Of a DNA stretch of 64,000 bases, positions 1 to 64,000 are shown in pieces. The position numbers and the translations under genes were made by a program. Location: NCBI RefSeq assembly GCF_000163295.1, contig NZ_GG700527.1:265453-329452 (forward strand). The letters run 5' to 3'. Below the pieces are notes generated by a model. That model saw only the letters and a list, made by a program, of their open reading frames with translations, was not told the origin of the DNA and did not search any database. Positions within the stretch are counted from its first letter, which is position 1; every line of letters starts with the position of its first letter. Source of the stretch: Anaerococcus vaginalis ATCC 51170. GTDB taxonomy: Bacteria > Bacillota > Clostridia > Tissierellales > Peptoniphilaceae.

Positions 1-317
1 TTTTAAAGGGCGAACATGATTTTAAAGCCTTTATGCTTAGTGAAAAAAATGATATAATTAATACAATAAGAAAAATTGATGATTGCTACTTTGTTTTGAA
101 TGAAAATAGATTGTATTTATATTTTAAGGCTGAAAGTTTTCTTCACAATCAAGTTAGAATTATGGCTGGCTCTTTGATTGAATTAAGTCGTGGGAAAATT
201 AGCCTTGATGATTTTAAATATTACTTTAATAAAAATAATACAAGAAGAGCAAATCCAACTTTAAAAGCTGGAGGGCTTTATCTTGATAGTATAGACTATA
301 GCAATTTAAAAAGTTAG
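1..317 (+). CDS. truA: tRNA pseudouridine(38-40) synthase TruA, C-terminal part
   Basis: This is the 3' end of a gene that enters from the left edge; the reading frame is open from base 3. The visible part reads GEHDFKAFML, then a strand ending in FLHNQVRIMAGSLIELSRG, and finishes with a Gly-rich AGGLYLDSIDY tail. These are the closing motifs of the TruA family, which isomerises uridines 38-40 in the anticodon arm of several tRNAs. The active-site Asp lies upstream, outside the window. A plausible ATG at base 33 is internal to the conserved region and is not the real start. A DUF4097 protein follows 21 bases later on the same strand. Confidence 0.88.
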   Translation, partial: LKGEHDFKAFMLSEKNDIINTIRKIDDCYFVLNENRLYLYFKAESFLHNQVRIMAGSLIELSRGKISLDDFKYYFNKNNTRRANPTLKAGGLYLDSIDYSNLKS

Positions 318-338
318 TTATTATTATGGGAGAGTTAA

Positions 339-1328
339 ATGAGTAAAAATAAAAAAAATAATAGCTTTAAACTTGATAAAAAGCAAATGGCTATAGGCTT
401 TTTTGCCCTTATTGTTTTGGCTTTAATTTTCTTTTTGTCAAGAAATATAGATTTTGCTAGTAAAGAAGGCAAGTCTTCAAAAGAAATTAATGAAAATTCT
501 TATAATTCATCAAAGATTATGAGAGTTGACCTTGATGAGCTAAAATCAATTGATTTTGATTTGAATACTTGCGATGTAAGAATTCAACAATCTTCTACAA
601 ATCCTTATGTAGAATATACGAACCTCTATAAGGATGATTATTCTTATGAAGTCAAAACTAAATATAAAGATGGTAATTTAAAATTATCTTCTGATATAAA
701 AGGAAAAGAACTTTATATGAAAAACAAAATTCAAATTGTTAGAATTTTTTTGCCAAAAAATAAAAATCTAGAAAGTATCAAGGGTAGAGTTGGTGCTGGA
801 GATATAAAAATAAGTGGGCTTTCATGTAAAGATTTGGATCTTGATTTAAAAAGTGGAAATATTTCTTTTGAAAATTCAAAAATTTCTGGTGCAGTTAAAA
901 ATAAAACTGGCTCTATTATGCTAAAAAAATCTGAAATCAAAAATACTAATTTGACAACAACAAGTGGAAATATTTTGGTTTCCGATTGCAAGCTTATGGC
1001 AAATGAGTCCATGGAAACAGAAAATGGAGATATAAAAATAAAAATTAAAGATCCGATAAATTCTTTTAACATTAATGCAAAGTTAAATGTAGGAAATTTT
1101 GTTTTAGGAGATGTTTCTTATAGAAATATTTTGGATGGATACCAAACTGGAAAAAATAAAAAGAAAATCCTAAATCTTAAAACAAACATAGGAGATATTT
1201 TGTTTAATCAAAATGAAAAAGAACAAATAAATGAAGAAGATTTTATAGATGGGCCAGATGAACAATCTTCAAATGAATCTTCAAATTCAAATGACGACAA
1301 TATAAATAATAAAGAAGAAAATAATTAA
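339..1328 (+). CDS. membrane-anchored DUF4097-type beta-repeat protein
   Basis: The protein has 329 residues. A short Lys-rich N-terminus is followed by one hydrophobic segment (about residues 18-35), then an extracellular domain. From about residue 60 to 280 it is made of short beta repeats of the form xGxIxL/SGNI (for example GDIKISGL, SGNISFEN, TGSIMLKK, SGNILVSD, NGDIKIKI). This is typical of the DUF4097 'putative adhesin' family, which folds as a right-handed beta helix. The last 30 residues are a low-complexity Asn/Ser/Glu tail. A GGGAGAG ribosome-binding site precedes the ATG. The family has no firm biochemical role, so I give none. A hairpin with a T-run overlaps the stop codon. Confidence 0.7.
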   Translation: MSKNKKNNSFKLDKKQMAIGFFALIVLALIFFLSRNIDFASKEGKSSKEINENSYNSSKIMRVDLDELKSIDFDLNTCDVRIQQSSTNPYVEYTNLYKDDYSYEVKTKYKDGNLKLSSDIKGKELYMKNKIQIVRIFLPKNKNLESIKGRVGAGDIKISGLSCKDLDLDLKSGNISFENSKISGAVKNKTGSIMLKKSEIKNTNLTTTSGNILVSDCKLMANESMETENGDIKIKIKDPINSFNINAKLNVGNFVLGDVSYRNILDGYQTGKNKKKILNLKTNIGDILFNQNEKEQINEEDFIDGPDEQSSNESSNSNDDNINNKEENN

Positions 1329-1352
1329 GTTTTAGGCTTAATTATTTTTTTT
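1320..1352 (+). terminator. intrinsic terminator overlapping the DUF4097 stop
   Basis: Perfect 10-bp stem AATAATTAAG (1320-1329) with CTTAATTATT (1337-1346), loop of 7, then a run of T. The stem is entirely AT-rich apart from its closing pair, so termination is probably partial. recQ starts only 16 bases after the T-run and has no obvious promoter of its own. Confidence 0.55.
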
Positions 1353-1368
1353 AGGTAAAAGGTAGGAT

Positions 1369-3156
1369 ATGAATATTTTAAAAAGTTTAAAAAAATATTT
1401 TGGTTTTGATTCTTTTAGAAAAGGGCAAGATGAATTAGTTGAAAATATATTAAAAGGAAATGATGTCTTGGGAGTTTTGCCGACAGGCGGTGGCAAATCA
1501 ATCTGCTATCAACTTCCAGCTCTAATGCTTGATGGAATTTGCCTTGTGATTTCTCCTTTAATTTCTTTAATGAAAGATCAAGTTGATTCTTTAAAAGAAA
1601 ATGGAATTAAGGCAGAATTTATAAATTCAAGCCAAGATATTAAAACTTATACACAAACTTTAAGAAAAATAAAAAGAAATGAAATAAAAATTTTATATAT
1701 TTCCCCAGAAAGATTAGAAAATGAATTTTTCATCGATTTTATTGAAGATTTAAATATTTCTTTTATAGCAGTTGATGAGGCACATTGTATTTCTCAGTGG
1801 GGACATGATTTTAGACCATCATATAAATTAATTCCCCAAATTTATGATTTGTTTGATAAAAAAATACAAATAGCAGCCTTCACTGCAACAGCTACAAAAT
1901 CAGTTAGAGAAGATATAATAAATAATTTAAAATTATCTAATCCTTTTGTAAAAGTTACAGGATTTGATAGGGAAAATCTTTTGTTTGAAGTAAGAAAGCC
2001 AAAAGATAAATTGGCATTTCTTTCGAATTATTTATCAGATAAAAAAGATTTATCGGGAATTATTTATGCCTCAACTAGAAAAAGAGTGGAAACTTGCTAT
2101 AAATATTTGAAAAAATTATCCTATAATGTAACTTTGTACCATGCAGGACTAAGCGATAAGGAAAAAAAGAAAAATCAAGAAGATTTTATTTATGATAGAA
2201 AAAATATAATTGTTGCAACAAATGCTTTTGGAATGGGAATTGATAAATCTGATGTAAGATATGTAATTCACATGAATATGCCAAAGGATATGGAATCTTA
2301 TTACCAAGAAGCGGGCAGGGCAGGAAGAGATGGCGAAAAATCTGATGCAATTTTACTTTATTCAACTCAAGATATAGTTATAAATAAATATTTAATTTCC
2401 CAATCTCCAAACAGAGCATATCAATTGGTAAAATTACAAAAACTTCAAACAATAATAAATTATGTAAATACAAATAAGTGTTTGAGGGCATTTATTTTGG
2501 AATATTTTGGTCAAGATGCAAAAGAAAAATGTAATAATTGTTCGAATTGCCTAGATGATTATGAAAAAATTGACGTAAGCCTTGATAGTCAAAAAATTTT
2601 ATCTTGTATTTATAGATTAGGACAAAGATATGGGATTTCTACAATCGTCGATTGTTTGAAAGGTTCAAATAACAAAAATTCCAAAGAAAAAAATTTAAAA
2701 AATATATCAACTTTTGCTTTGATGAAAGAAAAAAATACAAAATATATAAAAGATCTGATAGGAGTTTTGATTGCAGATGGTTATATAAAAGTTTCTGGTT
2801 TTAAATATCCAATCTTAAAATTAAATGAAAAATCAAAAGAAGTTTTATTTTCTAAAAAGAAAGTTTATATTAGGGATTTGAAAGAAGAAAATAAAAAAGA
2901 AAAAATTGATAAATTTAATGGAAATTTTGATTATGATATAGATTTATTTAATAATTTGAAAAAATTAAGGCTAGAAATTTCTAAAAAAAGAAATATTCCG
3001 CCTTTTATAGTTTTCTCTGACGCATCTTTAATAGATATGGCAAGATTAAAACCAAAAAATGAAAGAGATTTTTTGAAAATAAAAGGAGTAGGCGAAAAAA
3101 AATTAAGCCAATATGGGGACTTGTTTATTGGAAAAATTATAGAATTTGACAATTAA
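1369..3156 (+). CDS. recQ: ATP-dependent DNA helicase RecQ
   Basis: The protein has 595 residues, the usual bacterial RecQ length, and unwinds DNA 3'-5' in recombination and replication-fork repair. Domains in order: a superfamily 2 helicase core with Walker A PTGGGKS (about residues 38-44), the DEAH box VDEAHCISQWGHDFRPS (about 135-150) and motif VI QEAGRAGRDG; an RQC region with zinc-binding cysteines (C..KCNNCSNC, around 370-395) and a winged helix; and a C-terminal HRDC domain (last 75 residues) ending FLKIKGVGEKKLSQYG. An AAGGTAGG ribosome-binding site precedes the ATG. All core motifs are intact. Confidence 0.96.
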   Translation: MNILKSLKKYFGFDSFRKGQDELVENILKGNDVLGVLPTGGGKSICYQLPALMLDGICLVISPLISLMKDQVDSLKENGIKAEFINSSQDIKTYTQTLRKIKRNEIKILYISPERLENEFFIDFIEDLNISFIAVDEAHCISQWGHDFRPSYKLIPQIYDLFDKKIQIAAFTATATKSVREDIINNLKLSNPFVKVTGFDRENLLFEVRKPKDKLAFLSNYLSDKKDLSGIIYASTRKRVETCYKYLKKLSYNVTLYHAGLSDKEKKKNQEDFIYDRKNIIVATNAFGMGIDKSDVRYVIHMNMPKDMESYYQEAGRAGRDGEKSDAILLYSTQDIVINKYLISQSPNRAYQLVKLQKLQTIINYVNTNKCLRAFILEYFGQDAKEKCNNCSNCLDDYEKIDVSLDSQKILSCIYRLGQRYGISTIVDCLKGSNNKNSKEKNLKNISTFALMKEKNTKYIKDLIGVLIADGYIKVSGFKYPILKLNEKSKEVLFSKKKVYIRDLKEENKKEKIDKFNGNFDYDIDLFNNLKKLRLEISKKRNIPPFIVFSDASLIDMARLKPKNERDFLKIKGVGEKKLSQYGDLFIGKIIEFDN

Positions 3157-3164
3157 ATAGAAAA

Positions 3165-3219
3165 TAAAAAAGGATTAGAATACCTATTCAAAACTCTTAG
3201 GTATAAAAATCCTTTTTTA
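3165..3219. terminator. bidirectional terminator between recQ and asnA
   Basis: AAAAAAGGATT (about 3165-3175) pairs with AATCCTTTTTT (about 3208-3218), with an inner stem ATACCTA/TAGGTAT (3180-3186 and 3198-3204). The A-run on one side and T-run on the other serve both convergent genes. Confidence 0.8.
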
Positions 3220-3221
3220 AT

Positions 3222-4235
3222 TTATAATAAAATAACTGAATTTTTCTTTAATTCTTCTCTCATTTCATCTGGCCAATAGGATACTTGAACTTCTCCAATA
3301 TGAGCTTTTTGTAAAAAGAACATACAAAGTCTTGATTGACCAATTCCACCTCCTATTGTTTGTGGAAGTTCATTATTTACAAGTAATTTGTGATACTTAT
3401 AATTTAATCTTTCTTCGCAATCAGAAATTTTTAATTGTTCTTTTAATGTTTTTGCATCAACTCTTATTCCCATTGATGATAGTTCCAATTGGTCATCTAA
3501 AACTGGATTGTAAACTAAAATATCTCCATTTAAATTCCAATCGTCATAATCTGGAGCTCTTAAATCGTGAACTTCTTCATTTGATAAAACTTTTCCAATT
3601 TGCATTAAAAATATTGCCTTATATTTTTTGCAAGCAGCTTTTTCTCTTTCCTTACTGTCTTTACATTCTGGAAATTCATCTATTAATTCTTGGCTTGTCA
3701 TAAATTTTATATTATTTGGCAACAGTTTAACTCTTTTTGGAATTAGATGACAAAGATATTCATCTAGGGCTCTTAGGGTATTAAAAATTGTAAGAACTGT
3801 TGCTTTTAAATAATCTACATTTCTATCACTAGGCTCAATTACTTTTTCCCAATCCCATTGGTCAACGTAAAATGAGTGAGTATTATCTGGCACTTCACAT
3901 CTTCTAATTGCGTTCATGTCTGTGTAAAGTCCTTCATACATTGCAAAATTATATTCTTTTAGAGCGTATCTTTTCCATTTTGCAAGTGAATGAACAATTT
4001 CCATTTTTTCATTATTTGCTTTAGGAAGTGTAAATTTAACAGGCTCTTCAACACCGGATAGGTCATCATTTAAACCAGTAGAATTTTCTACAAATAAAGG
4101 TGCTGAAACTCTTTTTAAATTCAAATTATTTGATAAATTTATTTGGAAAAAATCTTTTATTTCTTTTATTAACATTTGTGTCTTATATAAATTTTTATCG
4201 CTTTGATAATTTTCTGGTATTTTTATTTCTTGCAT
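3222..4235 (-). CDS. asnA: aspartate--ammonia ligase (asparagine synthetase A)
   Basis: The protein has 337 residues, close to the family norm of about 330. AsnA makes asparagine from aspartate, ATP and free ammonia, not glutamine. The N-terminus (VSAPLFVENSTGLNDDLSG), the KRYAL segment, the MNAIRR and DQWDWEKV segments and the C-terminal GGGIGQSRLCMFFL loop are class II synthetase-like motifs characteristic of this family. GGAGAG lies before the ATG on the minus strand. It is transcribed divergently from pstS1. No T-box leader is visible in the 166-base upstream region. It matters for the ammonia theme: it is one of four nitrogen-transfer steps here that do not appear to use glutamine. Confidence 0.96.
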   Translation of the reverse strand: MQEIKIPENYQSDKNLYKTQMLIKEIKDFFQINLSNNLNLKRVSAPLFVENSTGLNDDLSGVEEPVKFTLPKANNEKMEIVHSLAKWKRYALKEYNFAMYEGLYTDMNAIRRCEVPDNTHSFYVDQWDWEKVIEPSDRNVDYLKATVLTIFNTLRALDEYLCHLIPKRVKLLPNNIKFMTSQELIDEFPECKDSKEREKAACKKYKAIFLMQIGKVLSNEEVHDLRAPDYDDWNLNGDILVYNPVLDDQLELSSMGIRVDAKTLKEQLKISDCEERLNYKYHKLLVNNELPQTIGGGIGQSRLCMFFLQKAHIGEVQVSYWPDEMREELKKNSVILL

Positions 4236-4312
4236 ATTCTCTCCTAATTCTTTTTCTATTTTTACTATTAGATTATATAGTTTTTTATATTAATTACAAG
4301 ATTTTAAAATAA

Positions 4313-4329
4313 TTAACATAAATTTTACA
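4313..4329 (+). promoter_or_regulatory. candidate PhoP box upstream of pstS1
   Basis: TTAACA (4313-4318) and TTTACA (4324-4329) are separated by 5 bases, an 11-base period. This matches the B. subtilis-type PhoP box (repeated TTAACA-like hexamers one helical turn apart). A -10-like TATTAT lies at 4361-4366 and the gene starts at 4402. Only two good hexamers are present, so this site is weaker than the one before pstS2. Confidence 0.6.
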
Positions 4330-4401
4330 TTTGCCTAATCATTTCAAAACAAAAAGGATTTATTATTCATAATGAAGTTACAAATATTAAAGGAGAAAAT
4401 A

Positions 4402-5355
4402 ATGAAAATTAAAAATTCAAAAATTATAGTTGCGGCACTTTCCTTATCAATGATTTTATCAGCTTGTGGAAATAAGGATAATTCTAATGATGGATCAAAC
4501 GGATCAAATCCAACTGAAAATGCAAGTACTGCAAGTGAGAAAAAAGAAGGCGAAAATACTAAAGCTAACGAAGAAGATTTTGATATAAGTGTTGTATCAA
4601 GAGAAGATGGTTCGGGAACAAGGGGAGCTTTTATTGAACTTGTTGGTCTTGAAGAAGAAAAAGATGGAGAGAAAAAAGATTTAACAACTGATGAGGCTGT
4701 AGTTCAAAATTCAACAAATGGAGTTATGCAAACTGTATCTCAAGATCCATCTGCAATTGGCTATGTTTCTTTGGGAAGTGTAAATGATAATGTAAAAAAA
4801 GTAAAAGTCGATGGAGCAGAAGCTACAGAAAAAAATATTGAATCTGGAGCTTATACTTTACAAAGACCATTTAATCTTGCTTTCAAAGAAGATAAACTTG
4901 ACGATTTGGCAAAAGACTTCTTAGCATTTGTTTTGAGCAAAGACGCTCAAGAAATAGTTGAAAAAGAAGGATATATAAAAGTTGAAGCAAAAGATTACAA
5001 GGGCAAAAAAATCAAAGGAGATTTAACAATTGCAGGTTCAACATCTGTTACTCCGCTAATGGAAAAACTTGTAGAAAAATATAAAGATGTAAACCCAGAT
5101 GCAAATATAGAAATCCAATCAACAGGATCATCTTCAGGAATCGAATCAACAATTTCTGACGTAAGTCAAATTGCTATGGCATCAAGAGAATTAAAAGATG
5201 ATGAAAAAGATAAACTTCAAGTAGAAGTTTTGGCAAAAGATGGAATTGCAGTAATTGTTAACAAAGAAGATTCTAAAATAAATGATTTAACAAAAGATGA
5301 GTTAAAAGAAATTTTTTCTGGAAAACTTAAAAATACCTCTAATATAAATAAATAA
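4402..5355 (+). CDS. pstS: phosphate-binding lipoprotein PstS, apparently circularly permuted
   Basis: I place the start at 4402, where AGGAGA precedes the ATG, rather than at an earlier in-frame ATG without a ribosome-binding site; this gives 317 residues. There is a lipoprotein signal with lipobox LSAC, then a Ser/Asn/Glu-rich linker. The PstS motifs are present but in reversed order: SREDGSGTRGAF (about residue 66) and AIGYVSLG come first, and TIAGSTSVTPL (about 209), STGSSSGIES and MASREL come after. The protein ends at EIFSGKLKN, exactly where a normal PstS would continue into its second half. All phosphate-ligand loops are present. A hairpin separates it from a second pstS. PhoP-box-like repeats lie upstream. 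Confidence 0.88.
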   Translation: MKIKNSKIIVAALSLSMILSACGNKDNSNDGSNGSNPTENASTASEKKEGENTKANEEDFDISVVSREDGSGTRGAFIELVGLEEEKDGEKKDLTTDEAVVQNSTNGVMQTVSQDPSAIGYVSLGSVNDNVKKVKVDGAEATEKNIESGAYTLQRPFNLAFKEDKLDDLAKDFLAFVLSKDAQEIVEKEGYIKVEAKDYKGKKIKGDLTIAGSTSVTPLMEKLVEKYKDVNPDANIEIQSTGSSSGIESTISDVSQIAMASRELKDDEKDKLQVEVLAKDGIAVIVNKEDSKINDLTKDELKEIFSGKLKNTSNINK

Positions 5356-5362
5356 AAATTTT

Positions 5363-5403
5363 AAATAGGCTCTTAGGTAAAATTCCTATGAGCTTATTTT
5401 TTT
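5363..5403 (+). terminator. terminator between the two pstS genes
   Basis: Stem AAATAGGCTCTTAGG (5363-5377) pairs imperfectly with CCTATGAGCTTATTT, followed by a T-run to 5403. It uncouples pstS1 from the pstS2-pstCAB operon. Confidence 0.7.
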
Positions 5404-5419
5404 GAATTTTTTTATAAAC

Positions 5420-5447
5420 TTTACATAGATTTTACATAAGATTTATC
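5420..5447 (+). promoter_or_regulatory. PhoP box (three hexamers) before the pst operon
   Basis: TTTACA (5420-5425), TTTACA (5431-5436) and TTTATC (5442-5447) lie exactly 11 bases apart, the spacing of Firmicute PhoP boxes. A TATTAT -10 element is at 5471-5476, 23 bases downstream of the last hexamer, and no good -35 is present, as expected for an activator-dependent promoter. The PhoP/PhoR pair encoded at the end of the same operon is the obvious regulator. Confidence 0.75.
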
Positions 5448-5501
5448 AAATCAATACAAGGATTTAATATTATTATGTAAAGAAAATGAGAAGGAGATTG
5501 T

Positions 5502-6362
5502 ATGGCAAAAAAAATATTATGGCTTATTTCTACTTTGCTTTTAATTACATCTTGCACTGGTAAAAAAACCAATGTAAATAAGAGCAAAAATTTTGACCTT
5601 ACTGTTACAAGTAGGGAAGATGGATCGGGAACGAGAAAAAGTTTTATCGAACAAGTTGGTTTGATAAAGGAAGATAAAAATGGAAATTATAAAGATTTGA
5701 CAACAGATAATTCTATGGTTATAAATTCAACAAATGGAGTTTTGAAAGCCGTTGGAGTTGATAAAACTGCAATAGCTTATGTATCTTTAACAGCTTTGGA
5801 TGATTCAGTTAAAGCTATTAAAATTGATGGAGTAAGTCCAAATAAAAATACAATTGAAAGTGGCGAATATAAGTTGCAAAGACCATTTGGACTTGCTTAC
5901 AAAAAAGATTCAGCCAAAGACTTATCCAAAGATTTTTTGGAATATGTTAAAAGCAAAAGTGCAAAAAAATTAATTGAAGAAGACGGACTACTTGCTCTTT
6001 CAAATGAAAAGGAATATAAGGCAAAAAATCTTGAGGGAAAATTAACCATAACAGGTTCTTCCTCTCTAAGTTCAATTGTAGAAAAACTTGCTGAAAACTA
6101 TGAAAAATTAAATAAAAATGTTGAAGTTGAAGTTTTATCTAATGAATCTTTGACAGGTTTAAAAAATGTAAAGGACAATGTTGTAGATATAGCCATGATT
6201 TCAAATAAATTACAAGATGATAGTCTTTCATCAGAAATTTTTGCAATTGATGGAATAGCAATAATTGTAAATAAAGATAATACTCAAATTAATGATTTGA
6301 CAATGGAACAATTGAGAGATATTTATAGGGGAGAGATAAAAAATACAGGAGAGTTAAAATAA
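5502..6362 (+). CDS. second permuted PstS-like lipoprotein with altered ligand loop
   Basis: The protein has 286 residues with a lipobox ITSC after a short hydrophobic signal; AAGGAG precedes the ATG. It is a diverged paralogue of the preceding PstS and shows the same swapped order: TSREDGSGTRKSF and AIAYVSL first, ITGSSSLSSIV and DIAMISNKL after, ending at DIYRGEIKN. The loop that reads STGSSSG in PstS1 reads LSNESLTG here, so a key phosphate-contacting loop is not conserved. It may bind phosphate differently, bind another oxyanion, or act as an accessory or sensing protein. It is the first gene of the pst operon and its stop codon abuts the pstC start. Confidence 0.8.
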   Translation: MAKKILWLISTLLLITSCTGKKTNVNKSKNFDLTVTSREDGSGTRKSFIEQVGLIKEDKNGNYKDLTTDNSMVINSTNGVLKAVGVDKTAIAYVSLTALDDSVKAIKIDGVSPNKNTIESGEYKLQRPFGLAYKKDSAKDLSKDFLEYVKSKSAKKLIEEDGLLALSNEKEYKAKNLEGKLTITGSSSLSSIVEKLAENYEKLNKNVEVEVLSNESLTGLKNVKDNVVDIAMISNKLQDDSLSSEIFAIDGIAIIVNKDNTQINDLTMEQLRDIYRGEIKNTGELK

Positions 6363-7223
6363 ATGAAATCATTTAAGGAAAAATTTGGAGAAATTGTATT
6401 TTTAATTTCTGCAATTATGTCCATTTTATTAATAATTCTTATTACTTTTTTTATTTTTAGATCAGGGATAGATTTTATTAATAAATATGGACTTATAAAA
6501 TTTATTACAGGAAATAAATGGGCGCCAACCGCAAAACCAGCATTTTTTGGAATAGGGCCAATGATTGTCGGTTCAATTATTGTAACAGTTTTATCAGCAA
6601 TAATTGCAATTCCATTTGGACTTGCTGTATCAATTTTTATGGCTTATTATTCAAAAAAATCTTACAATTTTTTGAACGGACTTATTAATTTGATGGCAGC
6701 AATTCCTTCAATTATTTATGGATTTTTTGCTATGATGGTTTTGGTTCCATTTATTTCAAAAACTTTTAAAACTGGTGGAATGAATATGCTAACCGCATCA
6801 ATTTTATTAGCAATTATGATACTTCCAACCATGGTAAATATTTCAAAAAATTCCTTAGAGCAAGTTCCAGAAGTTTTTTATACAGGCTCTCTTGCTCTGG
6901 GCGCTACAAAGGAAGAAACAATTAGAAAAGTTATGGTGCCTTATGCAAAAAGCGGAATTTATTCTTCAATAATTCTAGCTATTGGCAGGTCAATTGGAGA
7001 AACAATGGCAGTGTATTTGGTAATTGGAAACCAACCAAGAATGCCTGGTAGTCTTTTTGATGGAGTGAGAACTCTTACAACAAATATAGTTTTGGAAATG
7101 GGCTATGCATCTGGTCTTCACAGAGAGTCCCTCATTGCCACAGGCATGGTTTTATTTGTATTTATTCTTTTGATAAATATAATATTTAATTTTATAAGAA
7201 ATAAAGATCAATCAAGAATGTAG
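6363..7223 (+). CDS. pstC: phosphate ABC transporter permease PstC
   Basis: The protein has 286 residues with about six membrane segments. It forms the membrane channel of the Pst importer with PstA. The coupling (EAA) loop reads [20 protein letters not shown] (about residues 176-195), followed by the typical GRSIGETMAVYLVIGN. The ATG directly follows the stop of pstS2, so the genes are translationally coupled. Length and motifs are normal for the family. Confidence 0.95.
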   Translation: MKSFKEKFGEIVFLISAIMSILLIILITFFIFRSGIDFINKYGLIKFITGNKWAPTAKPAFFGIGPMIVGSIIVTVLSAIIAIPFGLAVSIFMAYYSKKSYNFLNGLINLMAAIPSIIYGFFAMMVLVPFISKTFKTGGMNMLTASILLAIMILPTMVNISKNSLEQVPEVFYTGSLALGATKEETIRKVMVPYAKSGIYSSIILAIGRSIGETMAVYLVIGNQPRMPGSLFDGVRTLTTNIVLEMGYASGLHRESLIATGMVLFVFILLINIIFNFIRNKDQSRM

Positions 7224-7232
7224 AGGTAGAAG

Positions 7233-8033
7233 ATGAAAAAATCTTTTAAAATAATAATTTATGTCTTATCACTTTTGGGATTTGCTGCAGGTGGAATTGT
7301 TATTGCATATATTTTATTAAATGGAATTCCAAATATTTCACCATCACTTTTTGAATTTAAATATTCATCCCAAAATGTTTCTATAATTCCAGCTCTTGTT
7401 ACAACATTTTTATCAATTTTGATAAGTCTACTTGTAACTTTGCCAATAGGAATTTTTACTGCAATTTATTTGTCCCAATATGCAAAAAATAAATTTATAA
7501 TTAAATCTGTAAGATTTGCTACAGAAATTCTTTCATCAATTCCATCAATCGTTTATGGTTTGTTTGGATATTTATTTTTTGTTGATGCTCTTCATTTGGG
7601 ATATTCCTTAATCGCTGGTTGCTTGACAGTTTCAATTATGATTCTTCCAACTATAATTAGAACAACAGAAGAGGCGATTTTAAATGTAAACCCTCTCCAA
7701 GCTCATGCATCACTTGCTCTTGGTGCTACAAAAATTCAAACAATTTTTAAAATAATAATTCCAGAAGCAATAAATGGAATTTTGGGAGGAATATTTTTAT
7801 CAACAGGAAGAATAGTAGGAGAATCAGCTGCCCTAATTTATACAATGGGAACTGTAGCAAAAACACCTTCATCAATTTTTGATTCTGCAAGAACTATGGC
7901 AGTTCACATGTATGTTTTGTCGACTGAAGGTTTTCATGTAAAAGAGGCTTATGCAACAGCAGTATTACTTTTGGTTTTTGTAATACTATTAAATTTTGTA
8001 TCAGCAAAAATTTCTAAGGCTATAGTAAAATAA
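7233..8033 (+). CDS. pstA: phosphate ABC transporter permease PstA
   Basis: The protein has 266 residues with about six membrane segments. It is the second channel subunit of the phosphate importer. Motifs include [16 protein letters not shown] and the coupling loop [20 protein letters not shown], then the [15 protein letters not shown] segment shared with PstA proteins. An AGAGGTAG ribosome-binding site precedes the ATG. It lies nine bases after pstC and ten before pstB. Confidence 0.95.
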
Positions 8034-8043
8034 GGAGAGAATA

Positions 8044-8895
8044 ATGGAAAAAACAAAAGATAAAAATAAATATTTATCTAATGATAAAAAAAGAATAGAA
8101 ACATTTTTTGGAAATAAAGAATCAGAAAATTTAGCTAATAAAAAAACTATAATAAATGTAGAAGATTTAGACTTATATTATGGAGATTTTCAGGCTTTAA
8201 AAAAAATAAATATGGAAATTAAAGAAAATGAAATTACTGCTTTTATAGGACCAAGTGGTTGTGGTAAATCTACAACTTTAAAATGTTTCAATAGGATGAA
8301 CGATTTGATTGATGATTGTAAAATAAAAGGGCTAATAGAAATTGATGGAAAGGATATTAATAAAAAAAATGTTGATGTTGTTAGTTTAAGAAGAAATGTA
8401 GGCATGGTTTTTCAAACACCCAATCCTTTTTCAAAATCTGTTTATGATAATATAACCTACGGTCCAAAAATTGATGGAATTAAAGATAAAGATGAGCTTG
8501 ATGCGATTGTAGAAAAATCTTTGAAAGCTGCAAGCGTATGGGATGAAGTAAAAGATAAATTAGACAGAAATGCTCTATCATTTTCTGGTGGACAACAACA
8601 AAGAATTTGCATAGCAAGAGCTCTTTCTGTAAATCCAGAAATAATTTTGATGGACGAGCCAACAAGCGCCCTTGATCCAATTTCTACTGCATCAATTGAA
8701 GAATTATTAGAAGATTTAAGGGGTAAATATACTATAGTAATAGTTACTCATAATATGCAACAAGCAGCAAGAATTTCTGATAGAACGGCATTTTTCTTGA
8801 CTGGAGAAGTTATTGAAATGGATCAAACAAAAAAAATATTTAATGATCCAAAAGATAAAAGAACTGAAGATTATATAACAGGAAGGTTCGGTTGA
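8044..8895 (+). CDS. pstB: phosphate ABC transporter ATP-binding protein PstB
   Basis: The protein has 283 residues. It is the ATPase that powers phosphate uptake. Walker A is GPSGCGKST, the Q-loop region reads MVFQTPNPF, the signature is [10 protein letters not shown] (slightly shifted spelling of LSGGQ), and Walker B is [13 protein letters not shown]. The C-terminus [14 protein letters not shown] is characteristic of PstB. There is an N-terminal extension of about 35 charged residues before the first beta strand, making it longer than the usual 250 or so. AAGGAGAG precedes the ATG. Confidence 0.96.
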
Positions 8896-8896
8896 T

Positions 8897-9514
8897 ATGA
8901 GAACAAGATATATTGAAGATTTAAATAATATTAGGGAAATGGAAAAAAATGTTTCGGAGCTAATCGAGGTGTCATACGATAGATTTATTTTATATGTTGA
9001 AAATAATCAAAAAAATAATCTTGAAGAAATAATTGACCTTGATCATGATATTAGACAATATGGCGCAGATATAGAAAGATTTTGCTATGATCTTTTGGCT
9101 TTGCAACAACCAGTTGCAAGAGATTTGAGATTTTTACAAATGTCTATTAAACTTGCATCAACCTATAAAAGAATTTCAAATCATTTGGCACAAGCTGCTG
9201 CAATTATTTTGGAATTTCCATTAAGAGATGAGGAAAGAGAATTTGTAAAAGAATTTATAAAAAATCAAAAAGATATGAATATTAATAGCATTCAAAGTTT
9301 CGAAGACAATGATAATGAGCTTGCCCTAAGAACAATAGAAGATGACCAAATTAATAATAAATTATTTGAAGATTGCATTCATTACCTTGTAAAACTTACA
9401 AAAACAGACCAAATAACACCTATGGAATTGTCTGAAAAAGTACTTTTCTATAAATATTTTGAAAGAGTAGGAGATAGGCTAGCAAAAATAGCTGATTATT
9501 CAACGAGATTATGA
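8897..9514 (+). CDS. phoU: phosphate signalling protein PhoU
   Basis: The protein has 205 residues and is almost wholly helical, with the two three-helix PhoU repeats. Family markers are DIRQYGADIERFCYDLLALQQPVARDLRFL and a second copy ending YKYFERVGDRLAKIADY. PhoU couples the state of the Pst transporter to the PhoR sensor kinase and damps the response when phosphate is plentiful. It starts one base after the pstB stop and overlaps the response-regulator gene by four bases (ATGA). Confidence 0.94.
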   Translation: MRTRYIEDLNNIREMEKNVSELIEVSYDRFILYVENNQKNNLEEIIDLDHDIRQYGADIERFCYDLLALQQPVARDLRFLQMSIKLASTYKRISNHLAQAAAIILEFPLRDEEREFVKEFIKNQKDMNINSIQSFEDNDNELALRTIEDDQINNKLFEDCIHYLVKLTKTDQITPMELSEKVLFYKYFERVGDRLAKIADYSTRL

Positions 9515-10170
9515 TTTATGTTGTAGAAGATGACAAGGCAATAAGAAATTTAGTTTTATATGCTTTAAAAGAAAAAAATTATCAAGTTAGAGGCTTTGAA
9601 GACGGTCTGAATGTTGTAGAATCTTTGAAAAATGAAAATGTAGATTTGTTAATTTTGGATATAATGTTGCCAGAAAAAGACGGAATAGAAATTTTGAAAG
9701 AAGTTAGAGAATTTTCAGATATTCCTATAATAATGCTTACAGCAAAAAATGATGAATATGATAAAGTTTTGGGCCTTGAAAGCGGAGCGGATGATTATAT
9801 TACCAAACCATTTTCTATTTTAGAATTAATTTCAAGAATTAAGGCTGTTTTAAGAAGAAGCGAAAAGAAAGATGGCGAGCATTTATCTTATAAAAACATA
9901 AGAGTAAATATCAAAAAAAGAACAGCAAAAATTGATGGAGAAAAAATCGACTTAACCTACAAGGAATTTGAAATGCTCTTGTTATTTTTGTCAAATATTG
10001 GTAATGTTATAACAAGAGAAGATTTTCTACTAAAAATTTGGGGCTATGATTATGAGGGCGAAACAAGAACAGTTGACGTTCACATAGCAAGTCTTAGAAA
10101 TAAATTAAAATCTGCAGGCATTCACATAAAAACTGTAAGAAATTTAGGATATAAACTTGGAGAAATATGA
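9511..10170 (+). CDS. phoP: OmpR-family response regulator, PhoP/PhoB-type
   Basis: The protein has 219 residues: a receiver domain (phospho-acceptor Asp in LLILDIMLPEKDG, about residue 50, plus the conserved Thr and Lys in MLTAK and DDYITKPF) and a C-terminal winged-helix DNA-binding domain ending TVRNLGYKLGEI. It sits between phoU and a sensor kinase with four-base overlaps on both sides. Position and domain make-up point to phosphate control, and matching PhoP-box repeats lie upstream of both pstS genes. It lacks any additional domain. Confidence 0.9.
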   Translation: MIYVVEDDKAIRNLVLYALKEKNYQVRGFEDGLNVVESLKNENVDLLILDIMLPEKDGIEILKEVREFSDIPIIMLTAKNDEYDKVLGLESGADDYITKPFSILELISRIKAVLRRSEKKDGEHLSYKNIRVNIKKRTAKIDGEKIDLTYKEFEMLLLFLSNIGNVITREDFLLKIWGYDYEGETRTVDVHIASLRNKLKSAGIHIKTVRNLGYKLGEI

Positions 10171-11786
10171 AAAAAATAATTGAGAAAAATATTAATATTA
10201 TAACAAGTTCACTAATTATTGTTATTTTTATAATTTTATCTTTATTTTCATACCAAAGACAAACAAAAGCTCAAGATGAATTTGTAGAAAATTCCTTGAG
10301 CTTTTTTACTTTTGGAGAAATTGACGAAAATAAAGTTGAAAATTTTAAAAAATCCTACAAATACGATTTGTTGGTAAAAGATGAAAAAGAAAAAGTCATC
10401 TATAATACTGGGATAGATAAAAATATAATAAAAAATTATGAGTTTGAAGATATTGATATAGTAAAAAAATCCAAAAAAAATTACCTAGGCTATGAAAGAA
10501 AAATTTTTGCAAAAAAATCTCATGGCAAAATATTTGCCATAGAATTTTATAATACTTCTTTTCTTTTGTATCTTTTTAAAAGAATTTATATGTTAATATT
10601 TGCAATAATTTTTGCTTTAATAATAAATAAATTTTTCACAAATTCCCTATACGAAAAACTTATAAATCAATTCAAAGAAGAAATAAATGATAAAAAAGAT
10701 TTTGAAGATTTAAAAGACAATCCAAAAAAATATTTGGACAAATTAATAAATGAAAAAGGAAAAATTGAAGATGAAAATTTAAAATTAAAAACAAGAATAG
10801 CCAATATTGAAAAAATAACATCAAATATGGAAGAAGGCTTTATATATTTCGATAAAGATGGAAATATTGTAATAATTAACGATGCTGCAAAAAATTTATT
10901 AAATATCAACAGAGATAATAAACTAGATAATTTAATTGACAATGAAGACTTTAAACTTGCCCTAAGACAAACAAGACTTCTAAAAAAAGGAAAAAATTTA
11001 GATTTGGATCTTGAAGAAATTTCAGTAAAAATATTTTTAGATCCTGTAATAGATGAAGAGATTGTTTCTTATATTGTAATTGTAATTGACAATTCAAAAA
11101 ACAAAAAAGCAGAGGCAATGCGAAGAGAATTTAGTTCAAATGTAAGCCATGAATTAAAATCTCCTCTTACAAGTATAAATGGTTATGCAGAGCTAATAGC
11201 CACAGGCCTTGCAAAAGATGACGATATAAAAAAATTTGGACAAATTATAAATGAAGAAGGAAATAGACTTTTAAATATTATTGACGATATATTAAAACTT
11301 TCAAAACTTGATGAAGAAAATTTACAAGAAGTAAAAACCATAGTAAATATAAAAAATGTCGTCGATCAAAGTATAAATAGATTTAAAAGAATTTCTGAAA
11401 TGAAAAACATCAAAGTCGAAAACAAAGTTTGTGATATAAATATAAAAACTCACGAATCACTTTTTACAGACTTGGTTACAAATATTTATGAAAATGCAAT
11501 AAAGTACAACAAAACAAACGGACAAATTATAATAAAATGTGAAAAAAATAAAAAAAATATAAAATTAATAATTGAAGATAGGGGCATTGGCATAAAAAAA
11601 GAAGATTTGCCAAGAATTTTTGAAAGATTTTATGTAGCCGACAAACAAAGAACAAGAACATTAAAATCAACAGGACTAGGCTTATCAATCGTAAAACATA
11701 TTTGTGATTATTTAAATTACGATATAAAAGTAGAAAGCAAATATGGATATGGAAGTAAATTTATAATTTTAATTCCAGCTTTGTAA
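10167..11786 (+). CDS. phoR: phosphate sensor histidine kinase PhoR-type
   Basis: The protein has 539 residues. In order: a membrane segment (about 9-28), an extracellular region of about 100 residues, a second membrane segment (about 133-155), a charged coiled linker, a PAS domain (about 210-310), a HisKA domain with phospho-acceptor His in FSSNVSHELKSPLTSI (about residue 328), and a HATPase_c domain with ENAIKYN, DRGIGI and STGLGLSIVKH. This is the PhoR/WalK layout. It overlaps the regulator by four bases and ends the operon. The extracellular part is too short and divergent to name a ligand; PhoR kinases usually read the Pst/PhoU state. Confidence 0.9.
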   Translation: MKKIIEKNINIITSSLIIVIFIILSLFSYQRQTKAQDEFVENSLSFFTFGEIDENKVENFKKSYKYDLLVKDEKEKVIYNTGIDKNIIKNYEFEDIDIVKKSKKNYLGYERKIFAKKSHGKIFAIEFYNTSFLLYLFKRIYMLIFAIIFALIINKFFTNSLYEKLINQFKEEINDKKDFEDLKDNPKKYLDKLINEKGKIEDENLKLKTRIANIEKITSNMEEGFIYFDKDGNIVIINDAAKNLLNINRDNKLDNLIDNEDFKLALRQTRLLKKGKNLDLDLEEISVKIFLDPVIDEEIVSYIVIVIDNSKNKKAEAMRREFSSNVSHELKSPLTSINGYAELIATGLAKDDDIKKFGQIINEEGNRLLNIIDDILKLSKLDEENLQEVKTIVNIKNVVDQSINRFKRISEMKNIKVENKVCDINIKTHESLFTDLVTNIYENAIKYNKTNGQIIIKCEKNKKNIKLIIEDRGIGIKKEDLPRIFERFYVADKQRTRTLKSTGLGLSIVKHICDYLNYDIKVESKYGYGSKFIILIPAL

Positions 11787-11806
11787 TTTTATTTTTTAAT
11801 TTTATT

Positions 11807-11830
11807 TGATATAATTACTGTGAGTAATTA
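11807..11830 (+). promoter_or_regulatory. extended -10 promoter with overlapping palindromic operator
   Basis: TGATATAAT (11807-11815) is an extended -10 element. It overlaps TAATTACTGTGAGTAATTA (11812-11830), a perfect inverted repeat with 8-base arms and a GTG centre. The repeat covers the expected transcription start of the ferredoxin-like/hydrogenase genes, so a repressor site is the natural reading. I do not recognise the motif as Rex, Fur or CRP/FNR. Confidence 0.55.
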
Positions 11831-11851
11831 TTAAAATTTTAAGGAGTAGAT

Positions 11852-12142
11852 ATGAAAATACAAGTTTGTGCAGGCGCAAGATGTACTATGCTAGGATCTG
11901 ACATAATTTATAATAGATTGTCAGATTTTGTAGAAGAATTTAATGATAGAATATATAAGGGAGATTTAGATGTTCAAGAAATCGAACTTGAAATAGAAAT
12001 GGTAACTTGCAATGATGTTTGCAAAAAAAATAAAAAAAATTCCCCAGTTGTTATAGTTGATGGAAAAATTTTTACAAATGCAAAAACACAAGTTATCATG
12101 GAGTACATATTAGATAAGGCTTTTGAAGAAAATTTTAAATAA
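11852..12142 (+). CDS. thioredoxin-like 2Fe-2S ferredoxin (NuoE/HndA-like domain)
   Basis: The protein has 96 residues. Four cysteines fit the thioredoxin-fold 2Fe-2S pattern of NuoE and hydrogenase subunit A: C-x4-C in VCAGARC near the N-terminus and C-x3-C in CNDVC (about residues 53-57), followed by PVVIVDGKIF. It corresponds to only the cluster-binding half of NuoE and lacks the N-terminal helical domain. It lies 23 bases upstream of an [FeFe]-hydrogenase in an evident operon, so it is likely an electron-transfer partner. AAGGAG precedes the ATG. Confidence 0.75.
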   Translation: MKIQVCAGARCTMLGSDIIYNRLSDFVEEFNDRIYKGDLDVQEIELEIEMVTCNDVCKKNKKNSPVVIVDGKIFTNAKTQVIMEYILDKAFEENFK

Positions 12143-12165
12143 AATATTTAAGGAAAGAATAAATA

Positions 12166-13674
12166 ATGAAAGAAACATACATAAACATATTAAATATTAG
12201 AAGAATGGCCTTTGAACACATTGCAAAAATTGCTTTTGAAAATAGGCCAATATATGACATAGCTACAGAAGTATTTGATATACTTCCAGGAGAAGAAGCA
12301 TCTTATAGGGAAAATATTTTTAGAGAAAGAGCAGTAATGGGCGAAAGACTAAGAATGGGAGTTGGTCTTCACGCAAGAACTGCCGATAAGACTGGAGCTA
12401 TTACTGATGGTTTGGATGATGAAGATTTTGATATAAAAAAATATGAGCCACCACTTGTTTCAGTAATAAAAATAGCTTGCGAAGCATGTCCAGAAAATAG
12501 GGTTGAAGTTACAAATACTTGTAGAGCATGTATTGCCCACCCATGCGTAAATGTTTGTCCTAAAAATGCTATAACCTACACATCAAAAGGTTCAATAATT
12601 GACCAAGATAAATGTATAAAATGTGGTAAATGCGTAGAAGCTTGTCCATACAATGCTATTGCCCATACAAAAAGACCATGTGCAGAATCTTGTGGAGTAA
12701 AAGCAATAAAAAGTGATAAATTAGGAAGAGCAGAAATTGACGATGACAAATGTGTAGCTTGTGGAAGATGTATAACAGCTTGTCCATTTGGAGCAATTTC
12801 AGATAAAACAGAAATTTACCAATTGGCAAAAGCATTAAATACAGATAAACACGTTTACGCAATTGTTGCACCATCATTTGTAAGACAATTTGGTCAAATG
12901 GCATCTCCTGTTCAAATTAAAGAAGCAATTAGAAAATTAGGTTTTAGAGATGTAATCGAAGTAGGACTTGGAGCAGACCTTACAACATTAAATGAAGCTC
13001 ACGAATACGTAGAAAGCGTGCCAGAAAAAATTCCGTTTATGGGAACATCATGCTGTTATTCTTGGAAATTAATGGTAAAGAAAAAATTCCCAGAAATAAA
13101 TGACAAAATTTCAGAATCATCAACACCAATGATTTATTCAGGAAAACACATCAAAAAAATGGACGAAAAAGCACAAGTAGCATTCATCGGTCCATGTATT
13201 TCCAAAAAACTTGAAGCAAGAAGACCAGAAGTTGCAGAAACAATTGATTATGTAATAACTTATGAAGAGCTAATGGGAATGTTCTTGGCAAAAGATATAG
13301 ATCCTGCAGAAATAAAAATCGAAGAAGATTGGCAAGATGCATCAGAAACTGGAAGAAATTATGCAGTAAGCGGAGGAGTAGCCGAAGCTGTAAAAAGAAG
13401 AATTGCAGAAATAAATCCTGATTTGGAAGTTAATGTTGAAAAAGCAGAAGGACTTGCTGATTGCGTAAAACTTGCCCAAATGGCAAAACTAGGAAGAAAA
13501 GACGGACTATTATTAGAAGGAATGGCATGCGTTGGAGGATGTGTTGGAGGACCTGGAACCTTAATTTCAGAATTAAAAACAGGCAAAGCAGTAAAACAAT
13601 TTGCAAAAGAATCAATCTACAAATCCCCATACGATAATAAAAATATCCCAGAAGAAGATAAACCAAAAGACTGA
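12166..13674 (+). CDS. monomeric [FeFe]-hydrogenase with ferredoxin-like domains
   Basis: The protein has 502 residues. The N-terminal third carries many cysteines arranged as ferredoxin-type 4Fe-4S motifs, including CIKCGKCVEACP and CVACGRCITACP. The catalytic part has the three H-cluster signatures in variant form: TSCCYSW (about residue 295; usual TSCCPxW), FIGPCISKKLEA (about 343; usual MPCxxKxxE) and GMACVGGCVGGPG (about 452). GPC in place of MPC suggests the group B-like monomeric class. The protein either makes H2 from reduced ferredoxin or takes it up. The maturation genes hydEFG are not in this window. It ends in a terminator shared with a convergent flavodiiron gene. Confidence 0.9.
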   Translation: MKETYINILNIRRMAFEHIAKIAFENRPIYDIATEVFDILPGEEASYRENIFRERAVMGERLRMGVGLHARTADKTGAITDGLDDEDFDIKKYEPPLVSVIKIACEACPENRVEVTNTCRACIAHPCVNVCPKNAITYTSKGSIIDQDKCIKCGKCVEACPYNAIAHTKRPCAESCGVKAIKSDKLGRAEIDDDKCVACGRCITACPFGAISDKTEIYQLAKALNTDKHVYAIVAPSFVRQFGQMASPVQIKEAIRKLGFRDVIEVGLGADLTTLNEAHEYVESVPEKIPFMGTSCCYSWKLMVKKKFPEINDKISESSTPMIYSGKHIKKMDEKAQVAFIGPCISKKLEARRPEVAETIDYVITYEELMGMFLAKDIDPAEIKIEEDWQDASETGRNYAVSGGVAEAVKRRIAEINPDLEVNVEKAEGLADCVKLAQMAKLGRKDGLLLEGMACVGGCVGGPGTLISELKTGKAVKQFAKESIYKSPYDNKNIPEEDKPKD

Positions 13675-13680
13675 AAAATT

Positions 13681-13704
13681 AGAGCACAGGAATGTGCTCT
13701 TTTT
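13681..13704 (+). terminator. terminator of the hydrogenase operon
   Basis: Perfect 8-bp stem AGAGCACA/TGTGCTCT with a GGAA tetraloop, followed by TTTT. Confidence 0.88.
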
Positions 13705-13710
13705 GAGTAC

Positions 13711-13735
13711 AAAAAAAGATGCGAAAATTCGCATC
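13711..13735 (-). terminator. terminator of the flavodiiron gene (minus strand)
   Basis: GATGCGAA (13718-13725) pairs with TTCGCATC (13728-13735); read on the minus strand it is followed by a run of seven T (13711-13717). Confidence 0.85.
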
Positions 13736-13748
13736 TTCATAATGTTAT

Positions 13749-14963
13749 TTATTTTTCTAAATCTTCCTTAATAGCCTTAGCTAAATTTTCAAGAGTTTTT
13801 TCTTGGTCATCTTTCATTGAAGAATTAATTATGAAATCTTCTCCAACGTATTCGTGTTTTCCTTTTTCAAGAATTTCTTTTGCTTGTTCAAGAGATTTTC
13901 CACCCCATGAATAATTGTGAATGAATGAGATGTGTCTGTTTTGGTAGCCTGTTCCAACCAATTCTCTTAAAAGAGCATCCATTTTGTGATAAAGACCTGC
14001 GTTATAATTCATAGCTACAAAAACTTGGTTTGAATATTTGTGGCTATCAGCAATTATATATGAAAAATCATTGTCAGAAACATCATATAATTTTATTTCT
14101 TCAACTCCAAGTTCATCAAGTTTTGAAGCTAAAACATCAGCGCAAAGCTCTGTATTTCCGTACATTGAAGAAAATACTATATTTACACCCTTAACTTCTG
14201 GTTTAAAATTTGCCCACTTATCATATTTATCAAGAATAAATTCTATTGATTCTTTGTCATCATAAACAGGTCCATGAAGAGGCAAGATTGCATTGATTTC
14301 AAAATCTGAAACTTTTTTAAGAAGATTTGTAACCATTTTTCCTTGTTTTCCAACTATATTTATATAGTATCTTCTATTTTCATCTACCCAAGAATCTTTT
14401 TTAATGTAATGTTTTGCGGAAATATGTCCTTCAAGAACATTAAAAGAACCAAAAGCATCAGCTGAGAAGAATAAACCTTCTGTTGTTTCGTAAGTCATAA
14501 AAACTTCTGGCCAGTGAACCATTGGAGCAAAAACAAATTTCAAATTTCTTTTTCCAATATTTAATTCATCACCATCTTCAATTTCTACAAATCTATCTTC
14601 ATCAAACTTATCATTTGGATAAAATTGATGGAAAAATTTTATTGTTTTTTGATTTCCTACAAATTTACAATTTGGATATTTGTCCAAAATAAAATCAATT
14701 GATCCACAATGGTCAGGTTCCATATGTTGAACGATAATATAATCTAAATCTTCTCCGTCAAGAGCTTTTTCAACATTATCAAGATAAGTTCTTATTACAG
14801 AAGAATCAGAGCCGTCCATCAAAACATTTTTTTCATCTTTTATAATATATGAATTGTAAGTTACGCCATTTGGAAGGGTAAACATATTTTCAAATCTTTT
14901 TAAGTCCCTATCATTGGCGCCCACCCAATATATATTGTCATAAACTTTTTTTATAAATTGCAT
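13749..14963 (-). CDS. flavodiiron protein (FprA-type, O2/NO reductase) 1
   Basis: The protein has 404 residues. The N-terminal metallo-beta-lactamase-like domain carries the di-iron ligands in QHMEPDHCGS (H-x-E-x-D-H), VHWPEVF, SADAFGSF and LPLHGP. The C-terminal flavodoxin domain begins VNIVFSSMYGNTELCAD and binds FMN. Proteins of this class reduce O2 to water, or NO to N2O, and protect anaerobes. There is no rubredoxin domain, so an external donor is needed. GGAGG precedes the ATG on the minus strand, and a -10-like TATAAT lies at 14997-15002 on that strand. A paralogue is encoded at 17274. Confidence 0.93.
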   Translation of the reverse strand: MQFIKKVYDNIYWVGANDRDLKRFENMFTLPNGVTYNSYIIKDEKNVLMDGSDSSVIRTYLDNVEKALDGEDLDYIIVQHMEPDHCGSIDFILDKYPNCKFVGNQKTIKFFHQFYPNDKFDEDRFVEIEDGDELNIGKRNLKFVFAPMVHWPEVFMTYETTEGLFFSADAFGSFNVLEGHISAKHYIKKDSWVDENRRYYINIVGKQGKMVTNLLKKVSDFEINAILPLHGPVYDDKESIEFILDKYDKWANFKPEVKGVNIVFSSMYGNTELCADVLASKLDELGVEEIKLYDVSDNDFSYIIADSHKYSNQVFVAMNYNAGLYHKMDALLRELVGTGYQNRHISFIHNYSWGGKSLEQAKEILEKGKHEYVGEDFIINSSMKDDQEKTLENLAKAIKEDLEK

Positions 14964-15329
14964 ATAACCTCCAAAGTTTTATTTTTCTTAAAACCTATTA
15001 TACCTTAATAAGTATAAAATTAAATAAAAAATAAAGCTATCATTATTTAAATTTTAATATTTTCACTAGAAAACTTTTTCATAAGCAAAGTTTTTAAATA
15101 TATATTTTTATTACAAAAAAATATTTGGAAAAATTCTAAAAAATTTGATTAAATAAAGAATTTTAGGATATATAATAAGTGTAGATGTTTTACATATTCA
15201 TATATTGCAATTTAATTTTATCATTATTTTTAATCTTTATAAAAATAAATTGTGTTGACAAAAAAACATTTTCAGTATAGAATTATATTGTAAAACAAAA
15301 ATGGATATTATATTTTTTAGGAGGAATAT
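14964..15329. other. 366-base divergent intergenic region
   Basis: This is the longest gene-free stretch in the window. It separates the two oppositely oriented redox units and is very AT-rich. It holds the minus-strand flavodiiron promoter near 14997 and the strong plus-strand promoter at 15255. I see no RNA gene, no riboswitch fold and no convincing reading frame in it. Confidence 0.6.
15255..15283 (+). promoter_or_regulatory. strong promoter of the dehydrogenase fusion operon
   Basis: TTGACA (15255-15260), 17-base spacer, TAGAAT (15278-15283). Transcription would start about 40 bases before the ATG at 15330. A GGAGG ribosome-binding site follows. Confidence 0.75.
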
Positions 15330-17261
15330 ATGCTTTTTAAAACAACAGATGAGCATGAAGCTTTACGTAAAAAAGTCAGAGAATTTGCTGAAGAAAAAGT
15401 AAAACCAATTGCTTTTGAGCTTGATCAAAACAACGAATTTCCTGACGAAATTGTAAAGGAAATGGGAGAATTAGGATTTTTAGGAATTCCTTATCCTAAG
15501 AAATACGGTGGTCAAGGTTTAGACGTAATGAGCTATGCGATCACAGTTGAAGAATTATCAAGAGTTGATGGTGGTGTTGGAGTTATTTGTTCTGCACATA
15601 CATCTTTGGGTTCATGGCCTATTTATGCTTTTGGTACAGAAGAACAAAAGAAAAAATATTTAACACCATTAGCTAAAGGTGAAAAAATTGGTGCATTTGG
15701 TCTTACAGAAGAAAATGCTGGATCTGATGCAGGTGGAACAGAAACAACAGCTGAATTAGATTTGGATGGAAAAAGATATATTTTAAATGGTAAAAAAATC
15801 TTTATTACTAACGCACCAAAAGCAGATACATACGTAGTATTTGCGGTAACAACTCCAGGAATTGGAACTCATGGTATTTCAGCATTCATAGTTGAAAAAG
15901 GAATGGAAGGATTCACATGTTCTGATCACTATGACAAATTAGGTATTAGATCTTCATGTACTGCTGAATTACATTTTGATAATGTAAAAGTTCCTAAAGA
16001 AAATCTTTTAGGAAAAGAAGGTCAAGGATTTAAGATTGCTATGGCAACTCTTGACGGTGGTAGAATTGGTATTGCATCTCAAGCTTTAGGTATTGGACAA
16101 GGTGCTTATGAATCAGCTCTTGCTTATGCTAAAGAAAGAGAACAATTTGGTATGCCAATTGCTCATCTTCAAGCAAATACATTTAAACTTGCTGATATGG
16201 CAACAAATTTAAAAGCTGCAAGACTTATGATTTATTCTGCAGCAGAATTAAAAGAAAATCACGAAAGATATTCAGCAGATGCAGCTATGGCAAAACAATT
16301 TGCATCTGATCTTGCATCAAAAATAACTAATGAAGCTTTACAATTGTACGGTGGATCTGGATTTATTAAAGGTATCGATGTTGAAAGATTCTACAGAGAT
16401 TCTAAGATTACACAAATCTATGAAGGTACAAATGAAATTATGAGAGTTGTTGTTGGAGCAAATACAGTAGGTAGAGCTCCAAAGGTTAAAGCTGTTGGAT
16501 CAAATAAAAAATCTGGCCCTATTGCAGGAGTTAGAAAGGGAGAAATCTATGAAGGAGATCCTAAAGAAGCAGTTAAAAATCTTGTAGCAGCACTTAAAAA
16601 AGACGGATATGACTTTACTGTAGGAATTGATCCTTACACACCAATAGCAGATTCTCAAAGAATTGTTGTAGCAGGTCGTGGTATTGGCGAAAAGAAAAAT
16701 ATGAAATTGATTGAAGATTTAGCTTATCAAGCTGGAGCATCTATTTCATCATCAAGACCAGTTGCAGAAACACTTAAATATGTAGACATCAATAGATATG
16801 TTGGTATGAGTGGTCAAACATTCAAAGGAAACTTATATATAGGTGTAGGTGTATCTGGAGCAGGACAACACTTAAAGGGAATCAAAAATGCATCAACAAT
16901 AGTTGCAATTAACAATTCTAAAAATGCACCAATTTTCAACAACTGTGATTATGGTATAGTTGGAGATGCTATGGTAATTCTTCCACTTCTAATCAAAGAA
17001 TTAGACAATGGAGAAGCTAAGAAACCAGCACCACCAATGAAGAAAATAAAGAGATCTAAACCAAGAAAAATGGCTCCTACAAATCCAATTTATGTAGATT
17101 TAGGTTCTGGATATGAATATAATCCTGAACTTGGAGATCCAGAAAATGGAATTGAACCAGGAACACCATTCGATAAATTACCAGATTCTTGGGTATCACC
17201 AGTATCAGGCGAAGCAAAAGATCAATTCATTAAAATGGATGTACCAGAAGACAGAAAGTAG
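15330..17261 (+). CDS. acyl-CoA dehydrogenase / EtfA FAD domain / degenerate rubredoxin fusion
   Basis: The protein has 643 residues in three parts. Residues 1 to about 385 are a full acyl-CoA dehydrogenase with catalytic Glu365 in [10 protein letters not shown]. About 435-570 is the FAD-binding C-terminal domain of electron-transfer flavoprotein alpha, with [30 protein letters not shown] and [13 protein letters not shown]. After a Pro/Lys linker, 587-640 aligns along its length with rubredoxin ([21 protein letters not shown]...LPDSWV), but the four iron ligands are Asp590, Ser593, Ser623 and Ser626. The EtfA N-terminal domain is absent and no etfB is nearby. GGAGG precedes the ATG. The next gene, 12 bases on, is a flavodiiron protein, so electrons from an acyl-CoA may feed O2 reduction; that link is inference. 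Confidence 0.92.
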
Positions 17262-17273
17262 TAGGAGGAATAT

Positions 17274-18512
17274 ATGTATACAGTTAGAAAAGTTACAGAC
17301 GACTTATTTTATGTAGGTGGAGATGACAGAAGACTTGCTCTATTTGAAAATATTTTTCCTATAGACGGAGTTTCATACAACTCATACCTTTTAATGGATG
17401 AAAAAACAGTTTTAATAGATTCAGTTGACTGGTCTATTACTAGAGAATATATATTAAACGTATCTAGAGTTCTTGGAGATCGTGATCTTGATTATATGTT
17501 AATCCAACACATGGAACCAGACCACTGTTCTGCAATCGAATTAATGCTACATTACTATCCAAATGTAAAAATTATAGCAAGTGAAAAAGCTATATTATTT
17601 ATGAGACAATTTGGTTATCACGTAGATGATAGATACATTGAAGTAAAAGAAGGAGATTCAATCTCATTTGGTAAACACGAATTTACATTCGTAGAAGCTC
17701 CAATGGTTCACTGGCCAGAAGTTTTAATGACTTATGATTTAACAGATAAAGTTTTATTCTCAGCAGATGCTTTTGGTTCATTTAAATCTAATGACGGAAG
17801 ACTTTTTGCCGATGAAGTAAATTGGGATAGAGATTGGCTAGATGAAGGAAGAAGATATTTCACAAATATAGTTGGTAAATATGGTACATTCGTACAAGCA
17901 GTTCTTAAAAAAGCAGCAGGACTTGATATTAAATATATCTGCCCACTTCACGGACTTGTTTGGAGAAAAGACTTTGGCTATATTTTAGATAAATATAACA
18001 AATGGTCAAGCTATGAACCAGAAGAAGAAGGTGTTTTGATTGCTTATGCATCAATGTATGGAAATACAGAATATGCAGCTCAAGCTCTAGCATCAAAACT
18101 TGCTGAAAGAGGAATGACAAATATTTCCCTAAGAGATGTTTCAAGCACAGATGTATCTTACCTAATTGCAGATGCATTTAAATATTCAAATATCGTTCTT
18201 GCATCAGTAACATACAATCTTGGAATTTATCCAAAAATGAAAGACTTCATCCATGATATGGCAGCACTTAACGTACAAAATAGAGCAGTATCATTAATGG
18301 ACAATGGTACTTGGGCTCCAACAGCTGCAGATAAAATGGAAGAATTTTTAGATAATGAAATGAAATTAATAGACGTTCTACCAGAACAAGTAAATATAGT
18401 TTCATCATTAAAATCTGCAAAAGAACCAGATATGGATGCTTTAGTTGACGGAATTTTTGAATCAATGAAGAAAAGAAGAGAAGAAGTTCAAAAAGCTAAA
18501 GATCAAAAATAA
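17274..18512 (+). CDS. flavodiiron protein (FprA-type) 2
   Basis: The protein has 412 residues, a paralogue of the flavodiiron protein at 13749. The di-iron site residues are present in QHMEPDHCSAIE, VHWPEVLMTY, SADAFGSF and CPLHGLVW. The flavodoxin domain starts GVLIAYASMYGNTEYAAQ and there is no C-terminal rubredoxin. AGGAGG lies before the ATG, 12 bases downstream of the dehydrogenase fusion, so the two are co-transcribed from the promoter at 15255. The likely job is reduction of O2 or NO. Because the fused rubredoxin-like domain next door lacks cysteines, the direct electron donor is unclear. Confidence 0.93.
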   Translation: MYTVRKVTDDLFYVGGDDRRLALFENIFPIDGVSYNSYLLMDEKTVLIDSVDWSITREYILNVSRVLGDRDLDYMLIQHMEPDHCSAIELMLHYYPNVKIIASEKAILFMRQFGYHVDDRYIEVKEGDSISFGKHEFTFVEAPMVHWPEVLMTYDLTDKVLFSADAFGSFKSNDGRLFADEVNWDRDWLDEGRRYFTNIVGKYGTFVQAVLKKAAGLDIKYICPLHGLVWRKDFGYILDKYNKWSSYEPEEEGVLIAYASMYGNTEYAAQALASKLAERGMTNISLRDVSSTDVSYLIADAFKYSNIVLASVTYNLGIYPKMKDFIHDMAALNVQNRAVSLMDNGTWAPTAADKMEEFLDNEMKLIDVLPEQVNIVSSLKSAKEPDMDALVDGIFESMKKRREEVQKAKDQK

Positions 18513-18527
18513 AAAAATAAATTCAAA

Positions 18528-18557
18528 ACTGTCACAGGAAACTGTGGCAGTTTTTTT
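18528..18557 (+). terminator. terminator after the second flavodiiron gene
   Basis: ACTGTCACAG (18528-18537) pairs with CTGTGGCAGT (18542-18551) through a GAAA loop with one G-T wobble, then a T-run. Confidence 0.9.
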
Positions 18558-18605
18558 GTAAATCTTATATAATAATTTTATAGTTTAAAAAGATTTGAGG
18601 TTTAT

Positions 18606-20420
18606 ATGAAAAAAAATTTAAAATTAAGAGCGGAAAATTTTAAAATTAAAATTGGAAATATATCTTATAACAAGAAAAAAATAAAAGAAACGATAAAAAG
18701 AGCAAATGATGATTTGGTAAATGTTTTGCTTTTGCCAGAACTTTGTCTTACTGGAGCAAGTTTGTATGATGGATTTGCGAATGATGATATTTTAGAAGAA
18801 TGCCTTGATGCTTTATTTGATTTGAAAAATTTTTCAAAAAATATTGATACTTTATTTTCTGTTGGACTTCCTGTAAAAGAGGGAAGAAAAATAATTGATA
18901 TGGTATTTTTATTAAAAGAAGGCGATATTATTGGAGGATTTTTTAAAGATGAATTTAAAGACCACGAAAAATATGTTTTCGACACTCCAGAAGAAGATGA
19001 ATTTATTAAGATAAATGATGAATATATTCATCTATATAATAAATCATATATAGAAATTAACGATATAAAAATAGCTGTAAGCGTAGGAGAAAATGAGGAG
19101 AAAAATATTCCCGATTCATTAATTTCTAAGTCAAAAAATAATATAGATATAATTTTAAATCCATCAGCAAAAACTAGATATATAGGATCAAAAAAAGATA
19201 TAGAAGATAAAATTAAATTTTTATCAAAAGATACAATTTATCTCTATTCAAGTACAGGACTTGGAGAAAGTTCAACCGATTTTGTATATGAAGGCTTAAA
19301 TATTATTGGAGAAAATGGAAAAATTAAAGAAAGTAAGAGAGATGAATTTGCTGATTTGTGTTCATATTTTGATATAAGTCAAAATACTACAGAAGAATTT
19401 TTTGAATTTAAAAATAAGCCAAGTCTTTCATATTGGGATAAATTTCCTTATTTGCTTGATGATAAAAAAATCTATGTGGAAGATGCTTTTGATATAGTAA
19501 CAAGAGCTTTAATTCAAAGAATGGAGGCGATTTCTTGTAAAAAAGTAGTCTTGGGACTAAGCGGCGGACTTGATTCAACTATGGCACTTTTATTTATAGT
19601 AAAAGCATTCGAAAAAATGAGTCTTCCAAAAGAAAATATTCTTTTATACACAATGCCAGCATTTGGAACAAGCAAGAGAACCAAATCAAATGCCTTTAAG
19701 CTTGTAGAAGCTTTTGAAATAAAATTAAATGAAATTGTAATAAAAGATGCAGTAAATATTCATCTAAAGGATATTGGCCATGATGGAAAAACTCAAGATA
19801 TAGCCTACGAAAATGCTCAAGCAAGGGAAAGAACTCAAATTTTATTTGATATAGGAAATATGGAAAATGCTCTAGTAATAGGAACTGGAGATAAGTCAGA
19901 AATTTCCCAAGGCTTTGCAACCTACAACGGCGATCACATGTCATCCTATGCAGTTAATGCCTCTTTGACAAAGACCGAATTAAGATATATTGTTTCCTAT
20001 CTTGTAGAAAATACAAAAAATCAAAAATTAAAAGAAGTTTTGGATGATATATTAAAAACTCCAATCTCTCCAGAGCTAAAAAATGAAAATGAAGAAAAAA
20101 TCAGCCAAAAAACTGAAGATATAATAGGCCCTTATGAATTAATAGATTTTTTCACATTTGAATTTTTGGAAAATTCATCAGTAGAAGAAATATATGAAAA
20201 AGCAAAAGTTGCCTTCAAAGACGACTATGACAAAAAAACCATAAAAAAATGGCTCAAATCATTTTATAAAAGATTAATTACAAGCCAATTTAAAAGATCA
20301 GTTTCAGTAGACGGCCCAGCCTTATCACAAAAATCATTCTCCCCAAAAAGAGGATACTTGTTAGCCTCAGACATGTCTGCAGAAGTTTTTCTAGAAAGAA
20401 TAGAAAATTTAGATGAATAA
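18606..20420 (+). CDS. nadE: NAD+ synthetase with degenerate glutaminase domain
   Basis: The protein has 604 residues, the length of the glutamine-dependent class, and converts deamido-NAD to NAD+. The N-terminal nitrilase-like domain (about 1-260) keeps the general-base Glu45 (LLLPELCLTG) and a Lys in GGFFKDEF. At the place of the nucleophile, where the family reads ICEDLW, it reads IAVSVGENEE, so Gly161 replaces Cys. The C-terminal synthetase domain is intact, with LGLSGGLDST (PP-loop), GTGDKSEISQGFAT and SVDGPALSQKSFSPKRGY. The protein is therefore probably ammonia-dependent despite its length. GAGG lies before the ATG. It overlaps the phosphoesterase gene by eight bases. Confidence 0.93.
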   Translation: MKKNLKLRAENFKIKIGNISYNKKKIKETIKRANDDLVNVLLLPELCLTGASLYDGFANDDILEECLDALFDLKNFSKNIDTLFSVGLPVKEGRKIIDMVFLLKEGDIIGGFFKDEFKDHEKYVFDTPEEDEFIKINDEYIHLYNKSYIEINDIKIAVSVGENEEKNIPDSLISKSKNNIDIILNPSAKTRYIGSKKDIEDKIKFLSKDTIYLYSSTGLGESSTDFVYEGLNIIGENGKIKESKRDEFADLCSYFDISQNTTEEFFEFKNKPSLSYWDKFPYLLDDKKIYVEDAFDIVTRALIQRMEAISCKKVVLGLSGGLDSTMALLFIVKAFEKMSLPKENILLYTMPAFGTSKRTKSNAFKLVEAFEIKLNEIVIKDAVNIHLKDIGHDGKTQDIAYENAQARERTQILFDIGNMENALVIGTGDKSEISQGFATYNGDHMSSYAVNASLTKTELRYIVSYLVENTKNQKLKEVLDDILKTPISPELKNENEEKISQKTEDIIGPYELIDFFTFEFLENSSVEEIYEKAKVAFKDDYDKKTIKKWLKSFYKRLITSQFKRSVSVDGPALSQKSFSPKRGYLLASDMSAEVFLERIENLDE

Positions 20421-21204
20421 AATAATAATTTTTATAATATTTTGCCTAATTTTACTTCTTTTCTCATACATTTACTATCAATGCAAGTGGGCAAAAGAAG
20501 TAAAGCAAGATATATACAGCAAAAAAATAAAAAATAAAATAAAAATAACACAAATTAGTGATTTTCATTCGAATAAATTAAAAAATATGGAATATTTTAA
20601 GGAAAAAATCCTAGAATTTAATCCAGATTTTATAATTTTGACAGGGGATATAAACGATTACGGAGAAGAAAAGAAATTTAATAGGGCAATAGACTTTCTA
20701 GAAAAGCTTTCAAAATTAGAAATAAAAACCTATTATATAACAGGAAATCACGAAGAAGCAGGTCCTATGCTTGATGAATTTATAGAACAAATCAAAAGGC
20801 TTGATATAAAATATTTAAAAAATGAGGGAGAATATTTAAAAATTAGGGACGAAAATATTTATATTTATGGAGTAAGCTATAATAATTTTTCATTAAAAAA
20901 TTACCAAACAAAAGATGAAAATTTAAATATAATATTAAGTCATTTTTCTAAAAACATAAGAGATAATTTAGACGATACAATGGATATAATTTTTTCAGGT
21001 CATACCCACGGAGGACAAGTTAGATTTCCATTTTTGGGAGCTTTGCTAGCACCTGGAGAAGGATATTTTCCAAAATTTGATAAGGGATTAAAAAAATATA
21101 AAAATTCACAAATTTATATAGATTCAGGACTAGGAAATACCTTTATGGATTTGAGATTTTTAAATAGGATACAGTTTTCCAATATCACTATCATGCGCCA
21201 ATAG
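20413..21204 (+). CDS. membrane-anchored metallophosphoesterase (YkuE-like)
   Basis: The protein has 263 residues. An N-terminal membrane segment (about 3-22) precedes a calcineurin-like phosphoesterase domain with the metal ligands in QISDFHSN, LTGDINDYG, TGNHEEAG, LSHFS and SGHTHGGQVRFP. The substrate cannot be told from sequence; YkuE-like relatives act at the envelope. It overlaps nadE by eight bases. Its last codons (MRQ-stop) overlap the 5' acceptor strand of a tRNA gene by ten bases. There is no visible terminator before the tRNA, so the two may share a transcript. Confidence 0.88.
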   Translation: MNKIIIFIIFCLILLLFSYIYYQCKWAKEVKQDIYSKKIKNKIKITQISDFHSNKLKNMEYFKEKILEFNPDFIILTGDINDYGEEKKFNRAIDFLEKLSKLEIKTYYITGNHEEAGPMLDEFIEQIKRLDIKYLKNEGEYLKIRDENIYIYGVSYNNFSLKNYQTKDENLNIILSHFSKNIRDNLDDTMDIIFSGHTHGGQVRFPFLGALLAPGEGYFPKFDKGLKKYKNSQIYIDSGLGNTFMDLRFLNRIQFSNITIMRQ

Positions 21205-21268
21205 TTTAAAGGTAAAACAAAAGTGTCCGAAGCTTAAGATAGGGGTTCAATTCCTCTTTGGCGTGCCA
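21195..21268 (+). tRNA. tRNA-Arg (anticodon CCG)
   Basis: 74 bases with encoded CCA. The acceptor stem GCGCCAA pairs with TTGGCGT (one G-T), then discriminator G and CCA. The D arm is GTTT/AAAC with a loop containing GG. The anticodon loop is GTCCGAA with anticodon CCG at 21227-21229. The variable loop is AGAT. The T arm is AGGGG-TTCAATT-CCTCT. The outermost anticodon-stem pair is A-A, a mild defect. CCG reads the Arg codon CGG. The first ten bases lie inside the upstream coding region. Confidence 0.88.
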
Positions 21269-21269
21269 A

Positions 21270-21310
21270 AAAATAGGCTGAAGTAAAAATTTACTTCAGC
21301 CTATTTTTAT
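21270..21310 (+). terminator. terminator after tRNA-Arg
   Basis: AATAGGCTGAAGTAAA (21272-21287) pairs perfectly with TTTACTTCAGCCTATT (21290-21305), then T-rich sequence. It starts two bases after the tRNA CCA. Confidence 0.92.
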
Positions 21311-21365
21311 TAAAAATTATTTGAAAATTTTCAAATTTTATTTTATGGATAAATATTTAAAATAT

Positions 21366-21390
21366 TTGACAATATATATATATATATAAT
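21366..21390 (+). promoter_or_regulatory. promoter with (TA)8 spacer, possible phase-variation switch
   Basis: A perfect -35 TTGACA (21366-21371) and a perfect -10 TATAAT (21385-21390) flank a spacer made only of alternating A and T. The (AT)8 tract runs from 21372 to 21387 and merges into the -10. As written the spacer is 13 bases, too short for good activity; two extra TA units would give the ideal 17. The surface-protein ATG is at 21437. Confidence 0.65.
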
Positions 21391-21436
21391 GTTTAGTGAA
21401 AGAATATTTAAAAAAATAAATAAAAGGAGAAAATTT

Positions 21437-22417
21437 ATGAACAAAAATAAGAAAATTATAAGCGCTAGTCTAGCCTTGGCACTAGGAGTAAGCTTATTAA
21501 TTCCTAACGCAAAAGCAAATGAAGACAAAACAGTAGAAAAAGCCCTAAAAGAGCCAGTACAAACAAGTGAAACATCAAAGCCAGAAGAAAAATCAGATGT
21601 TGTAAATGCAAAAATCACTATAAAGAAAGCTCCAGTAAATGAAAACGGAGAAGAAAAGCCAGATGACGAAACAGAAAAATCAGAAGGCGAAACAGAAAAA
21701 CCAGACGGCGAAACAGAAAAACCAGACGGCGAAACAGAAAAACCAGACGGCGAAACAGAAAAATCAGAAGGCGATACAGAAAAACAAGAAGGCGAAACAG
21801 AAAAATCAGAAGGCGATACAGAAAAACAAGAAGGCGACAAAGAAGAACCAAAAGACGAAACTGAAAAACCAGAAGACAAAACAGAAAACCCAAAAACTAA
21901 TGAAGAAAAACCAAAAGATGAAAAGAAAGTAAAACCTAAAGAATTCAAAATGAGTGAAGTTTATAAAAATAAAGACTCTTTTGAAGTAATAAAAACTTGG
22001 ATTATGGACTCTTATAGACAATCACTTCGATTTGAACAAACACCCGAAGATGAAAAAAATTTAAAAGCAGGATTGGATAGAATTGGAAAAGCAAAAAATT
22101 TAGAAGAACTTATGAAAGCAACTAAACGAGATAAGGCTTTTTTAGCAAAAGTATACTTATGTGCAAAAAATAAAGTAACTATTGATGAATTAAATAGTGA
22201 TTTAGTAAAAGTTATAGACGATATGGCAAATCAAAAACCTCAAAATCCAAATCAAAAAAATCCTAACAGAAAAAATAAAAAAACAGGCACAACAAATACA
22301 GCCAATAAAGTAAGTAATGCTGGAGAAAATGTCCAAACAGGAGTTGGTAGCTTTTCAGCAATTTTGGGATTATTAGGAGCATCAAGCCTAGGCTTATTTA
22401 AAAGCAAAAGAAAATAA
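21437..22417 (+). CDS. sortase-anchored surface protein with acidic heptad repeats
   Basis: The start is at 21437, where AAAAGGAGAAA gives a good ribosome-binding site; an in-frame ATG 48 bases earlier has none. The protein has 326 residues. A signal peptide (about 1-29, ending AKA) is followed by a Glu/Lys/Thr-rich region with tandem 7-residue repeats of the form GETEKPD/GETEKSE/GDTEKQE, then a small helical domain of about 100 residues that I do not recognise (KNKDSFEVIKTWIMDSYRQ). The C-terminus has NVQTG, a hydrophobic stretch and KSKRK, a sortase sorting signal of the NVQTG type known from Clostridioides difficile. Expression may vary with the TA tract in its promoter. Confidence 0.82.
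   Translation: MNKNKKIISASLALALGVSLLIPNAKANEDKTVEKALKEPVQTSETSKPEEKSDVVNAKITIKKAPVNENGEEKPDDETEKSEGETEKPDGETEKPDGETEKPDGETEKSEGDTEKQEGETEKSEGDTEKQEGDKEEPKDETEKPEDKTENPKTNEEKPKDEKKVKPKEFKMSEVYKNKDSFEVIKTWIMDSYRQSLRFEQTPEDEKNLKAGLDRIGKAKNLEELMKATKRDKAFLAKVYLCAKNKVTIDELNSDLVKVIDDMANQKPQNPNQKNPNRKNKKTGTTNTANKVSNAGENVQTGVGSFSAILGLLGASSLGLFKSKRK
21663..21845 (+). repeat. tandem 21-base coding repeat in the surface protein gene
   Basis: About eight to nine units of a 21-base sequence close to GAAACAGAAAAACCAGACGGC. Three consecutive units are near-identical (PDG type); the others alternate between SEG and QEG variants. Unit length is a multiple of three, so gain or loss of units keeps the frame. 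The bias of the repeat also creates a long open frame on the opposite strand. Confidence 0.85.
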
Positions 22418-22441
22418 TAAAATTTAATATTTTAAAAATGT

Positions 22442-22492
22442 AAAAATGAGTATGAACCTTTTCTTTATGACTTGGGTTTATACTCATTTTTT
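22442..22492 (+). terminator. terminator after the surface protein gene
   Basis: AAAAATGAGTATGAACC pairs with GGGTTTATACTCATTTTT with one mismatch and a 15-base loop, then a T-run. The following 140 bases up to 22629 show nothing recognisable. Confidence 0.85.
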
Positions 22493-22629
22493 TATCGAAA
22501 TTATTGAATTTTAAATAAGAGCTTACTTTAAAGGAAAAAATAATTGGTAATATTTTTTAGATCCTCAAATTTAAAGTATAAACTTTTAGCTCAAAAGTTT
22601 TGTGAAAAATTAATAGTCAATTTGTAGTC

Positions 22630-23139
22630 TTATTTATTTTCTTTTATATACAAAATCAAATCTTCAATCAATTCTTCTTTTTTCTTATAAATTCTTGGTT
22701 TTTTGAATTTATTTCCATTTTTATCTACGTAAGAAAGTCCTGTTACAAGTTTGTTTATATATAAAAAATCATTTTGAAATATGTCTTTTTTCATTGGTGG
22801 AAATTTATCTTCTTTGTCATTTCCTCCAAGTCTTATATCTGTGTAGAGTTGAAAAATTTGAAGACCTTTTTCAAATGCAATTCCCATCTCTGCTGCAAGA
22901 CCTAAATCTTGTGTGTCCATCAATCCTACTAATATATCTGCATTTTTAAGTCTTTCGTAGTCTGCTAATAGTATATCGTAATTTGATGTAAAGCCAGCAT
23001 CTTTATCATTTATTTCCAAATTTTGAGCGGGATTATAAATTTCTATATCAGAAAATTCATTTTCAAGATCCTTTTGAATTTCTAGTGCTTGCCATCTTTG
23101 TCCTTCTGTAAATAAATCACAACCTAAATATATTTTCAT
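22630..23139 (-). CDS. nucleoside 2-deoxyribosyltransferase family protein
   Basis: I choose the ATG at 23139, preceded by AAAGGTGG, over an in-frame ATG five codons earlier that overlaps this ribosome-binding site. That gives 169 residues. Family motifs are YLGCDLF at the N-terminus, a central NADILVGLMD strand and the catalytic-Glu segment LGLAAEMGIAFEKG. Members exchange bases between deoxynucleosides or hydrolyse the N-glycosidic bond in nucleotide salvage. An intact C-terminal region ends with helical Lys/Glu-rich sequence. It is a single gene with no evident partner. Confidence 0.82.
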   Translation of the reverse strand: MKIYLGCDLFTEGQRWQALEIQKDLENEFSDIEIYNPAQNLEINDKDAGFTSNYDILLADYERLKNADILVGLMDTQDLGLAAEMGIAFEKGLQIFQLYTDIRLGGNDKEDKFPPMKKDIFQNDFLYINKLVTGLSYVDKNGNKFKKPRIYKKKEELIEDLILYIKENK

Positions 23140-23190
23140 ATTACCACCTTTCATAGGTATATTATAGCATAAAAAAATAAGGGAGAACCC

Positions 23191-23772
23191 TTATTTAAAT
23201 TGTATATTTATTGTATAATCTTCAAGGCTATTGTCTATGTTGATTATATCTTTTATTGCTTTTTCACATTTTTTGTTGGCTTCTATCAAGATTCCTTTGT
23301 CTATTGCTCTTTTTTCTACTGATTTTTTTTGATTTTTTGCAAAGTCATTGTAGTCTTCAACTTTAATTGGATTAAAAATTGATGTTTTTTGGTCGAAAAT
23401 TTTTAGGGAATCTTCGTAAATTTCGTGGGATAAAATTTTTGATTTTGGTAATTTTATATTGATAGTTTTTCCTGAAACTTTTACATCCATTTTTTCAAGA
23501 TCTACTCCACAAGAAATCATTCCATCATAAGAAACTATAAATTTCTTTTGGGTAAATGGTATATCGTAGCCATAAAATTTATTTGAATTTTCAAATTGTC
23601 CCATATTTGTGTAGGAATATTTTAAACTTGTTAGCTCTTTTGCGTTTTCGATTCTATTTTCTATTAATTTGTTGTCTATTTTATTTTCATTTTTTGAAGA
23701 AAAATAATTGAATGAAAATAATAAACAAACGGCTAAAAGAATTGCTATAATAATATTTTTTATTTTTGACAT
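23191..23772 (-). CDS. DUF4230-type membrane-anchored protein
   Basis: The start at 23772 follows AAAGGAG; longer in-frame versions run into the purine promoter region and lack a ribosome-binding site. The protein has 193 residues: one N-terminal membrane helix (about 4-23), then an extracellular domain with LKYSYTNMGQFENS, KFIVSYDGMISCGVDLEKMDVKVSGKTINIKLP and SIFNP. This matches the DUF4230 family, which has no established function. It is divergent from the purine operon. Confidence 0.72.
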   Translation of the reverse strand: MSKIKNIIIAILLAVCLLFSFNYFSSKNENKIDNKLIENRIENAKELTSLKYSYTNMGQFENSNKFYGYDIPFTQKKFIVSYDGMISCGVDLEKMDVKVSGKTINIKLPKSKILSHEIYEDSLKIFDQKTSIFNPIKVEDYNDFAKNQKKSVEKRAIDKGILIEANKKCEKAIKDIINIDNSLEDYTINIQFK

Positions 23773-23868
23773 TTTTGCTCCTTTATTCATAATTAATATT
23801 ATCTTATTATAAATATAATGAATTACAAGTCGTAAATGAAAAATATTAAAATTTATCAAAAAACTTTC

Positions 23869-23897
23869 TTGACAATTAAAATTTACCTTGGTATTAT
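23869..23897 (+). promoter_or_regulatory. promoter of the purine operon
   Basis: TTGACA (23869-23874), 17-base spacer, TATTAT (23892-23897). The predicted start, about 23904, is immediately before the riboswitch. Confidence 0.85.
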
Positions 23898-23904
23898 GAA
23901 TTTG

Positions 23905-24057
23905 AACGAAGAATAGGCTCATTGAAATGGGCGAAAGTGTACCTAGGGATCTGTTTTTTCAAGACCGAGCGGTACGGATATTTTTTAGTATTACACCAGA
24001 GGGACAAAAGCCCAGGAGGATAGGTTTCGTAGCCTGTCCTTCTGGGCTTATTTTTTG
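23905..24057 (+). ncRNA. PRPP riboswitch (ykkC subtype 2b-like) with terminator
   Basis: The leader holds the ykkC-class core: GTGTACCTAGGGATC (23938-23952) and GACCGAGCGGTACGG (23963-23977). GTACC pairs with GGTAC across them, and a hairpin GCTCAT-TGAA-ATGGGC lies just upstream. The aptamer is followed by a strong terminator, AAGCCCAG... (from 24009) pairing with ...CTGGGCTT, then a T-run. ykkC relatives upstream of purine biosynthesis genes are the PRPP-binding subtype, where PRPP prevents termination. Guanidine-I or ppGpp subtypes are less likely from context. Confidence 0.82.
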
Positions 24058-24080
24058 TAAAAATTTTTAAGGAGAAAAAA

Positions 24081-24761
24081 ATGAATACAATCTACGAAGG
24101 TAAGACAAAAAATTTGGTTGAAGAAGATGGAAAATACTTTTGTTTATTTAAGGACACTATGACAGGAACTGATGGAGTATTCGATACTGGTGGAAATCAA
24201 GTTGCTGGCGAAAAAGAAGGCGCTGGTCAAGAGTGTCTTAAAGTTTCAAAATTTTTCTTTGAAAAAATAAATGAGGCTGGTGTAAAAACTCATTATCTTG
24301 GAGCGGACCTTGATAAAAATCTTATGGAAATTGAAAAATGTACAGTTTTTGGAAAAGGTTTAGAAGTTATTACTAGATTTAAAGCTGTTGGATCTTTTAT
24401 GAGAAGATATGGTCTTTATGCAAATGAAGGACAAGATCTTGATGCTTATTCTGAAATTACTTTAAAAGATGATGATCGCGAAGACCCACTTATAACTGAA
24501 GATGGATTGGTTGAATTAAATATTTTATCTCATGATGAATACAAAAAAATAATTGAAGAAAATAAAAAAGTTGCAAGACTTGTAAAAGATATTTTGGCTG
24601 AATATGGACTTGATTTGTATGATATAAAATTTGAATGGGGAAGACTTGCTTCAAGCGGAGAAGTTGTTTTGATTGATGAAGTTTCTGGTGGAAATATGAG
24701 AGCTTACAAAGATGGAACTTATATTGAACCTATGGAATTGTCAAAATATTTGGGACTTTAA
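24081..24761 (+). CDS. purC: phosphoribosylaminoimidazole-succinocarboxamide synthase
   Basis: The protein has 226 residues. PurC (SAICAR synthetase) joins aspartate to CAIR with ATP. Family motifs are MNTIYEGKTKNLVEEDGKYFCLFKDTMTG at the start, the RRYG segment, and LYDIKFEWGRLASSGEVVLIDEVS near the C-terminus. AAGGAG precedes the ATG. It is the first gene after the riboswitch. Length and motifs are ordinary. Confidence 0.96.
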   Translation: MNTIYEGKTKNLVEEDGKYFCLFKDTMTGTDGVFDTGGNQVAGEKEGAGQECLKVSKFFFEKINEAGVKTHYLGADLDKNLMEIEKCTVFGKGLEVITRFKAVGSFMRRYGLYANEGQDLDAYSEITLKDDDREDPLITEDGLVELNILSHDEYKKIIEENKKVARLVKDILAEYGLDLYDIKFEWGRLASSGEVVLIDEVSGGNMRAYKDGTYIEPMELSKYLGL

Positions 24762-24773
24762 TAAGGAGTTTAT

Positions 24774-25256
24774 ATGAAAGTTTCTATAATTATGGGCTCT
24801 TTGTCTGATAGTCCAATTGCTGATAAGGTTGTTTCAAAATTAATGGAATTTGGAATTGATTACGAAGTTAAAGTGATTTCTGCTCACAGAGCTTTAAAAA
24901 GTTTAGAAAAATATGTAAAAGAAAGCGAAGATGAAAGTGAAGTTTATATTGGAATTGCTGGAAAGGCTGCTCATTTATCTGGAGTAATTGCAGCTTTGAC
25001 AACAAGACCTGTAATTGGAATTCCTGCAAAATCATCTCATCTTGGTGGACTTGAAGCTTTACTTTCTACAGTAGAAATGCCAAGTGGCGTTCCTGTTGCA
25101 ACTGTTGCAATCGGTGGGGGAGAAAATGCTGCAATTTTGGCTACAGAAATTCTTGCAATAAAATATGATTCTTTAAGAGAAAAATTAAAGGATATGAGAA
25201 TAAAAATGAAAGAAACTATAGATAATTCTGAATATGAATATAAGGCAAATAAATGA
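24774..25256 (+). CDS. purE: 5-(carboxyamino)imidazole ribonucleotide mutase PurE
   Basis: The protein has 160 residues. Motifs are GSLSDSPIADKV, the catalytic-His segment ISAHRA, IAGKAAHLSGVIAALTTRPVIGIP and LLSTVEMPSGVPVATVAIG, close to class I PurE. No purK is present in this operon, so the carboxyamino donor step is either encoded elsewhere or this enzyme acts on AIR and CO2 directly; HRAL in place of the usual HRTP is a small difference. It overlaps purF by four bases. Confidence 0.93.
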   Translation: MKVSIIMGSLSDSPIADKVVSKLMEFGIDYEVKVISAHRALKSLEKYVKESEDESEVYIGIAGKAAHLSGVIAALTTRPVIGIPAKSSHLGGLEALLSTVEMPSGVPVATVAIGGGENAAILATEILAIKYDSLREKLKDMRIKMKETIDNSEYEYKANK

Positions 25257-26536
25257 GTGGAATTGTAGGAATATTTTCAAAAAAGAAATATAAAAATGTT
25301 TTTCCCGAATTATACTCTGGCCTTTATGCAATCCAACATAGAGGCCAAGAGTCAATGGGAATATCACTTCTTGCTCATGAAAAATTATCAGAAATTAGAG
25401 GTAAGGGAGAAATTGCCAACAATATTAGCCTAGATAATATTTCAACTCTTGCAGGAAATGTTGGTCTTGGTTATGTAAAATATAGATTTGCTGAAGATGA
25501 TAAATCTCTTATGCCTATGCCATGGTTATTTTATCCGAAAAATTCAAATTTCAAAAATTTGATTGCAATTGATGGAAAATTTCTTGATGAAACAAGTCCT
25601 GAAGATGTTGTAAATAAATTAAATTCGAATAATATAGATGAAATTATAGAATTTATAAACAATTTAAAGGGAGCATATTCTATTATTCTCGTAAATGGAA
25701 ATAGGATGATTGCAATTAGAGATCCTTATGGAATTAAAAATCTTTGTGTTGGGAAAAAAGAAGATTCTTATATAGTTGCAAGCGAATCTTGTGTGATTGA
25801 ATCAATTGATGGACAACTTTGTCACGAATTAAAACCAGGAGAAATTTATATAGTTGACGATAATGGAGAAGAATCCTATTTTGCCAAAGAGCTTTCTAAT
25901 TCTCCTTGCATTTTTGATTTCGTTTATACTGCAAGACCAGATTCTTCAATAAATGGTGTTAGCGTCTATGATGCAAGAATTAAAATGGGAGAAATTCTTT
26001 ACAAAGAACATCCTGTTGATGCTGATATTGTAGTTGGAAGTCCTGATAGTGGATTGATTTCAGCTGTTGGATTTTCGCGTGCATCAAATATAAAATACGA
26101 AAGAGCAATAGTAAGAAATAGATATATAAATAGAACATTTATTCTTCCAACAAATTCAATGAGAAAAAAAGGAATAAGAATTAAATTAAATCCAATAAAA
26201 CATCTTATTGAAGGAAAAAGAGTTGTTCTTGTGGATGATTCTATTGTAAGAGGCAATACTATAAAAAGAGTAATAGAAATTTTGAGAGAATCAGGAGCAA
26301 AGGAAGTCCACATTAGGATTGCATCTCCTCAAGTGATAAAAGAAGAAACTTTTACTTTTGATGTGCCAGACAAAGATCATTTAATTAGCAACAACAGAAG
26401 TGTAGAAGAAGTTAGAAAAATTATAGGAGCAGATTCTTTGGGATTTATTTCCCTAGAAGGATTAAGACAAGCTTGTGGAAATAAAACATATTACGAAAAT
26501 TGTTTTAATGGATATAACCCTTTAGAAAGGATATAA
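25253..26536 (+). CDS. purF: amidophosphoribosyltransferase with inactivated glutaminase domain
   Basis: The protein has 427 residues, shorter than the usual 460-500. The C-terminal phosphoribosyltransferase domain is intact: [11 protein letters not shown] loop, [17 protein letters not shown] loop and GSPDSGLIS. The N-terminal Ntn-hydrolase domain is not. The mature nucleophile Cys (normally MCGIVGI) is Ser2 (MSGIVGI); an in-frame TAA (25250-25252) directly before the ATG rules out a longer start or a cleaved propeptide. GHVRY is GYVKY, HNGNLVN is IDGKFLD, and the segment holding the catalytic Asp is shortened. At least two of the four 4Fe-4S cysteines of the B. subtilis type are lost. It likely makes phosphoribosylamine from PRPP and free ammonia. 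Confidence 0.93.
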
Positions 26537-26537
26537 A

Positions 26538-27563
26538 ATGCCAATAAATTATAAAGACGCTGGAGTTGATGTAGCTAACGGTCAAAAAGAAGTCGAACTT
26601 ATAAAAAAATTAGTAGAAAAAACTCAATCAGAAAATGTTTTGAGCAAACTTGGAGGATTTTCTGGTCTATTTAGTTTGGAAAATTTAAATATAAAAAATC
26701 CAGTTTTGGTTTCAGGGACAGATGGAGTTGGAACTAAGGTTATGCTTGCACAAATGATGGACAAGCACGATACAATTGGAATTGATTGCGTGGCAATGTG
26801 CGTAAATGATATTCTTTGCCAAGGAGCAAAGCCATTATTTTTTCTAGATTATATAGCATGTGGCAAACTTGTTCCAGAAAAAATGGAAAAAATTGTAAAA
26901 GGAGTAGCTGACGGCTGTCTTCAAGCTAATTCTTCTTTGATTGGCGGAGAAACTGCAGAAATGCCAGGTCTTTATAAGGAAAATGACTATGACCTTGCAG
27001 GATTTTGTGTTGGCATAGTTGATAAAGAAAAAATAATTACTGGAGAAAAAATTAAAAAAGGCGATCATATTTTTGGTTTAAAATCTTCAGGAATTCATTC
27101 AAATGGATATTCTCTTGTAAGAAAAATTGTTTTAGAAAAAGAAAAATTATCTTTGGATGAAAAAATTGAAGGACTTGATACAAGTCTTGGAGAAGAATTA
27201 TTAAAACCAACCAAAATTTATGTGAAAGAAATTTTAGCCCTTCTTGAAAAAATTGAAATAAATGGCCTAAGTCATATTACTGGTGGTGGATTTTATGAAA
27301 ATATTCCAAGAATGATTCCAGATGGACTTTGTGCAAAAATTGATGTGAGAAATATTCCTATTCCAAAAATATTTTCACTTTTGGAAAAATGGGGAGAGCT
27401 TGATAAAAAAGATATGTACGAGACTTTCAACATGGGAGTAGGTCTTGTTTTTGCAGTTGATAAAAATGATATAGATAAAGTTAAAGAAATAATTGATGAA
27501 AATGAATTATTAGATCTTGGAGAGGTTATAGAAAATGATGAAAAAATCGACCTCAAATTCTAA
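26538..27563 (+). CDS. purM: phosphoribosylformylglycinamidine cyclo-ligase
   Basis: The protein has 341 residues. PurM closes the imidazole ring to give AIR. Motifs are [10 protein letters not shown] at the start, [48 protein letters not shown] and [15 protein letters not shown]. It starts one base after the purF stop and overlaps purN by about 29 bases in another frame. It is a normal family member. Confidence 0.96.
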
Positions 27564-28161
27564 AAAAATTGCAGTTTTGATCTCAGGCTCAGGAACAAAT
27601 CTTCAAGCTATAATTGATTCTTGTCAAAATAAAATTATTAATGGAAAAATATCTGTAGTAATTTCAAATAAAGAAAATGCCTATGGACTTACAAGAGCAA
27701 AAAATGCCTCAATTAAAACATTGGTTTGCAAAGATAATGATATTTTGCTTGATACCTTGATAAAAGAAAAAATCGATCTAGTTGTTCTTGCAGGCTATCT
27801 TAAAATTTTACCTCAAAAAATAATTGACGAATTTGAAGCAAAGATTATTAATATCCACCCATCCCTTATACCATCATTTTGTGGGATGGGATTTTATGGA
27901 AGAAAGGTTCATGAAAAAGTCTATGAAAAAGGAGTAAAATTTACTGGAGCAACAACTCATTTTGTTACAAAAGACGCAGATGATGGCCCAATAATTTATC
28001 AAGAAATTGTAAAAATTGACCAAGAAGATACAATTGATGATATAGCAAAAAATGTTTTGGAAAAAGAACACGAAATTTTGATAAAATCAGTAAAAGATTT
28101 TTGTGATGATTTATTTTACATAAAAAATAATAAGGTTTTTGTAAAAAATAGGAGTTTTTGA
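27535..28161 (+). CDS. purN: phosphoribosylglycinamide formyltransferase
   Basis: The protein has 208 residues. PurN transfers a formyl group from 10-formyl-THF to GAR. The N-terminus [17 protein letters not shown] and the catalytic residues are intact: Asn and His in [11 protein letters not shown] and Asp in [18 protein letters not shown] precedes two adjacent ATG codons (27535 and 27538), either of which could be used, within the end of purM. The 29-base overlap is longer than the others in the operon. Confidence 0.95.
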
Positions 28162-29405
28162 TGAAAGTTTTAATAATTGGAAATGGTGGAAGAGAACACG
28201 CACTTGCTTGGAAAATTTCACAATCAAAAAAAGTAGACCAAATATTTATGGCAAAAGGAAATGCTGGCACTAATTCTTTTTGCAAAAATATAAATATTGA
28301 ACCAACAGATATAAAATCCTTGGTGGATTTTTCTAAAAAAGAAAAAATCGACCTTACAATTGTAGGGCCAGAAGATCCTTTGTGTATGGGAATTGTAGAT
28401 GAATTTGAAAAAAATAATCTTAAAATTTTTGGACCAAACAAAGAATGTGCAAAATTTGAAAAATCAAAAAAATTTACCAAAAATTTCCTAGAAAAATATA
28501 AGATACCAACAGCAAAATATAAATCTTTTGAAAATTTTGACAATGCCAAAAATTCATTAAAGGAATTTTCATATCCCTTAGTAATAAAAGCTGATGGGCT
28601 TTGTCTTGGAAAAGGCGTTATAATTTGCGAAGACGAAAAAAAAGCTATAGAAACTCTTGACGATATTTTTAATAAAAAAATATTTGGAGATGAGGGAAAA
28701 ACTGTTGTAATCGAAGAATTTTTAAAAGGCGAAGAGGCATCACTTTTGTGTTTGGTTTCAAACAATAAATTATTTCCGCTAGAAACTTGCAAAGACCACA
28801 AGCAAATTTATGATGGAAACAAGGGTCCAAATACTGGAGGAGTTGGAACATATTCTCCAAGTAAATTTTCACAAAAAACAGGGGAAAATATAGAAATAAT
28901 TTTAAAGCAAATTGAAAAAGGACTGGATGATTCAAAACTTTCTTACAATGGAATTTTGTTTATTGGATTTATGATTGATAAAGATGTGCCAAAAATATTA
29001 GAATTTAACGTAAGATTTGGAGATCCGGAAACAGAAACCCTAATGCCAAGACTTGAGTCAGACCTTGTAGAAATTATAGAAAAAACTCTTGATAAAAGTC
29101 TAAAAAAAGAAGATATAAAATGGTCAGATGATTATTCCCTATCATTAATTCTTGTTTCAGATGGTTATCCATTAAAATATGAAAAAAATAAAGAAATAAG
29201 TGGACTTGAAGATGTAAAAAATTCAACTATTTTTCACAATGGAACAAAATTAGAAAATGGAAAAATTTTAACAAATGGCGGAAGAGTTCTTACAATAAAC
29301 GCAAAAGCAAAAACTTTAGAACTTGCAAGAAAAATCGCCTATAATGATTGCGAAAAAATAAAATACGAAAATAAATATTATAGAAAAGATATTGGATTAA
29401 ATTAG
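28161..29405 (+). CDS. purD: phosphoribosylamine--glycine ligase
   Basis: The start is the ATG at 28161, one base inside the purN stop (TGATG), with ATAGGAG upstream; a TTG three bases earlier is less likely. The protein has 414 residues. PurD joins glycine to phosphoribosylamine, the unstable product of PurF. Motifs are VLIIGNGGREHALAWK, IVGPEDPL, the ATP-grasp segments VIKADGLCLGKGVI and VVIEEFLKGEEASLL, and FNVRFGDPETE. It ends the operon. purH, commonly found between purN and purD in Firmicutes, is missing here. Confidence 0.96.
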   Translation: MKVLIIGNGGREHALAWKISQSKKVDQIFMAKGNAGTNSFCKNINIEPTDIKSLVDFSKKEKIDLTIVGPEDPLCMGIVDEFEKNNLKIFGPNKECAKFEKSKKFTKNFLEKYKIPTAKYKSFENFDNAKNSLKEFSYPLVIKADGLCLGKGVIICEDEKKAIETLDDIFNKKIFGDEGKTVVIEEFLKGEEASLLCLVSNNKLFPLETCKDHKQIYDGNKGPNTGGVGTYSPSKFSQKTGENIEIILKQIEKGLDDSKLSYNGILFIGFMIDKDVPKILEFNVRFGDPETETLMPRLESDLVEIIEKTLDKSLKKEDIKWSDDYSLSLILVSDGYPLKYEKNKEISGLEDVKNSTIFHNGTKLENGKILTNGGRVLTINAKAKTLELARKIAYNDCEKIKYENKYYRKDIGLN

Positions 29406-29427
29406 CTAGTTTAACTAGCTTTTTTTA
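29404..29427 (+). terminator. terminator of the purine operon
   Basis: AGCTAGTT pairs with AACTAGCT directly at the purD stop codon, followed by seven T. Confidence 0.9.
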
Positions 29428-29551
29428 TTTGATTAATTTATTTATTAATTTTTATGTAAGATAAAGAATAAGCAAAAATGAAAAATAATTTGCAATATGT
29501 TATAATAAAACATATAATTGTTTTTTTAAAAAAATATAGAAAGGAAAATTT

Positions 29552-30403
29552 ATGAGAATTAATACAATTTGGATTACAGGAGCTCATGGAAGACTTGGCT
29601 CGACTCTTGTAAGATATTTAGATCCTTTGGAAGCTGAAATAATTGCAACTGACAAAGATGAAGTTGATATTACAAAACAAGAAGAAGTAAATTTGTTTGT
29701 AGATAGAAATAGACCAAAAATAATTATCAATTGTTCGGGTATTACCAATAGATTAAAATGCGAAAATGATCCTGATAAAGCATATTTGTTAAATGCTTTG
29801 GGCGCAAAAAATATTGCTATTGCGTCAAATAGGGTTAGAGCAAAACTTGTACAATTATCTACAGCAGATGTTTTTGATGGACAAACAATTCATCCATACA
29901 AAGAAATTGATAAGGCAAATCCAAATACAGTTTATGGAAAAAGTAAATTTTTGGGAGAAGAATTTGTAAAAAATTTTGCTGATAGATATTTTATAGTTAG
30001 GGTATCAAGACTTTATTCAAAAGAAAATAATTTGGTTGAATCAATTATTGAACAAGCAAAAAATGGTATTGTTAAAGTGCCAAAATCAAGATATGGTTCG
30101 CCAACATCAGCCTATGAGCTTTCAAAATTTTTGATTTCAATAATGGGAACTAATGCCTATGGAATTTATCATGCTTCATGTGAGGGAACTTGTTCTTTTA
30201 GAGCTTTTGCTCAAAAAATTATTGATATAACAAAAATTGATGCAAAGGTAGAAGAAGTTAGAGATTCTGATAGAATCGATTTTGAACCAGCCTTTAGGGG
30301 AATAGATAATTATTTTTTAAATCTTTTGGACAAAAATACTTTTTCAACTTGGGAAGATGCCTTAAAAGATTACCTGAGAAGGGAGTATGGTTATGAAAGC
30401 TAA
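29552..30403 (+). CDS. RmlD-like NAD(P)-dependent sugar-nucleotide reductase
   Basis: The protein has 283 residues, an extended short-chain dehydrogenase close to dTDP-4-dehydrorhamnose reductase. The Rossmann motif is TGAHGRLGSTL, followed by the RmlD-type IIINCSGITN region with KCENDPDKAYLLNALGAKNIA, a substrate-site Thr/Asp in LSTADVFDGQ, and the catalytic YGKSK. No other rhamnose or cell-wall sugar genes are adjacent, so the exact substrate is open; it could also act in another deoxysugar or envelope pathway. AGAAAGG lies before the ATG. Confidence 0.78.
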   Translation: MRINTIWITGAHGRLGSTLVRYLDPLEAEIIATDKDEVDITKQEEVNLFVDRNRPKIIINCSGITNRLKCENDPDKAYLLNALGAKNIAIASNRVRAKLVQLSTADVFDGQTIHPYKEIDKANPNTVYGKSKFLGEEFVKNFADRYFIVRVSRLYSKENNLVESIIEQAKNGIVKVPKSRYGSPTSAYELSKFLISIMGTNAYGIYHASCEGTCSFRAFAQKIIDITKIDAKVEEVRDSDRIDFEPAFRGIDNYFLNLLDKNTFSTWEDALKDYLRREYGYES

Positions 30404-31664
30404 ATCTAATAAAAAATTAGGCTTAACTTCTAAAATTTTTATTGCCCTAATTTGTGGAATGATTCTTGGAATTGTAATGCATTATTTTGTTCCAAAAGGT
30501 CATATTAAAGATGACATTATAATTGATGGAATTTTTTATTTATTAGGTCAAATGTTTATAAGAGCTATGCAAATGCTAGTTGTGCCATTGGTATTTTTTT
30601 CAATCGCTGATGGCTGCAGAAATATGGGAGATACAAAAACTCTTGGAAAAGTTGGAATAAGAATTGTATTATTTTATCTTTTGACAACAGCCCTTGCAAT
30701 AATTATTGCTCTTTCTTTAGCGTCAATTATAAATCCTGGAAAAGGAATGAATATGAAATTGGGTTCAAATGAATTTAATATGGATGCTGGAGAAAAAACT
30801 TCAATGAAAGATACGCTTTTAAATATGATTCCAACAAATCCTATTGAAGCTTTGGCAAAAGGCGATATGCTTCAAATAATTATTTTTGCAGTTATAGTTG
30901 GACTTTTGATTGCAGGAATGGAAGATAGGATGGAAACTTTAGGAAATATAATTACAGAAATGAATGAATTAATGATGAGTATGACAATGGCTGTAATGAA
31001 ACTTGCACCAATTGGAGTATTTTTCTTAATAGCAAGAACATTTTCAAATCTTGGTTACGATGTAATTTTGTCTATGCTTTCATATATGATTTCTGTAATT
31101 TTGGGACTTGCTTTCCAACTTCTGATAGTTTATATGCTGCTTTTAACGATTTTTGTAAGAGTAAATCCATTTGCTTTTCTAAAAAAATATTTTCCAGTTA
31201 TGACTTTTGCATTTTCAACCGCATCATCAAATGCGACAGTTCCATTAAATATTCAAACTCTAGAAGATATTGGAGTTGATAAAAAAATTTCTTCATTTAC
31301 AATTCCTTTGGGAGCGACAATAAATATGGATGGAACTGCAATAATGCAAGGAGTAGCTGTAGTATTTATTGCAAATGCTTATGGAATTGATTTAACGTTG
31401 AATGATTATTTAACTGTAATATTAACAGCGACGATTGCATCAGTCGGTACAGCAGGAATTCCATCAGTAGGACTTGTTACTTTGTCAATGGTCTTGTCAT
31501 CAGTTGGACTTCCAGTAGAAGGAATTGCTATGATAATGGGAATAGATAGAATTTTGGATATGGCAAGAACAGCAATAAACACAACAGGAGATGCATCGGG
31601 AACAATTATAGTTGCAAATTCTGTAAATGCATTTAATAAAGAAAAATTTAATAAAAGAGTTTAA
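30393..31664 (+). CDS. dicarboxylate/amino acid:cation symporter (DAACS family)
   Basis: The start at 30393 suits the GAAGGGAG ribosome-binding site; the ATG two codons earlier is too close to it. The protein has 423 residues and about eight membrane segments plus two re-entrant loops. The family signatures are STASSNATVPL (serine-rich hairpin) and INMDGTA (NMDGT motif), followed by the conserved Arg/Asp/Asn helix DRILDMARTAINTTGDA. Such proteins import glutamate, aspartate, serine or C4-dicarboxylates with Na+ or H+. Arg in DMAR suits a dicarboxylate substrate. It overlaps the RmlD-like gene by 11 bases. Confidence 0.9.
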   Translation: MKAKSNKKLGLTSKIFIALICGMILGIVMHYFVPKGHIKDDIIIDGIFYLLGQMFIRAMQMLVVPLVFFSIADGCRNMGDTKTLGKVGIRIVLFYLLTTALAIIIALSLASIINPGKGMNMKLGSNEFNMDAGEKTSMKDTLLNMIPTNPIEALAKGDMLQIIIFAVIVGLLIAGMEDRMETLGNIITEMNELMMSMTMAVMKLAPIGVFFLIARTFSNLGYDVILSMLSYMISVILGLAFQLLIVYMLLLTIFVRVNPFAFLKKYFPVMTFAFSTASSNATVPLNIQTLEDIGVDKKISSFTIPLGATINMDGTAIMQGVAVVFIANAYGIDLTLNDYLTVILTATIASVGTAGIPSVGLVTLSMVLSSVGLPVEGIAMIMGIDRILDMARTAINTTGDASGTIIVANSVNAFNKEKFNKRV

Positions 31665-31667
31665 AAT

Positions 31668-31707
31668 AAAAAAAGTTGGTAAAGAATTTTCTTTATCAAC
31701 TTTTTTA
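31668..31707. terminator. bidirectional terminator between the symporter and fur-family genes
   Basis: AAAAAAGTTGGTAAAG pairs with CTTTATCAACTTTTTT through an AATTTT loop, with A-run and T-run flanks serving both strands. Confidence 0.85.
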
Positions 31708-31708
31708 T

Positions 31709-32128
31709 TTATTTAATTTTTTTTTGACACTGTGGGCAAATTCCTGTAAATTCAAAACTGTGTCCTTTAATTACAAAGCCAGTATCTTTTTCTATCTCTT
31801 CTTCAATTTCATGGATTGGGCAATTTTCTATTATAAATTTTTTATTACAAGAAATACACCTTATAAAATGTTTGTGATTGTTAGAATTTAATTGAAAATA
31901 AGAAATGCCATCTGTATTTGTATTTTTTAAAAGGAGATTTATCTCTTCCAAGGTATTTAAATTTCTATAAATTGTTGAAAGATCCATATTGATATTTTCT
32001 TCTTTTAATTTGTCTAAAATTTCTTCTGCAGAAATTGGATCATCATTTTCAATTATCTTTTCTAAAATTATTTTTCTTTTTTCAGTAACACGAATCTTAT
32101 TTTGCTTTAGTAAATCTTCTGCTTTCAC
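31709..32128 (-). CDS. zur: Fur-family metal regulator, probably Zur
   Basis: The protein has 139 residues. A winged helix (ISAEEILDKLKEENINMDLSTIYRNLNTLEEINLL) is followed by a dimerisation domain with metal-site histidines (NNHKHFIRC) and two CxxC pairs (CISC, CPQC) for structural zinc. It is divergent from a zinc-type ABC importer with a His-rich binding protein, which argues for Zur rather than Fur or PerR. A palindrome fitting the Fur-superfamily 7-1-7 form sits at the importer promoter. The name is by context and could be wrong. Confidence 0.82.
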   Translation of the reverse strand: MKAEDLLKQNKIRVTEKRKIILEKIIENDDPISAEEILDKLKEENINMDLSTIYRNLNTLEEINLLLKNTNTDGISYFQLNSNNHKHFIRCISCNKKFIIENCPIHEIEEEIEKDTGFVIKGHSFEFTGICPQCQKKIK

Positions 32129-32157
32129 AATCTCACCTCTATAAATATATTACCATA

Positions 32158-32185
32158 TTGACAAAAAATGAAACAGCTATATAAT
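32158..32185 (+). promoter_or_regulatory. promoter of the zinc importer operon
   Basis: TTGACA (32158-32163), 16-base spacer, TATAAT (32180-32185); both hexamers are perfect. Confidence 0.85.
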
Positions 32186-32190
32186 ATTCT

Positions 32191-32207
32191 TTGCAAATGA
32201 TTTGCAA
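32191..32207 (+). promoter_or_regulatory. candidate Zur operator
   Basis: TTGCAAATGATTTGCAA is a perfect inverted repeat with 8-base arms and a single central base, the 7-1-7-type shape used by Fur-superfamily repressors. It lies six bases after the -10, across the expected transcription start, so binding would block the operon. Confidence 0.75.
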
Positions 32208-32221
32208 TAAAAGGAGGAAAA

Positions 32222-33340
32222 ATGAAAAAGAAAATTTTAGCAATGATTTTGGTTTTCGGAATTTTTGTTACAGGATGTGCAAAAAATAATGAAAAATCAA
32301 ATATAAATTCAAATAATTCAAATCAAACAAGTCAAAGTGAAAATAAAGATAAAGAAACAATTTATGCTTCTTTTTATCCAATTTATAATTTAACAAAACA
32401 AATTGCAGGAGATAAATTTAATGTAAAATCTTTTACAAATTTAAATACAGAAGTTCATGATTTTGAACCATCTGCAAAAGATATGGCAGATTTGTCAAAG
32501 GCAAAAGTTTTATTTTTAAATGGAGCAGGGCTTGAATCTTGGCAAGAAAAAATATCAGAATCTTCAAAAGTTGAAATTGTTGATACTTCTAAAGGAATTA
32601 ATTTAATAGAAAATACGCATGAAGATGAAAAAGAACATGATAAAAAACGTGAAGATAGACCTAAATCTTGTTGTGACGCTCCTCATTATCACGAATCTTT
32701 AGATGAAGATGAAAAAGAGGATAATGATAATCATGAAGATAACGAAAAAGATGAAGATAGCGAAAAAGAAGAACACGAACACGAACATGAAGATGGAGAA
32801 GAACACCACCATCATGGAGCATATGATCCTCACGTTTGGTTATCTCCAAAAAATGGAATAATTCAAGCAAAAAATATTGCAGAAAAACTTTCAGAAATTG
32901 ATCCTGAAAATAAAGATTATTATATGGGAAATTTTGAAAAAATAAAAAAAGAGCTTGAAGAAATTGATAAAGAATATGAAAAAAAATTAGAAAATAAAGA
33001 AAATAAAAAATTCTTAGTAGACCACGAGGCATTTTCTTATCTTGCTCGTGATTATGGTTTAATTCAAGTTCCGCTTACATCAATAACTTCAACAAGTGAA
33101 ACTGATGCAAAAACTATGAAAAATGCGATTGATTATGTAAAAAAAGAAAAAATTACTGCAATTTTTTATGAAAAAGGCGGATCTGATAAAAATGTAAAGA
33201 CTTTGGCAGATGAATTATCTCTTGACGCAAAAGCTATAAATACTATAGAATATGCAAGTGATGATGATTTAAAAAATGAAAAAACTTATCAAGAATTGAT
33301 AAGAGAAAATTTTGAAATAATGGAAAGTAGTTTAAAATAA
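32222..33340 (+). CDS. znuA: zinc ABC transporter substrate-binding lipoprotein (AdcA/ZnuA-type)
   Basis: The protein has 372 residues with lipobox VTGC. It is a cluster A-I metal-binding protein: YASFYPIYNLTKQIAGD, NTEVHDFEPSAKD with a metal His, DPHVWLSP with the second His, and DHEAFSYLARDYGL with the third. Between about residues 120 and 200 there is a long loop of His, Asp and Glu (HEHEHEDGEEHHHHG) and a CC pair, the His-rich loop typical of zinc-specific members. AAGGAGG precedes the ATG. The operator at 32191 controls it. Confidence 0.93.
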   Translation: MKKKILAMILVFGIFVTGCAKNNEKSNINSNNSNQTSQSENKDKETIYASFYPIYNLTKQIAGDKFNVKSFTNLNTEVHDFEPSAKDMADLSKAKVLFLNGAGLESWQEKISESSKVEIVDTSKGINLIENTHEDEKEHDKKREDRPKSCCDAPHYHESLDEDEKEDNDNHEDNEKDEDSEKEEHEHEHEDGEEHHHHGAYDPHVWLSPKNGIIQAKNIAEKLSEIDPENKDYYMGNFEKIKKELEEIDKEYEKKLENKENKKFLVDHEAFSYLARDYGLIQVPLTSITSTSETDAKTMKNAIDYVKKEKITAIFYEKGGSDKNVKTLADELSLDAKAINTIEYASDDDLKNEKTYQELIRENFEIMESSLK

Positions 33341-34006
33341 ATGAAAGATATAGAAGTTAAAGATGTAGTCTTTTCTTATGGCAAGGATGAAGTATTAAAT
33401 AAGGTTAGTTTTGATTTAAATAAGGGCGATTTTTTAACTATTCAAGGAGAAAATGGCTCTGGCAAATCAACTCTAATAAAATTAATTTTAAAGGATTTGA
33501 AAAAAAATTCGGGAGAGATTAAATTATTTGGGACAAATATAGAAAATTTTAATGCATATTCAAAAATTGGCTATGTACCTCAAGTAAATGATTCAAATAA
33601 ACTTGCCTTTCCAGTAACAGGAGAAGAATTTGTAATTTTAAATTTGTATAAGAAATTTAATATTTTTAACAGACCAAGCAAAAAATGCTATCAAAAGGTT
33701 CGTGATATTTTTGAAATTTTAAATATTGAAAATCTTTTGCATATTCCTTTCAATCAACTTTCAGGAGGGCAGGCTCAAAAAGTTATGATAGCAAGGGCAA
33801 TGGTAAATAATCCAGAGGTTTTGCTTTTGGATGAGCCAACTGTTGGCGTTGATGAAAAATCAAAAAGAGACTTTCTTAAACTTCTAGCTCACTTAAATGA
33901 TAAACACAAAATTTCAATTTTGATGATAAGTCATGAAATGGATGTTGTTAGGGAATTTTCTAAAAGAGAAATAAGGATAAAAAATGGAAGGATCGTTGAT
34001 GCTTAG
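33341..34006 (+). CDS. znuC: zinc ABC transporter ATP-binding protein
   Basis: The protein has 221 residues. Walker A is GENGSGKST, the signature is LSGGQAQK, Walker B is VLLLDEPTVGVD, and the switch His is in ISHEMD. It starts directly after the stop of the binding-protein gene, indicating tight coupling, and overlaps the permease gene by eight bases. It resembles ZnuC/AdcC in length and layout. Confidence 0.92.
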   Translation: MKDIEVKDVVFSYGKDEVLNKVSFDLNKGDFLTIQGENGSGKSTLIKLILKDLKKNSGEIKLFGTNIENFNAYSKIGYVPQVNDSNKLAFPVTGEEFVILNLYKKFNIFNRPSKKCYQKVRDIFEILNIENLLHIPFNQLSGGQAQKVMIARAMVNNPEVLLLDEPTVGVDEKSKRDFLKLLAHLNDKHKISILMISHEMDVVREFSKREIRIKNGRIVDA

Positions 34007-34793
34007 TTATGAATTTATGCAAAGGGCAATTTTAGTTGGGCTTATGCTTGCAATAATAATTCCTATGATTGGAATTGTTATGGTAAACAGGAGAACTTCA
34101 ATGATTGGAGATGCCTTATCTCACACAGCTCTTTCTGGAGTTGCTCTAGGTTTAATTATTGGAATAAATCCTGTTTTTACTTCAATAATAATTTGTATTG
34201 TTGCAAGTTTTGCAATTGAAATAATTAGGAAAAAATTTAAAAGTTTTGGCGATATGGCAACGGCTATCATTATGAGTCTTGGAATTGGGCTTGCAGGAAT
34301 TTTGTCAGATTTCACACCGGGTGGCACAAGTTTTGAATCATTTTTATTTGGTTCAATCACAAGTGTTACAAGAGAGGATGTAATTATTGTAAGTGTAATT
34401 TTCATTCTTGTTCTATTTTTTAGCCTTTATTTATATTATCCGCTTTTATATAATTCAATTAGCCCTTTGATGGCAAATCTTTCTGGAATTAATTCAAAAT
34501 TAATTTCTAGCATTTTTACATTTTTGACAGCCATTACAGTGGCAATTTCTACAAAAACTGTAGGAGCTTTAATGATTTCGTCACTTATGGTTTTGCCAGT
34601 TGCAAGTGGGCTTTTGATTTCAAAATCTTATAAGGAAACTTTTATAAAATCAATTATAATTGCAATTATTTATATGATGGCAGGAATTAGTGCTAGTTTT
34701 TATCTTGGAATAAAACCAGGTGGTGCCATAGTAGTTATTGCAGTTTTTGGAATGATAATTTCTATAATAATTCAAAAAATTTTAAAAAGATAG
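33999..34793 (+). CDS. znuB: zinc ABC transporter permease
   Basis: The start at 33999 follows GGAAGGA with good spacing, giving 264 residues; an in-frame ATG five codons earlier overlaps this site. About eight membrane segments are present. Family marks of the ABC-3 metal permeases are NRRTSMIGDALSHTALSGVALG, the LFGSITSV segment and STKTVGALMISSLMVLPVASGLL. It completes the importer. A hairpin begins within the final codons and overlaps the stop. Confidence 0.92.
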   Translation: MLSYEFMQRAILVGLMLAIIIPMIGIVMVNRRTSMIGDALSHTALSGVALGLIIGINPVFTSIIICIVASFAIEIIRKKFKSFGDMATAIIMSLGIGLAGILSDFTPGGTSFESFLFGSITSVTREDVIIVSVIFILVLFFSLYLYYPLLYNSISPLMANLSGINSKLISSIFTFLTAITVAISTKTVGALMISSLMVLPVASGLLISKSYKETFIKSIIIAIIYMMAGISASFYLGIKPGGAIVVIAVFGMIISIIIQKILKR

Positions 34794-34812
34794 GTTCGCC
34801 TGTCTTTTTTTT
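34784..34812 (+). terminator. terminator of the zinc importer operon
   Basis: AAAAAGATAGG pairs with CCTGTCTTTTT around a TTCG tetraloop, then more T. The stem includes the permease stop codon. Confidence 0.9.
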
Positions 34813-34866
34813 GTGGAAATTTTCTATGATATAATTAATTTAGAATGAAAAATAGAAAGGTTTGAT

Positions 34867-35589
34867 ATGAAAATTATAATTTCGCCTGCAAAAAGGTTTA
34901 AACATTTTGAAAATGAAAAAACAGAAGGGCTTTTGTTTGAAGACGAAACAAAAGAATTAGTTGAAAATTTAAAAAAATATTCAATAAATGATTTAGCAAA
35001 TATGTTTTTTTGCAATGATGATCTTGCTATAAAAGCTTATTATGATTACAAGGATTTCGATTTCGAAAATTTAAAAAATCCAGCGATTTTTTCTTATGAT
35101 GGACTCGTTTTTAAGCAATTTAAAAAAGAAGATTTTAATGACTTAGCTTATTTGAATGATCATGTTTATATTATTTCCGCTCTTTACGGTTTATGCAAGC
35201 CTTTTACAGGAATTTCTGATTATAGACTTTATATGGATTCAAAAGGTGTCGATATGTATGGATTTTGGGCTGACAAAATTTACAAAAAAGCTTTTGAAAA
35301 TGAAAATTTTATTATAAATTTGGCAAGTGCTGAATACGCTAAGCTCATAAAAAAATATTTGAAAAAAAATCAAAAATTTCTGACCTTGACTTTCAAAGAA
35401 AATAGAAATGGAAAAATCCGTTCAATTGTTTCATATACAAAACAAATGCGTGGGAGAATGTTAAAATATTTAATCAATAATAAAATTTCAGATATTGAAG
35501 AAATTAAAAAAATAAATCTTTGTGATTATATTTATGATCCAATTAATTCAACAAAAGATGAGTATGTTTTTGTGAGGGAAAATAAATGA
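34867..35589 (+). CDS. yaaA: peroxide stress protein YaaA
   Basis: The protein has 240 residues (UPF0246/DUF328). Motifs are IIISPAKRF at the N-terminus, SALYGLCKPFTGISDYRLYM in the middle, NLASAEYAKL and a Lys/Arg-rich C-terminal part. In E. coli YaaA lowers free iron and protects DNA from peroxide damage. Here it heads an operon of double-strand-break repair enzymes with four-base overlaps, which fits a shared role in oxidative DNA damage. AGAAAGG precedes the ATG. Confidence 0.92.
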   Translation: MKIIISPAKRFKHFENEKTEGLLFEDETKELVENLKKYSINDLANMFFCNDDLAIKAYYDYKDFDFENLKNPAIFSYDGLVFKQFKKEDFNDLAYLNDHVYIISALYGLCKPFTGISDYRLYMDSKGVDMYGFWADKIYKKAFENENFIINLASAEYAKLIKKYLKKNQKFLTLTFKENRNGKIRSIVSYTKQMRGRMLKYLINNKISDIEEIKKINLCDYIYDPINSTKDEYVFVRENK

Positions 35590-36680
35590 AATTATTACAT
35601 TTATCAGATCTTCATATAGGAAAATCAATTGGCTCATACTCTTTACTGGAAGATCAAAAATTTTGTCTTGAACAAATTTTAAAAATTATTGAAGATGAAA
35701 AAGTAGATATTGTTTTGATTGCAGGAGATATTTTTGATACAGCTATACCAAATAATGAAGCCATGAAAGTCTATTCTGATTTTGTGGATGAAATTATTTT
35801 TAATTTGAAGAAAAAAATTATGGCAATTTCTGGAAATCACGATTCGGGAAAAAGGCTTGAAATTTCTAAAAGTTTTTTTGAAAAAAATTCTTATTATATC
35901 TATGGAAATTCTTTTGATGAAAAAATTTCTTTTGATGATGAGTATGGAAAGGTTAATTTTTATCCGATTCCTTATATTTCCCTTGCAAGGGCAAAAAATG
36001 AAATTGATTCAAATATAGAAAATTTTACTGACCTTTATAAAGTTTTATTAAAAAATATAGATTATAAGGATAGAAATGTTTTGATAAGTCATTGTTATGC
36101 AAATGAAAAGCCGTATGAAGATGAAAAAATAGAAGGAGAAAAACCTCTTACAATTGGTGGAAATGACGCTATGGATGCCCACTTATTTAAAAAATTTGAT
36201 TATGTAGCTTTAGGTCATCTTCACAGAAAACACTTTGTTCTTGATGAAAAAATTAGGTATTGTGGGACTTTTATGAAATATTCATTTTCTGAAATAAATC
36301 AAAAAAAATCACTTACACTTATAGATTTGAAAGAAAAAATTTCAATAAAAGAAATTGAAATTAAACCTTTAAATGATTTTGAAAAAATTTGTGATTATTT
36401 TGAAAATATTTTAAAAATGAAAAATTCAAATGCTTATATAGAATTTACTTTAAAAGATGATAAGCCAATAGATTCTCCAATGGCAAAATTAAAAATGAAA
36501 TTTCCTCATGCAGTTTCAATAAAGTACGAAAAATCAATAAATATTGAAAAGGATGAGGATATTGATATTGATTTTGAAGAATTATCAAGCTTGGAAATAT
36601 TTGAAGAATTTTATAAGTTTAAGATGAATGAAAAAATGACAGATTTAGAAAAAGAAATACTTAAAAAGGTGATACAATGA
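35586..36680 (+). CDS. sbcD: exonuclease SbcCD subunit D
   Basis: The protein has 364 residues. It is the Mre11-type nuclease: HLSDLHIGKSI, IAGDIFDTAIPNNEA, ISGNHDSGKRL, SHCYAN and ALGHLHRKH hold the phosphoesterase metal ligands. With SbcC it cuts hairpins and protein-blocked DNA ends. It overlaps yaaA by four bases (ATGA) and sbcC by four. Confidence 0.95.
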   Translation: MKLLHLSDLHIGKSIGSYSLLEDQKFCLEQILKIIEDEKVDIVLIAGDIFDTAIPNNEAMKVYSDFVDEIIFNLKKKIMAISGNHDSGKRLEISKSFFEKNSYYIYGNSFDEKISFDDEYGKVNFYPIPYISLARAKNEIDSNIENFTDLYKVLLKNIDYKDRNVLISHCYANEKPYEDEKIEGEKPLTIGGNDAMDAHLFKKFDYVALGHLHRKHFVLDEKIRYCGTFMKYSFSEINQKKSLTLIDLKEKISIKEIEIKPLNDFEKICDYFENILKMKNSNAYIEFTLKDDKPIDSPMAKLKMKFPHAVSIKYEKSINIEKDEDIDIDFEELSSLEIFEEFYKFKMNEKMTDLEKEILKKVIQ

Positions 36681-39600
36681 AGCCAGTAAAACTTGAAATG
36701 TATGGATTTATGACCTACAAAAATAAAACTTTTATAGATTTTACAAAAATATATGATTCTAAAATTTTCATAATTTCAGGAGATACTGGAAGTGGAAAAA
36801 CTACAATTTTTGATGCTATAAGCTTTGCACTTTTTGGAGAAATTCAAAGAGAAGGATTTAATTCGAAAGATATTAGAAGTGATTTTCTAGGTTCAGATGA
36901 TCCTATAACTTATGTAGATTTTTATTTTGAAATTGATGGAAAAAATTATAGGATAAAAAGAATTCCAAATCAAAAAGCAAAAAAAACAAGGGTCAATGTC
37001 AATGTTTCTCACAGCGTAGAATTTTATAAAATCGAAAATAAAAATGAAATTCTAATATCTGATGGACCACAAAAAACAGACAAAAAAATAATTGAAGTAA
37101 TTGGACTTGATTATAATCAATTAAATAGGGTTATGATTCTTGCGCAAGGAGAATTTTCAAAATTTTTAAAATCAAATTCAGATGAAAAAGCTGAGCTTTT
37201 GTCAAAAATTTTTTCGTCTTATCTTTACAAGGAAATAGAAGAAAAACTGAAAGAAGCAAGCAAAAATTCAAAGAGAAATTTGGATATGATTTCTAATAGC
37301 TTGGAAAATGAAATTGTAAAAAATGAACTCTTAGGCGATAAAGTTGATGATGAGTTAATAAAGCTTAAAGATTTTCAAAAAATAATAGATATTATAGAAG
37401 ATTTGCTTTTAGAAAGTGAAAAAAATATTCAAATAAAAAATGATGAGAAATTATCTTTAAATAAAAATCTAGAAAATGAAAATTCCAAGCTAAATTTCTA
37501 TGAAAAAGAAAATGAACAAATAGAAAATTACAAAAATTTATTTAAAGAAAAAGAAAAACTTTTAGAAGATGAATCTTTTTATAAAAATTTAAAGAAAGAT
37601 TTGGTTTACGCAGAAAAATCTATAGCAATAAAACCATATTACGAATCTTTTCTTGATTTAAATAAAAGCCAAAAAGATTTAAAAACAAAATTAGATTTTG
37701 AAAATGAAAATTCGAATTTTATTGAAAAAGAACTGGAAGAAAATAAAACTTATCTTGGAAATAAGGATGAGCTTTTAAAAATTATCGACAAAAAGAAAGA
37801 AAATATAGTAAAAAATCTCGAAATTTTAAATAAATTTGAAAATTTACAAAAGATTAAAGATGAATTAGATAAAAATAAAAAAGCATTTGAAGATGGGAAA
37901 AATTATAAAAAATCCATAGAAAATAATTTAAAAGAAAAAGAAAAAATAAATGAAAAAATAAGAAAAAAATCAGATGAATTGCTAGATTTTTCTAGAAATC
38001 TTGAAAAAATTACAAAGAAAAGCCACAATGCATATCAAAAAGTTTTTGAAATTCAAAATTTTTATGAAAAAGCGATAATTAATGATGAAAAAATTAAAAA
38101 TTTAAATGATGAAAAAATTCAATTTGATAAGGCAAATAAAGCTTATGAAAAGGCAAAAATCTTATTAGATAGGGCAAAAGAGAACAAAAAATCTATACAA
38201 ATAAATGAATTTAGGAAAGATTTAAAAGAAAAAGGAATTTGTCCGATTTGTGGAAGGATTTATAAGGGAGAAATTGAGTTTTTAGAATCTTTTGACCTTG
38301 ATATAGAAAAAATTAAGAAAGATTATTTTGATTTGGAATTAAAAATTAATCTTTCTAAAGATAAAATTTCAGATTTGGAAAAATCAATAGATTTTAATAT
38401 GGAAAAGGCGGAAGATGTTGAAAAAAATCTTCAAAATTATAAAAATGAACATGAAAACTTGAAAAAATCTTATGAAAAAGTTAGGGAAGAATACGAAGAA
38501 GAAATAAAAAACAAAAAAGCTTTGGAAAATGAAGCTTTTGAGCTTGAAAAAATAATTGGAGATTTAGAGAATAAGTTAGAAAATTTAGGTAATTTGAATA
38601 ATATAGAAGAGCTTGAAAATAAATTTAAAATAAAAAAAGAAGAGCTTGATGATTTTGATGAAAAAAAAGTTATTGAAAATGTAAATTTTGACAAAAAATT
38701 TGTCGAAAATGAAGAAGGAAGAATTAAAAAAATTGATGAGAAAATAAAAAAATTAGAAAAGGAAAAATCTTCATCAAATTCAAAGGTTGAATCACTTAGC
38801 TCTTATATAAAAATAAATCAGGAAAAAATTTTAAAGGCTGAAAATATTTTTGAAAATAAGATTAGGGAAAATTTTAAGTGTATAGATGAATTTTTGAAAT
38901 ACTTAGAAAAATCCAAGGACTTAATTGATAGAAAAGAAGAAATTCAAAAATATTTTGAAAACTTAAACAATATTTCTATAAGATTATCAAGTCTTAAAGA
39001 TTACGCAAACAAAGAAAAATTTGAAACGGATAAAATAAAAGAAAAAATTGAAAATTTAAAAAATATTTTGGAAGAAACAAATGATGCTGTTTTTTCTCTA
39101 AAATTAAATGAAACAAGATTAAAAGATAGCGAAAATGAAATTTATTCGATAGAAAAAAACTTCAATAAATTAAAAAATGAGGATGGGATTTTATATAAAC
39201 TTTCAAAAATTGCTGATGGTTCTTTGTCAAATGTTTCTGGAAGGGAAAAATTAAATTTTGAAACTTTTGTTCTTTCTCATTATTTTAGAAAAATATTATC
39301 TCTTGCAAATATAAGGCTTAAAGAAATGACCGATGGTCAATTTACAATGATTAGAAAAAAACAAACTAATGATAAGAGAAAAAATTATGGACTTGATATA
39401 GAAATTTTGGATGCAAATACGGGAAAGATAAGGAGCGAGGCTTCTCTTTCTGGTGGAGAAAGTTTTATTGCATCACTTGCTTTGGCTCTTGGACTTTCTG
39501 ATGAAATAAGTATGGAAAATGGTGGAATAAAAATCGACACGCTTTTTATTGATGAAGGTTTTGGAACTTTATCAGATGATTATTTGGAAAAAGCAATAAG

Positions 39601-39739
39601 AACAATTGAAAAATTATCCTATGATAATAAATTTATTGGTTTAATTTCTCATGTAAAGGAATTAAAAGATGCTATTGATGCAAAAATTGAAGTTTCATAT
39701 TCAAAAACAGAAGGGTCAAGTTTGAAGGTGGTTGTATGA
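36677..39739 (+). CDS. sbcC: exonuclease SbcCD subunit C (SMC-like ATPase)
   Basis: The protein has 1020 residues. The N-terminal ATPase lobe has GDTGSGKTTIFDAISFALFG and the MILAQGEFSKFL Q-loop region. Two very long Lys/Glu/Asn-rich coiled coils meet at a zinc hook, GICPICGR (about residues 518-525). The C-terminal lobe has SLSGGESFIASLALALGLSDEI, DTLFIDEGFGTLS and ISHVKEL. This is a complete Rad50-type protein. It overlaps sbcD and addB by four bases each. Confidence 0.95.
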   Translation: MKPVKLEMYGFMTYKNKTFIDFTKIYDSKIFIISGDTGSGKTTIFDAISFALFGEIQREGFNSKDIRSDFLGSDDPITYVDFYFEIDGKNYRIKRIPNQKAKKTRVNVNVSHSVEFYKIENKNEILISDGPQKTDKKIIEVIGLDYNQLNRVMILAQGEFSKFLKSNSDEKAELLSKIFSSYLYKEIEEKLKEASKNSKRNLDMISNSLENEIVKNELLGDKVDDELIKLKDFQKIIDIIEDLLLESEKNIQIKNDEKLSLNKNLENENSKLNFYEKENEQIENYKNLFKEKEKLLEDESFYKNLKKDLVYAEKSIAIKPYYESFLDLNKSQKDLKTKLDFENENSNFIEKELEENKTYLGNKDELLKIIDKKKENIVKNLEILNKFENLQKIKDELDKNKKAFEDGKNYKKSIENNLKEKEKINEKIRKKSDELLDFSRNLEKITKKSHNAYQKVFEIQNFYEKAIINDEKIKNLNDEKIQFDKANKAYEKAKILLDRAKENKKSIQINEFRKDLKEKGICPICGRIYKGEIEFLESFDLDIEKIKKDYFDLELKINLSKDKISDLEKSIDFNMEKAEDVEKNLQNYKNEHENLKKSYEKVREEYEEEIKNKKALENEAFELEKIIGDLENKLENLGNLNNIEELENKFKIKKEELDDFDEKKVIENVNFDKKFVENEEGRIKKIDEKIKKLEKEKSSSNSKVESLSSYIKINQEKILKAENIFENKIRENFKCIDEFLKYLEKSKDLIDRKEEIQKYFENLNNISIRLSSLKDYANKEKFETDKIKEKIENLKNILEETNDAVFSLKLNETRLKDSENEIYSIEKNFNKLKNEDGILYKLSKIADGSLSNVSGREKLNFETFVLSHYFRKILSLANIRLKEMTDGQFTMIRKKQTNDKRKNYGLDIEILDANTGKIRSEASLSGGESFIASLALALGLSDEISMENGGIKIDTLFIDEGFGTLSDDYLEKAIRTIEKLSYDNKFIGLISHVKELKDAIDAKIEVSYSKTEGSSLKVVV

Positions 39740-42700
39740 TAAAAATAATTATGAGCAAATTTCCTAAAGAAAATTCATTTTATATTTACAAAGACATTGA
39801 AAAAAATTTGGATAAAAAAGAAAAAGCATTTCTTATAGTTCCAGAACAATATACACTTGAAAGTGATATGGATTTTATTGATTCAATAAAATATAAGTCG
39901 GTTATGGATGCAAAAGTTTTATCATTTTCATCTTTAATTTCATATATTTCTCAAAGGCTAAGTCTTAAAAAAAATGAAAATTTAAATCAAGTTTCTAAGG
40001 CAATTTTACTTACAAGCGTACTTGATGAAATAGATAATAAATTAAAACTTTTTTCAAACAAATCATTTGATATAGATTTTGTAAATAATCTTTCTGATTT
40101 TTTCTCAAATATTAAGGAATATTATTTTGATGATGAATTTTTTGGAAAAATTAATAAAAATGAAAATTTAGATCCAATGACAAAATTAAAATTTGAAGAA
40201 ATCAAATTGATTTATGATTCTTATATAAAAAAGCTTGAAAATTCTTATATTGACAAAGAAGATGAGCTTGAAATTATAAAAGATAATATTAAATATTGCG
40301 ATTTTTTTAAAAATGTTAATTTTTATTTTGATAAATTTGATTTTTTGTCTGATCTTAAAATAGATTTTATAAAAGAGTTAATAAAAATCGGAGCAAAAGT
40401 TACGATTTCAATTTGCCTTGATTGGAAATATTATGAAAATAATATAGCAGGCGATATGGATATATTTGATCAAGCAATTCGCTTTGTCGAAAGCTTAAAA
40501 AATATAGACAAAATCAAAATTATAAATTTAGAAAAAGAAAATGAGCTTTTGGATATTAAGCACCTCTATGAAAATTTTGAAAAATATAATCCCCAAATTT
40601 ATCAAGAAAAAACTGAAAATATAAATCTTGTTGAATCAATTTCTTCAACAAATGAAATTGAAAATAGTAGCCTAATTATAGAAAAATTGATTAGAGAAGG
40701 TCATAGATATTCTGAAATTTCTTTGGTTTTAGCAAATAGCGATGAGTATGAAAATCTTGTAAAAAGAATTTTTGCAAGGAGCGAGATTCCTATTTTTGTA
40801 GATAAAACAAAAAAATTATCCGACAATCATATATTAAAAACATGGCTTTCTATGATTAGACTTGTTGTTTTTAATTTTAGAAAAACAGATCTTGAGGCTT
40901 TTATAAGATCAAATGTAATTGATTTTGGAGAAAATGCATACGAAAGGATTTTAGATTTTCAAAATTATATTGAAAATAGAAAAATCAAAGGGGCGATGAT
41001 TTTTGATGATAAGTATTTTGTTTTAGATGAAAAATTTTATGAAAATGATGAGAAATTAAAAAAAGAAAAAGAAGATGAGCTTAAAAATGTAAATTCAATA
41101 AGGAAAATTTTATTCGACTTATTGTATGACCTATATAAAATTAGAAATGAAAAGATTAAGGCAAATGATCTTGTAAAAGAAATTTATAAGAGTTTTGATA
41201 AAAAAATAATAAAATCAGGTTTTAATCATTATCAAGAAAATATAAGGGAAAATAGGCTTGAAATTTTTGAAGAAAACAAACAAGTTTGGGATAAATTTTT
41301 GACGAATTTAGAACAAATAGCAACAATTTTGAGTGACAGTCCTACAAAGCTTAAAAAAATTTACAAATTAATAGAAAATTCTTGTAAGGCAACATCAATT
41401 GGCATAATTCCTCCTGCAATCGATCAAGTCTTAGTTGGAGATTTTTCAAGAGATAGGATAAATGATAGAAAAATAAAAATTTTTGTTGGAATGACAGATA
41501 TTTATTTTCCAGGAAATAACAATAGTGAGATGTTAATATCTGAAAATGAAAAGACTGCTTTGGAAAATGAGGGGATTGACCTTAAAATTTACAAAGAAAA
41601 AAAGGATGATAAAATTATTTTAAATTTACTTAGGATGTTTACATCATCGCAAAAAATTATTTTTTCATATTCTTTAATAAATAAAGAAAACGACCCAATG
41701 AATAGGGCAACAAGTATTTCAGATATTATAAATATTTTTCCAAATATTTCTTACAAAAAAATCGCCCAAAGTAAATTTGATTTTATAAAATATTCCACAG
41801 ATCTTTTGGACTTAAAGGCATTTCAAATTTTATGGAATATTAAAAACAAAGAAGATACAAAAAAATCAGAAAAGGAATTTGTAAAATCATATCTTAAATT
41901 TAAAAAAGATAATATAGAAAATTACAATTATTCAAAAAATTCTTCTTATGATTTGTTTTTGAAAGGCTTTACTTATTCAAATGATAAAAATTTATTGACT
42001 CCTGAAATTTCAAAAAAACTTTATGATAAAAACAAATTTTCAGTTTCAGAAATTGAAACTTATGCAAAATGTCCTTACAAATATTTCATAAATTATGGGC
42101 TTAGGGCAAAAGAAAATAAAAATTTGGATGTTGATAATTTAGAAATTGGAAATATTGTTCACTATAATATGGAAAATATTTCAAAGAAATTGATTGATAT
42201 GGATCTTAAAGAAGTTGATGATGAAAAATTAGAAAATCTTGTAAAAGAAAGTTTCCAAAAAGCAATAGAAAACTCTCTTGATTTGGGAAGGGCAAATGAT
42301 AATAAAAATAAATTTATTTTATCAAATATTTATGAGTCAACTCAAAAATCATCTAAAAAAATAATCAACCAAATCAAAGAAGGAAATTTTAAAATTGATA
42401 GTGTAGAAGAAAAATATGGAAAGGGCGGGAAATATCCAGAAGTTTATGTGGATGATAAAAACTATCTTGAAGGACGAATTGATAGGATTGATAAGTGCGA
42501 TAATTTACTAAGAATTATTGATTACAAAACGGGCTCAAAAGAAATCAAAATTTATAATCTATTAAATGGCTTAGACCTTCAATTATTTGTATATATGTTG
42601 GCTGCAAAAGAAAAAAAATCTGAAAATTTATTTCCAGTTGCAAGTTTTTATTTTCCTTTAAAAGATGAGGTTAAAAAACTTGAAAAAAATTATGATAAGG

Positions 42701-43095
42701 ATGAGATTAAAAAAATTTATGATGACAAAACAAAAATGAATGGACTTATTATAAAAATTGATGAGGAAATTTTAAATCTTTTGGATAAGAATTTTGACGG
42801 CAAAAAATCTGATATTTTTAAAATCACAAGAAGTAAGGATAATATTTTTTCTCTTGAAGAAGAAAAAATAGTTGAAAAATTTATTAAAAAATTAATTTCT
42901 TCTTATATAAGTGAAATTAAGAATGGAAATATTAAATTAAATCCACTTAGAATAAATCAAAATTCTTATGAATGCATAAATTGTCCTTATAAATCAATTT
43001 GCAAATTTGATTACACAAGAGATCAGGATAAATTTCATGATATAAATAAAAATATTTCCATAAATGATATTAAAAAGGAGCAATCAGATGAGTAA
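39736..43095 (+). CDS. addB: helicase-nuclease subunit AddB/RexB
   Basis: The protein has 1119 residues. With AddA it processes double-strand breaks for recombination. The N-terminus, MIKIIMSKFPKENSF then FLIVPEQYTLES, keeps the post-Walker strand but lacks the GxxGxGKT Walker A found in B. subtilis AddB, as in RexB-type proteins. The C-terminal nuclease has GRIDRIDK and RIIDYKTGSKE. The 4Fe-4S staple cysteines are one in AKCPYKYF (about 779) and three in CINCPYKSIC (about 1080). It overlaps sbcC by four bases and addA by eight. Confidence 0.93.
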   Translation: MIKIIMSKFPKENSFYIYKDIEKNLDKKEKAFLIVPEQYTLESDMDFIDSIKYKSVMDAKVLSFSSLISYISQRLSLKKNENLNQVSKAILLTSVLDEIDNKLKLFSNKSFDIDFVNNLSDFFSNIKEYYFDDEFFGKINKNENLDPMTKLKFEEIKLIYDSYIKKLENSYIDKEDELEIIKDNIKYCDFFKNVNFYFDKFDFLSDLKIDFIKELIKIGAKVTISICLDWKYYENNIAGDMDIFDQAIRFVESLKNIDKIKIINLEKENELLDIKHLYENFEKYNPQIYQEKTENINLVESISSTNEIENSSLIIEKLIREGHRYSEISLVLANSDEYENLVKRIFARSEIPIFVDKTKKLSDNHILKTWLSMIRLVVFNFRKTDLEAFIRSNVIDFGENAYERILDFQNYIENRKIKGAMIFDDKYFVLDEKFYENDEKLKKEKEDELKNVNSIRKILFDLLYDLYKIRNEKIKANDLVKEIYKSFDKKIIKSGFNHYQENIRENRLEIFEENKQVWDKFLTNLEQIATILSDSPTKLKKIYKLIENSCKATSIGIIPPAIDQVLVGDFSRDRINDRKIKIFVGMTDIYFPGNNNSEMLISENEKTALENEGIDLKIYKEKKDDKIILNLLRMFTSSQKIIFSYSLINKENDPMNRATSISDIINIFPNISYKKIAQSKFDFIKYSTDLLDLKAFQILWNIKNKEDTKKSEKEFVKSYLKFKKDNIENYNYSKNSSYDLFLKGFTYSNDKNLLTPEISKKLYDKNKFSVSEIETYAKCPYKYFINYGLRAKENKNLDVDNLEIGNIVHYNMENISKKLIDMDLKEVDDEKLENLVKESFQKAIENSLDLGRANDNKNKFILSNIYESTQKSSKKIINQIKEGNFKIDSVEEKYGKGGKYPEVYVDDKNYLEGRIDRIDKCDNLLRIIDYKTGSKEIKIYNLLNGLDLQLFVYMLAAKEKKSENLFPVASFYFPLKDEVKKLEKNYDKDEIKKIYDDKTKMNGLIIKIDEEILNLLDKNFDGKKSDIFKITRSKDNIFSLEEEKIVEKFIKKLISSYISEIKNGNIKLNPLRINQNSYECINCPYKSICKFDYTRDQDKFHDINKNISINDIKKEQSDE

Positions 43096-46000
43096 ATTTA
43101 AGCCAACTGATGATCAAAAAAAGGCAATAGAAACAAGAGGAAAAAATATTATTGTTTCTGCTGCGGCAGGAAGTGGAAAAACTAGAGTTTTGGTTGATAG
43201 GCTTGTTTCAATTATGCTTGAAGAAAAAATTCCCATAAAAAATATGATTATCGTAACTTTCACAAACAAGGCATCTGTTGAAATGAAAGATAGGATAAGA
43301 CAAAAATTAAATGAGCTTATGAAAGAGGGAAACTCTGACAAAATTTTCATAAAAAATCAAATCAAATCTATAAATGATGCTTTTATAAAAACCCTCCATT
43401 CATTTTGTGCAGATATGCTAAGGGAAAATTTTTATTTGTCTGATAATCTTTCTCCTTCTTTTAAAATTGCTGCTGATTCTAAACAAGCACTTTTGAGAAA
43501 AGATGCTATTGATGAGCTTTTTGAAGATGAATACGAAAAAAATGATTCGAATTTTATAAATTTTTTGCATAATTTTGCTTCATCAAAAGACGATAAGGAT
43601 GCAAAAAATATAATTTTGGACTTATATGATTTTTCAAAAAGTCAAATAAATCCACACCAATGGCTTTGTGATAATACAAATAATAATTTTGATTTTGAAA
43701 AATTTAAATTTTATATAAAAGAAAGAATCGAAACAATTATTTTAAATGCAAGAGATTTGGAAGATTATATAAAAGAAAAATCTATGAGGGATAAGTATTT
43801 TATAATGATTGAAAAAGATTTATCCTATTTAGAAAAAATAAAAAATTCCATAGAAGAAAAAACTTGGGATGAGGTCATAGAAATTTTTGAAAATGGATTA
43901 GCTAATATGGTTACAATTTCAAAAAAATTAGATGATCCAAACGAAAATGCCTATGTAAAAGCAAAGAAAAATGCCTACAAAGACGAATTTAATATTGTAA
44001 AAGATTTTGTAAAAAATACAGATTCTATTACTAGGGGATTTTTTAATCCTTTAGAAGATAAAATTTTAAATGAATTAAAAAATCTTGTGTTTTCTTTTGA
44101 AAAAATTTATACAAATAAAAAAAGAGAAGAAAATTATTTGGATTTTTCTGATATGGAACATGAATTTATTAAATTATTGGACAATGAGAAATTACAAAGC
44201 AAATTAAAAAAGCAATTTAAATATATTTTCTTTGATGAATATCAAGACTCAAACGACATTCAAAATTATATAGTAGAAAAATTAAAAAATGAAAATAATT
44301 TATTTTTTGTAGGAGATGTAAAACAATCAATTTATGGTTTTAGAAATGCAAGGCCAGAATTATTTTTAAAAAAGCTTGAAGGTTATGACACAGATTCAAA
44401 TTGCCTAAGAATTAATTTGTCCAAAAATTTTAGAACCGATAAGGACTTGATTGATTTTAATAATTATATTTTTGATAGGCTTATGACAAGAAAAAATTCT
44501 GACATAGCTTACAAAGACGACAATCACAGATTAAATTATCATTTTGAATTTGATGAAAAATATCCAAAAGTTTCAATTAAGGCTCTTGCAAAAAATGTAA
44601 GTGAAGAGGCTTATTTGACAAAAGAAATAAATAATTTAATAAATTCGGGTTTGGAATATAAGGATATTGCAATTTTACTTAGATCATCATCAAAAGCATA
44701 TTTATTTGAAAATGAATTAAAAAGAGCTGGAATTCCATTTTCATCTGATATTTCAAAAATTTCATTTGAAACAGTTGAAGTAGAATTTTTCATAAATATT
44801 TTAAAATATATAGCTAATCCAAACGATGACATTAGCCTTCTTTCAGTTCTTAGGAGTGAAATATTTAATTTTTCTGAAGATGATTTGGCAGAAATTAGTT
44901 TATCATCTGAAAAATCTCATTTTTACAAAAAATTTAAGGAATATGAGAAAGAAAATGAAAATAATCTTTCTCAAAAAATTTCTGATTTTAATACGATTTT
45001 TACAGATTTTTCTTATATTTTAAATTTTTCTACCATGTATGATTTTGCAAATATTATTTTTGAAAAATCTGGTTTTTATGATTTTTTGAAAGCAAGAGAC
45101 AGGGGAGAAGAAAGAGTAAAAAACATTGAGGCTTTTATTGAATTGATGGATGATTATGACAAAAATAATGAAAATTCTTTATTTGGATTTTTAGCTTACA
45201 TTGATAATTTGAAAAATCAAAAAAAAGATAATTTAAAAGCTTCAAGAAATTTATCCGACGATGAAAATTTAGTGAGAATTATGACAATTCACAAGTCAAA
45301 AGGTCTTGAATTTAAGGCTGTAATTTTACCAGATTTTTCTAAAAGGTTTAATACTCGCGACAATTCAAAAGATATGGTTTTAGATAAGGATTTGGGAATT
45401 GGAATTAATATTGCCGATTGGGAAAATAAAATAAAAATTTCGTCTATAAAAAGAGATTTGATTTTAGAAAAATCTAACCTTAATGATAAAAAAGAAGAAA
45501 TGAGAGTTTTATATGTTGCGCTAACTCGTGCTGAAAGAAAAATTTCTATAATTGGAAAAAAAGATTTAAATCAAAAAGGACTTGAAAAAATTTTAAATGC
45601 AAACTCAGTTTTGGATTTATCATCTTATATGGATTGGATTTTAAAAATTTTGTGCGATGATAAAATAATGAGTGATTTTATCGATATAGATTATAAGACA
45701 GATGCTTTTAATAAAGGATTTTTGGAAATAAAATATATTGAAGATTTCATAGAAGATTATAAAAAAGATTATACAGATGTTGAAAAACTTATTGGGGCAG
45801 ATGAGTATAATCAAAAAATTTATAAAGATATAGAAGAAGTTTTTAATTTTTCTTACAAAAATAAGGAAAATATAAATAAATCTTTGAAAAAATCTGTAAC
45901 AGAAATTGCAAAAAATTATGATTTATCAAAAGATGGCTACGAAAAATCTCCTTTTGAAGAAAATGAAGCTTTTTATGAATTTAGAAAACCAAATTTTGAA

Positions 46001-46483
46001 GAAATAAAATTATCAGCAACTGATAAGGGAACTTTAATCCACAAAATTTTCCAAGAATTAGAAGTGAAATCCTATGATTTAAATTCATTAGAAAAAGAAA
46101 TAAATAAATTAGTCGATTTAGGAAAAATAAAAAAAGAATATCTCCCATATATAAATTTTGAAAATATTTTAGGATTTTTTAATTCAAAAATCATCCAAGA
46201 TTTAATGAAAAAATCACCAAAAATTCGAAAGGAAGAATCATTTCTTAGAAAAATTGATGATTTTTATGTAAATGGTCAGATTGATATAATGTTTGAATCC
46301 CAAAATGAAGTTGTACTTATGGATTTTAAAACAGATTCAATAAAAAGGGAAGGATTTTATGATAAGCAACTTGAAATTTACAAGGACTCCATAGAAGAAG
46401 CTCTTGGAAAAAAAGTTATATCATCTTATATTTATTGGTACAATTTTAAAGAATTTGAACAAGTTAATAAAAACCACCATTAA
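43088..46483 (+). CDS. addA: helicase-nuclease subunit AddA
   Basis: The start at 43088 has AAAAAGGAG upstream; an in-frame ATG eight codons earlier has none. The protein has 1131 residues. It has UvrD-type helicase motifs: SAAAGSGKTRVLVDR (Walker A), VTFTNKA, FFDEYQDSN, GDVKQSIYGFRNA, MTIHKSKGLEF and VLYVALTRAE. The C-terminal RecB-family nuclease has IFQELE, GQIDIMFE and VLMDFKTDS. It ends the repair operon, and its last 20 bases overlap the 3' end of the convergent SDR gene; no terminator is visible. Confidence 0.95.
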   Translation: MSKFKPTDDQKKAIETRGKNIIVSAAAGSGKTRVLVDRLVSIMLEEKIPIKNMIIVTFTNKASVEMKDRIRQKLNELMKEGNSDKIFIKNQIKSINDAFIKTLHSFCADMLRENFYLSDNLSPSFKIAADSKQALLRKDAIDELFEDEYEKNDSNFINFLHNFASSKDDKDAKNIILDLYDFSKSQINPHQWLCDNTNNNFDFEKFKFYIKERIETIILNARDLEDYIKEKSMRDKYFIMIEKDLSYLEKIKNSIEEKTWDEVIEIFENGLANMVTISKKLDDPNENAYVKAKKNAYKDEFNIVKDFVKNTDSITRGFFNPLEDKILNELKNLVFSFEKIYTNKKREENYLDFSDMEHEFIKLLDNEKLQSKLKKQFKYIFFDEYQDSNDIQNYIVEKLKNENNLFFVGDVKQSIYGFRNARPELFLKKLEGYDTDSNCLRINLSKNFRTDKDLIDFNNYIFDRLMTRKNSDIAYKDDNHRLNYHFEFDEKYPKVSIKALAKNVSEEAYLTKEINNLINSGLEYKDIAILLRSSSKAYLFENELKRAGIPFSSDISKISFETVEVEFFINILKYIANPNDDISLLSVLRSEIFNFSEDDLAEISLSSEKSHFYKKFKEYEKENENNLSQKISDFNTIFTDFSYILNFSTMYDFANIIFEKSGFYDFLKARDRGEERVKNIEAFIELMDDYDKNNENSLFGFLAYIDNLKNQKKDNLKASRNLSDDENLVRIMTIHKSKGLEFKAVILPDFSKRFNTRDNSKDMVLDKDLGIGINIADWENKIKISSIKRDLILEKSNLNDKKEEMRVLYVALTRAERKISIIGKKDLNQKGLEKILNANSVLDLSSYMDWILKILCDDKIMSDFIDIDYKTDAFNKGFLEIKYIEDFIEDYKKDYTDVEKLIGADEYNQKIYKDIEEVFNFSYKNKENINKSLKKSVTEIAKNYDLSKDGYEKSPFEENEAFYEFRKPNFEEIKLSATDKGTLIHKIFQELEVKSYDLNSLEKEINKLVDLGKIKKEYLPYINFENILGFFNSKIIQDLMKKSPKIRKEESFLRKIDDFYVNGQIDIMFESQNEVVLMDFKTDSIKREGFYDKQLEIYKDSIEEALGKKVISSYIYWYNFKEFEQVNKNHH

Positions 46484-47192
46484 TATCAAAAATGGATCCT
46501 GTAATATAAGAGCCTTTGTCAGATATTAAAAATTCAACGAGATTTGCAATTTCTTCGGATTTTGCAAATCTTTTTTCTATTAAATCTTCTTTCAAAGATT
46601 TTTTATCATCTTTAGACAAATCAAATTTTGTCATATCGGTATCTACAATTCCTGGTGCAATCGCATTTACCCTAATATTTGATGGCAAAAGTTCTTTTGA
46701 AAGAGCCTTTGTAAAAGAATTTACTCCGCCCTTACTTGCAGAATAAGCAACTTCAAAACTTGCTCCCAAACTTCCCCAAATTGATGAAATATTTATAATA
46801 ACTCCAGATTTTTGACTAACCATATTTGGAATTGCTCTTTTTGAAGTTAGAAAAATTGAGGATAAATTTGTCCTTAAAATTTCATTCCAATCGGACAAAG
46901 TCATATCTTGAATTAAACCAAAATAAGAAATGCCTGCATTATTTATTAAAATATCAACATGAGAAAAATTTTTCTCAGAAAGATCAAATAAACTATTTAT
47001 TTCATCTTCATTTTTAACATCACATTTTACAGCAATTACATTTGGATTTTCTTTTCTCAAATCTTCTAATAAATTTAAAGCTTTTTCCTTATTTTCCTTA
47101 TAAGTTAAGATTAAATTGTAGGATTTATTTAATTTTTTTGCAATGGCAGCACCAATTCCCCTTGATGCGCCCGTTATTAATACAGTTTTCAT
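46464..47192 (-). CDS. short-chain dehydrogenase/reductase (FabG-like)
   Basis: The protein has 242 residues. It has the classical SDR motifs TGASRGIGAAIA (cofactor), ILINNAGISYFG, an active-site Ser in INISSIWG, YSASKGG (catalytic Tyr/Lys) and NAIAPGIVDTDM. It resembles 3-oxoacyl-ACP reductase, but as a lone gene outside a fatty-acid cluster it could reduce another substrate. An extended -10 element ends six bases before the ATG and no ribosome-binding site is present, so the mRNA is probably leaderless. The 3' end overlaps addA by 20 bases. Confidence 0.88.
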   Translation of the reverse strand: MKTVLITGASRGIGAAIAKKLNKSYNLILTYKENKEKALNLLEDLRKENPNVIAVKCDVKNEDEINSLFDLSEKNFSHVDILINNAGISYFGLIQDMTLSDWNEILRTNLSSIFLTSKRAIPNMVSQKSGVIINISSIWGSLGASFEVAYSASKGGVNSFTKALSKELLPSNIRVNAIAPGIVDTDMTKFDLSKDDKKSLKEDLIEKRFAKSEEIANLVEFLISDKGSYITGSIFDINGGFY

Positions 47193-47198
47193 ATCATG

Positions 47199-47207
47199 AT
47201 TATATCA
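47199..47207 (-). promoter_or_regulatory. extended -10 element of the SDR gene
   Basis: On the minus strand TGATATAAT (47207 down to 47199) is followed by six bases and then the ATG at 47192. The predicted transcription start coincides with the start codon. Confidence 0.6.
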
Positions 47208-47243
47208 TATATTTAAGGGTAAAACTTAAAACAGGAGGATGAT

Positions 47244-48083
47244 ATGAAATATTACAAACTAAATGACGGAAATGAAATACCAGCTTTGGGTTTTGGAACT
47301 TATAAAATTACTGACAGAAATGACATGGCAAATGCAATCGAGGCATTTTTTGAAAATTCTTATGAATATTTAGATACAGCAAAAATTTATAATAATGAAA
47401 AAATGATAGGAGAAGAACTTAAAAATTCTTGCAAAAAAAGAAATGAATACAAAATAGCAACCAAGGTCTGGCCAAGTGATTTTGGCTGTGATAAAACCAA
47501 AAAATCTCTTGACGAATCTTTGGAAAAATTACAAACAGATTATTTGGATGTGGTTTTACTTCATTGGTTTGGAAATGATTTTGAAAAATCTTGGAAAGTT
47601 TTTGAAGATTATAAAAGACAGGGAATTGTAAAAACAATAGGAGTTTCAAATTTTGAAATTTCTCAATTAAAAAAACTTTTAGAAATTGGAGAAAAACCAG
47701 CAATTGACCAATTAGAATCAAGTCCACATTTTCAAAATGACGAAACGGTTAGATTTTTAAAAGAAAATAATATTATTCATCAAGCCTGGTCACCAATTGC
47801 AAGAGGAAGAAGTGAATTATTAGAAGAATTTGTAATAAAAAAACTTGCAAATAAATACAACAAAACTCCAGCCCAAATAGTTTTGCGTTGGCACATTGAA
47901 AGAGGCTCAATGCCAATTCCAAAATCAACAAATCCAAAAAGAATAAAAGAAAATATAGAAATATTTGATTTTTCACTTGACGAAAAAGATTTGAAAGCAA
48001 TAAAATCAATTGACCTTAAAAAAAGATACTCATCAGATCCTGAAGATGAAAATTGGTTAAAAGAATTATTAAAAAGAATATAA
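47244..48083 (+). CDS. aldo/keto reductase
   Basis: The protein has 279 residues. It is an AKR of the 2,5-diketogluconate reductase type. DGNEIPALGFGTYKI starts the barrel; the catalytic tetrad is Asp and Tyr in YLDTAKIYNNE, Lys in ATKVWP and His in VLLHWFG. The cofactor-binding end has PIPKSTNPKRIKENIEIFDF. CAGGAGG precedes the ATG. It is divergent from the SDR gene across only 51 bases. The substrate is unknown. Confidence 0.92.
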   Translation: MKYYKLNDGNEIPALGFGTYKITDRNDMANAIEAFFENSYEYLDTAKIYNNEKMIGEELKNSCKKRNEYKIATKVWPSDFGCDKTKKSLDESLEKLQTDYLDVVLLHWFGNDFEKSWKVFEDYKRQGIVKTIGVSNFEISQLKKLLEIGEKPAIDQLESSPHFQNDETVRFLKENNIIHQAWSPIARGRSELLEEFVIKKLANKYNKTPAQIVLRWHIERGSMPIPKSTNPKRIKENIEIFDFSLDEKDLKAIKSIDLKKRYSSDPEDENWLKELLKRI

Positions 48084-48085
48084 AG

Positions 48086-48118
48086 AAAAAATTCTGCAGT
48101 TTAATGCAGAATTTTTTT
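48086..48118 (+). terminator. terminator of the aldo/keto reductase gene
   Basis: AAAAATTCTGCA pairs with TGCAGAATTTTT through a six-base loop; the T-run continues to 48118. Confidence 0.9.
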
Positions 48119-48144
48119 ATGGGGCATATTGTTTGATTTTTATT

Positions 48145-48996
48145 TTATCTATTTTCAAAAATTTCTTTTATTTCGTCTTCATTTATTCCAACCATAGCTT
48201 CGCCGAGATCTTTTGAAACTTCTAAAATAATTTCTGGTTTATCATAATTTTCTACGGCTTTTACAATTGCATTTGCTCTTTTTTCTGGATTTCCAGATTT
48301 AAAAATTCCACTTCCTACAAAAACTCCATAAGCTCCAAGTTGCATCATCAAAGCTGCATCTGCAGGAGTTGCAACTCCGCCTGCAGAAAGATTTGCTACA
48401 GGAAGTTTTTTATTATCTCTTACATATTTTAAAAGATTTACATCAACAGCTAATTCTTTTGCGTATGAAAAAATTTCATCATCAGTTAAAACAGAAATTC
48501 TTTGGATTTCTCTGTTAATTTCTCTCATGTGTCTTACAGCTTGAACAATATTTCCTGTTCCAGCTTCGCCTTTTGTTCTAATCATTGAAGCTCCTTCAGA
48601 AATTCTTCTCAAAGCTTCAGAAATATTTCTTGCTCCACAAACAAAAGGAGTTTTAAATTTCTTTTTGTCGATGTGATTGTAATCGTCAGCCACAGTCAAA
48701 ACTTCAGATTCATCTATGTAATCAACTCCCAAGGCTTCAAGAATTTGTGCCTCAACAAAATGTCCAATCCTTACCTTTGCCATTACAGGAATTTTTACAG
48801 CATTCATTATCTCTTCAATCATTTTTGGATCGCTCATTCTTGAAACGCCACCAGCAGCCCTTATATCTGCAGGAACTCTTTCAAGAGCCATAACAGCACT
48901 TGCGCCAGCTGCCTCTGCAATTTTTGCTTGTTCAACGTTCATTACATCCATAATAACTTTTTTTTCAAATTGAGCATTTATATTTTTTTCAATCAT
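48145..48996 (-). CDS. pdxS: pyridoxal 5'-phosphate synthase subunit PdxS
   Basis: The start at 48996 follows AAGGAG on the minus strand, giving 283 residues; a longer in-frame version would run through the intergenic region. PdxS builds PLP from ribose 5-phosphate, glyceraldehyde 3-phosphate and ammonia. [23 protein letters not shown], the catalytic Lys in [39 protein letters not shown] and [25 protein letters not shown] are all intact. PdxT, the glutaminase that normally supplies ammonia and is usually the next gene, is absent: downstream lies a convergent aldo/keto reductase. Confidence 0.95.
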
Positions 48997-49040
48997 TTTT
49001 TTCTCCTTAATATTTATCTTGATTCTATTATATGATAAAC

Positions 49041-49084
49041 TGTAACTAATAAAAGTAACAAAAAATAAAAAAATGAGGGTTACA
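49041..49084. promoter_or_regulatory. candidate PdxR operator sequences
   Basis: The pdxS-pdxR intergenic region contains TGTAAC (49041-49046), AGTAAC (49054-49059) and the inverted GTTACA (49079-49084). MocR-type PdxR proteins bind repeated short motifs between the divergent genes, so these are reasonable candidates. Confidence 0.4.
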
Positions 49085-49085
49085 G

Positions 49086-50471
49086 ATGTATTTAAATTTA
49101 CCAAATGACAAAAAATATTTATATGAACAAATATATGAAATTATAAAAAATAAAATAATTAATGGAGAAATAAAAGAAGACGAAAAGCTCCCATCAATTA
49201 GAAATTTATCAAAAGATATTAATGTTTCAAAAAATACAATAAAAAAAGTTTACTATAAACTTGAAGAAGAAGGCTATATTTATGCAAAAGATAAAAGTGG
49301 ATTTTATTGTCGAAAAATTGATGATTTAATTATTTTGAACAAGAAGGAATTGAAAAATAATAAAATAGATGATGAAAAAATAAAATATGATTTTTCAATT
49401 AGTGGCGTAGATTATGATAATTTTCCATATAAAGTTATGCAAAAATATATGAGAGAGGCAATAGATAAGGATGATATAAAAATTTTGGACAAAGGCTCTT
49501 ATAAGGGATACGAGCCTTTGAGAAAGGCTATAAAGACTTATTTAAAAAATTCTAGAAATATAAATACAAATTCTAGAAATATAATTATTTCATCATCAAC
49601 TGAACATTTATTTTCTATGATAAAAAAACTTCTCACAGATCAGACTCTTTTTGCTTTTGAAAATCCTGGTTATGCTTTTGGAAATAAATTTTATACTTAT
49701 GATTTAAAAAATCCAATTCCTTTGGATTTGGATGATGAGGGGGTAAAAATTGATAAGCTAACAGACCTAAATGCTTTGTGTTTATTTGTAACCCCTTTTC
49801 ATCAATTTCCGATGGGTACAGTTATGTCGATACAAAGAAGAATTGAATTATTAAATTGGGCATCCCTTTCAAAAGATAGGTATATAATTGAAGACGATTA
49901 TGATAGCGAATTTAAATTTAAGGGTTATCCAATAGAAAGTTTAAAAGCAATGGATAAAAATTCTGATGTAATTTATTTCGGTTCTTTTTCAAAATTGATT
50001 GCTCCATCAATGAAAATTTCTTACATGGTTTTACCAGATGATTTATTAAAAAAATATGAAAATAATTTTAAGGATTTATCAAATACAGTTTCAAATTTTT
50101 TGCAAAAAGCATTGGCATCTTTTATAAGAAGCGGGGAATTTGAAAAGCACATAAACAGAATGAAAAATATTTATTATAAGAAATTTAATTTTATAGTAAA
50201 AAAATTAGAAGAAATTGAAGAAATTTCTTTTCCAACAAAGGCAGATTCTTTAAATTTGCTTATAAAAATTGATGAGTCTGTAGATATAAGAAAATTTAAT
50301 GAAGTTTTAAATGAGAAATCTTTAAGACTAATTAATTTGAATAGATTTTCTTTTAGAAAGGCTGGAAAAGAGAATTATTTTATTTTAGGGTTTGCGAATT
50401 TAAATAAAAAAGAAATTGATGAAGGAATAGAAATTATTAAATTTGCCATAAAAAAATCAAAAATGTATTAA
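49086..50471 (+). CDS. pdxR: MocR/PdxR-type GntR regulator with aminotransferase domain
   Basis: The protein has 461 residues. An N-terminal GntR winged helix ([54 protein letters not shown]) is fused to a fold-type I aminotransferase-like domain with [10 protein letters not shown] and the PLP-binding Lys in [11 protein letters not shown]. Members next to pdxS sense PLP and activate its synthesis, which fits the divergent arrangement here. GAGGG precedes the ATG. Confidence 0.88.
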
Positions 50472-50539
50472 ACAAAAGCTTGATTTCATAATGTTTTATG
50501 TAATAATAAAAAAATTTTAAAATTTTTTACAAAAAAAGT

Positions 50540-50552
50540 TGAACATTGTTCA
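50540..50552 (+). promoter_or_regulatory. TetR operator 1
   Basis: TGAACATTGTTCA is a perfect inverted repeat (TGAAC-N3-GTTCA) overlapping a -35-like TTGAAC (50539-50544). Confidence 0.75.
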
Positions 50553-50582
50553 GAAAGTTGTATCATATAAATGTAGTAACGA

Positions 50583-50597
50583 ATGAACGGTGTTCAT
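50583..50597 (+). promoter_or_regulatory. TetR operator 2
   Basis: ATGAACGGTGTTCAT repeats the same TGAAC-N3-GTTCA half-site pattern 43 bases after operator 1 and 32 bases before the tetR start codon. Confidence 0.75.
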
Positions 50598-50628
50598 TTT
50601 ATATTATTATATAGGAGTAGATTAATTT

Positions 50629-51222
50629 ATGAGTGATGTAGAAAATAAAAAAGAAAAAATTATGGATGCAGCCCTGAAAATTTTTCAAGAAAAAGGTGCT
50701 GAAAAAACTTCTGTTAGAGATATTATGACAGAAGCTGGATATGGTTTGGGTACTTTTTATTTGTATTACACAGATAAAAATGATTTGGAAGAAAAAATGG
50801 TTTTAAATATTGGGACAGAAATTATTTTAAATGCTGAAAAAATGTGCAAGGAAACTGATCCAATTGAAAGATATATTTCTTTTGTAAACTATATAATTGA
50901 TTATTTGATTGCTCATCCTTTTGAGCTAGATCTTTTGAGCAAAAATATTACTTGGACTCTTTATACAAAAATTGAAAATGATTATGGTCTTAGTGAAGCG
51001 GATTCGACTTTAAAATATATTTTAAATAAATACGATAATTTATTTTTAACAAATCATACGGAGTCGCAAAAACTTTATATCCTTTCTCTAACTCTTGAAA
51101 TTATGATGTCTACTTGTAAAAGTGCTGTATTGGAAGAGTCGATTTTAGCAATTGATGAAATGAAACCAGTTTTATTTGCTATTATTAGAAAAATTTTCGA
51201 TAGAATAGGAGAGAATAAATGA
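50629..51222 (+). CDS. TetR-family transcriptional regulator
   Basis: The protein has 197 residues. The N-terminal helix-turn-helix reads KIMDAALKIFQEKGAEKTSVRDIMTEAGYGLGTFYLYYTDKNDLEEKM, a typical TetR domain; the rest is a helical ligand-binding domain with no recognisable class. Two TGAAC-N3-GTTCA palindromes lie upstream, so it most likely represses itself and the transporter downstream, which it overlaps by four bases (ATGA). Confidence 0.92.
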   Translation: MSDVENKKEKIMDAALKIFQEKGAEKTSVRDIMTEAGYGLGTFYLYYTDKNDLEEKMVLNIGTEIILNAEKMCKETDPIERYISFVNYIIDYLIAHPFELDLLSKNITWTLYTKIENDYGLSEADSTLKYILNKYDNLFLTNHTESQKLYILSLTLEIMMSTCKSAVLEESILAIDEMKPVLFAIIRKIFDRIGENK

Positions 51223-53273
51223 AAAAAATAACGAAATTTATTTCGCATCATCCTAGACTTGTTTTATTAATAATGACTTTATTATTAATACCTTCTTGGT
51301 TTGGATACAAGAATACTGGTGTAAATTATGATATTTTGTCATATTTGCCAGCTGACTTAGAATCAACTCAAGGGCAAGAAATTCTTGATAAAGATTTTAA
51401 AAATGCTGCCACGGGTATGCTTCTTTTGAAAGGCGATGATTATGATGCTGATAAACTTAAAAATGAAATTTTAAAGGTTGATGGTGTTGAAGATGTAATT
51501 TCAAAGTCATCAATTGTTGGAGATAGTATTCCAAATGAGTTTTTACCTGATGAGATAAAAGATATTTTTTATTCTAAGGATTGTACTTTGCTCATGGTTA
51601 AATTTAAAGAAAGCTCATCATCTTTTAGGACTATGAAAGCTATTGAAAATATTAAAAAAATAGAATCCAAGGAAAAATTTTTAAGTGGTATGAGTTCACT
51701 TGTAAAAGATACAAAAGATTTAATAGATCACGAAACGCCAATTTATGTTGCCTTGGCAGTAGCTTTGGCTTTGATTATTTTATCTCTTACAAATGAATCA
51801 ACTATCATACCATTTTTATTTATTTTGAATATTGGATATGCAATTTTATATAATTTTGGTACAAATTTATTTTTGGGAGAAATTTCTTATATAACAAAAG
51901 CTATTGCAGCTGTTTTACAACTTGCTGTAACCACAGACTATTCTATATTTTTATATCATAGATATGTTGAAGAAAAAAAGAGCAATGAAGATAAAAATGA
52001 CGCAATGGATATAGCTATTCAAAAAACTATATCATCAATTTTTGCATCATCGCTTACAACTTTTGCAGGATTTATTGTATTAATTATAATGCGTTTAGGA
52101 CTTGGAAAAGATATAGGCCTTGTTATGAGTAAGGGTGTTTTATTGGGACTAATTTCAACTGTTGTGGTTTTACCACCAATGATTTTGATTGTAGAAAAAA
52201 TAGTTGCAAGATTTAATCATAGAATATTTTTACCATCATTCGACAAGACATCAAATTTTGTACTAGGTCATAAAAATGGATTATTTATTGCATTTTTAAT
52301 TTTGTTTATTCCTGCTATATATGGAGCAAGAAACGCAGATCTTTATTACAATCTTGATAGGTCTTTGCCACAAGATTTGGATTCAATTGTTGCTTTAAAT
52401 AAAATGAAAAAAGATTTTAATATGGCTTCTACACATTTTGTAGTTGTTGATGATAAATTAAGCAAAAAAAATGTAAATGGACTTGTCGATGAATTAAAAG
52501 ATGTTGATGGAGTAAATAGTGTTTTAAGTTTAAATTCATTTACAGGACTTACTTTACCAGATAGCGTATTGCCAGATAAAATAAAAGATAATTTCAATAA
52601 AAATGGCTACCAAATGATTATGATAAATTCAAAATATCAAACAGCATCTGACAAGGTAAATAATCAAGTAGATAAAATAAATAAAATTGTAAAAGAACAT
52701 GATAAAAATGGATATTTAACAGGAGAAGCTGTTTTAACAAAAGACCTTACGATTTTATCAGATAGGGATTTTAAAATGGTAAATATTGCATCAATTATTA
52801 TAGTTTTTCTAATAATTGCCATAGTATTTAAGTCATTTGCTATTCCTGTGATTTTAATTGCAGTAATTGAGCTTGCTATTCAAATAAATATGGGAATTCC
52901 ATTTTATTTAGGTCAAACTATTCCTTTCGTAACATCAATAATTATCGGAGTAGTTCAATTAGGTTCAACCATAGATTATTCAATTCTTATGATGGATAGG
53001 TTTATTGGAGAATATAAAGAAACTAAAGATGTGGATATGTCTTTAAAATTGACAGTAAAAGAAACATCAAAATCAATTGTAACATCTGCTTTGTCATTTA
53101 TGGCAGCAACTGTTGGAGTTGGTTTATATTCAAAAATGGAAATTGTATCAACAATCTGTATGTTTTTGGCAAGAGGAGCAATAATAAGTATGCTTGCAAT
53201 AATATTATTCCTTCCAGCCATAATAAAAATAGCATTTCCATTTATTAAAAAGACAACAAAAGGATTAAATTAG
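51219..53273 (+). CDS. MMPL/RND-family transporter
   Basis: The protein has 684 residues. It has two repeats, each with one N-terminal membrane helix, an extracellular domain of about 130 residues and a block of five or six helices, giving about 12 membrane segments. The RND-type helix motifs are TTDYSIFLYHRY in the first half and GSTIDYSILMMDRF in the second, each with the conserved Asp-Tyr pair. Such proteins export lipids or amphiphiles using the proton gradient. It lies between tetR (four-base overlap) and a secreted heptad-repeat protein nine bases downstream, probably its partner. Confidence 0.9.
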   Translation: MKKITKFISHHPRLVLLIMTLLLIPSWFGYKNTGVNYDILSYLPADLESTQGQEILDKDFKNAATGMLLLKGDDYDADKLKNEILKVDGVEDVISKSSIVGDSIPNEFLPDEIKDIFYSKDCTLLMVKFKESSSSFRTMKAIENIKKIESKEKFLSGMSSLVKDTKDLIDHETPIYVALAVALALIILSLTNESTIIPFLFILNIGYAILYNFGTNLFLGEISYITKAIAAVLQLAVTTDYSIFLYHRYVEEKKSNEDKNDAMDIAIQKTISSIFASSLTTFAGFIVLIIMRLGLGKDIGLVMSKGVLLGLISTVVVLPPMILIVEKIVARFNHRIFLPSFDKTSNFVLGHKNGLFIAFLILFIPAIYGARNADLYYNLDRSLPQDLDSIVALNKMKKDFNMASTHFVVVDDKLSKKNVNGLVDELKDVDGVNSVLSLNSFTGLTLPDSVLPDKIKDNFNKNGYQMIMINSKYQTASDKVNNQVDKINKIVKEHDKNGYLTGEAVLTKDLTILSDRDFKMVNIASIIIVFLIIAIVFKSFAIPVILIAVIELAIQINMGIPFYLGQTIPFVTSIIIGVVQLGSTIDYSILMMDRFIGEYKETKDVDMSLKLTVKETSKSIVTSALSFMAATVGVGLYSKMEIVSTICMFLARGAIISMLAIILFLPAIIKIAFPFIKKTTKGLN

Positions 53274-53282
53274 GAGGAAAAT

Positions 53283-55589
53283 ATGAAAAATAAATTAATG
53301 AAAGGATTCTCATTAGTTCTAGCAAGTTCATTATTGATGACAAATGTGGCTTATGCCAAAGATTTAAACGTTAGAAAAAATGAGACTATATATGTTACAA
53401 AAGAAGCTGATAAAATAAAAGACAAAACTGGTTCAATTTGGATAAATTCAGATAATAATATAAAAGTAAAAGATAAAACCAATCTAAAAGAAATCAAAAA
53501 TTTAAAAACAGACAAAAAAGTAAATTTAGAAAATGGATATATTAATTGGAATGAAGACAGCAAAGATATTTACTATCAAGGAAAAACAAATGAAGATTTG
53601 CCAGTTGATATAAATGTAAAATATTTTTTAGATGGAAAGGAAATGACTTTTGATAAATTAAAAGGAAAATCTGGACATTTAAAAATCCAAATTGAAGCTG
53701 TAAACAAGAAAAAAACAAAGGCAAAAATTAATGGCAAAAATAAAGAGATTTATTCTCCATATCTTGCCCTTGCAGAAATGAATTTCAATTCAGATAAGGT
53801 AAAAAATCTTACAACAAATGATGGAAAACTTGTAAAAGATGGAAAAAATGAAATAGTAGCAGCGATTTTAACACCAGGGCTTAAAGAAAATTTCCAAGGA
53901 ATTATTGAGGCAGATAAACTTGATAATTTTAAAGATAAAATAGAAATGGAAATGGATGTTAAAGATTACGAACCAACAGAAGTATATGCGCTTATAACTA
54001 ATGAATTTTTCCAAGAAGATGCAAAACTTGATTCCTTAGATGAATTAAAAAATGGAATAAACGAATTAGAAGAAAATGCAGCAAAACTTGTTGATGGTTC
54101 AAACAAATTAGATGAAGGAAGTAAAAAATTAAATGATGGAATTGGAAAATTAAATGAGGGAGCAGAAAAATTATCTCAAGGCTCAAACAAAATAGTAAGC
54201 TCATTTGACCAATTATCAAGTGCTTTTTCAAGTTTGCCAGGAAAAATTCAAACAGTAAATTCAGCAGTAAACCAACTAAATAACGGAAGTTCAAAACTTT
54301 ATACAGGAGTTAACCAATATACCATGGCAGTTGGACAAATAAATAATAATATGGCAAAATTACAAGATGGATCAGTAAGTTTAAATAATGGTGCAAGCGA
54401 ATTAGACTCATCATTATTAAAATTAAATAAAGGAACAACAAGCCTAAGAAATAGTTTGTTACAAGCAACAAACGGAGAAGATATAGGAAAATTGACAGAT
54501 TCAATGAATCAATTGTCAAATGGACTTGAAGAATTGTCAAAAGGAATTAGTCCGCTTGCAGATAATATTGGACAATTGAGTGGGGGACTTTCAAAAATTG
54601 AAGAATCTTCAAAAACATTAAATCAAGGAATAAATAATTTAAATAACAGCGCTCAAAATGCACCAAGTATTGATTCATCTATTCAAAATATAAATGCTCA
54701 AGCAAGCTCAATTGACCAAGTTATAGCAAATTTACAAGCAAAAAATGAAGATGGCTCACTATCAGGAGAAATTGAAAATTTAAAAGCAGTAAAACAAGGA
54801 TTAAATAATGATGCAGCCTCATTAAGTGCAAATAATCAAGCAAATGCTGCTATAAAAGCTGGACTTGGACAAGTAGCAAAAGGCTCATCAGATCTTACAA
54901 CATCAATTGGACAAGTAAATAGTGGATTATCCCAAGTAAACACTAAATTAAATGATTCAAAAACAAAAATACAAACATCATCAGAAAAACTTGCACAAGG
55001 AAGTAAAAAAATAGGCGAAGCATTGTCAAAGAGCAATATTAAAAAATTACAAGATTCAGTAGTAATGCTTGATGAGTCAACAAAACAAATTAAAGCTGGA
55101 TCAGAAAAATTAAAAAATGGCACACAACAAAACCAAGATGGAGTTAATAAACTTTCTAATGCAATTAGCCAATTAGACTCAAATTCAGAAGAATTGAGAA
55201 ATGGATCAGCATCTCTTTCTAGTGGATTAAAACAATTCCAAGAAAGATCAAAAGCTCTTTCACAACTTGCAAATATAAATGAAACAGCAATAAATCCAAT
55301 GGCAAATGGGATCAAACAATTAGATAATGGAATTAATAAATTGAGTAATTCTACAGGTCAACTAAAAAGCGGAAGTGACGAATATGTTTCATCATTTGGA
55401 AAATTCAAAGAAGGACTTAGCGATTACAAGACAAAAGGAATAGATAAATTAGCTGATAAATCAGAAGATGTAACAGAAATCAGCGAAATTCTAGACCAAA
55501 TGTCAAAAATAGCAAAAGAAAATAAATCAATAACAGGAACAAGTGATAATTTCGAAACAAAATCAAGAATAATCGAAAAAATCAAATAA
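53283..55589 (+). CDS. secreted xxxLxxG heptad-repeat protein, transporter partner
   Basis: The protein has 768 residues. A signal peptide (about 1-25, ending AYAKD) and a beta-rich N-terminal domain (about 30-240) are followed by roughly 450 residues built on repeats such as KLDEGSKKLNDGIGKLNEGAEKLSQG, the xxxLxxG heptad found in YhgE/Pip-type and MMPL-linked proteins. Unlike YhgE/Pip it has no C-terminal membrane helices and ends in a polar tail (SRIIEKIK). AGGAGG precedes the ATG. Position directly after the MMPL gene suggests an extracellular adaptor forming a long coiled structure; this role is inferred. Confidence 0.82.
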   Translation: MKNKLMKGFSLVLASSLLMTNVAYAKDLNVRKNETIYVTKEADKIKDKTGSIWINSDNNIKVKDKTNLKEIKNLKTDKKVNLENGYINWNEDSKDIYYQGKTNEDLPVDINVKYFLDGKEMTFDKLKGKSGHLKIQIEAVNKKKTKAKINGKNKEIYSPYLALAEMNFNSDKVKNLTTNDGKLVKDGKNEIVAAILTPGLKENFQGIIEADKLDNFKDKIEMEMDVKDYEPTEVYALITNEFFQEDAKLDSLDELKNGINELEENAAKLVDGSNKLDEGSKKLNDGIGKLNEGAEKLSQGSNKIVSSFDQLSSAFSSLPGKIQTVNSAVNQLNNGSSKLYTGVNQYTMAVGQINNNMAKLQDGSVSLNNGASELDSSLLKLNKGTTSLRNSLLQATNGEDIGKLTDSMNQLSNGLEELSKGISPLADNIGQLSGGLSKIEESSKTLNQGINNLNNSAQNAPSIDSSIQNINAQASSIDQVIANLQAKNEDGSLSGEIENLKAVKQGLNNDAASLSANNQANAAIKAGLGQVAKGSSDLTTSIGQVNSGLSQVNTKLNDSKTKIQTSSEKLAQGSKKIGEALSKSNIKKLQDSVVMLDESTKQIKAGSEKLKNGTQQNQDGVNKLSNAISQLDSNSEELRNGSASLSSGLKQFQERSKALSQLANINETAINPMANGIKQLDNGINKLSNSTGQLKSGSDEYVSSFGKFKEGLSDYKTKGIDKLADKSEDVTEISEILDQMSKIAKENKSITGTSDNFETKSRIIEKIK

Positions 55590-55600
55590 AATATAAAAGA

Positions 55601-55641
55601 AAATCCGATTGCACAAAAAATAGCGAATCGGATTTTTTTAA
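55601..55641 (+). terminator. terminator of the TetR/MMPL operon
   Basis: AAATCCGATT (55601-55610) pairs perfectly with AATCGGATTT (55626-55635), then T. Confidence 0.9.
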
Positions 55642-55662
55642 AAATATCATTAAAAATTTCAA

Positions 55663-55738
55663 ATAAAAAAGACCTAGAGATGATGTAAAATTAAAAATTT
55701 AATTTGGATTTTAAGATTTCATCATAAGCTAGGTCTTA
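55663..55738 (-). terminator. terminator of the nfnAB operon (minus strand)
   Basis: AAGACCTAG (55669-55677) pairs with CTAGGTCTT (55729-55737), with an inner ATGATG/CATCAT pairing; read on the minus strand it is followed by a T-run. The loop is long (about 35 bases). Confidence 0.7.
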
Positions 55739-55741
55739 AAT

Positions 55742-57133
55742 TTATTTTGCTTTATTTTTTATATATTTATCAATATTTTCAGCAGCTTTTTTACCAGCTC
55801 CCATTGCAAGAATTACAGTTGCAGCACCGCTTACGGCATCTCCTCCTGCAAAAACTCCATCCTTACTTGTCATTGTAGAATCGTCAATTATAATTCCACC
55901 CCAAGATTCAGTATTTATATCATCATTTGTTTGTTTAATAAGTGGATTTGGAGATTGTCCTATTGAAACAATTACAGAATCAAAATCAACTTCTTCATAT
56001 TTTCCAGTCGGAACAGGACGTCTTCTTCCAGATTTATCTTCTTCTCCCAATTCCATCACTTCTAATTTAACTTTTTTAACCCAACCATTTTCTCCTTCAA
56101 TTTCTACAGGATTATGGAGGTTCATAAAGTTAATTCCTTCTTCTTTTGCGTGATGACTTTCTTCAGCTCTTGCTGGCATTTCTTCAAAACTTCTTCTATA
56201 AACAACAGTTACGTCAGCGCCCATTCTTTTTGCACTTCTTGCCGCATCCATTGCTACGTTTCCACCACCAACTACACAAACTTTTTTTCCTATATGAACT
56301 GGTGTATCATATTCTGGAAATTTATAAGCTTTCATCAAATTCATTCTTGTTAAAAATTCATTTGCTGAATAAACTCCATTTAAATTTTCTCCTTCAATTT
56401 CCAAGAATTTTGGAAGACCTGCTCCGGTTGAAACATAAACAGCTTCAAATCCTTCTTCAAATAATTCATTAATTGTTTTTGTTCTTCCAATAATTGTATT
56501 TCTTTGAAGTTTTACACCAAGACCAATTACATTTTTCAATTCTTTTTGAACCAAAGTTTTTGGCAACCTAAATTCTGGAATTCCATACATCAAAACTCCG
56601 CCTGCTGTGTGGAAAGCTTCAAACATTACAACTTTATAACCTAATTTTGCAAGATCAGCTGCACAAGAAAGTCCTGAAGGACCAGATCCAACAATGGCAA
56701 CTTTTTTATTTTGTCCTGTAACTTCTGTTGGTTTATTATATTCTTTATTCATGTGATAGTCTGCTACAAATCTTTCAAGACGACCAATTCCAACTGGCTC
56801 GCCATTTTTTCCTCTTGTACAAACTCCTTCACATTGATTTTCTTGTGGGCAAACTCTACCACAAATTGCTGGAAGGTTATTTGTTGATGAAATAATTTCG
56901 TAAGCTTTATCCAAATCTCCTTCAACTACTTGATGAATAAATTCTGGAATTCTTACAGAAACAGGACAGCCTCCCATACAAGGTTTATTTTTACATTGAA
57001 CACATCTAAGCGCTTCCTCTTGAGCCATTTTTAAATCATAACCAAGAGCTACTTCATCAAAATTTTTGTTTCTAACATTTGGATCTTGTTCAGGCATAGC
57101 TACCTTTTGTTTATTCATATTAAATTTTGCCAT
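55742..57133 (-). CDS. nfnB: NfnB-type NADPH-dependent oxidoreductase (GltD-like)
   Basis: The protein has 463 residues. The N-terminus holds ferredoxin-like 4Fe-4S cysteines (CVQCKNKPCMGGCP and CGRVCPQENQCEGVC); two nucleotide-binding folds follow (VAIVGSGPSGLSCA for FAD, VCVVGGGNVAMDAARSA for NADP). It is the size of stand-alone GltA/GltD-like subunits. Paired with an NfnA-like gene it should form the electron-bifurcating NADH-dependent ferredoxin:NADP+ oxidoreductase. The start codon region overlaps the preceding gene by 14 bases. A glutamate synthase small-subunit role is the alternative, but no large subunit is present. Confidence 0.9.
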   Translation of the reverse strand: MAKFNMNKQKVAMPEQDPNVRNKNFDEVALGYDLKMAQEEALRCVQCKNKPCMGGCPVSVRIPEFIHQVVEGDLDKAYEIISSTNNLPAICGRVCPQENQCEGVCTRGKNGEPVGIGRLERFVADYHMNKEYNKPTEVTGQNKKVAIVGSGPSGLSCAADLAKLGYKVVMFEAFHTAGGVLMYGIPEFRLPKTLVQKELKNVIGLGVKLQRNTIIGRTKTINELFEEGFEAVYVSTGAGLPKFLEIEGENLNGVYSANEFLTRMNLMKAYKFPEYDTPVHIGKKVCVVGGGNVAMDAARSAKRMGADVTVVYRRSFEEMPARAEESHHAKEEGINFMNLHNPVEIEGENGWVKKVKLEVMELGEEDKSGRRRPVPTGKYEEVDFDSVIVSIGQSPNPLIKQTNDDINTESWGGIIIDDSTMTSKDGVFAGGDAVSGAATVILAMGAGKKAAENIDKYIKNKAK

Positions 57134-57962
57134 TTCTCATATCTCCTGTTAGTCTACAAATGTGTTCTCTTTCTTCTTGTTGGTAATTTCTTCCTCTGTT
57201 CATGGCTTCATCAAAATCAACTTCAAAAGCATCAAAATCTGGACCATCAACACAAGCAAATTTCATTTCTCCACCAACAGTAACTCTACAACATCCGCAC
57301 ATACCTGTTCCATCAACCATAATTGAGTTTAAAGAAACAATAGTTGGTATGTCATATTCTTTTGTAACAAGGGCAGTATTTTTCATCATAATCATTGGAC
57401 CAATTGCCAAAACAAGATCATATTTTTTACCATTTTCAATATTTTCTTTTAAAACTTCAGTAACAAATCCTTGTTTGCCATAAGAACCATCGTCAGTTGT
57501 TATGTATAAATTGTCAGAAGCTTCTTTTAATTCATCTTCTAAAATTATTATGTCTTTATTTTTAAAGCCCATTATTACATCAGTGTGAGCTCCAATTTTA
57601 TGTAAATATTTTGCTTGAGGATAAGCAATAGCTGTTCCTAGACCTCCACCAATTACACAAACATTTTTTCCTTTATATTGGTCAAGTTCAGTTGGTTTTC
57701 CCAAAGGACCAACAAAATCCAAAAATCCATCGCCTGATTTTAATTCGTTCATTCTAATTGTTGTTCCTCCAACAATTTGAACAATTATTGTTACATTTTC
57801 ATCATCAGTTTCAGAAATTGTAAAAGGAACTCTTTCGCCTTTTTCATCTATCCTTAAAATTATAAATTGACCAGGTTTTGCTCTTTTTGCAATATCTGGA
57901 GAATTTACAACAAATTTAATGGTTGAGTCATTAAGATTTGTTTTTTCAATTATTCTTGCCAT
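57120..57962 (-). CDS. nfnA: NfnA-type FAD/NAD-binding subunit (SudB/PyrK-like)
   Basis: The protein has 280 residues. A ferredoxin-reductase-like FAD domain (GQFIILRIDEKGERVPFTISE) and an NAD-binding domain (VCVIGGGLGTAIAYPQAKYL) are followed by a 2Fe-2S site, MCGCCRVTVGGEMKFACVDGP, close to the C-terminus. This matches the sulfide dehydrogenase/NfnA family. AAGGAGG precedes the ATG on the minus strand. Together with NfnB it balances NADH, NADPH and ferredoxin, which fits a hydrogen-producing fermenter. Confidence 0.9.
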   Translation of the reverse strand: MARIIEKTNLNDSTIKFVVNSPDIAKRAKPGQFIILRIDEKGERVPFTISETDDENVTIIVQIVGGTTIRMNELKSGDGFLDFVGPLGKPTELDQYKGKNVCVIGGGLGTAIAYPQAKYLHKIGAHTDVIMGFKNKDIIILEDELKEASDNLYITTDDGSYGKQGFVTEVLKENIENGKKYDLVLAIGPMIMMKNTALVTKEYDIPTIVSLNSIMVDGTGMCGCCRVTVGGEMKFACVDGPDFDAFEVDFDEAMNRGRNYQQEEREHICRLTGDMRNGKI

Positions 57963-58035
57963 TATTCCTCCTTATGTGTCTTTATTAATATTCTAACAAT
58001 TAATCTAAAAAAATCAAGTGAATAAGTTTAAATTA

Positions 58036-58050
58036 ATAGTAGAATACTAT
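58036..58050 (+). promoter_or_regulatory. palindrome before the ABC exporter
   Basis: ATAGTAGAATACTAT is a perfect inverted repeat with 6-base arms in the short divergent region between nfnA and the exporter. It overlaps a second small palindrome, ACTATAGT. A repressor site is possible; no regulator gene is adjacent. Confidence 0.35.
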
Positions 58051-58079
58051 AGTATAAAAATATTAAATAAGGAGGAGAA

Positions 58080-59849
58080 ATGGAAAAAAGAACTTATTCT
58101 GATAAAGAATTGATTAAAAAATTTATTCCTTATTACAAGGATTACAAAAATATTTTGGCTATTGATTTATTTTCTGCATTTTTAACAACTGTCTGTGAAT
58201 TGATTTTACCAATTATTTTATCATCACTTACAGACCACGCATCAAATTCTAGCCTGACATATTCAATTATTTTAAAATTAACTTTAATATATACTCTTAC
58301 AAAACTTGTAGAAGTTTGCGGAAGATATTTTATGCAATCTTACGGCCACATAATGGGAGCTCACATTGAAAAAGATATGCGACGTGATATTTTCAAACAT
58401 TTTTTGACAATGTCAACAGCTTTTTTCAATGAAACAAAAATTGGGCAACTTATGAGTAGGATGACGACAGATTTATTTGATATTACAGAATTTTCTCATC
58501 ATTGCCCTGAAGAATTTTTTATCGGTTTTATAAAACTTACGATTTCTTTTGTAGTTTTGATGACTATAAATATTCCTTTGACTTTAGTTTTGTATATAAT
58601 AATTCCACTTATGGTTTATGCTGCAAGAATTAAAAGAAGAGCTTTTTCAAAATCTGTTAAAAGTGAGAAAAAACAAATTGGAGAAATTAATGCAAGCATT
58701 GAAGATTCTCTTTTGGGAATAGACGTTGTAAAATCTTTTGCAAATGAAAGTTTAGAAAAAGAAAAATTTAAAAAGGGAAACGACAAGTTTGTAGATATTA
58801 AAAAAGTAAAATATTACAATATGGCATCTTATAATATGATCAACCAATTATTTGCGGGAAGTATGTATGCGGTTTTAATTATTATTGGAGGAAATTTTGT
58901 AATAAAAAATTTGATGAGTCCAGGAGATCTTGTTGCTTTCGTTTTATATTTAAATACAATAATTGCAACTGTAAACAGGCTTGTAGAATTTACAGACCAA
59001 TATCAAAAAGGAATTACAGGAATTGAAAGATTTTATGAAGTGATTAATTTGAAATCTGATATTTTTGATAAAGAAAATGCGAAAGAACTTACAGATGTTA
59101 AGGGAGAAATTTCCTTTGACCACGCTTATTTTAAATATCCAGACCAAGATGAAAAAGATTCTTGGATTTTGGAAGATATTAATTTTAACATAAATGTTGG
59201 AGAAAATGTAGCTCTTGTTGGACCATCTGGATCAGGCAAGACCACTATTACAAAACTTATTCCAAGATTTTATGAAATTAATAAGGGAAAAATATTAATC
59301 GATGGCAAAAATATAAATGATTTAACTCTAGATTCCTTGAGAGATAATATTGGAATTGTCCAACAAGATGTGTATTTGTTTGGAGCTACAATCAAAGAAA
59401 ATATTTCTTATGGTAAAAAAGATGCCAGTGATGAAGAAATAATAAGAGCAAGTAAGCTTGCAGGAGCTTATGATTTTATTATGGAACTTTCCGATGGCTT
59501 TGACACTTATGTTGGAGAAAGAGGAGTAAAACTTTCTGGAGGGCAAAAACAAAGAATTTCTATTGCAAGAGTATTTTTGAAAAATCCACCAATTTTAATT
59601 TTGGATGAGGCGACTTCATCTTTGGATAATACAAGTGAGGCTATAGTTCAAGATTCTTTGGAAAAATTATCAAAGGGAAGAACAACTTTAACAATTGCCC
59701 ACAGGCTTTCTACAATTATTAATGCAGATTCAATTTTAGTTTTAACAGAAGATGGGATTGTTGAAAGAGGAAATCACAAAGACTTGCTTGATAAAAAAGG
59801 AATTTATTATAAGCTTTATAATTCTAATAATGAGGAGCTTTTTGGCTAG
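58080..59849 (+). CDS. ABC exporter, fused permease/ATPase (MsbA-like)
   Basis: The protein has 589 residues. Six membrane helices occupy about residues 20-320, with HIEKDMRRDIFKHFLTMSTAFFNETKIGQLMSRMTTD in the first coupling region. The ATPase has GPSGSGKTT (Walker A), IVQQDVYLF (Q-loop), KLSGGQKQRISIARVFL (signature), ILILDEATSSLD (Walker B) and IAHRLSTI (switch). It is a single half-transporter gene, so it probably forms a homodimer. Drug or lipid export is typical, but the substrate is not evident. AAGGAGGAG precedes the ATG. Confidence 0.92.
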   Translation: MEKRTYSDKELIKKFIPYYKDYKNILAIDLFSAFLTTVCELILPIILSSLTDHASNSSLTYSIILKLTLIYTLTKLVEVCGRYFMQSYGHIMGAHIEKDMRRDIFKHFLTMSTAFFNETKIGQLMSRMTTDLFDITEFSHHCPEEFFIGFIKLTISFVVLMTINIPLTLVLYIIIPLMVYAARIKRRAFSKSVKSEKKQIGEINASIEDSLLGIDVVKSFANESLEKEKFKKGNDKFVDIKKVKYYNMASYNMINQLFAGSMYAVLIIIGGNFVIKNLMSPGDLVAFVLYLNTIIATVNRLVEFTDQYQKGITGIERFYEVINLKSDIFDKENAKELTDVKGEISFDHAYFKYPDQDEKDSWILEDINFNINVGENVALVGPSGSGKTTITKLIPRFYEINKGKILIDGKNINDLTLDSLRDNIGIVQQDVYLFGATIKENISYGKKDASDEEIIRASKLAGAYDFIMELSDGFDTYVGERGVKLSGGQKQRISIARVFLKNPPILILDEATSSLDNTSEAIVQDSLEKLSKGRTTLTIAHRLSTIINADSILVLTEDGIVERGNHKDLLDKKGIYYKLYNSNNEELFG

Positions 59850-59878
59850 TAGACAGATAAAAATAACTTGGGTATAAT
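59850..59878 (+). promoter_or_regulatory. promoter of the J-domain protein gene
   Basis: TAGACA (59850-59855), 17-base spacer, TATAAT (59873-59878). The predicted start near 59885 lies after an in-frame TTG at 59868, which supports the GTG at 59901 as start codon. Confidence 0.75.
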
Positions 59879-59900
59879 CAAGATAGATTGGAGAAAAAAC

Positions 59901-60665
59901 GTGAAAAAAATATTTGGAAAATTTATCCATGGACTAGCAAGCGTATTAAATTCAATATTTAATTTTTTAATAAATATTTTAAATGCAATAGTTACAGTCT
60001 TTGAAGGTTTAAGCCAAGTTATAATGCTAATTGGATGTTCAGTAATATTTGTACTTCCTTTATTTTTTATAGCTATACCGCCTGAACTTTTTACTATTTT
60101 TTTGATAATAGCAGTAGTTCCATTTCTAGGAAAATCTTTCATTTCTCTTTTGAGATATGGAAATTATACTTTGATAGAATGGATGTACGATAAGGCTGAT
60201 ACTTTAATTTCTGGAAAGAAAAAAGGCTTTGATAATTTATCAGATTATGCAAAAAAATATAAGCTAGACCAAGAAAGAGAAAGAAGAAGACAAGCTGAAG
60301 AAGAAAGACAAAGAAGACAAGAAGAAATGAATCAAAGATTTGAAGAATTTTTTCAAGGCTTTAATTTTTCAGGATTTGATTTTGACGAAAGAAATTTTAA
60401 TGGAGGATACGATACAGGTTCTTATCAAAATGGTGGCTTTGTAAATGACCTTGGTTTTAAAGAAAAATACCAAAAAGCTTGTGATACTTTGGGAGTATCA
60501 TATACAAGCGACCAATATGAAATAAAACTTGCCTACAGAAAACTTGCAAAAAAATATCATCCAGACATAAGTCAAGATCCAAATGCAACAGAAAAATTTC
60601 AAAAAATAAATGATGCTTACGATTTTCTTTCATCAGATAATATAAATAAATACAAAAATATGTAA
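59901..60665 (+). CDS. membrane-anchored J-domain (DnaJ-like) protein
   Basis: It starts at a GTG with TTGGAGA upstream. The protein has 254 residues. The N-terminal 90 residues are hydrophobic, with two or three membrane segments (about 10-35 and 38-75); a charged Arg/Gln/Glu helix follows (ERERRRQAEEERQRRQEEMNQR), then a Gly/Phe/Asn-rich linker (SGFDFDERNFNGGYDTG). The last 70 residues are a J domain with the HPD motif in KKYHPDIS. HPD is needed to stimulate DnaK. It has neither zinc fingers nor a DnaJ substrate domain, so it is a class C protein acting at the membrane. Confidence 0.85.
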   Translation: MKKIFGKFIHGLASVLNSIFNFLINILNAIVTVFEGLSQVIMLIGCSVIFVLPLFFIAIPPELFTIFLIIAVVPFLGKSFISLLRYGNYTLIEWMYDKADTLISGKKKGFDNLSDYAKKYKLDQERERRRQAEEERQRRQEEMNQRFEEFFQGFNFSGFDFDERNFNGGYDTGSYQNGGFVNDLGFKEKYQKACDTLGVSYTSDQYEIKLAYRKLAKKYHPDISQDPNATEKFQKINDAYDFLSSDNINKYKNM

Positions 60666-60674
60666 AATTTTTTT

Positions 60675-60709
60675 AAGTAACTTTCCTTCAATTTTGGAAA
60701 GTTACTTTT
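60675..60709 (+). terminator. terminator after the J-domain gene
   Basis: AAGTAACTTTCC (60675-60686) pairs perfectly with GGAAAGTTACTT (60696-60707), followed by TT. Confidence 0.8.
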
Positions 60710-60730
60710 GCATTAAAAAAGGATAATAAA

Positions 60731-61498
60731 ATGTATAAAGAAGATGATATAAATAAATTACTTGAAATAACATCAAGGGCAGGAGCTATGATGTTAAAAA
60801 ATGGAGCAGAAATTTATAGGGTTGAAGACACAGTCGAAAGAATAATAAGATCGATTTATGATGCAAGCGACATAGATGTTTTTGCAACCTTTAACGCTTT
60901 AATGTATTCCTTTAATGTTGATGGCAAAACTTATGCAAATGTTAAAAGAGTAAAAAATAGAGGAAATAATTTAATAGTTGTAGATAGGGTTAATTCATTT
61001 TCTAGAAAATTTTGTAATCACGAATTAACATTGGATGAAGCTTTAATTGAACTTGACAATATTAGAAATACTACAATTATTGATCCGAAAATTGCAATTA
61101 TCGGTGCAGTTCTTGCATCTACTGCTTTTCCAATTTTGGTAAATCCAAAAGATCCAATTTTTTTAGATCTTCCAGTTACATTTCTTGTATCATTGTTAAC
61201 TTTTCTTGTATATAGAAATATTGAAAAGAAAATGTATGGATATTTTATTGATAATTTTGTCGCTGGAATAATGGTATCATTTTTAACCTTGATGATTGGA
61301 AAATTTTTTGGTGGATTTAATACGGCAAATGTAATAATTTCATCGATGATGCCATATGTACCTGGATTCATTTTGACAAATTCTATAAGAGATTTGATGA
61401 GTGGAGATGCAACAAGTGGTCTTGTAGGACTTACAATGTCTTTATTTATTTCATTAGCTCTTGCAATTGGCGTTGCAGTACCCATAACTATTTTATAA
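60731..61498 (+). CDS. threonine/serine exporter family protein, large half (ThrE N-part)
   Basis: The protein has 255 residues. It has the DUF1212 domain: AGAMMLKNGAEIYRVEDTVERII near the start, a cytoplasmic region, then about five membrane helices from residue 115 on, including PYVPGFILTNSIRDLMSGD. It corresponds to the N-terminal part of Corynebacterium ThrE and to YjjP. The partner is encoded directly downstream. AAAGGA precedes the ATG. Export of threonine/serine or of dicarboxylates is known for relatives. Confidence 0.88.
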   Translation: MYKEDDINKLLEITSRAGAMMLKNGAEIYRVEDTVERIIRSIYDASDIDVFATFNALMYSFNVDGKTYANVKRVKNRGNNLIVVDRVNSFSRKFCNHELTLDEALIELDNIRNTTIIDPKIAIIGAVLASTAFPILVNPKDPIFLDLPVTFLVSLLTFLVYRNIEKKMYGYFIDNFVAGIMVSFLTLMIGKFFGGFNTANVIISSMMPYVPGFILTNSIRDLMSGDATSGLVGLTMSLFISLALAIGVAVPITIL

Positions 61499-61507
61499 GG
61501 AGGAAAT

Positions 61508-61981
61508 ATGCATTTATTATTAGGATTTATATTTTCATATATTTCAGCTGTTGGTTTTGCTATGCTATTTTCTTGTCCAAAAAGTTCAATAAAATTATCA
61601 TCACTTGCTGGTGCAATAGGATTTGTAATCTATCAAGTAGTTGGAGATCTAATTGGAGATGGAGTTTTTTTAAAAGCCTTAGCAGGTGCGTATTTTACAG
61701 GTATAATGGGAGAAATTTTTGCAAGAAAATGTCACATGCCAGCTATATTATTTATAGTTCCTGGAATAATTAATTTAGTACCTGGAAAAGGAATATATAA
61801 CACCTTATACTATTTTGTTGACGGAGAAAAATCTTTGGCTTTAATAAATTTATTTGATACCCTAGCAGCCGCGTCAGCAATTTCTTTTGGTATATTATTG
61901 GCATCAGCCTTGTCAAAATCATTAAGAGGATTTAAATTTAGAAAACCAAGTAGAAGATATGATTGGAGAAAGAAAAAATGA
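61508..61981 (+). CDS. threonine/serine exporter family protein, small half (DUF3815)
   Basis: The protein has 157 residues with about four membrane helices. It is the YjjB-like half, with FAMLFSCPKSSIKLSSLAGAIG, GDLIGDGVFLKALAGAYFTGIMGEIFARK and FIVPGIINLVPGKGIYNTL. It completes the split ThrE exporter with the gene before it (nine bases apart). AAGGAGG precedes the ATG. The final codons overlap msrA by four bases. Confidence 0.88.
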   Translation: MHLLLGFIFSYISAVGFAMLFSCPKSSIKLSSLAGAIGFVIYQVVGDLIGDGVFLKALAGAYFTGIMGEIFARKCHMPAILFIVPGIINLVPGKGIYNTLYYFVDGEKSLALINLFDTLAAASAISFGILLASALSKSLRGFKFRKPSRRYDWRKKK

Positions 61982-62463
61982 AAAAAATATATTTAGCAGG
62001 AGGATGTTTTTGGGGAGTTGAAGCATATTTTAAAGACATAAAAGGTGTAGAAAAAACTCTTGTAGGATATGCAAATGGAAATAGTGAAAAAACAACTTAC
62101 GAAAATTTATACCAAACAGACCATGCTGAAACTGTAGAAATAAGCTACGATGGGAAAGAAGAATCATTAGAAAGAATTTTGGAATATTTTTATTATATAA
62201 TTGACCCATTTTCAATAAATAAACAAGGAAATGATATAGGCCGTCAATATAGGAGTGGAATCTTTTCAAAAGATGAAAAAGATTTAGAATTTTCAAAAAA
62301 ATTTTTAGAAGAAAAACAAAAAAATGAAGAAAGAAAAATTCAAATACAAGTCGAAAAATTAGAAAATTTTGTAAAAGCAGAAGATTATCATCAAAATTAT
62401 TTAGAAAAAAATCCAAATGGATATTGTCACATTGATTTATTAGATAAACCAAACCTAGATTAA
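61978..62463 (+). CDS. msrA: peptide-methionine (S)-S-oxide reductase
   Basis: The start at 61978 overlaps the exporter stop by four bases (ATGA). The protein has 161 residues. MsrA repairs oxidised methionine. The catalytic Cys is in LAGGCFWGVEAYF, followed by GYANGNSEKTTYENL, DPFSINKQGNDIGRQYRSGIF and the C-terminal EDYHQNYLEKNPNGYCH. There is no fused MsrB and no resolving-Cys tail beyond the Cys in GYCH. It adds to the oxidative-defence genes in this window. Confidence 0.95.
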   Translation: MKKIYLAGGCFWGVEAYFKDIKGVEKTLVGYANGNSEKTTYENLYQTDHAETVEISYDGKEESLERILEYFYYIIDPFSINKQGNDIGRQYRSGIFSKDEKDLEFSKKFLEEKQKNEERKIQIQVEKLENFVKAEDYHQNYLEKNPNGYCHIDLLDKPNLD

Positions 62464-62476
62464 ACTAGGTTTTTTC
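62451..62476 (+). terminator. terminator of msrA
   Basis: AAACCTAG (62451-62458) pairs with CTAGGTTT (62465-62472), overlapping the msrA stop codon, then T. Confidence 0.88.
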
Positions 62477-62547
62477 TTTTGATAAATTTTATAAAAAGAT
62501 ATAATAAAAATTATGAATTGATTTTTAAAAACTTTATAATACAATCC

Positions 62548-62576
62548 TTGTAGAAGAAAATATTCTATGATATTAT
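62548..62576 (+). promoter_or_regulatory. promoter of the small-gene pair
   Basis: TTGTAG (62548-62553), 17-base spacer, TATTAT (62571-62576). The leader is only about 13 bases and contains AAAGGAGAGG. Confidence 0.5.
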
Positions 62577-62595
62577 ACTCAAAGGAGAGGATAAT

Positions 62596-63027
62596 ATGGA
62601 TCTTATTGATGAAAATAATTTAACTAAAAATCAAAAAAATTTGTTGGATTTAAAAATTCGTCTTATCAAGGCTGAGTATGAATTAAATTTTTATTTGACT
62701 GGGTATGAAAATCTTAGTCAATTCTATGATGATAAGGAAAAACTTGATAGGATTTTTGTTGATTCTTATGTTTCATTGAGAGATCATAACCTTTATGATT
62801 TTGTTGAAAAAATCGATAGAATTAAAGAAAGTGATTTTTTATATAAAACTGACGATAGGAAAATTCAAAATTTTCTTAAAAGTTTAGAAGATATTAAAAA
62901 TTTAGATGATGATGAGATTATAAAACAAAAGGGTAGAATAAAAAACAGAATTCGTAAAATGGAGATGGCGACAAGTGAGATTGAATATGTTTTGCTTGGA
63001 TCTTTGCCTAGAAATTATTATAGTTAG
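62596..63027 (+). CDS. uncharacterised helical protein
   Basis: The protein has 143 residues and is strongly charged and predicted helical (TKNQKNLLDLKIRLIKAEYELNFYL and KGRIKNRIRKMEMATSEIEYVLLG). There is no signal peptide, membrane segment, Cys or recognisable domain. A strong ribosome-binding site and a short leader support a real gene. It lies eight bases upstream of a YdbC-like single-strand-binding protein, so a nucleic-acid-related job is possible but not shown. I do not recognise the family. Confidence 0.7.
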   Translation: MDLIDENNLTKNQKNLLDLKIRLIKAEYELNFYLTGYENLSQFYDDKEKLDRIFVDSYVSLRDHNLYDFVEKIDRIKESDFLYKTDDRKIQNFLKSLEDIKNLDDDEIIKQKGRIKNRIRKMEMATSEIEYVLLGSLPRNYYS

Positions 63028-63035
63028 GAGTTTAT

Positions 63036-63257
63036 ATGGCGATAAAATATGATATAGTAGAAAATTTGGGAGTTCTTTCAACAAATGCAAAAGGATGGAC
63101 AAAGGAATTAAATCTTGTTTCTTGGAATGATAGGGATCCTAAATATGATTTGAGAGATTGGAATGAAGATCATACAAGAATGAGCAAGGGAATTACTTTT
63201 ACAAAAGAAGAAGCTGAAGTTTTAAAAGAAATTTTAAAAGAAGAATTTGACGACTAA
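63036..63257 (+). CDS. YdbC/PC4-like single-stranded DNA-binding protein
   Basis: The protein has 73 residues. It has the PC4-fold features seen in YdbC: KYDIVENLGVLS, GWTKELNLVSWND, then PKYDLRDWNEDHTRMSKGITFTKEEAEVLKEIL. Such proteins bind single-stranded nucleic acid as dimers. TAGGAG precedes the ATG. It is the second gene of a short operon ending in a terminator. Confidence 0.88.
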   Translation: MAIKYDIVENLGVLSTNAKGWTKELNLVSWNDRDPKYDLRDWNEDHTRMSKGITFTKEEAEVLKEILKEEFDD

Positions 63258-63280
63258 GACCTAAATTTTTAGGTCTTTTA
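63256..63280 (+). terminator. terminator after the YdbC-like gene
   Basis: AAGACCTAAA pairs with TTTAGGTCTT over a short T loop, overlapping the stop codon. Confidence 0.85.
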
Positions 63281-63300
63281 TAAATTATAAGGAAATTTTA

Positions 63301-64000
63301 ATGATATATTTTGATTATGCAGCTACATCAATAAAAAGAAAAGAAATCTTGAAAGATATTTTTGAAAATATGGAAAATTTTGATGGAAATCCTGATTCTT
63401 TGCACGCCTTGGGAAGGGCTGGCAAAAAAGTTTTGGAAGATTCTAGGGTGGAAATTGCAAAATCTATTAATGCAAATCCAAATCATATAATTTTTACTGC
63501 ATCTGCAAGTGAAGCTAATAATACAATTTTGTCAAATTTTAAGGATGATTTTGTTATTACTTCAAAAATTGAACATGATTCTATTTTAAATACTGTAAAT
63601 AAGGAAAAAACAATTTTTCTTGATGTTGATGAGGATGGATATTTTTCCCTTGATGAATTGAAAGAAAAACTTACAGATGAGGTAAAATTAGTTTCTTTGA
63701 TGTTTGTAAATAATGAAATAGGGGCAATTGAACCAGTTTATAAAATTGGAGAATTTTTAAAAGACAAAGATGTATTTTTTCATGTAGATTGCGTTCAGGC
63801 TTATTCTCATGTTGATATTGATGTAGAAAAACTTCATTGCAATTCTCTTTCTCTTTCAGGGCACAAAATTGGTGGAATAAATTCATTTGGTGTTCTTTAT
63901 TGCAATAAAAAAATAAATCCACTTATTAAAGGTGGGGAGCAAGAAAAAGATAGGCGTGCTGGAACTTCTTTTACAATGGGCGCTTATTCTATGGCAAAAT
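63301..64000 (+). CDS. cysteine desulfurase (NifS/IscS-type), 5' part
   Basis: The gene runs off the right edge; 233 codons are visible from the ATG at 63301, preceded by AAGGAAA. MIYFDYAATS, NPDSLHALGRAGKK, FTASASEANNTIL, EHDSIL, VNNEIGAIEPV, HVDCVQAYSHV and the PLP-binding Lys in SLSLSGHKIGGI are the ordered NifS motifs. The enzyme removes sulfur from cysteine for Fe-S clusters or tRNA thiolation. The active-site Cys loop lies outside the window, so the subclass cannot be assigned. Confidence 0.93.
   Translation, partial: MIYFDYAATSIKRKEILKDIFENMENFDGNPDSLHALGRAGKKVLEDSRVEIAKSINANPNHIIFTASASEANNTILSNFKDDFVITSKIEHDSILNTVNKEKTIFLDVDEDGYFSLDELKEKLTDEVKLVSLMFVNNEIGAIEPVYKIGEFLKDKDVFFHVDCVQAYSHVDIDVEKLHCNSLSLSGHKIGGINSFGVLYCNKKINPLIKGGEQEKDRRAGTSFTMGAYSMAK

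Follow-up and report, generated by a model that had tools for sequence, protein, structure and literature searches.

Loss of the glutaminase nucleophile in PurF and NadE of Anaerococcus vaginalis and its recurrence in related bacteria

The window, a 64,000-nucleotide stretch of the Anaerococcus vaginalis ATCC 51170 genome, encodes a glutamine PRPP amidotransferase (PurF) and a two-domain NAD synthetase (NadE) whose glutaminase domains have both lost the catalytic Cys, and there is good reason to regard the two as ammonia-dependent enzymes that keep a dead glutaminase domain as a scaffold. The same two cysteines are missing in every scorable congener, and thus the pattern is more than chance; glutaminase-site losses of this type recur across several families of a single bacterial order. 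According to the mechanism that we favour, the PRPP transferase and NAD synthetase halves would work, the glutaminase halves would no longer hydrolyse glutamine and would be retained as structural parts, PdxS would take up ammonia directly, and ammonia from amino-acid fermentation would permit the loss. Textbooks give glutamine as the nitrogen donor in purine synthesis, the use of ammonia being mostly regarded as a laboratory property, and to call these enzymes 'glutamine amidotransferase' on the ground of homology is probably incorrect.

Glutaminase sites of PurF and NadE

The window's PurF, the sole PurF match in its own genome, lies in a purine gene cluster, the other members of which we take from their translations to be purC, purE, purM, purN and purD; all five have homologues in the purine clusters of relatives.

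24081..24761, plus strand, purC (translation and homologues)
24774..25256, plus strand, purE (translation, homologues and PurE tree)
25253..26536, plus strand, PurF, catalytic Cys replaced by Ser, intact PRPP domain
25256..25258, plus strand, codon AGT of PurF Ser2, replacing the N-terminal nucleophile Cys
26538..27563, plus strand, purM (translation, homologues and PurM tree)
27535..28161, plus strand, purN (translation and homologues)
28158..29405, plus strand, purD (translation and homologues)

The overall fold of the protein is that of an Ntn domain followed by a PRPP transferase domain, and what we take to be the PRPP-binding motif is present at residues 325-334. The catalytic set of the glutaminase domain comprises the N-terminal Cys, Arg73, Asn101 and Asp127, and the window PurF lacks this set: Ser2 stands for the Cys, the Arg73 column holds Lys, the Asp127 column is lost, and an Asp-Gly (in AIDGKF) lies close to the place of the Asn101 motif, where the aligner opens a gap and no Asn is aligned. 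A deletion near the site accompanies these changes in the PurF of the window clade. The replacement of Cys by Ser at residue 2 and the absence of the other glutaminase residues, both noted in the original prediction, are thus borne out by codon and alignment. With Ser or Ala in place of the Cys, E. coli PurF has no activity with glutamine and still uses ammonia, according to an excerpt of PMC3261824.

NadE is the only match of its kind in the genome and carries the change in an unrelated fold.

18606..20420, plus strand, NadE, two-domain NAD synthetase, its nitrilase-type glutaminase domain dead (Pfam NAD_synthase)
18606..19400, plus strand, NadE nitrilase-like domain, residues 1-265 (approximate limits; dN/dS, alignment)
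19086..19088, plus strand, codon GGA of NadE Gly161, in the place of the catalytic Cys

The synthetase domain of this 604 aa protein is readily recognized (PF02540, E 3.4e-34; 162 bits against PDB 6ofc, which with 3sdb and 3dla is among its best PDB relatives). Its first ~265 residues match no Pfam family at E 0.001 and match Mycobacterium tuberculosis NadE weakly (40 bits). The active site of a nitrilase domain is a Glu-Lys-Cys triad; the Glu and Lys columns are retained in the window NadE, an alignment gap follows the Lys position, and the Cys is replaced by Gly161. Gly occupies this position in 30/30 genomes of the genus. The earlier observation of a retained nitrilase domain with a Gly nucleophile position is confirmed. 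In human NadE the octamer core is formed by the glutaminase domains, as stated in the part of PMC6946656 drawn on here.

Recurrence of the loss in the genus and order

Among the 30 genomes of the genus, the catalytic Cys is missing in all 27 scorable PurF, which are of three kinds: 16 are Ser-type and group with the family, six are of the window's type and five are divergent with Val. The other three genomes were left unscored (G004, the N-terminus being off the stretch; G009, with a weak PRPP-domain match only; G023, with no PurF). Over the order, we scored 148 PurF, of which 81 lack the Cys; 92 stretches were fetched for this from a longer list of places, the remainder being mostly of family f19, so that the sample is not random. 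The nucleophile column holds Cys in 67, Ser in 72, Val in five and Gly in four, with no other residue, and the PurF tree, built without G035, G090, G101, G143 and rows too short, requires at least eight nucleophile changes. In the 72 Ser-type PurF, the Asn101 column is Asp in all 65 proteins aligned there, the remaining seven having gaps. Arg73 and Asp127 are each kept in 61/72, so some Ser-type PurF may still bind an amino acid.

The PurF of the window clade falls among the Ser-type PurF of families f4 and f6 (support 99/98), and a single PurF clade for family f1, to which the window's genes belong, receives p 0.028 in the AU test. In the trees of PurM and PurE, by contrast, the window genes are not set apart from those of the rest of f1. 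Transfer of PurF alone, with the window PurF on a long branch, thus appears likely; transfer of the whole purine cluster was considered and rejected in view of the PurM and PurE trees.

Other amidotransferases, PdxS and AsnA

The loss is selective. In their own genome, GuaA, PurL, GlmS and GatA (the last scored in this genome only, with motifs judged by eye, and taken by us to be GatA beside a GatB) retain their catalytic residues. These four look intact, so glutamine is still in use in this organism, whose genome also has a weak glutamine-synthetase-like match of 694 aa. The proposal that nitrogen transfer had been converted as a whole does not hold here, and conversion of all steps in this genome is rejected on the strength of the same four enzymes. 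The original prediction named intact glutaminase sites elsewhere in the genome and a PdxT outside the neighbourhood as findings that would speak against it; the former were found and the latter was not. The comparison with relatives that it called for does show recurrent loss in PurF, NadE, PurL and GuaA.

In the order sample, PurL lacks the Cys in 44/102 rows, and 43 of these 44 come from genomes whose PurF lacks the Cys or the Asn-Gly motif, the other being G068, where the PurL Cys is lost and the PurF site is intact. GuaA has lost the Cys or most or all of the glutaminase domain in 10/61 genomes: among the 41 aligned, Cys is replaced by Gly in three and the domain is truncated in two, and in five of the 61 genomes there is no room for it. 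The proposed change would accordingly touch PurF and NadE here, and also PurL and GuaA in relatives, sparing GlmS (Cys intact in 18/18 fetched) and CTP synthase (PyrG; 26/26 fetched) wherever read. PyrG probably works with ammonia in vitro, and its uniformly intact Cys is unexplained by ammonia dependence. Losses in PurF and PurL are associated by genome (Fisher p 4e-11, shared ancestry ignored), as are those in GuaA and PurF by genus (counts 5/3/3/16, Fisher p 0.027, shared ancestry likewise ignored; tallied by hand without G035, which has an aberrant PurF and an intact GuaA, and G032, which has no PurF, and with the GuaA of G038 taken as intact from its domain score). The PurF-PurL link rests on few independent events, because there are only four independent pairs (median sign-test p 0.5); with four and five pairs on the starred branches, 0.05 was out of reach of both independent-pairs tests.

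48145..48996, minus strand, PdxS, pyridoxal phosphate synthase subunit (from ATG; Pfam SOR_SNZ, E 1.8e-98)
3222..4235, minus strand, AsnA, ammonia-using asparagine synthetase (Pfam PF03590, E 2.4e-99)

Profile searches for the PdxT family PF01174 gave no match in the own genome and none in the 30 genus genomes (0/30), which extends the reported lack of PdxT beside PdxS well beyond the neighbourhood. With ammonium, PdxS forms PLP even when PdxT is absent, as an excerpt of PMC5407770 has it. AsnA was found in 56/61 genomes, the own one included and also those with intact glutaminases, and was rejected as evidence for glutaminase decay. Of the four loci said to point the same way, PurF, NadE and PdxS without PdxT do so, and AsnA is real but uninformative.

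Selection on the dead domains and alternative explanations

In the window clade, dN/dS is 0.134 for the glutaminase domain of PurF against 0.072 for the PRPP domain, and 0.200 for the nitrilase-like domain of NadE against 0.084 for the synthetase domain; the synthetase halves of both are under strong selection. Seven Ser-type PurF of f4 give 0.054 (glutaminase) and 0.059 (PRPP), and three control sets of Cys-type PurF, the only enzyme covered by controls, give 0.071/0.028, 0.117/0.058 and 0.017/0.034, ratios that are rough because dS exceeds 1 in several of the f4 and control sets. In PurL (41 read) and NadE (26/30 read, four being missed by the reading pattern), the Gly is retained although each of the four Gly codons is in use, and the replaced sites look conserved rather than drifting. 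Decay by relaxed selection, as originally suggested, is doubtful, since the dead domains are under purifying selection and the replacing residues are conserved. In its pure form, with the sites as drifting ruins that persist through fusion to the synthetase, this explanation finds some support in the roughly twofold higher dN/dS of the dead domains in the window clade; however, two of the three Cys-type controls differ similarly, all ratios are far below 1 and the Gly residues persist across their codons, and we regard it as improbable.

Somewhat less improbable, though still unlikely, is that the dead sites have been rebuilt, the pocket of Ser-type PurF serving as an amino-acid sensor or regulator, or its Ser and Asp hydrolysing another amide. 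The restriction of the nucleophile column to four residues, the invariant Asp at the Asn101 column with frequent retention of Arg73 and Asp127, and the rough dN/dS values of the f4 proteins beside those of the controls are all consistent with this. Nevertheless, an Asp at the oxyanion position should impede hydrolysis, and the Lys for Arg73, the loss of Asp127 and the deletion make an amino-acid pocket unlikely at least in the window clade. That PurF or NadE is supplied by a stand-alone glutaminase whose gene lies elsewhere has models in split systems such as PdxS with PdxT and PurL with PurQ, but the genome holds two PF00117 matches, of which the one read is GuaA, and a single PF13522 match, GlmS, and we consider such supply very improbable.

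Ammonia dependence with a scaffold role for the dead domains remains the reading that we prefer. The sequences themselves show nucleophile loss, its repetition within one order, the state of the other enzymes and purifying selection; that PurF and NadE run on ammonia and do not use glutamine is inferred and probable. A bolder extension, which we put forward tentatively, is that free ammonia has taken over from glutamine as nitrogen donor in the order's purine and NAD synthesis, a trait that would be adaptive, acquired step by step and in part open to transfer. Asn101 would have changed to Asp first and Cys to Ser afterwards in PurF, with changes to Gly in PurL, GuaA and NadE; PurF genes already dead, once together with a dead PurL, would pass from one family to another and take the place of other copies, and the rebuilt sites may be ammonia inlets or amino-acid sensors.

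Comparison with known systems

Dead glutaminase domains are already known. Human CPS1 resembles the PurF described here in retaining a glutaminase-like domain in which Ser replaces the catalytic Cys, and is ammonia-only (PMC4655335, in part); it is, however, one enzyme in animals, whereas here unrelated enzymes of several folds are affected in one bacterial order. Crenarchaeal PurF' likewise lacks the N-terminal Cys and, in the same excerpt of PMC3261824, has been suggested to use ammonia, but it sits beside a normal PurF, unlike the sole PurF of the window's genome. A full-text literature search found no multi-enzyme pattern of glutaminase loss. Eight cases of PdxS without PdxT are recorded in the portion of PMC9997740 at hand; here PdxT is missing throughout the genus genomes, PdxS having been sought in the window.

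Enzymes at different stages of losing glutamine use, from an intact site through one that keeps the Cys but has a changed Asn101 to the Ser-type and the further reduced form of the window, would make up a natural series. With it one could ask when free ammonia suffices in vivo, why only some amidotransferases are converted, and what role the retained dead domain has.

A search of PMC3376133 limited to a few terms found no NadE with a dead nitrilase domain. The single-domain NH3-dependent NAD synthetase also makes NAD from ammonia and has no glutaminase domain, unlike the window NadE, which at its full length keeps a dead nitrilase-like one; matches of single-domain size are the only NadE matches in 18/24 order-level genomes outside the family.

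Glutamine sites in the window and its genome

Replacement of glutamine by free ammonia as nitrogen donor had been proposed from four loci, all of which could be located in the window:

3222-4235, minus strand: AsnA
18606-20420: NadE
25253-26536: PurF
48145-48996, minus strand: PdxS

We analyzed the genome of the window together with 60 relatives, extended the comparison to a broader set of genomes from the order, and also scored other amidotransferases of this genome. The contig that carries the window measures 1.88 Mb and the genome 1.89 Mb; the genome is 98% complete and has single matches to PurF and to NadE. The residue numbers and roles used for these two proteins follow studies of the E. 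coli, B. subtilis and M. tuberculosis enzymes. As predicted, the nucleophile position of PurF is occupied by Ser2 (codon AGT) and that of NadE by Gly161 (codon GGA). PurF additionally has Lys in the Arg73 column, loss of the Asp127 column and a deletion near the glutamine site, and NadE retains its Glu and Lys columns, with a short alignment gap directly after the Lys position.

Searches of the window's genome found neither PdxT nor CTP synthase (PyrG), and PF13522 matched GlmS alone, indicating that AsnB is absent. PF00117 had two matches, GuaA and one further protein. GuaA retains GICYG and the His-Glu pair, GlmS retains MCGI and HNG, and PurL retains GICNGF and HGEG. GatA is adjoined by a GatB-like gene, and inspection of its sequence by eye shows the Lys and the two Ser motifs in place. 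Thus, the original prediction holds for the lost nucleophiles of PurF and NadE and the missing PdxT, but does not extend to GuaA, GlmS, PurL and GatA; since these four enzymes keep their motifs, the putative loss of glutamine use in this genome is selective.

Conservation within the genus

The nucleophile position of NadE is Gly in all 30 genomes of the genus, and PurF, scorable in 27, has Cys in none; these comprise 16 Ser-type proteins grouping with the family, six of the window type and five divergent ones with Val. PdxT is absent from all 30 genomes and AsnA is present in 29. Cys is kept in PurL (17 of 17 read) and GuaA (13 of 13 aligned), and the PurL of one congener, G023, is broken. A GlnA-type match is missing from 12 of the 30 genomes and a GlmS match from nine, including G009 (82% complete). 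CTP synthase (PF06418) has no match in any of the 30, the window's genome included, so that CTP must be salvaged or made by some other route. CTP synthase is present in six of the seven other family genomes of the sample.

Survey of the order and of bacteria

The wider search covered 150 genomes, from which 92 stretches were taken. The 148 scored PurF of the order have Cys in 67, Ser in 72, Val in five and Gly in four; three of the Gly rows (G035, G101 and G143) are PurF-like proteins with an aberrant N-domain, and the PurL of G035 is intact. All 65 Ser-type rows aligning at the Asn101 column have Asp there, and 12 rows combine Cys with this Asp. The close kinship of three of the latter (G154, G160 and G172) with the Ser-type PurF of G031 suggests that Asn101 changed to Asp before Cys was lost. 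Two genomes, G125 and G155, each have one Ser-type and one Cys-type PurF, which could be due to transfer or contamination.

Cys is absent from 44 of 102 PurL of the order (Gly in 42, Ser in two). Only in G068 is the PurL nucleophile lost beside an unaltered PurF: there, Ser replaces the catalytic Cys of PurL, while HGEG and the PurF site are intact. Among 41 aligned GuaA, the nucleophile is Gly in three and the protein is truncated in two (G037 and G048). In five of 61 genomes (G044, G056, G060, G051 and G032), GuaA has 317-331 residues, leaving no room for a glutaminase domain; a separate glutaminase is possible in G051, since additional small PF00117 proteins are present there. Among sequences fetched, Cys is kept in GlmS (18/18) and PyrG (26/26). 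Two-domain NadE from outside the genus (n = 8) kept Cys in six and lacked it in two.

As an outside control, a bacteria-wide scan gave Cys in 78 of the best 80 PurF matches. The two Cys-less proteins belong to MAGs of a Tissierellia bacterium and a Tepidimicrobium sp., and PurL has Gly in both. Of 12 control PurL read, nine carry the Cys motif; besides the two Gly-type proteins, L304 lacks it and is an aberrant match.

Origin of the window PurF

In the PRPP-domain tree, the window PurF joins Ser-type PurF of families f4 and f6 (99/98), and 19 further PurF from the window's family branch elsewhere (100/100); a constraint uniting all own-family rows was rejected (p 0.028). Because of this placement, an already dead PurF was likely transferred into the window's clade, a reading drawn from one gene with a long branch. 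Trees of PurM and PurE gave no sign of transfer. In another family, f18, G067 and G078 have Ser-type PurF, adjoining that of f4 in the tree, and Gly-type PurL; both proteins are normal in G053 and G087, which belong to that genus as well. The gene order in the window is purC-E-F-M-N-D; purL lies between purC and purE in G067, G039, G114 and G057, and ahead of purE in G106. The PurL of the window's genome lies outside the purine cluster and is 67% identical to that of the congener G011 and 41-44% to dead PurL.

Plausible use of ammonia

A full-text literature search, with most subscription journals outside its coverage, found no description of the multi-enzyme pattern. Individual steps have precedents in published work: Ser or Ala for Cys in E. 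coli PurF makes glutamine activity undetectable, with ammonia still used (PMC3261824), and ammonium suffices for PdxS without PdxT (PMC5407770). For human NadE, free ammonia is a substrate of its enzyme class and the octamer core is built from glutaminase domains (PMC6946656), which would be a reason to retain the domain; CPS1 is the known precedent for retention of a dead domain (PMC4655335). The ammonia would be supplied by amino-acid fermentation. GlmS is not known to accept free ammonia; this would explain its kept site and does not cover PyrG.

Other features

The congener G011 has a PurL-PurD fusion of 1637 residues (stretch L492, 10423-15333), and PurL frames near this length occur in many other congeners; the PurL of the window's genome is unfused (1262 residues). 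At 15330-17261, the window encodes a fusion protein that comprises an acyl-CoA dehydrogenase, an FAD domain of ETF alpha and a rubredoxin domain.
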